Made by a program: the position numbers and the translations under genes. A model generated the notes under the pieces. That model was given only the letters and a program-made list of their open reading frames with translations, was not told where the DNA came from and searched no databases. A stretch of 33,049 bases of DNA from an uncultured Bacteroidales bacterium. GTDB lineage: Bacteria > Bacteroidota > Bacteroidia > Bacteroidales > P3. The stretch lies in contig ONBB01000020.1 of NCBI GenBank assembly GCA_900315935.1, forward strand, positions 1 to 33,049, in the 5' to 3' direction. Positions 1 to 33,049 of the stretch are shown here, piece by piece. Numbering within the stretch: position 1 is the first letter of the stretch; each line of letters starts with the position of its first letter.

Positions 1-69
1 ATGGCAGGATATGGTACTTGTTCCCGAAACTGCATGACAGTTTTTCTCAAACGGTATCAAAAAAAATTA
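1..69. other. Unassigned left edge
   Basis: No open frame, RNA gene or repeat can be supported here. The stretch is moderately AT-rich and runs into the promoter-like element at 70-77. It may be the distal part of an intergenic region whose gene lies outside the window. Confidence 0.4.
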
Positions 70-77
70 TATCTTTG
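70..77 (+). promoter_or_regulatory. Bacteroidota -7 promoter element without a gene
   Basis: TATCTTTG followed by CAG matches the TAnnTTTG consensus of the Bacteroidota primary sigma factor and lies behind an A-rich tract. The first ATG downstream, at 98, is followed after one GAA and one AAA codon by TAA. The promoter therefore drives no visible protein; it may serve an untranslated RNA or be left from a deleted gene. Confidence 0.55.
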
Positions 78-111
78 CAGGCTAAATAGTTGATACATGG
101 AAAAATAAAAG

Positions 112-146
112 GCTCTGGACCGCTATGGACCTATATGGGGTCAGAG
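112..146. terminator. Imperfect hairpin, possible terminator
   Basis: CTCTGGACC and GGGTCAGAG can pair imperfectly around a central loop. No T-tract follows. It lies just downstream of the gene-less promoter, so it could close a very short transcript. Weak call. Confidence 0.25.
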
Positions 147-172
147 TTATGAGTTATGAGTTATGAGTTTTG
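145..172 (+). repeat. Tandem heptamer array AGTTATG
   Basis: Three exact AGTTATG units (145-165) are followed by one AGTTTTG unit. The complement, CATAACT, is one of the two units of the longer array in front of sppA at 22971-23019, so both arrays belong to the same heptamer family. Confidence 0.85.
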
Positions 173-173
173 T

Positions 174-197
174 GTAGGGGCGAATCATTATTCGCCC
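174..197. repeat. REP-like palindrome, copy A
   Basis: A GTAGGGGCGAAT arm and an ATTCGCCC arm form a palindrome of the same type as those at 211-240 and 341-369. It looks like a repetitive extragenic palindrome. The right arm is shorter than in the other copies. Confidence 0.75.
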
Positions 198-210
198 AAC
201 ATTCGTGTAT

Positions 211-240
211 GGGGGCGAATGATGATTCGCCCCTACGAGG
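211..240. repeat. REP-like palindrome, copy B
   Basis: GGGGGCGAAT pairs with ATTCGCCCC and is followed by TACGAGG. From 213 to 240 it is identical over 28 bases to copy C at 341-368, which marks a dispersed repeat rather than a chance palindrome. Confidence 0.8.
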
Positions 241-249
241 GGTCCGGGA

Positions 250-320
250 CACACGCCCCCGGCCGCCTGGCGGCGGCCACCCCCTCTAGCTTAGAGGGGG
301 AGTTGAAGGATGTTGCTCGG
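250..320 (+). repeat. Two-hairpin palindromic element, non-coding relative of the one at 29201-29343
   Basis: The element starts with CACAC and a C-rich stretch. A perfect 7-bp GC hairpin follows (GGCCGCC 261-267 with GGCGGCC 272-278), then a perfect 9-bp hairpin (CCCCCTCTA 280-288 with TAGAGGGGG 292-300, loop GCT) and GAGTTGAAGGATGTTG. The order CACAC, C-rich stretch, GC hairpin, CTAGCTTAG core is repeated at 29201-29256, and the GAAGG-TGTTG tail recurs on the minus strand at 29282-29300. It therefore appears to be one half of a dispersed element. Confidence 0.7.
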
Positions 321-340
321 AGTATCCCCTCTATTGCAAA

Positions 341-369
341 GGGCGAATGATGATTCGCCCCTACGAGGA
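341..369. repeat. REP-like palindrome, copy C
   Basis: GGGCGAAT and ATTCGCCC form a perfect 8-bp stem, followed by CTACGAGG. It is identical to copy B over 28 bases. Copies B and C bracket the two-hairpin element at 250-320. Confidence 0.8.
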
Positions 370-534
370 GCTTTGTTCGCACTGTAAAAAAGCATCGCCA
401 GCGTGAATGGAGAATAGCATACAATATGGATGGAGAATATTACATGATATTAAATACCAATTAGTTATTCAATCAAGATGAAGACTTGCGGATGAAAATG
501 AAGAAATTGTTTTTGCAAATCGGAAAATTGTGTG
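370..534. other. Intergenic stretch without a recognised feature
   Basis: AT-rich DNA between the palindromic repeats and the promoter at 535. No reading frame with family resemblance, RNA gene or further repeat is evident. Confidence 0.4.
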
Positions 535-542
535 TATCTTTG
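535..542 (+). promoter_or_regulatory. -7 promoter element for the UDG-like gene
   Basis: TATCTTTG followed by CAG matches TAnnTTTG. The start codon at 582 is 39 bases downstream, a normal leader length. It is the only good promoter before the 582 gene and probably also serves manC. Confidence 0.8.
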
Positions 543-581
543 CAGTCGCAATATTGCATGTTAATCTAACAAACGAGACCC

Positions 582-1352
582 ATGAAATATCACGAGCAAG
601 AAGAGAAGTTGTTCCGGCGGTGGAGCACGCGCGCACGCAAGCTCCACGATGCGGACATGATAGCAAAAGACGGGCTGCTGTACCGCGGCGAGTTGCGCTT
701 CGACGGCCTCAACCAGGTGCACCGTCCGGGCGACGAGGAGCAGCTGTGGGAGGATGCCGGCATGCGGCTGCTCGTGCTCACGAAGGAGCTGGACGACGAG
801 GACTGCTGGGACCTGCGGAGCGAGACCGGGCGTGTGCCCACGCCGCACCTCACGAACCGCACGGCACAGCGTTTTTTCCCCAATCTGGAGTTGTGGGTAT
901 ACGGTTTGCTGACCATCCCAGAGCGGAAGGTGATGCCGTTCGGAAAGGCCGACAATCCGACGCGGCTGCAGGGTTTCTACGAGAATGCGCCGATAGCGCG
1001 TGTGAACTGCAAGAAACAGCCCGACGGGAAGGCCGCCAGCAATGCTGTCCTGCAACGCTACATGAAGGAATATGCGGACCTGCTGGCCGAACAGATCAAG
1101 CTCTACGCGGCCGATATCATCCTGTGCTGCGGCGGTCAGGGCATCATGGTCGACTACCTGCGCGAGAATGTCTACCGCGACTTGGAGCAGGTGAACGGCC
1201 ACTGCTGGTACTCGGCGGAGGACAATGTACTAGTAATCAAGCAATACCACCCGAACTACAACGTGTACTCGCGCAAAGAGATGTACTCGTCGCTGATGCG
1301 CGACTACCAATCGTTCCTCAAAGCCACGCCGCAGTTTCCCTCGGCCCGATAA
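582..1352 (+). CDS. Uracil-DNA-glycosylase-like conserved protein
   Basis: A 256-residue soluble protein without signal peptide or membrane segment. Its layout recalls uracil-DNA glycosylase superfamily members of unknown role found in Bacteroidota: an early beta strand with LVLTKELDDEDCWDLR (residues about 64-79), a central ADIILCCGGQG strand and a late VIKQYHPNY segment where the family places its histidine loop. The resemblance is at fold and motif-position level only; activity on uracil or any other damaged base is not shown. The start at 582 fits the promoter at 535 better than the upstream frame at 530. manC begins 31 bases after the stop with no clear promoter between, so the two are probably cotranscribed, although no functional link is obvious. 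Confidence is high for the gene and modest for the family. Confidence 0.7.
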   Translation: MKYHEQEEKLFRRWSTRARKLHDADMIAKDGLLYRGELRFDGLNQVHRPGDEEQLWEDAGMRLLVLTKELDDEDCWDLRSETGRVPTPHLTNRTAQRFFPNLELWVYGLLTIPERKVMPFGKADNPTRLQGFYENAPIARVNCKKQPDGKAASNAVLQRYMKEYADLLAEQIKLYAADIILCCGGQGIMVDYLRENVYRDLEQVNGHCWYSAEDNVLVIKQYHPNYNVYSRKEMYSSLMRDYQSFLKATPQFPSAR

Positions 1353-1383
1353 AGTATAATATATATATAGAATCCATAAATAG

Positions 1384-2421
1384 ATGAACAACCATATCGT
1401 TATCATGGCCGGTGGCATCGGCAGCCGTTTCTGGCCGTTGAGCACGCCGGAATACCCCAAGCAATTCATTGACATACTGGGCTGTGGGCGCACGCTGATA
1501 CAGCTGACGGTGGACCGGTTCGAGGGCCTGTGCCCGAAGGAGAACTTCTGGGTGGTTACCAACGCCGCATACGTGGACATCGTGAAGGAGCAGCTGCCCG
1601 ACATGCCGGCGAGCCATATCCTGGCCGAGCCAGCAGCGCGCAACACGGCACCCTGCATCGCATGGGCCTGCTGGCGTATCCGACAGGAAGATGCCACGGC
1701 CAATGTGGTGGTAACGCCCGCCGACGCAGTGGTGATGAACCCTGTGGAGTTCCGGCGAGTGCTGGGCAACGCCCTGGCGTTCACGGAGAAGAGCGATGCC
1801 ATCGTTACCGTCGGCATCAAGCCCTCGCGCCCGGAGACGGGGTATGGATATGTGGAAGTGGACAGTGGAAAGCGGGACGCGGGAAGCGGGGAGATACGAC
1901 GTGTGGCCTCCTTCAAGGAGAAACCCTCGCGCGAGGTGGCCGAGCAGTACCTACAAGCGGGCAACTACCTGTGGAACGCCGGAATCTTTGTATGGAACGT
2001 GAACACCATCACGGCGGCACTGTCCACCTACAAGCCCAACATCGCCGCCGACATGGACCGCATGAAGACGGACAGTGATGTGCAGGAGGTGTTCCCTCAG
2101 GTGGAGAAAATCAGCATCGACTACGCGGTAATGGAGCCTGCGGCGGCCGACGGCAAGGTGTATACACACCCTGCCGACTTCGGGTGGAGCGACCTGGGCA
2201 ACTGGGCCTCGCTGCACGACAAACTGCAGAAAGACGGCGCCGGCAACGGAGCGGTGGGTAATGTGCACATGTACGAATGCAGGGACTGCGTGGTGCATGC
2301 CGAGGAGGCGGAGAAGGTTGTCTTGCAGGGGCTTGACGGCTATATCGTCTCGGCCAAAGGCGGTCGCATACTGGTGTGCAAACGCAGCGAGGAGCAGCGC
2401 ATCAAAGAATTCAGCGCCTAG
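1384..2421 (+). CDS. manC: Mannose-1-phosphate guanylyltransferase
   Basis: Makes GDP-mannose from mannose 1-phosphate and GTP in the cytoplasm, feeding capsule, O-antigen, glycoprotein and fucose synthesis. The nucleotidyltransferase signature AGGIGSRFWPLS is at residues 9-20 with KQF at 26-28. EPAARNTAP (82-90), TPADAVV (111-117), ETGYGY (151-156), FKEKP (177-181) and NYLWNAGIF (194-202) follow in the order usual for this family. At 345 residues it is the short form without the C-terminal phosphomannose isomerase domain. Residues 159-170 are encoded by a tandem heptamer array and seem a few residues longer than homologues recalled from Bacteroides. The last 11 bases overlap the converging small membrane protein gene. 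Probably cotranscribed with the UDG-like gene upstream. Confidence 0.93.
   Translation: MNNHIVIMAGGIGSRFWPLSTPEYPKQFIDILGCGRTLIQLTVDRFEGLCPKENFWVVTNAAYVDIVKEQLPDMPASHILAEPAARNTAPCIAWACWRIRQEDATANVVVTPADAVVMNPVEFRRVLGNALAFTEKSDAIVTVGIKPSRPETGYGYVEVDSGKRDAGSGEIRRVASFKEKPSREVAEQYLQAGNYLWNAGIFVWNVNTITAALSTYKPNIAADMDRMKTDSDVQEVFPQVEKISIDYAVMEPAAADGKVYTHPADFGWSDLGNWASLHDKLQKDGAGNGAVGNVHMYECRDCVVHAEEAEKVVLQGLDGYIVSAKGGRILVCKRSEEQRIKEFSA
1859..1893 (+). repeat. In-frame heptamer array inside manC
   Basis: Five consecutive heptamers of the pattern YGGRNNG: TGGACAG, TGGAAAG, CGGGACG, CGGGAAG, CGGGGAG. They encode residues 159-170, in the variable segment between ETGYGY and FKEKP, without breaking the frame. 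The same unit type recurs in ileS, glmM and ispE in the same orientation relative to the gene. Confidence 0.8.
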
Positions 2422-2614
2422 CCTTCCGCTTGCAGGTACAGTTGGCACAGCGGCCCGTCTTGGGGTCGGCGTTGGCGCAGGGACGCTTGAATTCCTTCTC
2501 CCTGCCGAGAAGCATCTTCAGCCCCAGGGCGACCATCAGCAGCGCCACCGCACCGATGGCAACAAAGAGGACTATGAGCAATGTTTTTCCCATCATGGCC
2601 CAATAACGTGCCAT
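2411..2614 (-). CDS. Small single-pass membrane protein with Cys-containing tail
   Basis: A short protein (67 residues from 2614, about 60 from the alternative starts at 2596 or 2593) with one hydrophobic segment, KTLLIVLFVAIGAVALLMVA, then a cytosolic or periplasmic tail FKRPCANADPKTGRCANC ending in basic residues. Small proteins with one membrane helix and an FKRxCA..DP.TG...C tail are common hypothetical proteins in Bacteroidales, which supports a real gene; the role is unknown. The MGK start at 2593 fits the family best. The gene converges on manC and their ends overlap by 11 bases (2411-2421). No clear promoter of its own was found. Confidence 0.7.
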   Translation of the reverse strand: MARYWAMMGKTLLIVLFVAIGAVALLMVALGLKMLLGREKEFKRPCANADPKTGRCANCTCKRKARR

Positions 2615-2714
2615 GTGATGTATTATTGTGCGAAGGGCGGAATTATCCTGGGTATCCCCCACCCTTTTTTTTCGTGGATGCGATTTTTTTCGCTGCCGAT
2701 TCCGAAAAAAGTTG

Positions 2715-2722
2715 TACTTTTG
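2715..2722 (+). promoter_or_regulatory. -7 promoter element of the glycine-lipid operon
   Basis: TACTTTTG followed by CAG, behind AAAAAAGTTG, matches the Bacteroidota consensus. The candidate ATG codons at 2737 and 2746 lie only 14 and 23 bases beyond it, so the leader is very short and has no Shine-Dalgarno site. Confidence 0.85.
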
Positions 2723-2736
2723 CAGTTTGAACGGAA

Positions 2737-3594
2737 ATGCCAACCATGCAACACGAAGAGATTACAGAACGCCATGTAGACGTGGCCAAGATACTGGGTT
2801 CCAAAGGAGTAACCCTGCCGAGGATTGTACTGCGGTGGGTGGAGCGCCTGTTGCATGTGGACGAGATAAACGAGACCATTTACAAGGACCGCCACCTGTT
2901 CGGGCTCGATTTCGTGTATGCATTCACCGAGGGCAAGGAGCCGTGGAACCTGAGCATGACCATCGAGGCGCGCGGCCAGGAGCACATCCCCGCCGAGGGC
3001 AGCCCGATGATAGTGGGCAACCATCCGCTGGGCGGCCCCGACGGGCTGGCGCTGATGGGAGCCGTGGGCAAGGTGCGCCAGGACCTGCAATTCCCCGTTA
3101 CCGACTTCCTGCTCTACCTTCCCGGCCTGAAGGAGCTGTTCGTCCCCATCGACAAGGTGAACAAGAATCACTCCATCGAGGCGCTGGAGAAGGCATTCGC
3201 CGGCCCCAACACGCTGATGTACTACCCCTCCGGCGCCGCCTCGCGCCGCCAGAAGGGCGAGATAAAAGACCTGGAGTGGAAGCCGACGTTCATCAAAAAA
3301 GCCGTCAAGTACCAGCGCGACATAGTGCCCGTGTACACCGACGCGCGCAACCGCAACGTGTTCTACACGGTGGCCAACCTGCGCAAGCGGCTGGGCATCA
3401 AGTTCAGCTACGAGATGGCCATGCTGCCGGCCGAGATGTTTGCCCAGCGCGGCAAGCGCATCGGCATCACCTTCGGGCACCCCATCCCGTGGCAGACCTT
3501 CGACCGCCGCCACAGCGCCGCCGAGTGGGCCGCCCTGCTGCGCGAGCACGTCTACAAACTGAAGGAGAACCCCGAAACGGAATTCGAGTATTGA
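2737..3594 (+). CDS. glsA: Lyso-glycine-lipid O-acyltransferase (PlsC-like), GlsA type
   Basis: Expected to add the second fatty acid to an N-acyl glycine at the inner membrane, giving the diacylated glycine lipids known from Bacteroides. The sequence has the 1-acylglycerol-phosphate acyltransferase fold: GNHPLGGPDGLALMG carries the catalytic His-Asp pair in the HxxxxxD spacing of this branch. FVPIDKVNKN follows, then YPSGAASRR, the substrate block, and DLEWKPTFIKKA. Length is 285 residues from 2737; the ATG at 2746 gives 282 and is equally likely. The next gene, one base downstream, encodes the matching N-acyltransferase, which is the main reason for preferring glycine lipids over glycerophospholipids. 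First gene of a four-gene operon under the promoter at 2715. The substrate (glycine versus ornithine or another amino acid) is inferred from the phylum. Confidence 0.82.
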   Translation: MPTMQHEEITERHVDVAKILGSKGVTLPRIVLRWVERLLHVDEINETIYKDRHLFGLDFVYAFTEGKEPWNLSMTIEARGQEHIPAEGSPMIVGNHPLGGPDGLALMGAVGKVRQDLQFPVTDFLLYLPGLKELFVPIDKVNKNHSIEALEKAFAGPNTLMYYPSGAASRRQKGEIKDLEWKPTFIKKAVKYQRDIVPVYTDARNRNVFYTVANLRKRLGIKFSYEMAMLPAEMFAQRGKRIGITFGHPIPWQTFDRRHSAAEWAALLREHVYKLKENPETEFEY

Positions 3595-3595
3595 T

Positions 3596-4702
3596 ATGGA
3601 CCTTTCGTACATAGCCCCCCCAGTCGACCGCGAGCTCATCAAGAAAGAGCTCAAGCAGAAGCACTTCCTGCGCAAGAGCAACTATGGGAACAAGGAAATC
3701 TATGTTACCACGGCGCGCCTCTCGCCCAACATCATGCAGGAGATAGGCCGCCTGCGCGAATTGAGCTTTGCCACCGACGGCGGCGGCACGGGCAAGCCGG
3801 TCGACATCGATGAGTACGACACGATGGAGGATCCCTACTGCTGCAAACAGCTCTTCGTATGGAGTCCTGAAGACGAGGAAATTATCGGAGCCTACCGATT
3901 TATCCACGGCAGCAACATGATGCGGCGCGAAGACGGTTCCATCGTTACCCCCACGGCCGACCAGTTCCAGTTCAGCGAGGAATTCATCAACAACTACCTC
4001 CCCTACACGGTCGAGCTGGGGCGAGCTTTCGTACAGCCGGCATACCAGCCCGGCAACAACCTGCGCAAGGGCCTCTACAGCCTGGACAACCTGTGGGACG
4101 GCCTCGGCTGCCTCATGCTGGAGATACCCGAGACGCGCTACTTCTTCGGCAAGATTACCATGTACGCCGACCTCGACCAGCTGGCGCGCGACATGATACT
4201 GTTCTTCTACCGCAAGTACTTCCCCGACCGCGACGGCCTCGTGTGGCCTTACGAGCAGTTGGAGATTGAAAGCGACTACAACAAGCTGGTGCGCCACTTC
4301 AATGGACGCAACTACAAAGAGGACTACCAGATACTGTTGCGCTCGGTGCGCGAGCGAGGCTGCACGGTGCCGCCGCTGATCAACGCCTACATGAACCTCA
4401 GCAGCACCATGCGCACCTTCGGCACCTGCCCCAACCACCACCTGGCCGGCACCACCGACACCGGCATCCTCATCACCCTAGGCGACATTTTCCCAGAGAA
4501 GCGCCAACGCTACCTAGAAAGCTACCAAAACAAGAACCCCAAGCTGGACCGCCGGCTGTTCGGCATCAATATGAAGCTGCTGCCGTGGTGGAAGAATGTC
4601 AGCGACGAAGAGATGGTGGCCATGAAGGAGCTCAAGGACCTGAAAAAGAAGCAGCGGGAAATCAAGCAGGAGCTGCGCAAAATCAAACGTTCACGCAAAT
4701 AA
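3596..4702 (+). CDS. glsB: Amino-acid N-acyltransferase (OlsB/hemolysin-like GNAT), GlsB type
   Basis: Predicted to transfer a 3-hydroxyacyl group from acyl carrier protein to the amino group of glycine, the first step of glycine-lipid and commendamide-type lipid synthesis. The 368-residue protein carries the acetyltransferase-like block of the OlsB family: IGRLRELSFATDGGGTG, then a strand with EEIIGAYRFIHG and, after an insert, YTVELGRAFVQPAYQP, where the Glu-Leu-Gly-Arg motif is characteristic. The C-terminal half continues with DGLGCLMLEIP and NHHLAGTTDTGIL and ends in a lysine-rich tail. It starts one base after the glsA stop and ends three bases before engB, so translation is probably coupled. 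Naming follows the B. thetaiotaomicron gene pair; glycine as substrate is inference. Confidence 0.82.
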   Translation: MDLSYIAPPVDRELIKKELKQKHFLRKSNYGNKEIYVTTARLSPNIMQEIGRLRELSFATDGGGTGKPVDIDEYDTMEDPYCCKQLFVWSPEDEEIIGAYRFIHGSNMMRREDGSIVTPTADQFQFSEEFINNYLPYTVELGRAFVQPAYQPGNNLRKGLYSLDNLWDGLGCLMLEIPETRYFFGKITMYADLDQLARDMILFFYRKYFPDRDGLVWPYEQLEIESDYNKLVRHFNGRNYKEDYQILLRSVRERGCTVPPLINAYMNLSSTMRTFGTCPNHHLAGTTDTGILITLGDIFPEKRQRYLESYQNKNPKLDRRLFGINMKLLPWWKNVSDEEMVAMKELKDLKKKQREIKQELRKIKRSRK

Positions 4703-4705
4703 GCC

Positions 4706-5308
4706 ATGATAATCAAGAGCGCCGAATTCTGCATCAGTAGCCCCGACTACAAGAAATGCCCGCAGGACGGGCTTCCGGAATATGCCTTCATCGGCCGTAG
4801 CAATGTCGGCAAGTCGTCGCTTATCAACATGCTTACCTCCAAGAAAGGTCTCGCCAAGACCAGCGGCCGTCCGGGCAAGACGCAGCTGATCAACCATTTC
4901 CTAATCAATAAGGAATGGTACCTGGTCGACCTGCCGGGCTACGGCTATGCCAAGACCTCGAAGAGCTCGCGCGAGAAGTGGGGTCGCATGATGCGCGACT
5001 ATTTCCTGCACCGCGAGGCACTGACCAACGTCTTTGTTCTCATCGACAGCCGCATACCGCCGCAGCGTATCGACCTGGAGTTCATAGAATTCCTTGGCAC
5101 CAACGGTGTGCCGATGTCCATCGTCTACACCAAGACCGACAAGGAGAAGCAGCGCGAAGTGATGGCCAACATCAAGGCCATGAAAGCGGCTTTAAAGGAG
5201 CAGTGGGAGGAACTGCCGCCGATGTTCCTCACCTCGTCGCTCACCGGCTACGGCAGAGACGCCGTGCTGGACTGTATAGATAGTATCAACCAATCATTAC
5301 TGCACTAA
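4706..5308 (+). CDS. engB: Ribosome biogenesis GTP-binding protein EngB/YsxC
   Basis: An essential GTPase that assists late assembly of the large ribosomal subunit. All G motifs are visible in the 200-residue protein: G1 GRSNVGKSS (30-38), the switch threonine in GKTQ (57-60), G3 [11 protein letters not shown] (75-85), G4 TKTD (142-145) and G5 TSS (176-178). Length is normal for the family. It sits between glsB (3 bases upstream) and dacB (4 bases downstream), so it is read from the envelope operon promoter rather than one of its own. Confidence 0.95.
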
Positions 5309-5312
5309 CCTC

Positions 5313-6758
5313 ATGAAAAGAACGATTGCCATAGTGGCTATGTTGCTGACCGCGCTGAATGCGATGGCACAGGCGTCGGAATTGGAACGCCTGGTGAAAG
5401 CCGTACAGAAGGAGAGCGGTATGCAGCATGCCACCTTCTCGGTGTGTGTCTATAATACGACCAAGGGCAAGTCCGTATATTCGCATAATGCGCAGACCGC
5501 GCTGGCCCCCGCTTCGGTGCAGAAACTGCTTACCACTGGTGTCGGCTTCGCCCGCCTAGGGAGCGACTTCCGCTTCACCACCCGCCTGGCCACCAGCGGC
5601 AGGATTGACCGCGAGGGTGTGCTGCACGGCAACGTCTACATCATCGGCGGCGGCGACCCCCTATTAGGATCCTACCGGTACCGCCAGACCGCCCCCGACT
5701 CGCTCTTTGAAGGATGGCACCACGCCCTGAAGAAGAAGGGTATCAGGAATATCAACGGCAAGATATGCTACATCACCAACGTGTTCGACGACCAGCCACT
5801 GCACGACACATGGCAGTGGGGCGATGTGGGCAACTACTACGGAGCCGGCGTCAGCGGGCTGAATTTCCACGAGAACATGTATTTCGTCTACTTCAACCCC
5901 GGCGCCAAACTGGGCTATCCGGCATCGGTGGCGCGCACGCGGCCGCTGAACGCAGGGGTGCAGGAACGCTGCGAGGTTACGACAGGTCCCGAGAACTCGG
6001 GCGACAATGTGGTGATTTACGGTGCCCCGAACAGTCCCGACCGCCTCTACCGCGGCACGGTGCCACTGGGCAAGGCCGACTTTGCGGTGCGAGGAGCGAT
6101 GCCCAATCCGGCACAGCGCTGCGCCGACATGTTCGCTGCACACCTGCGCAGCCACGGTATGCAGGTGGCCCCGTCGGCCATGCATGTGTTTTCGCAGCCC
6201 GACACGCTGCAACCCGTGCTCGACTACTACAGCAGCGACTACTACACCATTGCCCAATACACCAACCTCACCAGCAACAACATCTATGCCGAGTCGATAT
6301 TCAAGTACTTGGGTTATGCCCAATACGGGCGCGGCAGCTATGCCAACGGATCAAGGGCGGTGATGCAGTACCTGCGGGAGCGCAAGCTGGAGACCGGAGG
6401 CCTGCACGTGGTGGACGGCAGCGGCCTGTCGCGCCGCAACCAGGTAACCACCGATTTTCTCTGCCGCTACCTGTGCGACATGGCCAACGAGCCGTTCTTC
6501 TACGACTTCCAGCGCGCACTGGCCGTGGCCGGCGAGAACGGCACCGCGAAGAACCTGCTGCCCAACCTGCCGGTAGGTGTCCGCGTGCACATCAAGACCG
6601 GCTCGATGGAGGGCGTGCGTTCCTATGCCGGCTACGTTACCGCCGCCAACGGCGAGAAGCTGGCCTTCGCCATCATCAGCAACGGGCACGAGTGCAGCTC
6701 CTCGGCGGTGGCCGAGAAGATGAACCGCGTGCTGCAGAAGATTGTCTCCCTCTTTTAG
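5313..6758 (+). CDS. dacB: D-alanyl-D-alanine carboxypeptidase/endopeptidase (PBP4, S13 family)
   Basis: A periplasmic penicillin-binding protein that trims pentapeptides and cleaves D-Ala cross-links in peptidoglycan. The N-terminus is a Sec signal peptide (MKRTIAIVAMLLTALNAMAQ, cleavage likely near A19-Q20). The three catalytic motifs of serine D,D-peptidases are present in order: SVQK at 68-71 with the nucleophile S68, SNN at 321-323 and KTG at 428-430. The 481-residue length and the large insert between the first two motifs fit the PBP4 class. It is the last gene of the glsA-glsB-engB-dacB run and faces mreB, another cell-shape gene, tail to tail. Confidence 0.93.
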   Translation: MKRTIAIVAMLLTALNAMAQASELERLVKAVQKESGMQHATFSVCVYNTTKGKSVYSHNAQTALAPASVQKLLTTGVGFARLGSDFRFTTRLATSGRIDREGVLHGNVYIIGGGDPLLGSYRYRQTAPDSLFEGWHHALKKKGIRNINGKICYITNVFDDQPLHDTWQWGDVGNYYGAGVSGLNFHENMYFVYFNPGAKLGYPASVARTRPLNAGVQERCEVTTGPENSGDNVVIYGAPNSPDRLYRGTVPLGKADFAVRGAMPNPAQRCADMFAAHLRSHGMQVAPSAMHVFSQPDTLQPVLDYYSSDYYTIAQYTNLTSNNIYAESIFKYLGYAQYGRGSYANGSRAVMQYLRERKLETGGLHVVDGSGLSRRNQVTTDFLCRYLCDMANEPFFYDFQRALAVAGENGTAKNLLPNLPVGVRVHIKTGSMEGVRSYAGYVTAANGEKLAFAIISNGHECSSSAVAEKMNRVLQKIVSLF

Positions 6759-6768
6759 CATCCCTTTC

Positions 6769-6802
6769 CCCTGCCACACCAATTGCAAGGGGTGCCGCAG
6801 GG
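6769..6802 (+). terminator. Hairpin behind dacB
   Basis: CCCTGCCACACC (6769-6780) pairs with GGTGCCGCAGGG (6791-6802) with two mismatched positions and a 10-base loop. It lies 10 bases after the dacB stop. No long T-tract follows, so this is only a possible terminator. Confidence 0.4.
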
Positions 6803-6866
6803 TATTATCAACACTACAAACTCAATTTCGGCGCGGTGCGCAAATCCGGCCTCCATGTAACGCAAT

Positions 6867-6900
6867 GAACCCCGAAAGTCAAGCAAGGCTTTCGGGGTTC
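6867..6900. terminator. Perfect hairpin between converging dacB and mreB
   Basis: GAACCCCGAAAG (6867-6878) and CTTTCGGGGTTC (6889-6900) form a perfect 12-bp stem with a 10-base loop. It stands 38 bases beyond the mreB stop and is placed to end the purH-mreB transcript; being symmetric it could also stop readthrough from dacB. No T-tract is present on either side. Confidence 0.65.
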
Positions 6901-6937
6901 GCTGCAGGGGACATCCGCCCAGGCGAAGGGAATGACG

Positions 6938-7963
6938 CTAGCGGATGAGGAAGGAGAATTTGTCGAAATTCTTCAGCGCGATGCCGGTGCCGCGTGCCAC
7001 TGCACGAAGGGGGTCCTCGGCGATGTGGACGGGCAGTTTGGTCTTGCTACTGATGCGCTGGTCGAGGCCGCGCAGCAGGGCTCCGCCACCGGCCAGGTAG
7101 ATGCCGGTCTGGTAAATGTCGGCAGCCAGCTCGGGCGGGGTGGAGGCCAGGGTGTCGAGGATGGCGGTCTCGATGTTGGCGATGGATTTGTCGAGGGCGT
7201 GGGCGATTTCCTTGTAGTTGACGGAAACCTCCTTGGGCAGGCCGGTGAGCTGGTCGCGGCCGTGGGTACGGTAGTCTTCGGGCGGGTCGGACAGCTCGCT
7301 GACCGCAGAGCCAACGGCAATCTTGATATTTTCGGCCATGCGGATGCCGATGAACATGTTGTGATGCTTGCGCATGTAGTCGACGATGTTCTCGTTGAAT
7401 ACATCGCCGGCCACCTTGATGGAGGTGTTGCAGACGATGCCGCCGAGGGAGATGACGGCGATTTCCGCAGTGCCGCCTCCGATGTCGACCACCATGTGTC
7501 CCTGGGGCTGCAGCACGTCGATACCGATACCGATGGCGGCGGCCATAGGTTCGTGAATCATGCGTATTTCCTTGGCGCCGGCCTGTTCGGCGCTTTCGCG
7601 CACGGCACGTTCCTCGACGTTGGTGATGCCGCTGGGGATGCAGATGACCATGCGCAACGAGGGCGGCAGGATGGAGCGGTTGATATTGGCCATGCCGATG
7701 AGCTCACGGATGAGGTACTGGGCCATCTCGAAGTCGGCGATGACGCCGCCGCGTAGCGGGCGCACCACATCGATGTGGTTGTTCTGCGTCTTGCCCTCCC
7801 ATGCCTTGGCTTCCTTGCCGACGGCCATGATTTTGTTGTTCTTACGGTCGATGGCCACCACCGAGGGCTCGTCGATGACCACCTGGTCGTTGTATATCAC
7901 GATGGAGTTGGCGGTGCCAAGGTCCATTGCAATCTCGCGGTTGAAGAATGATAAAAGTCCCAT
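6938..7963 (-). CDS. mreB: Rod-shape-determining actin-like protein MreB
   Basis: A cytoplasmic actin homologue that guides the elongasome along the inner membrane. The 341-residue protein shows the family's blocks in order: AMDLGTANSIVIYND (phosphate 1), PSVVAID, VRPLRGGVIADFE, the ERxAxRxSAEQAGA segment, MIHEPMAAAIGIG and MVVDIGGGTAEIAVISLGGIV (phosphate 2), and TGIYLAGGGALLRGLD near the end. It lies 12 bases after the purH stop, giving the purH-mreB pairing common in Bacteroidales. In that order mreB is normally followed by mreC, mreD and the PBP2/RodA genes; here it is followed by a hairpin and dacB on the opposite strand, so the shape operon is split or shortened. Confidence 0.96.
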   Translation of the reverse strand: MGLLSFFNREIAMDLGTANSIVIYNDQVVIDEPSVVAIDRKNNKIMAVGKEAKAWEGKTQNNHIDVVRPLRGGVIADFEMAQYLIRELIGMANINRSILPPSLRMVICIPSGITNVEERAVRESAEQAGAKEIRMIHEPMAAAIGIGIDVLQPQGHMVVDIGGGTAEIAVISLGGIVCNTSIKVAGDVFNENIVDYMRKHHNMFIGIRMAENIKIAVGSAVSELSDPPEDYRTHGRDQLTGLPKEVSVNYKEIAHALDKSIANIETAILDTLASTPPELAADIYQTGIYLAGGGALLRGLDQRISSKTKLPVHIAEDPLRAVARGTGIALKNFDKFSFLIR

Positions 7964-7975
7964 GTTCCTAATATG

Positions 7976-9466
<1,491 letters not shown>

Positions 9467-9510
9467 TATTATTATTTTATATATGTCATGTATTACTATA
9501 AACTATTGAC

Positions 9511-9534
9511 AATACGCCTCTTGAGAGGAGTATT
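9511..9534 (-). promoter_or_regulatory. Leader hairpin upstream of purH
   Basis: AATACGCCTCT and AGAGGAGTATT form an 11-bp stem with one mismatch around a TG loop. It lies between the promoter and the purH start codon, so it is part of the transcript. No T-tract, alternative pairing or known purine riboswitch core was recognised. Its role may be mRNA stability or control of translation. Confidence 0.45.
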
Positions 9535-9553
9535 GCACAACAGGCACAGACTG

Positions 9554-9561
9554 CAAATATA
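9554..9561 (-). promoter_or_regulatory. -7 promoter element of purH-mreB
   Basis: On the minus strand the sequence reads TATATTTGC after AAAGGTTG, matching TAnnTTTG. It lies 87 bases upstream of the purH start and points toward it. Confidence 0.8.
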
Positions 9562-9647
9562 CAACCTTTTTCTTATCCTGCAAAATCTTTTCAAAAAGTA
9601 AACTTGAAAACGTACACTTTTCTACCCAACTGACAACTGGTATATAA

Positions 9648-11162
9648 TCAATATATCAGCAGCCGTTCACTCATGTCAAATAAGATAATACGTAAGGGGC
9701 CAAAATGCCAAAGCAGGCCGTCTTTGCACTGACGGTGAGGACCGCAAATGTCGTCGAGTCGGGCTGTAATAAGGCTGCGAATCTGTTGCTCTCGTGTATG
9801 GTAAAAATCATATTTTGGTGACATCATCTCCATGAACACTGCAACTACAGACCCATCATTTTCTCGCACACAATATTCGGTACAAACGATATAAAGTGTA
9901 TCTACAAGCTTATAGAAATAGTCAATATGGAATCCTTCGCGGAAACCTAAATCTCTAAAATAACCACTGCGTTCAATGGATTCTGTTATCAAGAATGTAC
10001 CTCCATTTGAGTATTCGAAATGGTGTATTGCGCTATCTGTGATATGGTTCCAATGGTCTTTTAAGTATGTAAGCAAGGGATTGAGCCCATCGGTAGGTTG
10101 TGCAACCAGAGTGTCAATATCATGTCCAATCTCAAGAACCTCGACATTATTGCCCTTGATGTCAAGCAGTCCCATTGAGAAATAGTCCCGCTGGAAAGGC
10201 AACAACACCTCGTCGGTCTGGGTTAGCACACGTCCTATTCCACCTCTGCGAGTAAAGTTGTAATGCTCACCGAGAAGACGTGTTGTCTGTAGCTCATGTG
10301 TGCCTGCGATGCACATCAACGCTGTACTGTCAGGCCGACTGACAACAAGTTGCAACTTGCCATCGCTGACAAAAGACCCTACAATCACTGTGTCATGATA
10401 AAAATGCTGGAAGTCCTCCCAACAGTTGTAGCGTGGATCGCAGTAGACGGTGTCTCCCCCTAAAGGAGGAACCGTGTCATACCAAAAAACACTATAATCA
10501 TCTGCGGCATGATGATGAGTTTTGCTACTTGGCGTAGCTTCAGACAACTGGTTGATTGTGAGGGTACGTACCAGATTGCGACCGACCACATAGAACGTAT
10601 CACCCAAGCGGTGCACATCGCCTAGTCCTTCAAGTACATATTCATTCCTTGAATTTAAGTTCTCAAACCACATGGCCTGCCCAAACTCCCCGTTATCCAT
10701 GGCATAAACCCGATAGTCGGCATCTTCGTAGACCAATTCATCCAACTCGGAGCATTTTATCCATTGAGAAGTTAAAGTGTCGTAGAAGAAATCATGCTCA
10801 TGCCATGAACCATAGAGGTCGAGAAACAGTGTGTCGTGACGCACAAAGAGTTCATCATAGAAACTATTCGCCTCGTTGGGCCAGGGCAACTGCATAACCT
10901 TGCGGCTGGTCTTTTCGATGGAAAAAAGCACATGTCCACGATTGTTCATCGGGAAAAGGCCGTCATGCTCGAAAATACAATAGTAGCGTCCATGGTATTC
11001 GGTCGCCTTGCGTATCTCGATGTCTGCCTGTACACCAAGTTGTTCTCTGACATTGAGCACAATCCGATTCTGCTGTACAGTGAATTTTTCGTGTCTTTTA
11101 CAACCAGTAGTCGTTGACAGCAATACAGCAAAGAGCACCCAACTGAAGAAGTGGCTTTTCAT
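9648..11162 (-). CDS. Hypothetical AT-rich lipoprotein
   Basis: A 504-residue exported protein of unknown function. The N-terminus MKSHFFSWVLFAVLLSTTTGCKRHE is a lipoprotein signal with the cysteine at residue 21 in TTGC, so it is probably anchored in an envelope membrane. No enzymatic motif was recognised. The body is rich in beta-strand patterns with many aromatic and acidic residues and repeated short YYxxF/DTLF-like stretches, compatible with a propeller or beta-sandwich, but this is only an impression. It begins 12 bases after the pfkA stop on the same strand and is likely cotranscribed with it. Its base composition is clearly AT-richer than pfkA and purH on either side, suggesting later acquisition. 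Confidence 0.75.
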   Translation of the reverse strand: MKSHFFSWVLFAVLLSTTTGCKRHEKFTVQQNRIVLNVREQLGVQADIEIRKATEYHGRYYCIFEHDGLFPMNNRGHVLFSIEKTSRKVMQLPWPNEANSFYDELFVRHDTLFLDLYGSWHEHDFFYDTLTSQWIKCSELDELVYEDADYRVYAMDNGEFGQAMWFENLNSRNEYVLEGLGDVHRLGDTFYVVGRNLVRTLTINQLSEATPSSKTHHHAADDYSVFWYDTVPPLGGDTVYCDPRYNCWEDFQHFYHDTVIVGSFVSDGKLQLVVSRPDSTALMCIAGTHELQTTRLLGEHYNFTRRGGIGRVLTQTDEVLLPFQRDYFSMGLLDIKGNNVEVLEIGHDIDTLVAQPTDGLNPLLTYLKDHWNHITDSAIHHFEYSNGGTFLITESIERSGYFRDLGFREGFHIDYFYKLVDTLYIVCTEYCVRENDGSVVAVFMEMMSPKYDFYHTREQQIRSLITARLDDICGPHRQCKDGLLWHFGPLRIILFDMSERLLIY

Positions 11163-11174
11163 AATGTGTGTTTC

Positions 11175-12275
11175 TCAGTCGCCGAACTCGATGCCCACGC
11201 CCTTGGCGGTGTGCACCAGGCGGCTGTCGGGGCAGACGAGGTTCTGCTCGCGGACGGCCTCCTCGAGCGGGATGCCGACGACATCGGGGTGGTGGTAGGC
11301 CACCATCTGGCCGAAGCGGCCCTCCATGACGAACTCCATGGCGCGCACGCCGAACTCGGTGGCCAGCACGCGGTCGAAGGCAATGGGTGTGCCGCCACGC
11401 TGCAGGTGGCCGAGGATGGTGTAGCGTATGTCGTGCTCGACGCCGGCGGCCTTGAGGTCTTCGGCCAGCTGCTCGCCCACGCCGCCCAGCTTGACGTGCT
11501 GGTAGCCCACCTCGCCGGTTACGGTGCCGGTTACACTGCCGCCCTTCGGCATGGCGCCCTCGGCCACCACGATGATGCAGTAGCCGCGGCGCTTGTTGTA
11601 GCGCTGGTTGATTTTCTCTTTGACCTTCTCGATGTCGTAGGGTATCTCGGGTATGAGGCACACGTCGGCGCCGCCGGCGATGGCGCTGTGGAGCGCTATC
11701 CAGCCCGCGTCGCGCCCCATCACCTCGAGGATGAAGACGCGGTTGTGCGAGGCGGCGGTGGTAACCAGCTTGTCGATGGCGTCGGTGCATATCTGCACGG
11801 CGGTCTGGAATCCGAAGGTGTAGTCGGTGAGCGACAGGTCGTTGTCGATGGTCTTGGGAACACCCACGACGTTGAGTCCTTTCTTACTGAGGCCGAGGCT
11901 GATGCGCTGGCTGCCGTCGCCGCCGATGTTGATGACGGCGTCGACGCCCATGTACTGCAGTTTGCGCAGCATCTCGTCGCTACGGTCGACGGTGGTCCAG
12001 GAGCCGTCGTTGTTCTTCACCGGCCAGGCGAAGGGGCCGCCCTTGTTGGTGGTGCCCAGTATGGTACCGCCCTGGATTTGAAGTCCTTCGACGGTCTTCT
12101 CGTCGAGCATCACTATCTCGGTGGGTTCGCGCAGCACGCCGTTGAACGACTCCACGCAGCCGATGACCTCCCAGTCGCCGGCCTGCGCGGCGCGCTTCAC
12201 CACACCGCGTATCACGGCGTTCAGGCCCGGGCAGTCGCCCCCACCGGTCAAAACCATAACTCTTTTCAGTGCCAT
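11175..12275 (-). CDS. pfkA: 6-phosphofructokinase, ATP type of the group III branch
   Basis: Phosphorylates fructose 6-phosphate to the 1,6-bisphosphate in glycolysis. The 366-residue protein carries TGGGDCPGLNA (10-20), GGDGS (118-122) and PKTIDND (140-146) with the catalytic aspartate D144. The glycine at 121 is what ATP-using enzymes have where pyrophosphate-using ones carry aspartate. Lysine at 141, where E. coli PfkA has glycine, is typical of pyrophosphate and group III enzymes. This Gly/Lys combination is known from ATP-dependent group III enzymes of actinobacteria, so ATP is the more likely donor, but it is not proven here. ERVLATEFG-like (DRVLATEFGVRA) and RLVHTAKGVGIEFGD blocks complete the fold. 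Own promoter at 12339-12346; a lipoprotein gene follows. Confidence 0.93.
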   Translation of the reverse strand: MALKRVMVLTGGGDCPGLNAVIRGVVKRAAQAGDWEVIGCVESFNGVLREPTEIVMLDEKTVEGLQIQGGTILGTTNKGGPFAWPVKNNDGSWTTVDRSDEMLRKLQYMGVDAVINIGGDGSQRISLGLSKKGLNVVGVPKTIDNDLSLTDYTFGFQTAVQICTDAIDKLVTTAASHNRVFILEVMGRDAGWIALHSAIAGGADVCLIPEIPYDIEKVKEKINQRYNKRRGYCIIVVAEGAMPKGGSVTGTVTGEVGYQHVKLGGVGEQLAEDLKAAGVEHDIRYTILGHLQRGGTPIAFDRVLATEFGVRAMEFVMEGRFGQMVAYHHPDVVGIPLEEAVREQNLVCPDSRLVHTAKGVGIEFGD

Positions 12276-12338
12276 AGATATATGTTATTTGTTTATTATC
12301 ATGCAATTGCAACGCTTGGTCGCTACCATTGAAGACTA

Positions 12339-12346
12339 CAAATGTA
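12339..12346 (-). promoter_or_regulatory. -7 promoter element of pfkA
   Basis: The minus strand reads TACATTTG, matching TAnnTTTG, 63 bases upstream of the pfkA start. It diverges from the rpmG promoter at 12400, about 50 bases away, so the two promoters share one short AT-rich control region. Confidence 0.75.
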
Positions 12347-12399
12347 TGACTTTTTTTTCAATTTTCGTGAAAAAGTTTTGGCGGATGAAAAAAAAGTTG

Positions 12400-12407
12400 T
12401 AATTTTG
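12400..12407 (+). promoter_or_regulatory. -7 promoter element of rpmG-DUF4295
   Basis: TAATTTTG followed by CAT, behind AAAAAAAGTTG, matches the consensus. The leader to rpmG is about 85 bases and contains no L28 reading frame. Confidence 0.85.
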
Positions 12408-12496
12408 CATCCGATTTGAATGGCACAGGAAACGATTGTGATGCTCTTTCTTTTCTGACATTCAACCAGTTACGAAATAAGAAAACAAATATAGTC

Positions 12497-12685
12497 ATGG
12501 CAAAGAAATCTAAAGACGCACGAGTTCAGGTCATCCTGGAGTGCACCGAGCAGAAGACCAGCGGTGTCGCCGGCATGAGCCGCTACGTTACCACCAAGAA
12601 CAAGAAGAACACTCCTGAGCGCCTCGAGCTCAAGAAGTACAACCCCTTCTTGAAGAAAATGACCGTTCACAAAGAAATCAAGTAA
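12497..12685 (+). CDS. rpmG: Ribosomal protein L33
   Basis: A 62-residue basic protein of the large ribosomal subunit. [36 protein letters not shown] and [17 protein letters not shown] are the usual L33 blocks. Only one cysteine is present, so this is the zinc-free form. The start at 12497 (MAKK) is chosen over an upstream in-frame ATG at 12416 because the extra 27 residues do not resemble L33 and the leader fits the promoter at 12400. In Bacteroidales L33 usually follows L28 (rpmB); here rpmB is absent upstream. The DUF4295 gene follows 18 bases later. Confidence 0.95.
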
Positions 12686-12703
12686 AATAGGAGACTGTAG
12701 AAT

Positions 12704-12859
12704 ATGGCAAAGAAAGTTGTTGCTACCCTCAAGACCCAGACCGGCAAGAGTTTTGCCAAGGTGATCCGCATGGTCCGTTCCGAAAAGACCGGTGCCTACT
12801 GCTTCAAAGAGGAGATTGTCCCCTCTGACGATGTGCAGGAATACCTCAAGAAAAAATAA
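12704..12859 (+). CDS. Small basic DUF4295-type protein
   Basis: A 51-residue protein beginning MAKKVVATLKTQTGKSFAK and ending DVQEYLKKK. It belongs to the short conserved proteins annotated as DUF4295 that accompany L33 across Bacteroidota; a ribosome-linked role is inferred from that neighbourhood. An AGGAG motif lies 13 bases before the ATG, one of the few Shine-Dalgarno-like sites in the window. A strong terminator follows at 12900. Confidence 0.9.
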   Translation: MAKKVVATLKTQTGKSFAKVIRMVRSEKTGAYCFKEEIVPSDDVQEYLKKK

Positions 12860-12899
12860 GAAACACCAACAGAATTTTTTTCATACGCTTTTGTTTTGG

Positions 12900-12931
12900 C
12901 CTCCGTTGCATGCGTGCTCCGGAGGTTTTTT
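12900..12931 (+). terminator. Rho-independent terminator of rpmG-DUF4295
   Basis: CCTCCG (12900-12905) and CGGAGG (12920-12925) form a stem closed by a loop holding GCATGC, and six T residues follow directly. It ends the ribosomal protein operon 41 bases after the DUF4295 stop. Confidence 0.85.
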
Positions 12932-12989
12932 ATACCCCTGTTTTTTTTGTTAAAATTTAGAAAAATTTGGTCGGTTTGAAAAATGGTTG

Positions 12990-12997
12990 TATCTTTG
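12990..12997 (+). promoter_or_regulatory. -7 promoter element of the barrel protein gene
   Basis: TATCTTTG followed by CAT, after AAATGGTTG, matches the consensus. The start codon at 13044 lies 46 bases downstream. An in-frame ATG at 12987 would overlap the promoter and is rejected as a start. Confidence 0.85.
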
Positions 12998-13043
12998 CAT
13001 TTTGAAAGTAACACATTTTATTCACAAAAACACACAATCAAAA

Positions 13044-13682
13044 ATGAAGAAAACACTTTCTTTCGCCCTCGTTGCGGCCGCCATGCTCATCGCTGGCAAA
13101 GCCAACGCCCAGCTCAACGTCCACGTGGGTTACGCCCCGCAGACCTACACCACCACCGTGGGTAACAGCGACGATAAGATGGAGTTGAACGGCTTTTTCG
13201 TCGGTGCCGACTTCAACCTGCCCATTTCGGGCGACCTCAAAGTCGACCTTGGTGCCAACCTTCGCTACAACACCAAAGAAGAATCCAACGGAACCTCGGT
13301 ACTTGGTGTTCCAATCAGTGGCAAAGTTACCAACACCCAGATGCTGCTTGACATTCCCATACTTCTCAACTACGGCCTTGAGCTCAAGCGTGATGTCCGC
13401 ATTTCCGCCTTCGTGGGTCCCACCATCACCTACGCCCTCTCTGGAACGACCAAGAGCGAAGGCAGCCTAGGTGCCCTCTCCGCCTCTGATGAGTATGACT
13501 GGTACGGCGACAATAGCGGCCGAAGCCGTTTCGACCTCGCCGCCACCTTCGGCCTGAGTGTCGACTTCCGCGACTTCCGCCTCTTCGGTGGCTACAACCT
13601 CGGCCTGCTCGACCTCGCCGAAGGGGACAACATCACCACCAAGGGCAGAAACTGGTTCATCGGCTTCGGCTACAACCTCTAA
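13044..13682 (+). CDS. Outer-membrane beta-barrel protein
   Basis: A 212-residue exported protein. MKKTLSFALVAAAMLIAGKANAQ is a clear Sec signal peptide cleaved after ANA. The mature part consists of alternating strands such as LNVHVGYAPQTYTT, FVGADFNLPIS, LKVDLGANLRYN and DFRLFGGYNLGLLDL. It ends in GRNWFIGFGYNL, a terminal strand typical of small outer-membrane barrels of the OmpW/OMP_b-brl kind. The number of strands suggests eight. The cargo or partner is unknown; it may be structural or a small pore. It is monocistronic, with its own promoter at 12990 and a strong terminator at 13703. Confidence 0.85.
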   Translation: MKKTLSFALVAAAMLIAGKANAQLNVHVGYAPQTYTTTVGNSDDKMELNGFFVGADFNLPISGDLKVDLGANLRYNTKEESNGTSVLGVPISGKVTNTQMLLDIPILLNYGLELKRDVRISAFVGPTITYALSGTTKSEGSLGALSASDEYDWYGDNSGRSRFDLAATFGLSVDFRDFRLFGGYNLGLLDLAEGDNITTKGRNWFIGFGYNL

Positions 13683-13702
13683 ACCTCGATGAAATTCACT
13701 GG

Positions 13703-13744
13703 TGCGCTGGGCGGCCGCAAGGCCGCCCAGCGCATCTCTTTTTC
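13703..13744 (+). terminator. Strong GC-rich terminator
   Basis: TGCGCTGGGCGGCC (13703-13716) and GGCCGCCCAGCGCA (13721-13734) form a perfect 14-bp stem capped by the stable GCAA tetraloop, followed by a T-rich tail. It ends the barrel protein transcript. Confidence 0.9.
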
Positions 13745-13791
13745 CACCTTCCCGAACTCATCGTTTCCACCCCTTTCGGCGGACAATGGCT

Positions 13792-13865
13792 CATAAGCTT
13801 CCATATCCTTCCAGAGCCTTTGTATTCCCCTACCGTTCCCCTACCATTCCCCTACCATTCCCCCC
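13792..13865 (+). repeat. Dispersed intergenic repeat, copy 1
   Basis: Starts with CATAAGCTTCCATATCCTTC, continues CAGAGCCTTTGTA and ends in tandem 11-base units TTCCCCTACCR: three full units here (one ending G, two ending A) and a partial fourth. The same sequence occurs at 18560-18626 and 24917-24983 in the same orientation, each between two plus-strand genes. The rest of the gap at 13745-13791 has no recognised feature. Confidence 0.9.
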
Positions 13866-13910
13866 GGGCCGCCCGGTGAAAAATCTTTGGCACAATTTGC
13901 AAAAAAGTTG

Positions 13911-13918
13911 TATATTTG
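13911..13918 (+). promoter_or_regulatory. -7 promoter element of ileS
   Basis: TATATTTG followed by TAC, after AAAAAAGTTG, fits TAnnTTTG. The ileS start is at 13986, giving a leader of about 60 bases with no T-box structure recognised. Confidence 0.85.
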
Positions 13919-13985
13919 TACCACGCCACGCGGGTTCCACATCCGCGCAACGTGTTGTATATAAGAATGATACTATTATAATAAT

Positions 13986-16900
13986 ATGAGTTACAAGGAA
14001 TATAAGCAGCTTAATTTGACCCAAATCGGCACCGACATCCGCCGCTACTGGGAGGAAAACGAGACATTCGAGAAGGGCCAGCGCCTGGCCGAGGGGCATG
14101 CCCCATTCGTCTTCTACGACGGCCCGCCGTCGGCCAACGGCAAGCCCGGCATCCACCACGTCATGGCTCGCACCATCAAGGATGTCTTCTGCCGCTACAA
14201 GGCGCAGAAGGGCTTCTACGTGGACCGCAAGGCCGGCTGGGACACCCACGGCCTCCCCGTCGAGCTCGGCGTCGAAAAGAACCTCGGCATCACCAAGGAG
14301 GACATCGGCACCAAGATTTCGGTCGACGAATACAACCAGGCCTGCCGCACCGAAGTGCTCAAGTACAAGGACCTGTGGGACGAGCTGACCCTCCAGATGG
14401 GCTACTGGGTCGACCTCAAGAACCCCTACATCACCTTCGACAACGACTACATTGAGACCCTCTGGTTCCTGCTCAAGAAGCTATACGACAAGGGGCTCCT
14501 CTACAAAGGCTACACCATCCAGCCCTACAGCCCCGCCGCCGGCACCGGCCTCTCCAGCCACGAGCTGAACATGCCCGGCTGCTACCGCGACGTGAAGGAC
14601 ACCACCTGCGTGGCCATGTTCAAGATTTGCGACCAGGACAATACCTACGCTGTTGCGTGGACGACTACGCCGTGGACACTCCCCTCGAACACCGCCCTCT
14701 GCGTGGGACCAAATATCGACTACGTTACCATCGAGACCACCCACCCCATCAAGGAGACCCCCTGCCGCATCATCATGGCCAAGGCGCTGGTGGGCTCGAT
14801 GTTCCCCGAAGGCAAGTCGCCTGAATACACCATCGTGGCCGAGTGCAAGGGCACCGCGCTGGAGGGGCTGCGCTACGAGCAGCTCATCCCCTGGGTGAAG
14901 CCTACGGGCGACGACGCCTTCCGCATCATCCTGGGCGACTACGTTACCACCGAAGACGGCACCGGCATCGTGCACATCGCCCCCACCTTCGGCGCCGACG
15001 ACGCCCGTGTGGCCAAGAAGGCCGGCATCGGCGAGCTGCTGCTCTTCGACCGCGACGGCAAGCGTATGCCCATGGTCGACAAGCAGGGCCGCTTCGCCCC
15101 CATCGAAGACCTTGACCCCGAGTGGGTTCGCGCCAATGTCAACACCGACCTCTACAGCCAGTACGCCGGCAAGTACGTCAAGAACGCCTACGACGCCACC
15201 AAGACCGAGAAGGACATGAGCCTCGACGTGGAGCTGGTCATCATGCTCAAGGGCGAGGGCAAGCTTTTCAAGAGCGAGAAGCACACCCACAGCTACCCCC
15301 ACTGCTGGCGCACCGACAAGCCCGTGCTCTACTATCCGCTCGACAGCTGGTTCATCCGCACCACCGCCCTCAAGGAGCGCATGATAGAGCTGAACAAGAC
15401 CATCAACTGGAAACCCGAAGCCACCGGCAGCGGCCGCTTCGGCAACTGGCTGGAGAACATCGTCGACTGGAACCTCTCGCGCTCGCGCTACTGGGGCACC
15501 CCGCTGCCCATCTGGCGCACCGAGGACGGCCGCGAGGAGAAGTGCATCGGCAGCGTCGAGGAGCTCCGCAAGGAGATAGACAAGGCGGTGGCCGCCGGCC
15601 TCATGCAGGAGAACCCCTATGCCGGCGACTACAACAGCTTCGACCTCCACCGCCCCTATATCGACAACGTGGTCCTCGTCTCCGACAGCGGCAAACCCAT
15701 GCGCCGCGAGACCGACCTCATCGACGTGTGGTTCGACAGCGGCGCCATGCCCTACGCCCAAATCCACTACATGGGCGAGGAGCTGCGCCCCGACCAGTTC
15801 CCGGCCGACTTCATCGCCGAGGGCGTCGACCAGACCCGCGGCTGGTTCTACACCCTCCACGCCATCGCCACCATGTGCTTCGACAGCGTGGCCTTCCGCA
15901 ACGTCGTCTCCAACGGCCTGGTGCTCGACAAGGCCGGCAACAAGATGTCCAAGCGCCTCGGCAACGCCATCGACCCCTTCGAGACCCTCGCCAAGTACGG
16001 CCCCGACGCCACGCGCTGGTACATGATCACCAACTCGCAGCCGTGGGACAACCTCAAGTTCGACGTCGAGGGCGTCGACGAGGTGCGCCGCAAACTCTTC
16101 GGCACCCTCTACAACACCTACTCTTTCTTCGCCCTCTACGCCAACCTCGACGGCTTCGACTACTCGCAGGCCGACCTCCCCGTCGCCGAGCGCCCCGAGA
16201 TTGACCGCTGGATACTCTCCGAGCTCAACACGCTGGTGCGCACCGTGGGCGACGCCTACGAGGACTACGAGCCCACCCGCGCCGGCCGCGCCATCGGCAC
16301 CTTCGTCGACGCATACCTCTCCAACTGGTACGTCCGCCTCTGCCGCCGCCGCTTCTGGAAGGGCGAGATGACCGCCGACAAGGTCTCCGCCTATCAGACC
16401 CTCTACACCTGCCTCGAGACCCTCAGCCGCCTCATGGCCCCCATCGCACCCTTCTTCTCCGAGCGCATGTTCCTCGACCTCAATGCGGGACGTGCGGAAA
16501 GCGGACGGCTGAATGTGGAAAGTGTGCACCATCTGTCGTTCCCCGAATACCACGCCGAGATGGTCGACAAGGCTCTTGAGGAGCGCATGCAGCTGGCCCA
16601 GAAGGTCTGCTCCATGGTGCTCGGCCTGCGCAAGAAGAGCAATATCCGTGTGCGCCAGCCGCTGCAGAAGATTGTCATCCCCGTCCGCGACGAGGCTATG
16701 AAGGCGCAAATCGAGCGTGTGCAGCACCTCATCTGCTCCGAGCTCAACGTCAAGGAGGTGGAGTTCCTTGCCGCCGACAACACCCTGTTGGTCAAAAAGA
16801 TAAAAGCCAACTTCAAGACCCTCGGCCCGCGCTACGGCAAGGTGATGAAGTCCCTCGGCAACGCCATCCTCGCCTTCACGCAGGAGCAAATCAACGCCCT

Positions 16901-17309
16901 CGAGGCCGCCGGCTCGTGCAACGTGGAGGTCGAAGGCCAGGTGTGCGAGGTGCTGCTCTCCGATGTGGAGATTGCCACGCAGGACATCCCCGGCTGGGTG
17001 GTGGCCAACGACGGCGCGCTCACCGTGGCCCTCGACATCACGCTCACGCCCGAGCTCGTCGACGAGGGAATCGCCCGCGAGCTGGTCAACCGCATCCAGA
17101 ACATCCGCAAGGAGGGCTTCGATGTAACCGACCGCATCGTGGTCGAGTTGCAGAGCGGCGAGTGGGATGCCGCCGTGGAACGCCACCGCGACTACATCTG
17201 CAGCGAAACCCTCTGCACCGCACTCACCCTCGTGCCCGAGGTCAGCGGCGGCACCGAGATAGAGATAATCGACGGCCAACCCGCCAACATTGCAATCCGC
17301 AAAGCCTAG
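13986..17309 (+). CDS. ileS: Isoleucyl-tRNA synthetase
   Basis: Charges tRNA-Ile with isoleucine; class I enzyme with an editing domain. The 1107-residue protein has the HIGH-equivalent in GPPSANGKPGIHHVMART (near residue 50) and DRKAGWDTHGLPVELGVEK. The CP1 editing region includes YAVAWTTTPWTLPSN and GIVHIAPTFGADD, and the second signature is AGNKMSKRLGN. WSRSRYWG-like (NLSRSRYWGTPLPIW) and DVWFDSGAMPY follow family order. The C-terminus with the extra domain after VRQPLQKIVIPV is the long form usual in Bacteroidota. Residues 834-846 are encoded by a heptamer array. The TAG stop lies within the first unit of a 9-base tandem repeat shared with the space before the M20 gene. Confidence 0.97.
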   Translation: MSYKEYKQLNLTQIGTDIRRYWEENETFEKGQRLAEGHAPFVFYDGPPSANGKPGIHHVMARTIKDVFCRYKAQKGFYVDRKAGWDTHGLPVELGVEKNLGITKEDIGTKISVDEYNQACRTEVLKYKDLWDELTLQMGYWVDLKNPYITFDNDYIETLWFLLKKLYDKGLLYKGYTIQPYSPAAGTGLSSHELNMPGCYRDVKDTTCVAMFKICDQDNTYAVAWTTTPWTLPSNTALCVGPNIDYVTIETTHPIKETPCRIIMAKALVGSMFPEGKSPEYTIVAECKGTALEGLRYEQLIPWVKPTGDDAFRIILGDYVTTEDGTGIVHIAPTFGADDARVAKKAGIGELLLFDRDGKRMPMVDKQGRFAPIEDLDPEWVRANVNTDLYSQYAGKYVKNAYDATKTEKDMSLDVELVIMLKGEGKLFKSEKHTHSYPHCWRTDKPVLYYPLDSWFIRTTALKERMIELNKTINWKPEATGSGRFGNWLENIVDWNLSRSRYWGTPLPIWRTEDGREEKCIGSVEELRKEIDKAVAAGLMQENPYAGDYNSFDLHRPYIDNVVLVSDSGKPMRRETDLIDVWFDSGAMPYAQIHYMGEELRPDQFPADFIAEGVDQTRGWFYTLHAIATMCFDSVAFRNVVSNGLVLDKAGNKMSKRLGNAIDPFETLAKYGPDATRWYMITNSQPWDNLKFDVEGVDEVRRKLFGTLYNTYSFFALYANLDGFDYSQADLPVAERPEIDRWILSELNTLVRTVGDAYEDYEPTRAGRAIGTFVDAYLSNWYVRLCRRRFWKGEMTADKVSAYQTLYTCLETLSRLMAPIAPFFSERMFLDLNAGRAESGRLNVESVHHLSFPEYHAEMVDKALEERMQLAQKVCSMVLGLRKKSNIRVRQPLQKIVIPVRDEAMKAQIERVQHLICSELNVKEVEFLAADNTLLVKKIKANFKTLGPRYGKVMKSLGNAILAFTQEQINALEAAGSCNVEVEGQVCEVLLSDVEIATQDIPGWVVANDGALTVALDITLTPELVDEGIARELVNRIQNIRKEGFDVTDRIVVELQSGEWDAAVERHRDYICSETLCTALTLVPEVSGGTEIEIIDGQPANIAIRKA
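16486..16522 (+). repeat. In-frame heptamer array inside ileS
   Basis: Degenerate units CGGGACG, (TG), CGGAAAG, CGGACGG, CTGAATG and TGGAAAG are followed by TGTG. They encode residues 834-846 between MFLDLN and HHLSFPEYH, a variable linker after the anticodon-binding bundle. Less regular than the arrays in glmM and ispE. Confidence 0.65.
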
Positions 17310-17340
17310 AAAACCTAGAGAATCTAGAAAATCTAGAAAT
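17305..17340 (+). repeat. 9-base tandem repeat across the ileS stop
   Basis: Four units: CCTAGAAAA, CCTAGAGAA, TCTAGAAAA, TCTAGAAAT. The TAG of the first unit is the ileS stop codon. In the frame of the next gene the array would read as repeated Glu-Asn-Leu, but that gene's start is downstream at 17354. Confidence 0.85.
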
Positions 17341-17353
17341 AGCGACAAAAAAA

Positions 17354-18556
17354 ATGCAAGATATAATCTCAAGAATCAAGGGGCTCGCTGCGGCGCAGCG
17401 GGAGGAAGTGATAGCCTGGCGGCGGTGGATGCACCGGCATCCGGAGTTGAGCCAGGAGGAGTTCAGCACTATGGCGTTCGTGGCCGAGCGGCTGCGCGAG
17501 ATGGGGCTCGAGCCCCGCACCGGTATCGGCCGCACGGGTGTCATGGCCATGCTCGAAGGTGGTTCGGGTTATTGCGTGGCGCTACGTGCTGATTATGACG
17601 CACTTCCGATTACAGAGTGCACCGGCCTCGATTTCGCGAGCGAGAACCCCGGCGTGATGCACGCCTGCGGGCACGACATGCACACCTGCTCCCTCCTCGG
17701 CGCGGCCAAGATACTGGTACAATTGAAGGAACACCCTCGCGGAAGCATCATGTTCATCTTCGAGCCCAGCGAGGAGAAGTACCCCGGCGGCGCCCGCATG
17801 ATGATGGAGGACGGCCTCTTTGCCGACGTGATGCCCAACGAAATATACTCATTCCACTGCCTGCCGGAGATGGACTTCGGCCGCGTGGGCATGAAGAAGG
17901 GGAAATATATGGCCTCGACCGACGAGCTATACTGGACCGTCAAGGGCAGAGGAGGCCACGGCGCCACGCCGCACCTCAACGTCGACCCCATCGTCGTCGC
18001 CTCGCACATCGTCGTCGCCCTGCAGCAGGTGGTGTCGCGCAACGCCGCCCCAATGTCGCCCACGGTGCTGACAATCGGAAAGATAGAAGACGTGGGCGGC
18101 CGCACCAACATCACGCCCGAGATGGTCAAGATGGAGGGCATTATACGCTCGTTCGACCCCGAGTGGCGGCTGCGCACGCACGAGCTGATTCGCAAAATCA
18201 GCACCGGCGTGGCCGAGGCCATGGGCGCCGAGTGCGACCTCTTCGTCGACGAGGGCTACCCGCCCGTCATCAACGACGACGACTGCACGCAGCAGGTCTA
18301 CGACAACGCCAGCCAATTCCTTGGGGAAGAGAATGTTGAGTGGCTCGACCTGCGTATGACGGCGGAGGATTTCGCCTTCTACCAACAGAAGATTCCGGGC
18401 TGCTACTTCCGCATCGGCATCCACGAGCCCGGCACCCCCTTCTCCAACCTGCACCGCCCCAACCTCATCGTCGACGAGCGCAGCCTCGAGCTGGCCAGCG
18501 GCCTCATCGCCTTCAATGCACTTAAATCCTTGGAGAACAGAATCAAAGAAAAATAA
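17354..18556 (+). CDS. M20-family amidohydrolase (aminoacylase or N-acyl-amino-acid deacylase type)
   Basis: A 400-residue cytoplasmic metallopeptidase of the M20D group, which removes acyl groups from amino acids or related amides. WRRWMHRHPELSQEEF is the family's N-terminal block, and VALRADYDALPITE follows. Metal ligands are visible in HACGHDMHTCSLLGAA, FEPSEEKYPGGARMM with the adjacent glutamates and FHCLPE, and near the end in MTAEDFAFYQQKIPGCYFRIG. GRGGHGATPHLNVDPI begins the dimerisation lid. The start at 17354 is chosen because M20D proteins begin a few residues before such a block; the frame is open further upstream only through ileS and the tandem repeat. The substrate is unknown. 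No separate promoter was seen, so it is probably read from ileS. Confidence 0.9.
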   Translation: MQDIISRIKGLAAAQREEVIAWRRWMHRHPELSQEEFSTMAFVAERLREMGLEPRTGIGRTGVMAMLEGGSGYCVALRADYDALPITECTGLDFASENPGVMHACGHDMHTCSLLGAAKILVQLKEHPRGSIMFIFEPSEEKYPGGARMMMEDGLFADVMPNEIYSFHCLPEMDFGRVGMKKGKYMASTDELYWTVKGRGGHGATPHLNVDPIVVASHIVVALQQVVSRNAAPMSPTVLTIGKIEDVGGRTNITPEMVKMEGIIRSFDPEWRLRTHELIRKISTGVAEAMGAECDLFVDEGYPPVINDDDCTQQVYDNASQFLGEENVEWLDLRMTAEDFAFYQQKIPGCYFRIGIHEPGTPFSNLHRPNLIVDERSLELASGLIAFNALKSLENRIKEK

Positions 18557-18559
18557 GGA

Positions 18560-18626
18560 TTCCATAAGCTTCCATATCCTTCCAGAGCCTTTGTATTCCC
18601 CTACCGTTCCCCTACCATTCCCCTAG
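18560..18626 (+). repeat. Dispersed intergenic repeat, copy 2
   Basis: Begins TTCCATAAGCTTCC four bases after the M20 stop, shares the CAGAGCCTTTGTA middle with copy 1 and ends in two 11-base units (one ending G, one ending A) and TTCCCCTAG. It stands 38 bases before glmM. Confidence 0.9.
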
Positions 18627-18663
18627 AGAACCCCAAGAGTAAAACCATCAAAAAAGACATATC

Positions 18664-20061
18664 ATGAGCCTTATCAAATCCATTTCCGGCATACGCGGCA
18701 CCATCGGCGGCCGCGCTGGCGAGGGCCTGAGCCCTCTCGATGTTGTCAAATTCACTTCGGCATTCGCCACCTTCCTCAAGAACGCTCACCCGGGCCGTCG
18801 CCTCAAGCTGGCCGTAGGTCGCGACGCGCGCCTCTCGGGTGCCATGGTCGACCGCCTCGTGGTGGCCACCCTCCAGGGCATGGGGGTCGACGTACTCGAG
18901 ACCGGCCTCTCCACCACCCCCACCACCGAGATGACCGTTATCGACCACCGCTGCGACGGCGGCATCATCATCACCGCCAGCCACAACCCCAAGCACTGGA
19001 ACGCCCTCAAGTTGCTGAATGCCAGTGGCGAGTTCATCTCCGATGCCGAGGGCAAGGAGGTGCTGCGCCTGGCCGAAAGCGACGAGGTGCTCTTCGCCGA
19101 GGTCGACGACCTGGGGCAGGTCGAGGTGCTGGAGGACGAGATTGACCGCCACATCGAGCGCGTCCTGGCCCTCAAGCTGGTCGACGTGGAGGCCATCCGC
19201 AAGGCCGGATTCAAGGTGGCTGTCGACGCCGTCAACTCCACCGGCGGCCTCGCCATTCCGCGCCTGCTGCGCCGCCTGGGCGTGCAGGAGGTGGTCGAGC
19301 TCAACTGCGACCCCACCGGCCATTTCGCCCACAACCCCGAGCCTATCCCCCAGAACCTGACCGACATATCGCGCGTGGTGCGCGACAACGGCTGCCACCT
19401 CGGCATCGTGGTCGACCCCGATGTGGACCGCCTGGCCCTCGTCTGCGAGGACGGCCAGATGTTCGGCGAGGAATATACCCTGGTGGCGGTGGCCGACTAC
19501 GTGCTGCAGCACACCCCCGGCAACACCGTCTCCAACCTCTCCTCCAGCCGCGCCCTGCGCGACATCACCAACCGCTACCCGGGCTGCACATACGCCGCCT
19601 CGGCCGTGGGCGAGGTGAATGTTACCACCCTGATGAAGGAAACCCATGCCGTCATCGGCGGCGAGGGCAACGGCGGCGTCATCTACCCCGAGCTGCACTA
19701 CGGCCGCGACGCCCTGGTCGGCGTAGCCCTCTTCCTCACCCTCCTGGCACAGAAGGGCATGAAGGTCAGCGACCTGCGCCGCACCTACCCCGAGTACATC
19801 ATCTCCAAGAACCGCAAGGACCTCACACCCGACATGGATGTCGATGCCCTGCTGGCCAAGGTCGCCAAGTTCTATCAAGTGGAAAGTGAAAAGTGGAAAG
19901 TGGAAAGTGTGAACACCATTGACGGCGTGAAGATTGACTTCGCCGACGGCTGGGTGCACCTCCGCAAGTCCAACACCGAGCCCATCATCCGCATCTACTC
20001 CGAGGCCGCCAACGAACAGCGCGCCAACGAGCTGGCGCAGCAGGTGATGCAGCAGATATGA
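18664..20061 (+). CDS. glmM: Phosphoglucosamine mutase (alpha-D-phosphohexomutase)
   Basis: Converts glucosamine 6-phosphate to glucosamine 1-phosphate for UDP-GlcNAc and thus cell-wall synthesis. The 465-residue protein has ISGIRGTIGG at the start, the phosphoserine loop GIIITASHNPKHWNALKLL (serine in TASHNP), the Mg site DPDVDRLAL, the sugar loop GEGNGGVIYPELHYGRDAL and the phosphate-binding RKSNTEPIIRIYSEA near the C-terminus. A phosphomannomutase role cannot be excluded from motifs alone, but Bacteroidota proteins with this N-terminus are called GlmM. Residues 406-415, just before the last domain, come from a TGGAAAG heptamer array and appear to be an extra loop. phoH follows 13 bases after the stop. 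Confidence 0.9.
   Translation: MSLIKSISGIRGTIGGRAGEGLSPLDVVKFTSAFATFLKNAHPGRRLKLAVGRDARLSGAMVDRLVVATLQGMGVDVLETGLSTTPTTEMTVIDHRCDGGIIITASHNPKHWNALKLLNASGEFISDAEGKEVLRLAESDEVLFAEVDDLGQVEVLEDEIDRHIERVLALKLVDVEAIRKAGFKVAVDAVNSTGGLAIPRLLRRLGVQEVVELNCDPTGHFAHNPEPIPQNLTDISRVVRDNGCHLGIVVDPDVDRLALVCEDGQMFGEEYTLVAVADYVLQHTPGNTVSNLSSSRALRDITNRYPGCTYAASAVGEVNVTTLMKETHAVIGGEGNGGVIYPELHYGRDALVGVALFLTLLAQKGMKVSDLRRTYPEYIISKNRKDLTPDMDVDALLAKVAKFYQVESEKWKVESVNTIDGVKIDFADGWVHLRKSNTEPIIRIYSEAANEQRANELAQQVMQQI
19880..19907 (+). repeat. In-frame heptamer array inside glmM
   Basis: TGGAAAG, TGAAAAG, TGGAAAG, TGGAAAG: three exact units and one with a single change. They encode VESEKWKVES at about residues 406-415. 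The flanking protein sequence, VAKFYQ before and VNTIDGVKIDFADGWVHLRK after, is conserved. Confidence 0.9.
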
Positions 20062-20074
20062 TTCCCCCCACAGC

Positions 20075-21061
20075 ATGAATGAACCGTCAATAGAGAAGAT
20101 ATTTTCGCTGGAAGAACTTGATTATGCGCGCTTTTGGGGCACCAACGACCGCATGCTCGACTTCGTGCGCCTGCTCTTCCCCAAACTCAAGCTCATCGCC
20201 CGCGGCGAGATGCTGAAGGCCATCGGGTCGGAAGAGGACATCGTCTGGTTCGAGGGCAAGCTGCAGGCCATGATGACCTACTTCGACAAGTTCGGCCGCC
20301 TGACCGAGAACGCCGTGATGCAAATCATGGAGAGCGGCGGCAGCAGCCCCGAGGCCGAGGTGAGCGACGAGATACTGGTCCACGGCCGCAACGGCCTCCT
20401 CATCAAGGCCCGCACCCCCAACCAGCAACGGCTGGTGCGCTCGGTGTTCGAGAACGACATGGTCTTCGCCATCGGCCCCGCCGGTACGGGCAAGACCTAC
20501 ACCGCCGTCGCCATGGCCGTGCGCGCGTTGAAGAACAAGGAGATACGCCGCATCATACTGACACGTCCCGCCGTGGAGGCCGGCGAGAACCTGGGCTTCC
20601 TGCCCGGCGACCTGCGCGACAAGCTGGACCCCTACCTGCAGCCCCTATACGACGCCCTGCGCGACATGATACCGCAGCAGAAACTGCTCTCCTACTGGGA
20701 GGACAACACCATCGAGATTGCGCCGCTGGCTTTCATGCGCGGCCGCACGCTGGACAACGCCTTCGTCATCCTCGACGAGGCGCAGAACGCCACCAGTGCC
20801 CAGTTGAAGATGTTCCTCACCCGCATGGGCCGCAACGCCAAGTTCGTCATCACCGGCGACCTCACCCAGGTCGACCTGCCGCGCCACCAGCAGAGCGGCC
20901 TCCTCCAGGCTACGCAGATACTGAAAGACGTCAAAGGCATCGACATCATCCAGCTGGACAAGAGCGACGTCATCCGCCACCGGCTTGTTACCGACATCAT
21001 CCGCGCCTACGATGAAATCAAGGAGACAGGCGACAAGGAGTTAAGGAGTCAAGACAAATGA
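20075..21061 (+). CDS. PhoH-family ATPase (YbeZ type)
   Basis: A cytoplasmic P-loop ATPase whose relatives are linked to RNA and ribosome quality control, often beside YbeY. The Walker A motif is GPAGTGKTYTAVAMAV (central), followed by LTRPAVEAGENLGFLPGDL, the Walker B AFVILDEAQNATSAQLKMFLTRMG and the sensor segment VITGDLTQVDLPRHQQSGL, all characteristic of PhoH. The 328-residue length and the N-terminal RNA-binding-like part fit. The C-terminal residues after EIKETGDK derive from an 8-base repeat and the stop TGA overlaps the ispE ATG (ATGA at 21058-21061). No ybeY gene is adjacent. The start at 20075 is supported by the short gap to glmM. Confidence 0.92.
   Translation: MNEPSIEKIFSLEELDYARFWGTNDRMLDFVRLLFPKLKLIARGEMLKAIGSEEDIVWFEGKLQAMMTYFDKFGRLTENAVMQIMESGGSSPEAEVSDEILVHGRNGLLIKARTPNQQRLVRSVFENDMVFAIGPAGTGKTYTAVAMAVRALKNKEIRRIILTRPAVEAGENLGFLPGDLRDKLDPYLQPLYDALRDMIPQQKLLSYWEDNTIEIAPLAFMRGRTLDNAFVILDEAQNATSAQLKMFLTRMGRNAKFVITGDLTQVDLPRHQQSGLLQATQILKDVKGIDIIQLDKSDVIRHRLVTDIIRAYDEIKETGDKELRSQDK
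21035..21055 (+). repeat. 8-base tandem repeat at the phoH 3' end
   Basis: AAGGAGTT and AAGGAGTC, followed by AAGAC. They encode the last residues of PhoH and also supply an AAGGAG Shine-Dalgarno-like sequence 9 bases before the ispE start at 21058. Confidence 0.6.
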
Positions 21062-21828
21062 TTTCTTTCCCCAACTGTAAGATAAACCTCGGCCTGCATG
21101 TCGTCGGCAAGCGTCCCGACGGCTACCACGACCTGGAGACCCTCTTCCTTCCGGTGATGGAGCTCTGCGACGAGTTGGAGATTGTCGAGGGACCGCTAGC
21201 GATGCATCAGGACGGCATCGCCCTGGACAACACCCCCGAGGACAACCTCTGCATGAAAGCCTGGCGGCTGCTGCACGACGAGTTTGGCATCCCCTCCGTT
21301 ACCATCCGGCTGAAGAAGGGCATACCCTTCGGCGCCGGCCTTGGCGGCGGCTCTTCGGATGCCGCCTTCACGCTGAAGATGCTCAACGGGATGTTCTCGT
21401 TAGGTCTGGAAGACAGTCAGTTGGAGCAACGTGCCGCACGACTGGGAGCCGACTGCGCCTTCTTCATCCGCAACCGCGCCGCCTACGCCACGGGCATCGG
21501 CGACCAGTTGGAACCCATCGAGTGGGAAGTGGGAAGTGGAAAGTGGAAAGTTGTAATAGAGATTCCCGAAGGAGAGCATGTGAGCACCAAGGAGGCATAC
21601 ACCGGTTTGCAACGCGACCTTTTCGGCTGCCCACGTCCAGACCTCCGCGAAGCCATCCACCGCCCCATCGAGGAGTGGCGCAACTTGATAGTCAACGACT
21701 TCGAGGAATCCGTATTTCCCTCCCACCCTGCCATTGCGGCATTGAAAGAAGAGATGTACCGCCGAGGCGCCCTCTATGCCAGCATGACCGGCAGCGGTGC
21801 CGCCGTGTTCGGCATCTTCCCCAAATAA
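21058..21828 (+). CDS. ispE: 4-diphosphocytidyl-2-C-methyl-D-erythritol kinase
   Basis: Phosphorylates CDP-methylerythritol in the non-mevalonate isoprenoid pathway. GHMP kinase family: FPNCKINLGLHVVGKRPDGYHDLETLF at the N-terminus, the phosphate-binding loop IPFGAGLGGGSSDAAFTLK, ADCAFFIRNRAAYATGIGD and the C-terminal MTGSGAAVFGIF. Length 256 residues is slightly short but complete. Residues 156-165 (EVGSGKWKVV region) are encoded by a heptamer array and replace or lengthen a loop before the EGEHVSTKEAY strand. Translation is probably coupled to phoH through the ATGA overlap; the AAGGAG repeats could act as its ribosome-binding site. Confidence 0.93.
   Translation: MISFPNCKINLGLHVVGKRPDGYHDLETLFLPVMELCDELEIVEGPLAMHQDGIALDNTPEDNLCMKAWRLLHDEFGIPSVTIRLKKGIPFGAGLGGGSSDAAFTLKMLNGMFSLGLEDSQLEQRAARLGADCAFFIRNRAAYATGIGDQLEPIEWEVGSGKWKVVIEIPEGEHVSTKEAYTGLQRDLFGCPRPDLREAIHRPIEEWRNLIVNDFEESVFPSHPAIAALKEEMYRRGALYASMTGSGAAVFGIFPK
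21523..21550 (+). repeat. In-frame heptamer array inside ispE
   Basis: TGGGAAG, TGGGAAG, TGGAAAG, TGGAAAG: two pairs of identical units. They encode about residues 156-165, between the conserved ATGIGDQLEPI and EGEHVST blocks. Confidence 0.9.
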
Positions 21829-21853
21829 ATTTGGCCACGTCAAATAATCTTCG

Positions 21854-21861
21854 TACTTTTG
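21854..21861 (+). promoter_or_regulatory. -7 promoter element of the aldolase gene
   Basis: TACTTTTG followed by CAAAA matches TAnnTTTG, 35 bases upstream of the start at 21897. Confidence 0.8.
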
Positions 21862-21896
21862 CAAAATCATTCATAATATAAAAACAACATCAAATC

Positions 21897-22895
21897 ATGG
21901 TAGATTATAAGAAAATAGGACTGGTGAACACCCGTGAGATGTTCCGCAAAGCGGTCGACGGCGGCTACGCCATCCCCGCCTTCAACTTCAACAACATGGA
22001 GCAGATGCAGGCCATCATCCAGGCCGCCGTCGAGACCAAGAGCCCCGTCATCCTGCAGGTGAGCAAGGGTGCGCGCGACTACGCCAACGCCACCCTGCTG
22101 CGCTACATGGCCGAGGGTGCCGTCGAGTACGCCAAGGAGCTGGGCTGCCCCGCCCCGCAGATTGTGCTGCACCTGGACCACGGCGACAGCTTCGAGACCT
22201 GCAAGAGCTGCATCGACAGCGGCTTCTCCAGCGTGATGATCGACGGTTCGGCCCTGCCCTACGACGAGAACGTGGCGCTGACCAAGCGCGTGGTCGAGTA
22301 TGCCCACCAGCACGACGTAACGGTCGAGGGCGAGCTGGGCGTGCTGGCCGGTGTGGAGGACGAGGTGTCGCACGCCGAGAGCCACTACACCAAGCCCGAG
22401 GAGGTCATCGACTTTGTTACCAAAACCGGCTGCGACAGCCTGGCCATCAGCATCGGCACCTCGCACGGCGCCTACAAGTTCACCCCCGAGCAGTGCACCG
22501 TCGACCCGCAGACGGGCCGCCTCGTGCCGCCTCCCCTGGCTTTCGACGTGCTCGAGGCCGTCGAGCAGAAGCTGCCCGGCTTCCCCATCGTGCTCCACGG
22601 CTCCAGCTCGGTGCCGCAGGACGAGGTGGACACCATCAACGCCAACGGTGGCGCCCTGAAAGCCGCCGTGGGCATCCCCGAGGAGCAACTGCGCAAGGCT
22701 TCGAAGAGCGCCGTCTGCAAGATTAACATCGACAGCGACAGCCGCCTGGCCATGACCGCCGCCATCCGCAAGCACCTGGCCGAGCATCCCGACCACTTCG
22801 ACCCGCGCCAGTATCTCAAGCCCGCCCGCGAGAGCATGAAGAAGCTCTACATCCACAAGATTGTCAACGTGCTGGGCTCGAACGACAAGCTCTAA
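21897..22895 (+). CDS. fba: Class II fructose-bisphosphate aldolase
   Basis: Cleaves fructose 1,6-bisphosphate to triose phosphates in glycolysis and acts in reverse in gluconeogenesis; zinc-dependent. The 332-residue protein shows IPAFNFNNMEQMQAIIQAA, the zinc and catalytic segment IVLHLDHGDSFETCKSCID, VTVEGELGVLAGVEDEV, the histidine in SHAESHYTKPEE, SLAISIGTSHGAYKF and VLHGSSSVPQDEVDTIN, followed by INIDSDSRLAMTAAIRK. These are the blocks of the class II enzymes in their family order. It has its own promoter at 21854 and a strong hairpin behind it. pfkA, the preceding glycolytic step, lies in the same window but in a separate transcript. Confidence 0.95.
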   Translation: MVDYKKIGLVNTREMFRKAVDGGYAIPAFNFNNMEQMQAIIQAAVETKSPVILQVSKGARDYANATLLRYMAEGAVEYAKELGCPAPQIVLHLDHGDSFETCKSCIDSGFSSVMIDGSALPYDENVALTKRVVEYAHQHDVTVEGELGVLAGVEDEVSHAESHYTKPEEVIDFVTKTGCDSLAISIGTSHGAYKFTPEQCTVDPQTGRLVPPPLAFDVLEAVEQKLPGFPIVLHGSSSVPQDEVDTINANGGALKAAVGIPEEQLRKASKSAVCKINIDSDSRLAMTAAIRKHLAEHPDHFDPRQYLKPARESMKKLYIHKIVNVLGSNDKL

Positions 22896-22915
22896 TTCAG
22901 TTCGGAATTCAGAAA

Positions 22916-22957
22916 GCGGAGTTCGGAGTTATGGGTAGCAACACCTCCGAACTCCGC
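22916..22957 (+). terminator. Hairpin behind the aldolase gene
   Basis: GCGGAGTTCGGAG (22916-22928) and CTCCGAACTCCGC (22945-22957) form a perfect 13-bp stem with a 16-base loop, 20 bases after the stop. Only two T residues and then ATTAAG follow, so it is a terminator or an mRNA 3' end stabiliser. Confidence 0.7.
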
Positions 22958-22970
22958 CTTATTAAGAACC

Positions 22971-23019
22971 CATAACTCATAACTCTTAACTCTTAACTCT
23001 TAACTCATAACTCTTAACT
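22971..23019 (+). repeat. Seven-unit heptamer array directly before sppA
   Basis: Seven contiguous heptamers: CATAACT, CATAACT, CTTAACT, CTTAACT, CTTAACT, CATAACT, CTTAACT. The array ends two bases before the sppA ATG at 23022, so it fills the whole ribosome-binding region. The complement of CATAACT is the unit of the array at 145-172. Confidence 0.95.
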
Positions 23020-23021
23020 AA

Positions 23022-24842
23022 ATGAAAAAACCTCTCTCCTTCGGAATGACCATGCTGGCCTCGGCGCTGGGCGTGGTGATAGTCTCCATTGTCGGCGGCC
23101 TGCTGATGTTCATCATCATGATTGCCATGGTGGCAGCCCTCGGCAGCGCCGGCAGCAGCGACACCACCGTGGTGCGCGGCAACACGTTCCTCACCGTCGA
23201 CCTGTCCCGCATCAGCGGCGACCGCACGCCGTCGGGTCTGATGATGAGCCTCGGCGAGGGCAAGAGCACGGGCTTGGTCGACGCCACGCGCGCCATCCGT
23301 GCCGCCGCCACCGACGACCGCATCAGCGGCATCTTCCTCAAAGACCCGGGTGCGAGCGCCCTCTCGTGGGGTTCGCTCACCGAGCTGCGCGACGCGATGG
23401 CCGCCTTCCGCGAGGTGGGCAAGCCCGTGGTGGCCTACTCGGCCGGCTATTCCCAAGGAGGCTACTATGTCGCATCCCTGGCCGACCGCGTCTGCCTGCA
23501 TCCCGCCGGCATGGTCGACTTCCGCGGCATGGGCGCCGAGGTGATGTACTACAAGGAGTTGCTCGACAAACTGGGCGTCGAGATGCAGCTCATCCGGCCG
23601 GAGAGTTGCGCCTACAAAAGCGCCGGCGAGGTCTACACCCTGACCCACATGTCGGCCGCCAACCGCGAGCAGATACGCGCCTATATATCAAGCATCTGGC
23701 GCACCGCCACGGAGCAGATTGCCGCCAACCGCAACCTCACCACCGAGCGCCTCAACGCCATCGCCGATGGCCTCAGCGGATACCTGGCCGACGACGCCAA
23801 GCGCAGCGGCCTGGTCGACGCCCTCTGCTTCGAGGAGGACGTGCGCGGAGTGCTCAAAAACCAGTACGCCGGCAAGCACCTCCTGCCGCTCGACAAATAC
23901 GCCGCCAACCAAAAGTCCGCGCTCAACGCCGGCAAAACCACCGACCGCATAGCCCTCATCTACGCCGAAGGCAACGTGGTGGACGGCACCTCCAAGGGCA
24001 TGGGCACCGCCGTCTACGGCGACGACATCGTCCGCGCCCTGCGCCAAGCCTCGGAGGACAAGAACGTGAAAGCCATCGTGCTGCGTGTCAACTCGCCCGG
24101 CGGCCAAGCCACCGCCAGCGAGAGCATGACCCACGCCGTGATGCAGGCCCGCGAGAAGAAGCCCGTCATCGTCTCGATGGGCGACCTCGCCGCCTCGGCC
24201 GGCTACGAGATGTCGTGCATGGCCCACTGCATCGTGGCCCAGCCCACCACCATCACCGGCTCCATCGGCGTCTTCGGCACCCTGCCCAACGTGGGCAAGC
24301 TGATGCGCCAGAAACTGGGACTGAACACCGACACCGTCTCCACCAACCGCAACGCCAACGGCCTCACCATCCTGCGCCCCCTCTCCCCCACCGCCATGGC
24401 GATGATGGAGCGCAACGTGGAGGACTTCTACAAGGTCTTCGTGGGCCGCGTGGCCGAGGGTCGCGGCATGACCTACGACGCAGTGCACCAGATAGCCCGT
24501 GGCCGCGTGTGGACCGGCGCCGACGCCAAAGGCATCGGGTTGGTCGACACACTAGGCGGCCTCGACCTGGCCATCAGCATCGCCGCCGAGCGCGCCGGCA
24601 TCAAAGACTACTCCGTCAAGGAATACCCCAAGGAGAAGGACACCTGGACCCAGCTCTCCGAACTGCTCGGCGAGCCAGTCGACGACGACCTCAACCTCCT
24701 CTCGCGCATGCGGCTGGCCTGGCGCTGGAACCGCCACGGCAAACACCTTCAGCCCCTCACCCGCATGGAGCAGGACCTCCTCTACATCGCCGGCAGCGAG
24801 GGTCTCCAGGCCCGCCTGCCCTTCGTGCTCGTGGCCGAGTAG
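23022..24842 (+). CDS. sppA: Signal peptide peptidase SppA, 67-kDa type
   Basis: A membrane-anchored serine protease that degrades signal peptides left after export. One hydrophobic N-terminal segment (residues about 10-45, VVIVSIVGGLLMFIIMIAMV) anchors it, with the catalytic part outside the membrane. The protein is 606 residues and has two tandem ClpP/crotonase-like halves. The catalytic dyad is visible: lysine K199 in SCAYKSAGEVYT and serine S392 in GDLAASAGYEMSC. GSIGVFGTLPNVGKL and GRVWTGADAKGIGLVDTLGG are further family blocks. No Shine-Dalgarno or -7 promoter is evident; the leader consists of a heptamer array, and transcription may come from readthrough past the aldolase hairpin or from an unrecognised promoter. 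Confidence 0.94.
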   Translation: MKKPLSFGMTMLASALGVVIVSIVGGLLMFIIMIAMVAALGSAGSSDTTVVRGNTFLTVDLSRISGDRTPSGLMMSLGEGKSTGLVDATRAIRAAATDDRISGIFLKDPGASALSWGSLTELRDAMAAFREVGKPVVAYSAGYSQGGYYVASLADRVCLHPAGMVDFRGMGAEVMYYKELLDKLGVEMQLIRPESCAYKSAGEVYTLTHMSAANREQIRAYISSIWRTATEQIAANRNLTTERLNAIADGLSGYLADDAKRSGLVDALCFEEDVRGVLKNQYAGKHLLPLDKYAANQKSALNAGKTTDRIALIYAEGNVVDGTSKGMGTAVYGDDIVRALRQASEDKNVKAIVLRVNSPGGQATASESMTHAVMQAREKKPVIVSMGDLAASAGYEMSCMAHCIVAQPTTITGSIGVFGTLPNVGKLMRQKLGLNTDTVSTNRNANGLTILRPLSPTAMAMMERNVEDFYKVFVGRVAEGRGMTYDAVHQIARGRVWTGADAKGIGLVDTLGGLDLAISIAAERAGIKDYSVKEYPKEKDTWTQLSELLGEPVDDDLNLLSRMRLAWRWNRHGKHLQPLTRMEQDLLYIAGSEGLQARLPFVLVAE

Positions 24843-24916
24843 GATTGGACGCACACCTAATCTACTGAAAACAAACCCTCTAGATTACCAACATACTCCT
24901 CTAACATTGTCTAACG

Positions 24917-24983
24917 TTCCATAAGCTTCCATATCCTTCCAGTGCCTTTGTATTCCCCTACCATTCCCCTACCGTTCCCCTAG
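24917..24983 (+). repeat. Dispersed intergenic repeat, copy 3
   Basis: TTCCATAAGCTTCC, then CAGTGCCTTTGTA (one base different from copies 1 and 2), then two 11-base units in the order ending A, ending G, and TTCCCCTAG. It lies between sppA and cstA on the same strand. Confidence 0.9.
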
Positions 24984-25010
24984 GCTCTCCCCTCCCATTG
25001 GGAAGAGAGC
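24984..25010. terminator. Hairpin between sppA and cstA
   Basis: GCTCTC pairs with GAGAGC, and an inner TCCCA/TGGGA stem closes on a short loop. It immediately follows repeat copy 3. No strong T-tract follows; it could end the sppA transcript. Confidence 0.45.
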
Positions 25011-25039
25011 AGACAGAGGTTAATTCAAAAAACTTTCGT

Positions 25040-25047
25040 ACCTTTGC
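25040..25047 (+). promoter_or_regulatory. -7 promoter element of cstA
   Basis: TACCTTTG followed by CAG fits the consensus, 24 bases upstream of the cstA ATG at 25072. Confidence 0.8.
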
Positions 25048-25071
25048 AGCGTATTTTAACCGTCAAACACT

Positions 25072-26559
25072 ATGCTGACATTCATCTTATCTGTTGTATT
25101 ACTGATACTTGGATACGTGGTCTACTCGCGTATCATTGAACGCATACTGCGTGTGGACCCGCGGCGGCGTACACCGGCGGTGGCACATGCCGACGGGGTG
25201 GACTATGTGCCGATGAAACCATGGCGCATCTTCCTCATCCAGTTCCTCAACATCGCCGGCGTGGGTCCCATTTGCGGCGCCATCATGGGTGCGCAGTTCG
25301 GCACCGCCTCGTTCCTCTGGATTGTCTTCGGCTCGATTTTCGCCGGCGCGGTGCACGATTTCATCTCGGGCTTCATGTCGCTGCGCCACCGCGGCTGCTC
25401 GCTGCCCGAGCTGCACGGCGCCTTCCTCGGCGACCGCGCCAAGCAGTTCATGCGCTGGTTCACCGTGCTGATGATGATTCTGGTGGGCGCGGTGTTCGTC
25501 AAGACCCCTTCGCAGCTGCTCATCGACCAGTTCACGCCCGGCTGGCCCCTGTGGGTGTGGCCGGCGATTATCTTCGCCTACTATCTGGTGGCCACCTTGG
25601 TGCCCATCGACAAACTTATCGGCAAGATATACCCAGTCTTCGGCCTGCTGCTGCTGTTGATGGCGGCGTTCATCGTGGTGGCCTTCTTCGTGCATCCCGA
25701 TGTGCAGCTGATCGAGCTGTGGGACGGCCTCGACAACCGCCATCCCCAGGCCGAGCGCAACCCCATCTTCCCGATGATGTTCGTCTCCATCGCCTGCGGC
25801 GCCATCAGCGGCTTCCACGCCACGCAGAGCCCCTTGATGGCCCGCTGCATGGTCAACGAACGACAGGCACGCCCCATCTTCTACGGAGCCATGATTGCCG
25901 AGGGCATCGTGGCACTCATCTGGGCTGCCGCCGCCGCCTACTTCTTCCACTACAAGCCCGAGCTCTGCGCCGGCAAGGGTGGCGACGCCATGGTGGGCGT
26001 CATCGCGGGCGAGTGGTTCACACCCGTGCTGGCCACGGTAACCATCCTGGGAGTCATCAGCGCCGCCGTGACCAGTGGCGACACCGCCCTGCGCTCGGCA
26101 CGCCTCATCGCGGCCGACATGTTCCACATCGACCAGAAGCCTTTCCTCAAGCGCATCCTCGTGGCCCTGCCGCTGTTCACCATTGCCGGCGGCATACTCA
26201 TCTACTCCTTCCGCGACGCGCAGGGGTTCCAGACCATCTGGCGCTACTTCGCCTGGGCCAACCAGGTGCTGGCCACCGTTACCCTGTGGGCCATCACCTC
26301 GTTCCTCTACCTGCGCCGCGCGCGCTGGACCTGCCTTATCACCCTGCTGCCCTCGCTGTTCATGACCATGGTGTGCGCCAGTTTCATCTTCGTCTCCCAG
26401 ACCGAGGGGCTCGGCGCCTTCATCCCGCGCCCGTGGGGCTACGCCATCTCGGCCGCCATCACCCTCGTCGCCCCCTTCTTCAGCCGCTTCTGGCGCGAGC
26501 GCCGCACCATCGCCCGCCTCGAAGCCATGGAAAACAAAATGATGTCCTCCGCACAATAA
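25072..26559 (+). CDS. cstA: Carbon starvation protein A family transporter, short form
   Basis: An inner-membrane transporter family implicated in peptide and pyruvate uptake under carbon limitation. The 495-residue protein has many hydrophobic helices (about a dozen). Signature segments include FLIQFLNIAGVGPICGAIMGAQFG, FAGAVHDFISGFMSLRHRG, the SIACGAISGFHATQSP block and AAVTSGDTALRSARLIAAD. It is much shorter than the roughly 700-residue E. coli CstA but typical of the short Bacteroidota form. It has its own promoter at 25040. The true substrate in this organism cannot be read from the sequence. Confidence 0.92.
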   Translation: MLTFILSVVLLILGYVVYSRIIERILRVDPRRRTPAVAHADGVDYVPMKPWRIFLIQFLNIAGVGPICGAIMGAQFGTASFLWIVFGSIFAGAVHDFISGFMSLRHRGCSLPELHGAFLGDRAKQFMRWFTVLMMILVGAVFVKTPSQLLIDQFTPGWPLWVWPAIIFAYYLVATLVPIDKLIGKIYPVFGLLLLLMAAFIVVAFFVHPDVQLIELWDGLDNRHPQAERNPIFPMMFVSIACGAISGFHATQSPLMARCMVNERQARPIFYGAMIAEGIVALIWAAAAAYFFHYKPELCAGKGGDAMVGVIAGEWFTPVLATVTILGVISAAVTSGDTALRSARLIAADMFHIDQKPFLKRILVALPLFTIAGGILIYSFRDAQGFQTIWRYFAWANQVLATVTLWAITSFLYLRRARWTCLITLLPSLFMTMVCASFIFVSQTEGLGAFIPRPWGYAISAAITLVAPFFSRFWRERRTIARLEAMENKMMSSAQ

Positions 26560-26596
26560 ATTGAACATATCCGCGTTACATCCGCGAAAAAAGTTG

Positions 26597-26604
26597 TATC
26601 TTTG
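26597..26604 (+). promoter_or_regulatory. -7 promoter element of the YD-like protein gene
   Basis: TATCTTTG followed by CAT, after AAAAAAGTTG, fits TAnnTTTG. It excludes the in-frame ATG at 26561 as the start and leaves a leader of roughly 10-20 bases to the ATG codons at 26621 and 26627. Confidence 0.85.
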
Positions 26605-26620
26605 CATTTTGAAAACACTG

Positions 26621-27457
26621 ATGAAAATGAAGAAAAATATCGCCCTCATGCTAGTCCTGCTCGTGGCAGGCACGGCTTTCGCCGCAGGTCCCAAGAACCG
26701 CAAGAACTCCCGTACCGAGATGGGTATCAACGGCCCGGCCCTCTATGTGATTGAGTACACCTACAACCTCCGCGGTGGACGCGACGGTGGCCGCCAGCTG
26801 GTGTGCATCGACAGCATCACCTTCGACAAACGCGGCAACTTCGCCGACAAGTTCCGCACCAAGGCCGACGACTACACCTGGTACAGCTACTTCTTCGATG
26901 TCAACGGCTACAGCCTCGGCTGGAACGAATACAACCGCGAGAAGATGCTCACCGGCCGCACCGCCTACCTCAACGACAAGGACGGCAACCGCATCGAGCG
27001 CACCGTCTTCCTCGGCAACCAGATGACCAAGAAGGAGAGCAGCAAGTTCGCCAACGGCCTCAAGGTCGAGGAGCAGAGCTTCGACAGTGACGGCGAAATG
27101 ACCGAGAAGCGCACCTACAAGTACGACTCCAAAGGCAACTGCACCGAGATGGAGTTCTATAACCGCGACGGCGAGCTGATGCAGCACTACCTCTACAAGT
27201 ACGACGCCCGCGGCAACCGCATCGAGTGGCGTTTCTACGACGCCGACGAGTTCCTCTCGGCCCTCACCACCTACTACTACGACGACCACGACAACCTGAT
27301 AGAGGTCTCCTCGTTCAACTACGACGAGCACCTCAACTGGAAGCACAGCTACGTCTACGAATACGACGAAGACGACAACTGGGTCCGCCAGACCATCTAC
27401 CGCAACAACGTGCCCTACCAGGTCATCGAGCGCGAGATTGCCTTCCCGGCGAACTAA
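26621..27457 (+). CDS. Secreted protein with YD-like repeats
   Basis: A 278-residue exported protein (276 from the ATG at 26627). MKMKKNIALMLVLLVAGTAF followed by AAG is a Sec signal peptide. The second half is built of repeated units of about 20 residues of the type YKYDSKGNCTEMEFYNRDGE, YKYDARGNRIEWRFYDADE, YYYDDHDNLIEVSSFNYDE and YEYDEDDNWVRQTIYRNN. This is the tyrosine-aspartate repeat style of Rhs/WapA and many Bacteroidota surface proteins. No toxin domain or sorting signal was seen, so it is more likely a small binding or structural protein than an Rhs toxin. The antitoxin gene starts 14 bases after its stop, so they may share a transcript. Confidence 0.82.
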   Translation: MKMKKNIALMLVLLVAGTAFAAGPKNRKNSRTEMGINGPALYVIEYTYNLRGGRDGGRQLVCIDSITFDKRGNFADKFRTKADDYTWYSYFFDVNGYSLGWNEYNREKMLTGRTAYLNDKDGNRIERTVFLGNQMTKKESSKFANGLKVEEQSFDSDGEMTEKRTYKYDSKGNCTEMEFYNRDGELMQHYLYKYDARGNRIEWRFYDADEFLSALTTYYYDDHDNLIEVSSFNYDEHLNWKHSYVYEYDEDDNWVRQTIYRNNVPYQVIEREIAFPAN

Positions 27458-27471
27458 AAAAACTCAACATT

Positions 27472-27702
27472 ATGGATACCGTACAGATAACACTCAATGC
27501 TGACAATCGGAATGTCATCGACATTCTGCGCAACCTGTTATTGCAAATGCGTGGAGTAAGCAATGTGAAGGTGGAAGATATGGGTAACGAGTTTGACATC
27601 ACCGCAACTCCTGCCTATCGTGAGGCTATGGACGACATTGCCAACGGGCGCGTCTACCATGCCGCCAACGCCAAAGAGATGTTTGCACAGATTCTCGGCT
27701 GA
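27472..27702 (+). CDS. Type II antitoxin-like protein (orphaned)
   Basis: A 76-residue protein, MDTVQITLNADNR at the start and a tail reading EAMDDIANGRVYHAANAKE. The acidic helix followed by GRVYHA and a short amphipathic end is usual for antitoxins paired with YafQ/RelE-type mRNA interferases in Bacteroidota. The gene overlaps the next reading frame as TGATG, the coupling expected for such a module. That partner is broken, so the antitoxin has no intact toxin here. The DNA is AT-richer than the core genes to its left. Confidence 0.75.
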   Translation: MDTVQITLNADNRNVIDILRNLLLQMRGVSNVKVEDMGNEFDITATPAYREAMDDIANGRVYHAANAKEMFAQILG

Positions 27703-27803
27703 TGTACGAGGTTGTCTATACCAAACGTTTTACAAAGGATGTGAAGCTCTGCGTCTAGCGGGGTCTTGACAATACCGGCACCCATGCCGACCTTTTCAAA
27801 TAA
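27702..27803 (+). pseudogene. Broken YafQ/RelE-type toxin gene
   Basis: The frame starts MYEVVYTKRFTKDVKLCV, which resembles the first strand and helix of YafQ-type toxins, and is then stopped by TAG at codon 19 exactly where the family usually has a lysine (AAG to TAG would explain it). After the stop RGLDN continues the family pattern, then similarity fades and the frame closes at 27801-27803. The catalytic C-terminal half is absent. The start overlaps the antitoxin stop by one base. Too short to appear as a gene in routine annotation. Confidence 0.75.
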
Positions 27804-27892
27804 GTATTAACCAAACCCACTGCCAATGAAGCACAACGCATAGTTTTAATATGCACATCATAGAATAGGAAAGAAGCGAAACGAGCTTATCT

Positions 27893-28019
27893 GGTCATTC
27901 TGAAAACTTCGACACTTTTCAACTTCACCAGGGACAAGCAACGACGCTCCCGCCTTTTTGGCGTGGGCTTTATACGTTGTAATCTGGTGAAGTAGGTAGT
28001 CGAAGACCTCAGAATGACC
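27893..28019. repeat. 127-bp fold-back element
   Basis: The ends are imperfect 21-bp inverted repeats (27893-27913 and 27999-28019) beginning GGTCATTCTGA and ending TCAGAATGACC. CTTCACCAG and CTGGTGAAG pair further in, then CAACG/CGTTG, and a central CCCGCC/GGCGTGGG hairpin. No coding capacity and no obvious target duplication. Resembles a small non-autonomous mobile element or a large structured RNA. The interval 27804-27892 has nothing recognised. Confidence 0.7.
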
Positions 28020-28100
28020 GATGGAGACCAAAAAGTACCCACGCTCTTTTTATGTGCATATCCTTGGTACATCATCTTTTTAACTCACAAATCAATCAAA

Positions 28101-28745
28101 ATGAAAACAAGAACCAAAACAATCTTCATGCTGCTTTTCACGGCAGCCCTGACTTTCTCTGCCTGCAACAAGGACGATGGCACAACAGATTCACCAAACA
28201 ATCCCAGCACGCCGGATGTTCCGATTTCACCGACAATCACTAATGCCACATTCACCTTCGACGGGCAAACCGTCCCATTGGGCAGCCTTACTACTAACGT
28301 GAAGCGGTTTACAACCAGCTACGGGGCTAACGGACGTCGTCTGATAATCGATGCCGCCTCCACCGAGAAGCCGGCAGGATGCACAATGAACATGCCGACA
28401 TTCCATATCGTCATCGAGCGTGTCGGCGGCGATGCCACATGGCGAATCATCGAAGACAGCACCTACGCCTACACCGCTGATATGCTGGCCGACGAGACAC
28501 AGAGAAATTACTTCACAGAACAGGTGGATGCACAGACAGTCCGTCCAGTCAAGCCGAACTATATCCATTGGTCTTCCTCTCAGTATACCGACAATCCTGT
28601 AAACGATGAGAACAACACTGTGAGCATCAATTGCCAGATTACGTTCCAAGGTGTCTATGAGAAAGAAACCACGTGGACATATAATCCGCAAGATCTAAAA
28701 GGATTGTCTTTGTCAATCCAAGCGAATCCATGCGTCGAACAATAA
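28101..28745 (+). CDS. Hypothetical lipoprotein
   Basis: A 214-residue exported protein. MKTRTKTIFMLLFTAALTFS followed by ACNKDD is a lipoprotein signal with the cysteine at about residue 22, and the acidic residues after it together with a Pro/Ser/Thr linker (SPNNPSTPDVPISP) suggest surface display as in many Bacteroidota lipoproteins. The remaining part is predicted beta-rich and no family was recognised. The start at 28101 is preferred over the frame-open ATG at 28014, which lies inside the fold-back element. No clear -7 element precedes it. AT-richer than the core genes, with a strong terminator behind it. Confidence 0.78.
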   Translation: MKTRTKTIFMLLFTAALTFSACNKDDGTTDSPNNPSTPDVPISPTITNATFTFDGQTVPLGSLTTNVKRFTTSYGANGRRLIIDAASTEKPAGCTMNMPTFHIVIERVGGDATWRIIEDSTYAYTADMLADETQRNYFTEQVDAQTVRPVKPNYIHWSSSQYTDNPVNDENNTVSINCQITFQGVYEKETTWTYNPQDLKGLSLSIQANPCVEQ

Positions 28746-28750
28746 AAGTA

Positions 28751-28783
28751 AAGAGCCCCTAAAAGAAAGGGGCTCTTTTTTTT
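28751..28783. terminator. Bidirectional terminator
   Basis: AAGAGCCCCT (28751-28760) and AGGGGCTCTT (28768-28777) form a perfect 10-bp stem with a 7-base loop, followed by a run of T residues to 28783. It ends the lipoprotein gene and overlaps the stop codon of the converging Cas4-like gene. The A-rich left flank lets it serve that strand as well. Confidence 0.9.
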
Positions 28784-29588
28784 ATCCAAACAGCGACATC
28801 TGCCTGACGCCTTGGGCGCAGTAGTGCTGGTAGGGGCAGGCGTAGGGTTCTAGACAGTGCTGGCCGGTAGGTGTGGCGGGCTCGCCGTGGCGGAGGATGT
28901 CCTTCATGGCGGCGATGTTCTTTTCTATCTCCCCGTGCTGTTCTTGCAGGGCGGTGGAGAGCTCTTCCTTGATGAAGCCGCCGCCGGGATTGGCATAGAC
29001 GATGCTGAAGGTGTTTATCTTGCGGCAATGCGAGATGACGTAGTGCTGCAGGGCGGCGTCGCGGCGGTAGGTCTCGCTGAGGGTGGTGCCGCTCTTCACC
29101 TCGTAGATGTCGAGGGTGCCGTCCTCGCGCTGCTGCACCACGTCGGCCAGCACCAGCACGTCGTCGTAGAGGAATCCAGCCTCGAATAGGGTGATAGTTT
29201 CACACTCCTCCACCTCCGCTTCGCGGCGGTCCCCCTCCCCTAGCTTAGGGGAGGAGCCAAGATAGTGTTCGTCGACAGCTGCAACACCCTTCAGCTCTCC
29301 CCCTAAGTTAGGGGGAGTACCCCGAAGGGGGGAGGGAGTGTGTATTCCATCCAGCAGCTCGGCGGTGCGGACGGGGTAGGCGTCGACGTTGCGCTTCAGC
29401 TCGGCGCTGAGGTCTATGCCGTCGGGGAAGGTGGCCTTGAAGGCGTACTCGAAGTCGCGGCCGCGGTCGAAGCGGCGCATCTGCTCGGCGGTGTAGCGGG
29501 CGAGGCGCGGGTTGAAGACGTCGAGCCACAGCGCGCGGTCGCACTGGAGGCCGCGGATGTACTTGCTTTTGCTCAACAGATGGCTCAT
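28782..29588 (-). CDS. Cas4-like PD-(D/E)XK nuclease with an in-frame repeat insertion
   Basis: A 268-residue protein. The start SKSKYIRGLQCDRALWLD is typical of Cas4/DUF2779-type proteins. The nuclease motif is DDVLVLADV (D149), IYEVKSGT (E163, K165) and QHYVI (Q181), the RecB-type order. Four cysteines placed as in iron-sulphur Cas4 and AddB proteins are present: C16 and C245, C251, C257 in HCLEPYACPYQHYC. Between residues about 84 and 128, HTPSPLRGTPPNLGGELKGV and the following residues come from a palindromic repeat that interrupts the expected junction of LLDG and ETITLFEAGF. No cas genes or CRISPR array are nearby, so a general DNA-processing role is more likely than CRISPR adaptation. 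Confidence 0.78.
   Translation of the reverse strand: MSHLLSKSKYIRGLQCDRALWLDVFNPRLARYTAEQMRRFDRGRDFEYAFKATFPDGIDLSAELKRNVDAYPVRTAELLDGIHTPSPLRGTPPNLGGELKGVAAVDEHYLGSSPKLGEGDRREAEVEECETITLFEAGFLYDDVLVLADVVQQREDGTLDIYEVKSGTTLSETYRRDAALQHYVISHCRKINTFSIVYANPGGGFIKEELSTALQEQHGEIEKNIAAMKDILRHGEPATPTGQHCLEPYACPYQHYCAQGVRQMSLFG
29201..29343. repeat. Palindromic element inside the Cas4-like gene
   Basis: The element has CACACTCC at both ends in inverted orientation. From the left: CCGC/GCGG hairpin, then CTCCCCTA/TAGGGGAG with a GCT loop. From the right on the other strand: CCCC/GGGG hairpin around TTCG, then CTCCCCCTAA/TTAGGGGGAG, then GAAGGGTGTTG. The left part matches the order of the non-coding element at 250-320. 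Inserted length leaves the frame open. Confidence 0.8.
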
Positions 29589-29610
29589 GTCGGTTAATCT
29601 TTATTCTCCT

Positions 29611-29708
29611 GCTCGCTGCGCTCACGAGATCTTGTTGATCTTGTAGATTTTTTGATGACACATCAACGTGAGCGAAACGAGCGTAATCTACAAGATCTAC
29701 GAGATCTC
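29611..29708. repeat. Interleaved inverted repeats between the Cas4-like and LOG genes
   Basis: Block A, GCTCGCTGCGCTCAC (29611-29625), is matched in inverse by 29668-29682 with two changes. Block B at 29626-29649 is matched in inverse by 29685-29708 with two changes. The order A-B then A'-B' means that only one pair, or a pseudoknot, can form at once. A 6-bp hairpin (TTGATG, CATCAA) lies between. Block B' is made of 9-base units like AAGATCTAC and includes the LOG stop codon. Confidence 0.75.
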
Positions 29709-30302
29709 TGCCCCGCCAGGGGCAAGGAGTTCAAAAATGTCTTCTACAGAATTTACCGCCACCAGGCCAGCGTCGCTGCGCATCAGGCCCTCCTCTTTGA
29801 CGAGGCGGAGTTGCTCGAGGAAGGGGATGTAGTAGCCGTCGATGTTGAGGAGTATCATGGGCTTGGTGCGGTAGGTGCCGTCCAGTATCCTCTGCCAGGG
29901 CTGGTGGTTCGCTCCACTATGGTCGCGCACCAGCCCCAGTTGGTTCATGACCATGACTTCGGAGACCTCATCGATGGTACCGATGCCGCCGGGGAGGGCG
30001 ATGAAGGCGTCGCAGAGGGCGAGGATGCGTTCCTTGCGCTCGGCCATGCTGCCGACGCGGACGAGCTCGGTGACGCGCTGCGAGTGGATGATGTCGTCGC
30101 TGAAGAGGTTGGGGATGACGCCGACGACGCGGCCTCCCTCCTCCAGCGCCGCGCCGCTGACCACGCCCATGAGGCCGAGGTTGCTTCCGCCATAGACGAG
30201 GGTGTGCCCCTCCTGCGCGATGCGGCGGCCGAGGACGGCGGCGGCCTCGACGATTTCCTTGTTACGCGGCAGCGACGAGCCGCAGAAGACTGCTATGTTC
30301 AT
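29697..30302 (-). CDS. LOG family protein (nucleoside monophosphate phosphoribohydrolase)
   Basis: Relatives release cytokinin-like bases from ribotides or cleave purine monophosphates to base and ribose phosphate. The 201-residue protein has MNIAVFCGSS, LVYGGSNLGLMG (residues 36-46), the catalytic arginine-lysine segment AERKERI (87-93) and PGGIGTIDE (104-112). Between LGL (122-124) and the KPMILLNIDGYY strand there are about 20 additional residues (VRDHSGANHQPWQRILDGT), whose DNA is flanked by 9-bp inverted repeats; homologues known to me pass directly from LGL to a KP-containing strand. Its stop codon lies inside a repeat. Adjacent csaA is 21 bases upstream on the same strand. Confidence 0.88.
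   Translation of the reverse strand: MNIAVFCGSSLPRNKEIVEAAAVLGRRIAQEGHTLVYGGSNLGLMGVVSGAALEEGGRVVGVIPNLFSDDIIHSQRVTELVRVGSMAERKERILALCDAFIALPGGIGTIDEVSEVMVMNQLGLVRDHSGANHQPWQRILDGTYRTKPMILLNIDGYYIPFLEQLRLVKEEGLMRSDAGLVAVNSVEDIFELLAPGGAEIS
29898..29936. repeat. Inverted-repeat-flanked segment inside the LOG gene
   Basis: GGGCTGGTG (29898-29906) and CACCAGCCC (29928-29936) are perfect 9-bp inverted repeats. They lie within the stretch (29868-29930 and a few bases more) encoding residues that have no counterpart in usual LOG proteins. This fits a small inserted palindromic element. Confidence 0.5.
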
Positions 30303-30323
30303 TATGTCTGTTTTGTGTCGTTG

Positions 30324-30653
30324 TCAGAACACGCGGTCGCCGTTCTTCACGGGGTGGGTGGGGCGCAGGAGGACGACACCCTGGGCGGAGTAGGTGCCGA
30401 GGATGCGCACCTCACTCTTGACGGAGCCGATGTGCATCGGCTGCAGGTTGACGCAGCAGACCACCTGCGTGCCTACGAGGTCGTCGGGAGTGTAGAGGGC
30501 GGTGATTTGCGCCGACGATTTCTTCTGCCCGATTTCGGGACCGAAGTCGATGGTGACCGCATAGGCGGGATGGCGTGCTTTCTTGTTTTCGGCGACGGAC
30601 ACCACGGTGCCCACCCGCACTTCCACTTTGTCAAAGTCTGTTACATCTATCAT
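30324..30653 (-). CDS. csaA: tRNA-binding protein CsaA
   Basis: A 109-residue OB-fold protein similar to CsaA and the tRNA-binding domain of methionyl-tRNA synthetase, proposed to act as an RNA-binding or secretion-related chaperone. Family blocks: FDKVEVRVGTVVSVAENKKARHPAY at the start, then the G-P-E-IGQKKSSAQIT strand, VVCCVNLQPMHIGSVKSEVRILG and a terminal VVLLRPTHPVKNGDRVF. Length is normal. Same strand and close spacing to the LOG gene suggest cotranscription. Confidence 0.93.
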   Translation of the reverse strand: MIDVTDFDKVEVRVGTVVSVAENKKARHPAYAVTIDFGPEIGQKKSSAQITALYTPDDLVGTQVVCCVNLQPMHIGSVKSEVRILGTYSAQGVVLLRPTHPVKNGDRVF

Positions 30654-30672
30654 ATTTTTTCCGTTTAATCTG

Positions 30673-30699
30673 TTGTTTCATTTCTGCATTTTCACCGCG
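30673..30699. repeat. Intergenic 27-bp repeat, copy 1
   Basis: TTGTTTCATTTCTG followed by CATTTTCACCGCG, ending one base before the VOC gene stop. It matches 31683-31709 in 23 of 27 positions, and the second half recurs at 31121-31134. The third copy opens the 41-bp tandem array. Confidence 0.65.
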
Positions 30700-31089
30700 T
30701 TATTTCTCGTAGAGCTCGATTGGCAGTCCGTCGGGGTCTTGAAGAAAGAGGAACCGGCGGTCGGTATATTCGTCCGTCCTGATTGCCTCGTGCGAAATGG
30801 AGAGACGGTCCAGCTCGTTCACCGCTGCATCGATGTCGTCGACCTCGAAGGCCAGATGGCGCAGTCCCGTGGCTTCGGGGCGTGTCGGCCGCGGTGGTGG
30901 CGAGGGAAACGAGAACAACTCGACGACGTAATCCTCGCCCAAGGCCAGGTCGGTCTTGTACGATTGCCTTTCGGCACGGTAGTGCTCGGCGAGGACGCGC
31001 AAGCCGAGGACACATGTGTAGAACTCGAGGCTCCGCCGATAGTCGGAGCAGATGATGGCGATGTGATGTACTTTGTTCAGTTGCAGCAT
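30700..31089 (-). CDS. VOC-family metalloprotein, YaeR type
   Basis: A 129-residue glyoxalase-fold protein close to E. coli YaeR over its whole length. HHIAII at residues 8-13, FYTCVLGLRVLAE, YVVELFSFPSPPPRP, GLRHLAFEVDDIDAAV and FLFLQDPDGLPIELYEK are present in order. The metal-binding His and Glu positions of the fold are kept (HH near the N-terminus, E in VELFSF, H in LRHLAF, E in IELYEK). The catalysed reaction of this group is not settled; methylglyoxal detoxification is only a possibility. Confidence 0.9.
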   Translation of the reverse strand: MLQLNKVHHIAIICSDYRRSLEFYTCVLGLRVLAEHYRAERQSYKTDLALGEDYVVELFSFPSPPPRPTRPEATGLRHLAFEVDDIDAAVNELDRLSISHEAIRTDEYTDRRFLFLQDPDGLPIELYEK

Positions 31090-31172
31090 TGTTTCTTGTG
31101 GTAATGAAATGAATATTCGTGCATTTTCACCGCGCTCGTGAGCGACGCCCCGCAGAAGACTGAGATGTTCAT
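31077..31172 (-). pseudogene. Fragment of a LOG gene start
   Basis: Read on the minus strand from 31172 the frame begins MNISVFCGAS, nearly the same as the LOG start MNIAVFCGSS, and then continues 21 unrelated residues to a stop at 31077. At DNA level 31141-31173 matches 30271-30303 in 29 of 33 bases, exactly 870 bases apart. The ATG overlaps the stop of the TonB-domain gene (ATGA). A small duplication or the remains of a second LOG gene. Confidence 0.6.
31121..31134. repeat. Intergenic repeat, partial copy
   Basis: GCATTTTCACCGCG, identical to the second half of the copy at 30673-30699. It lies just before the LOG-start duplicate. Confidence 0.6.
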
Positions 31173-31648
31173 TGATTTTCTTTTAAATAAGGGAGGGTAA
31201 AAGGAAATGCGAAATAATAACGTACCCTTACGGACTTACCTCGATGAATACCGGGTTTCCATTTCGGCATCACTCCTACTATACGTGCGATTTCCTCACC
31301 AATACCGCATCCTATATCACGCATTATCCGTATATCAGAAAGAGAACCATTGGGTTCGACAATCACTCCAACATATATTTTCCCTGTTGCGTCACATTGT
31401 CCAACCTTCTTTAGGTTGATATTGCGTCGGATAAAAGCATACATCGAATCTAATCCGCCAGGAAACTCCGGGTCGACTTCAACAACAGTGTACACATCGT
31501 CGCTATCACAAATAGGAAGTTTGCATGTTATCTGGCGTGCCACACCATTTGAATCGATGATAATAAATGAATCAAACTCCTCATATTGCGCCAATGCATT
31601 GGCAGCCAGGGCAAGCAGGGCAGCGCATAGGAGCACTATCTTCTTCAT
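31169..31648 (-). CDS. Exported TonB C-terminal-domain protein
   Basis: A 159-residue protein. MKKIVLLCAALLALAANALA is a Sec signal peptide. The rest is a single TonB C-terminal-like domain: VEVDPEFPGGLDSMYAFIRRN, then GKIYVGVIVEPNGSLSDIRIM and VGVMPKWKPGIHRGKSVRVRYYFAFPF, the block order seen in Bacteroidota energy-transducer-like proteins. It has a signal peptide rather than the usual membrane anchor and proline-rich spacer, so it may be a free periplasmic protein rather than a functional TonB. No -7 element was recognised upstream. Composition is AT-richer than csaA and the VOC gene. Confidence 0.85.
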   Translation of the reverse strand: MKKIVLLCAALLALAANALAQYEEFDSFIIIDSNGVARQITCKLPICDSDDVYTVVEVDPEFPGGLDSMYAFIRRNINLKKVGQCDATGKIYVGVIVEPNGSLSDIRIMRDIGCGIGEEIARIVGVMPKWKPGIHRGKSVRVRYYFAFPFTLPYLKENQ

Positions 31649-31682
31649 TGTCTGAATGTGTTTGTTGTTTTACTTCATTTTA

Positions 31683-31709
31683 TTGTTTCATTCAGTCATT
31701 TTCACCGCG
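31683..31709. repeat. Intergenic 27-bp repeat, copy 2
   Basis: TTGTTTCATTCAGT followed by CATTTTCACCGCG; 23 of 27 bases agree with 30673-30699. Its last bases are the first bases of the tandem array. Confidence 0.65.
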
Positions 31710-31909
31710 CATATATGCGGGGTGGACTTTCGGTGCGAAAATCGGTCGCGCATATATGCGGGGAGCACTTTCCGGGTGAAAATCGACCGCGCATCGATGC
31801 GGAGCGCACTTTCCGGCTGAAAACCGGCCTCGCATATATACGGGGTGCGTTTGCCGGGCCGATTCGTGCCCCCGCAGATATGCGCGGTGCGTTTTCACGC
31901 CTCGGCGGG
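31706..31909. repeat. 41-bp tandem array, five units
   Basis: Units begin at 31706, 31747, 31788, 31829 and 31870, exactly 41 bases apart. Each starts with a CGCGCATATATGCGG-like palindromic core (CATCGATG in unit 3, CAGATATG in unit 5) followed by a CACTTTCCGG-GTGAAAAtcg-like half, with increasing divergence in units 4 and 5. A 41-base period is not a multiple of three, so open frames across it are not protein repeats. It fills the space between the TonB-domain gene and the end of the zinc ribbon gene, apart from the 27-bp repeat beside it. Confidence 0.92.
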
Positions 31910-32191
31910 CTACTTCTGCCAGCGCGTGAGCGTTGGGAAGTACTGGCGGAGCTGCTCGCGGTACTCGTCGGCGGTGAGGTTGAGGCCCGTGTTCTTGTTG
32001 AACTCGTCGAGGAACTGCACGCAGACCTCAATCATCTGCTCCATGGTGCAGTCCTGCGTGAAGTGGCCGTCGGCGTGGCAGTACTTGCAGTAGTCGGGGT
32101 TGTCGCTCACTACCTCGTCGCTGAGCGGCATGCCGCAGCTCTGGCAGAAATGCGTATAGTTGGGAAAGGGGTTATCCATCGTTGTTGTCAT
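31910..32191 (-). CDS. Small zinc ribbon protein
   Basis: A 93-residue protein with FCQSCGMPL (C16, C19) and YCKYCHADGHF (C35, C38), a four-cysteine zinc ribbon, followed by a helical part MEQMIEVCVQFLDEFNKNTG and a short tail. It resembles the family annotated as putative zinc ribbon domain (Zn_ribbon_2) in bacteria. The function is unknown; nucleic acid or protein binding is a guess. ATG codons at 32191 and 32179 are both possible. A TAATTTTG element on the minus strand at 32212-32219, within the fold-back sequence, may be its promoter. Confidence 0.85.
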   Translation of the reverse strand: MTTTMDNPFPNYTHFCQSCGMPLSDEVVSDNPDYCKYCHADGHFTQDCTMEQMIEVCVQFLDEFNKNTGLNLTADEYREQLRQYFPTLTRWQK

Positions 32192-32195
32192 TTGT

Positions 32196-32303
32196 GGTCG
32201 GCCTTCGGCCTCAAAATTATAAGAAAATTCATTCAGAAAATTATAAGAGTATCGCTTTTATAATTTTGAAGCCAATTTTCTTATAATTTTGAGCGAAGCG
32301 ACC
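32196..32303. repeat. AT-rich fold-back element between the transketolase and zinc ribbon genes
   Basis: A perfect 18-bp inverted repeat (32212-32229 with 32274-32291, arms starting CAAAATTATAAG) encloses a second AAAATTATAA/TTATAATTTT pair. The outer flanks, GGTCGGCCTTCGGCCT and AGCGAAGCGACC, also pair partly. Both arms contain TAATTTTG facing outward, so the minus-strand copy may be the zinc ribbon promoter. It could equally terminate the transketolase gene. Confidence 0.8.
32212..32219 (-). promoter_or_regulatory. Possible -7 element of the zinc ribbon gene
   Basis: The minus strand reads TAATTTTG preceded by TCTTA, matching TAnnTTTG, 20 bases before the ATG at 32191. Being part of an inverted repeat, a mirror copy on the plus strand (32284-32291) would point into the transketolase gene. 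Confidence 0.4.
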
Positions 32304-32307
32304 ATTA

Positions 32308-33049
32308 TTATTTTCTCTTCAGCACGGCATGCACCTTCTCGATGATGTCGGCGGCGCGGAGGTGGTAGTTGGTGAGCATCTCGTCGGGGGTGCCGCTCTC
32401 GCCGAACTTGTCATCCACCGCCACATACTCCATCGGCGTGGGGCAGTGGAGGGCGAGGGTCTGGGCCACGCTGTCGCCGAGGCCGCCGTTGAAGAGGTGC
32501 TCCTCGCAGGTGACGACGGCGCCGGTCTTGCGGATGGTGTGGATGTTGATGACTTCGCAGCTGATGCCTTCCTTCTCCAACTGCTCGGCGGCCTGCAGGG
32601 CTTCCCACACAAGGTGGCCGCAGGCGAAGAGGGTCACGTCCTTGCCCTCGATCAGCAGCTGGGCCTTGCCGATCTCGAACTTCTCATTTTCCGGCAGGAA
32701 GCAGGGCATCTTGGAGCGGCCGAGGCGCAGATAGACGGGCCCGACGTGCTCGGCGGCGGCCAGCGTGGCGGCCTTGGCCTGGTTGAAGTCGGCGGGCACC
32801 AGCACGGTCATGTTGGGCAGCACCTTCATCAGGGCGATGTCCTCCATGGTCTGGTGCGTGGCGCCGTCCTCGCCGAGCGAGATGCCGGCGTGCGAGCCGC
32901 AGATCTTGACGTTCTTGTTCGAGTAGCACACCACTTGGCGTATCTGGTCGTAGACGCGGCCGGTGACGAACTCGGCGAAGCCCCCGATGAAGGGCACCTT
33001 GCCGCAGAGGCTCAGGCCGGCGGCGATGCCGACCATGTTGGCCTCGGCG
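32308..33049 (-). CDS. Transketolase C-terminal subunit, 5' end beyond the window
   Basis: The C-terminal half of a split transketolase, which works with a separate N-terminal subunit on pentose phosphates. Visible are AEANMVGIAAGLSLCGKVPF at the cut edge, FAEFVTGRVYDQIRQVVCYSN, the conserved glycine-rich SHAGISLGEDGATHQTMEDI with the thiamine-interacting segment of the pyrimidine domain, and LMKVLPNMTVLVPADFNQA. The transketolase C domain follows, EGKDVTLFACGHLVWEALQA, ending in DIIEKVHAVLKRK. The reading frame is open to 33049, so the internal methionine at 33036 is not the start. The N-terminal subunit gene should lie just to the right. A 1-deoxyxylulose-type role is less likely because of the split architecture. 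Confidence 0.9.
   Translation of the reverse strand, partial: AEANMVGIAAGLSLCGKVPFIGGFAEFVTGRVYDQIRQVVCYSNKNVKICGSHAGISLGEDGATHQTMEDIALMKVLPNMTVLVPADFNQAKAATLAAAEHVGPVYLRLGRSKMPCFLPENEKFEIGKAQLLIEGKDVTLFACGHLVWEALQAAEQLEKEGISCEVINIHTIRKTGAVVTCEEHLFNGGLGDSVAQTLALHCPTPMEYVAVDDKFGESGTPDEMLTNYHLRAADIIEKVHAVLKRK

What the first reader, a model, noticed from the sequence alone, without database searches (positions are those of the whole stretch)
1859..21550. TGGAAAG-type heptamers inserted in frame in four essential enzymes
Sequence shows tandem heptamers at 1859-1893 (manC), 16486-16522 (ileS), 19880-19907 (glmM) and 21523-21550 (ispE). All have the form YGGRAAG or close to it, all lie in the same orientation relative to the gene, and none breaks the frame. 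Each falls between conserved blocks, in a probable surface loop, and yields a Gly/Ser/Lys/Trp-rich peptide such as SGKWKV. A seven-base unit moves through all three frames, so it is not explained by selection for a peptide repeat. Inference: a slippage- or insertion-prone element is tolerated in loops and may be a genome-wide source of protein length variation.
Basis: partly seen in the sequence, partly recalled or inferred. Interest (0 to 1): 0.8.

Follow-up and report, generated by a model that had tools for sequence, protein, structure and literature searches.

The report
Loop-filling heptamer repeats in rumen Bacteroidales
In a genus of uncultured gut Bacteroidales, families of short DNA repeats (mostly 7 letters long) sit in frame in loops of housekeeping enzymes, and different species fill the very same loop with different repeats, so these loops change faster than the rest of the gene.

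Summary
The heptamers are real and beyond chance: 13 near-matches to the doubled unit in the window vs 2.04 expected; 41 exact doubled YGGRAAG in the genome vs 0 for the reversed pattern. glmM and ispE are clear arrays, manC is degenerate, ileS is decayed (clean in relatives). They are not precise insertions: each replaces part of a loop, with net gains of a few codons. They are one of several tandem families (7-nt, also 8 and 11) whose abundance varies strongly between species of the genus. In an own-genome sample, units with stops in both orientations lie between genes (10 of 11 such arrays) and units with a stop-free orientation in genes (22 of 23). In ispE, one loop holds at least six different units in different species, and two further loops behave alike. 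In two contigs about 95% identical, three loops of two genes are replaced while flanks match. Best reading: dispersed short tandem repeats spread by copying and slippage; selection keeps those that stay in frame in tolerant loops. The copying step is inferred; no enzyme is known. New variant of a known kind.

The parts
1859..1893 (+). degenerate heptamer array in the manC-like gene (TGGACAG TGGAAAG CGGGACG CGGGAAG CGGGGAG)
   Evidence: relatives hold other repeats or native sequence in this loop
1384..2421 (+). manC-like nucleotidyltransferase gene, 345 aa
16486..16522 (+). decayed heptamer array in ileS, +3 aa against native homologues
   Evidence: clean copy in L268; not found by TRF
13986..17309 (+). 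ileS, isoleucine--tRNA ligase, 1107 aa
19877..19909 (+). heptamer array (TGGAAAG) in glmM, residues 405-416: end of helix 393-406, turn, start of strand 413-417 in the predicted fold
18664..20061 (+). glmM-type phosphoglucosamine mutase gene, 465 aa
21521..21551 (+). heptamer array (TGGGAAG/TGGAAAG) in ispE, called loop 2 here; +2 aa against the native form
21058..21828 (+). ispE, CDP-methylerythritol kinase, 256 aa
144..169 (+). intergenic heptamer array GAGTTAT (stops in both orientations)
22973..23019 (+). intergenic heptamer array TAACTCT, 6.7 copies (stops in both orientations)

Best explanation
The four arrays belong to one of several dispersed short tandem-repeat families (units mostly 7 nt, some 8 or 11) that multiply in this genus of uncultured gut Bacteroidales. 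Species differ strongly in which units they are rich in. SHOWN: the same units recur in distant stretches of the genome; units with stops in both orientations lie between genes and units with a stop-free orientation lie in genes; the same enzyme loops hold different repeats in different species and in near-identical alleles, in place of native sequence. INFERRED: new copies arise by copying from other arrays during replication or repair (template switching at short homologies, or gene conversion between arrays), grow and shrink by slippage, and survive in genes only when they keep the frame and fall in a tolerant loop or, in the hydrophobic orientation, in places such as signal peptides. The loop peptide probably has no selected function.
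For: Own-genome sample of 427,494 bases (window included): exact period-7 runs of 10 or more number 34, period 11 also 34, against 6, 4 and 0 at periods 8, 10 and 13; without the window and the array-rich stretch L140, 25 and 30 against 6, 4 and 0. Same unit in different stretches: 15 pairs vs mean 0.53, largest 7, in 2000 draws of random genomic heptamers, each unit counted once per stretch; 11 vs 0.31 (largest 4) without window and L140; 28 vs 0.73 uncollapsed. Location: 22 of 23 genic arrays have a stop-free orientation, 10 of 11 intergenic ones have stops both ways, Fisher p 8.9e-7. Strict YGGRAAG arrays: 21 sense, 4 antisense, binomial p 0.0009; 18 of the 23 outside the window are sense in an ORF with a Pfam match. 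ispE, 78 genomes: period-7 runs of 8 or more in loop 1 of 6, loop 2 of 15, loop 3 of 4. Contigs L257/L258: median identity of ungapped 30-nt windows 1.0, yet the manC loop, ispE loop 1 and ispE loop 3 are replaced. L044/L060 (91.5% over 5,047 nt): L060 glmM has +15 and +8 aa absent from L044, coded by octamer repeats (by eye), and two heptamer arrays just downstream differ in length. Doubled YGGRAAG: 0-227 in the 120 genomes of the genus, 0-4 in 70 of other genera.
Against: No de novo event was seen; one genome per species is held, so there is no strain series. Native ileS and glmM already contain GTGGAGA-like codons at the array edge, which local slippage could have used. In L257/L258 ispE loop 2 is the same native form in both. 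All 25 strict arrays lie in ORFs, but called ORFs cover 91% of the sample, so this alone is not significant. Gene calls were by a longest-ORF rule, and 4 of 23 genic arrays have a stop in the assigned gene sense. The ispE core tree has many low supports, so gain, loss and exchange cannot be ordered. Close pairs L068/L071 and L053/L059 showed replaced blocks but no heptamers. L257 lies in a bin with about 5% contamination and two ispE genes. No copying enzyme was identified.
Confidence: 0.7

Rival explanations
1. Purely local polymerase slippage: each array grew from a TGGARAG-like codon string already in the gene, as proposed for heptamers in general.
For: Native ileS has GTGGAGAGC and native glmM GTGGAGAAG at the array edge (by eye); slippage tied to a 7-nt polymerase contact is proposed in the literature (passages of PMC4679880, and PMC4692102). 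Array length differences are seen downstream of glmM in L044/L060.
Against: Same units in distant stretches (15 vs 0.53 pairs); net changes of +6, +9 and +12 nt are not multiples of 7; the native ispE loop has no such seed (by eye). The own genome has MutS, and MutS-negative genomes are not significantly richer in the four counted units (10 vs 110 genomes, medians 92.5 vs 26, p 0.16; leaving out G051 and G114 afterwards for low completeness gives p 0.033).
Confidence: 0.2
2. A dedicated writing system (mobile element, nuclease or polymerase) inserts or exchanges repeats at loops.
For: Replacement in place with near-identical flanks; species differ in their units; a DUF559 nuclease-like domain lies inside one loop insert of ispE, and the own genome has two DUF559 matches.
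Against: No reverse-transcriptase match (PF00078) in the own genome; DUF559 sits with palindromic repeats, not heptamers; no target-site signature was looked for systematically, and only MutS was compared with array number.
Confidence: 0.1
3. Selection for the repeat-coded peptide (a functional loop).
For: Array carriers at ispE loop 2 have similar length: 12 of 15 have 23 or 24 residues in the compared segment.
Against: The same loop holds different peptides (WEVGSGKWKV, FSIFNFQFSI, FLTPHSSFLI) or the native one; the same unit occurs in many unrelated genes.
Confidence: 0.04
4. Assembly or binning artefact at repeats.
For: Comparison genomes are largely uncultured bins; L257 is probably foreign to its bin (mutS stretches of G030 and G075 only 72% alike).
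Against: The frame is open through the five ispE genes printed, up to 589 codons; the pattern recurs in many bins and in named assemblies.
Confidence: 0.04

Closest known systems
Heptameric short tandem repeats: TAACTGA repeats of Beggiatoaceae, cyanobacteria and five Bacteroidetes (PMC4679880) and GGGNATC repeats of Xanthomonas and Nostoc (PMC4692102)
   Same: 7-nt tandem units, many dispersed copies, units restricted to certain lineages, stop content of the unit limits where it can sit; PMC4679880 also reports repeats inside or overlapping 25 ORFs, mostly at protein ends.
   Different: Other unit sequences, mainly intergenic there (68% in Nostoc, PMC4692102 passage). Here the 25 strict YGGRAAG arrays lie in ORFs, the four of the window inside enzymes, and one loop is reused by different units.
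Rickettsia palindromic elements (RPE), as reviewed in PMC2229807
   Same: Repetitive DNA fused in frame into conserved genes and tolerated.
   Different: RPE are 105-146 bp with inverted repeats; the window's arrays are about 28-37 bp of direct heptamers. The palindromic inserts in ispE of G030, G021 and G043 look closer; membership was not tested.
Phase-variation (contingency) loci with simple sequence repeats
   Same: Short tandem units in coding DNA.
   Different: The frames examined here stay open, and the genes are housekeeping enzymes rather than surface antigens (the latter trait is recalled).

Membership tests
Dispersed heptameric tandem repeats (STRR/LSSR kind) | tandem 7-nt units in excess over neighbouring periods | tested here: met
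   periods 7 and 11 = 34 each vs 6 (8) and 4 (10), 80 named loci, runs of 11 or more: 70 (7) and 51 (11) vs 10 (8) and 5 (10)
Dispersed heptameric tandem repeats (STRR/LSSR kind) | same unit at many separate loci | tested here: met
   (25 arrays on 15 contigs)
Dispersed heptameric tandem repeats (STRR/LSSR kind) | mainly intergenic (usual, in my view not defining) | tested here: not met
   strict YGGRAAG: 0 of 25 intergenic; all period-7 runs of the sample: 11 of 34 intergenic
TAACTGA repeats (PMC4679880) | unit TAACTGA | tested here: not met
   not among the 34 period-7 runs listed; the whole genome was not searched for it
Rickettsia palindromic elements | 100-150 bp element with terminal inverted repeats | tested here: not met
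   the four arrays are about 28-37 bp of direct repeats
Phase-variation loci | copy-number change switches the reading frame on and off | tested here: inconclusive
   of the rows listed (capped list) and 56 only one ispE fragment (G054) has a stop inside; no population data
Retroelement-templated diversification (DGR-like) | reverse transcriptase in the genome | tested here: not met
   no PF00078 match in G000 (96.6% complete); 46 of 120 genus genomes have one

The most novel reading that the evidence does not exclude
The genus has an active process that rewrites loop-encoding DNA of core enzymes in place, swapping one repeat family for another between near-identical flanks, so that repeat families act as a genome-wide loop-diversifying system rather than as passive slippage products.
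Probability: 0.13. Interest if true: 0.88.

Novelty: new variant of a known kind. Interest (0 to 1): 0.62.

Why it matters
It shows short non-triplet repeats serving as raw material for protein loops in core metabolism, with turnover fast enough to be read between alleles about 95% identical. It gives a countable system (one genus, 120 genomes, a few units per species) in which to test how dispersed heptamers spread, which the papers seen here leave open. It also warns that loop indels in these genomes are poor phylogenetic characters.

Tried and rejected
MutS loss as cause: own genome has MutS; no significant difference. Reverse transcriptase: none in the own genome. ispE structure from a single sequence: mean pLDDT 37.7, not used. 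ispE core tree to order gains and exchanges: many weak branches, not used for a claim of direction. Close named pairs: L053/L059 gave three replaced blocks and L068/L071 two, none with heptamers (one has an 11-nt repeat, one looks like a palindromic insert); L044/L060 gave five, one of which is a run of N. In one search most of the listed blocks come from L257 about 2,560-7,340, which has no BLAST match in L258 and was aligned only by force; only the matching part from about 7,340 on was used, and it also holds a 256-bp gap at about 7,624 that I did not study. Literature searches listed no paper on heptamer arrays in loops of housekeeping enzymes of Bacteroidales; most subscription papers are not held. 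Papers: PMC4679880 (abstract, passages, sections 12 and 15); PMC4692102, PMC2229807 and PMC6749651 (passages only); others in listings only. Mrazek 2007 and Ogata 2000 were known only through those papers and recall.
Full report
What is there. The window (G000:C31 of a 2.29 Mb, 31-contig genome) holds four stretches of TGGAAAG-like heptamers in gene sense: manC-like 1859-1893, ileS 16486-16522, glmM 19880-19907 and ispE 21523-21550. glmM and ispE are clear arrays, manC is weak, and ileS is not reported by Tandem Repeats Finder. The window has 13 near-matches to the doubled unit against a mean of 2.04 in 100 shuffles. In the four genes exact YGGRAAG occurs 11 times, only inside these stretches and only in sense. 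The genome has 41 exact doubled YGGRAAG and 0 of the reversed pattern. The 80 best named relatives of glmM (of 264) are Bacteroidales or Bacteroidetes records, many with rumen or other gut sites in their titles.

Where the genome's arrays sit. The 41 matches make 25 arrays on 15 contigs (merged by hand). Longest-ORF analysis with Pfam puts all 25 in ORFs: 21 in sense (18 with a Pfam match outside the window, 1 without, L011, and 2 in the window) and 4 in antisense (L006, L014, L025, L028); p 0.0009. Both strands were scanned with Pfam at six places (L006, L007, L014, L018, L025, L142), and each time only one strand matched. Since called ORFs cover about 91% of the sample, 25 of 25 is not by itself significant. 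Genes include alaS, serS, purL (two arrays, probably one gene), a SpoU methylase, Mur ligases, thiamin pyrophosphokinase and tex. Sense reads WKVESGK and antisense LSTFHFP, neither with a stop. Two of the four antisense arrays (L025, L028) fall, by eye from the sequence, in what look like signal peptides; no predictor was run. A filter on peptide character would explain the bias (inference).

Other units. In 427,494 bases of own sequence (window included) periods 7 and 11 stand out with 34 runs each, against 6, 4 and 0 at 8, 10 and 13; periods that are multiples of 7 or 11, and multiples of 3 from 9 on, are also raised, as expected from the arrays themselves and from codons. The excess stays when the window and the array-rich stretch L140 are left out. 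Units are shared between stretches beyond chance: 15 pairs vs 0.53, each unit counted once per stretch. Of 23 runs in genes, 22 have a stop-free orientation; of 11 between genes, 10 have stops both ways (p 8.9e-7); examples of the latter are GAGTTAT at 144-169 and TAACTCT at 22973-23019. Gene calls were simple, and 4 of the 23 genic runs have a stop in the assigned sense.

Across the genus. Doubled YGGRAAG counts run from 0 to 227 in the 120 genomes of the genus and 0 to 4 in 70 of other genera of the family. Other species are rich in TTCTCAA (up to 178), TTTCACC (up to 122) or TTTTCAA (up to 197). On the sum of the four, 27 of 120 genomes have 2 or fewer and 43 have 50 or more.

The loops. 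ispE: 108 of 120 genus genomes had a match, and 78 were fetched and compared (G054, with a broken frame, was fetched and left out). The window's loop carries a period-7 run of 8 or more in 15 of 78. The nine unit classes make at least six different units: TGGRAAG, ATTCTCA, TTTTCAA, TCGAAAT, CCTCATT/ACTCCTC and AAGAATG. Some are one base apart (TTTTCAA and TTCTCAA). Of the 63 others, 40 have a 21-residue segment, two shorter than the own one. Two other ispE loops carry such runs in 6 and 4 genomes, and long palindromic inserts in a few. manC (30 loci, own included, of 120 matched): TGGTCAG in G088, TGGAAAG in G105, GAGAGCG in G021; by eye, octamers in G091 and G075 and palindromes in G043 and G030. 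ileS (the 30 best of the genus, own included, plus two named loci): five share a +3 aa array form (own, G097, G120, G043, G093), clean in G043 and decayed in the own genome; L031 looks like a shorter remnant; 26 are native. glmM (80 named homologues): 79 are shorter than the own loop segment, one (L108) is equally long with another sequence, and none has a period-7 run above 6 there. A predicted glmM model (mean pLDDT 82) places residues 405-416 from the end of a helix to the start of a strand.

Replacement in near-identical alleles. Contigs G030:C20 (L257) and G075:C19 (L258) match at 93-97% identity in blocks totalling 4,965 bases, including manC through ispE; elsewhere they differ. In the matching part the median identity of ungapped 30-nt windows is 1.0, yet the manC loop, ispE loop 1 and ispE loop 3 share little or nothing, while ispE loop 2 is the same native form. 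In loop 1 four ACTACCC heptamers face a palindrome; in loop 3 TTTCACC-type heptamers face an in-frame insert of about 960 bp with five palindromic repeats and a DUF559 domain. A repeat with 11-nt unit between manC and ispE differs by 11 nt. L257 is probably foreign to its bin, which does not affect the comparison of the two contigs. In named assemblies, L060 and L044 (91.5%): L060 glmM has two in-frame gains, 15 and 8 aa, in other loops, absent from L044.

Reading. The arrays are dispersed repeat families that enter, change and decay in tolerant loops. Net changes that are not multiples of 7, and shared units in distant stretches, speak against purely local slippage; copying between arrays plus slippage fits best but is inferred. 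MutS loss and reverse transcriptase do not explain it.

Known relatives. Heptameric tandem repeats are known from cyanobacteria, Beggiatoaceae, Xanthomonas and a few Bacteroidetes (PMC4679880, PMC4692102), and in-frame repeat insertion into conserved genes is known from Rickettsia (reviewed in PMC2229807). Loops of core enzymes reused by different repeat families were not found in the eight searches listed. I file it as a new variant of a known kind.

Noticed in passing
L174:1061-2827 (G030:C20): ispE frame of 589 codons with five near-identical palindromic repeats and a DUF559 nuclease-like domain (Pfam E 1.4e-27) inserted in frame in loop 3.
   Followed up: partly
window 28782-29588 (-), about 29200-29345: ORF without Pfam or NCBIfam match holds a stretch (TPSPLRGTPPNLGGE ... 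SSPKLGEG) that resembles the palindromic inserts in ispE of G021, G030 and G043; no homologues compared.
   Followed up: no
window 13824-13863, 18595-18625, 24952-24982: The same 11-mer tandem (ATTCCCCTACC) occurs at three places in the window; period 11 is as enriched as period 7 in the genome sample.
   Followed up: partly
window 17301-17339: Nine-base tandem (AAAACCTAG) around and after the ileS stop codon.
   Followed up: no
window 31705-31848: 41-base tandem repeat, 3.5 copies.
   Followed up: no
one search places, e.g. G016:C6:1509(-)/1544(+), G025:C50:39740(-)/39782(+): Some heptamer arrays lie in inverted pairs a few tens of bases apart and could form hairpins; not counted.
   Followed up: no
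G048:C17:90977-91246: A second MutS_I match of this genome lies inside an open frame of 6205 codons.
   Followed up: no
G026, G046, G052, G101, G124: No MutS_I match in these array-rich genomes; over all 10 negatives the difference in array number is not significant.
   Followed up: partly
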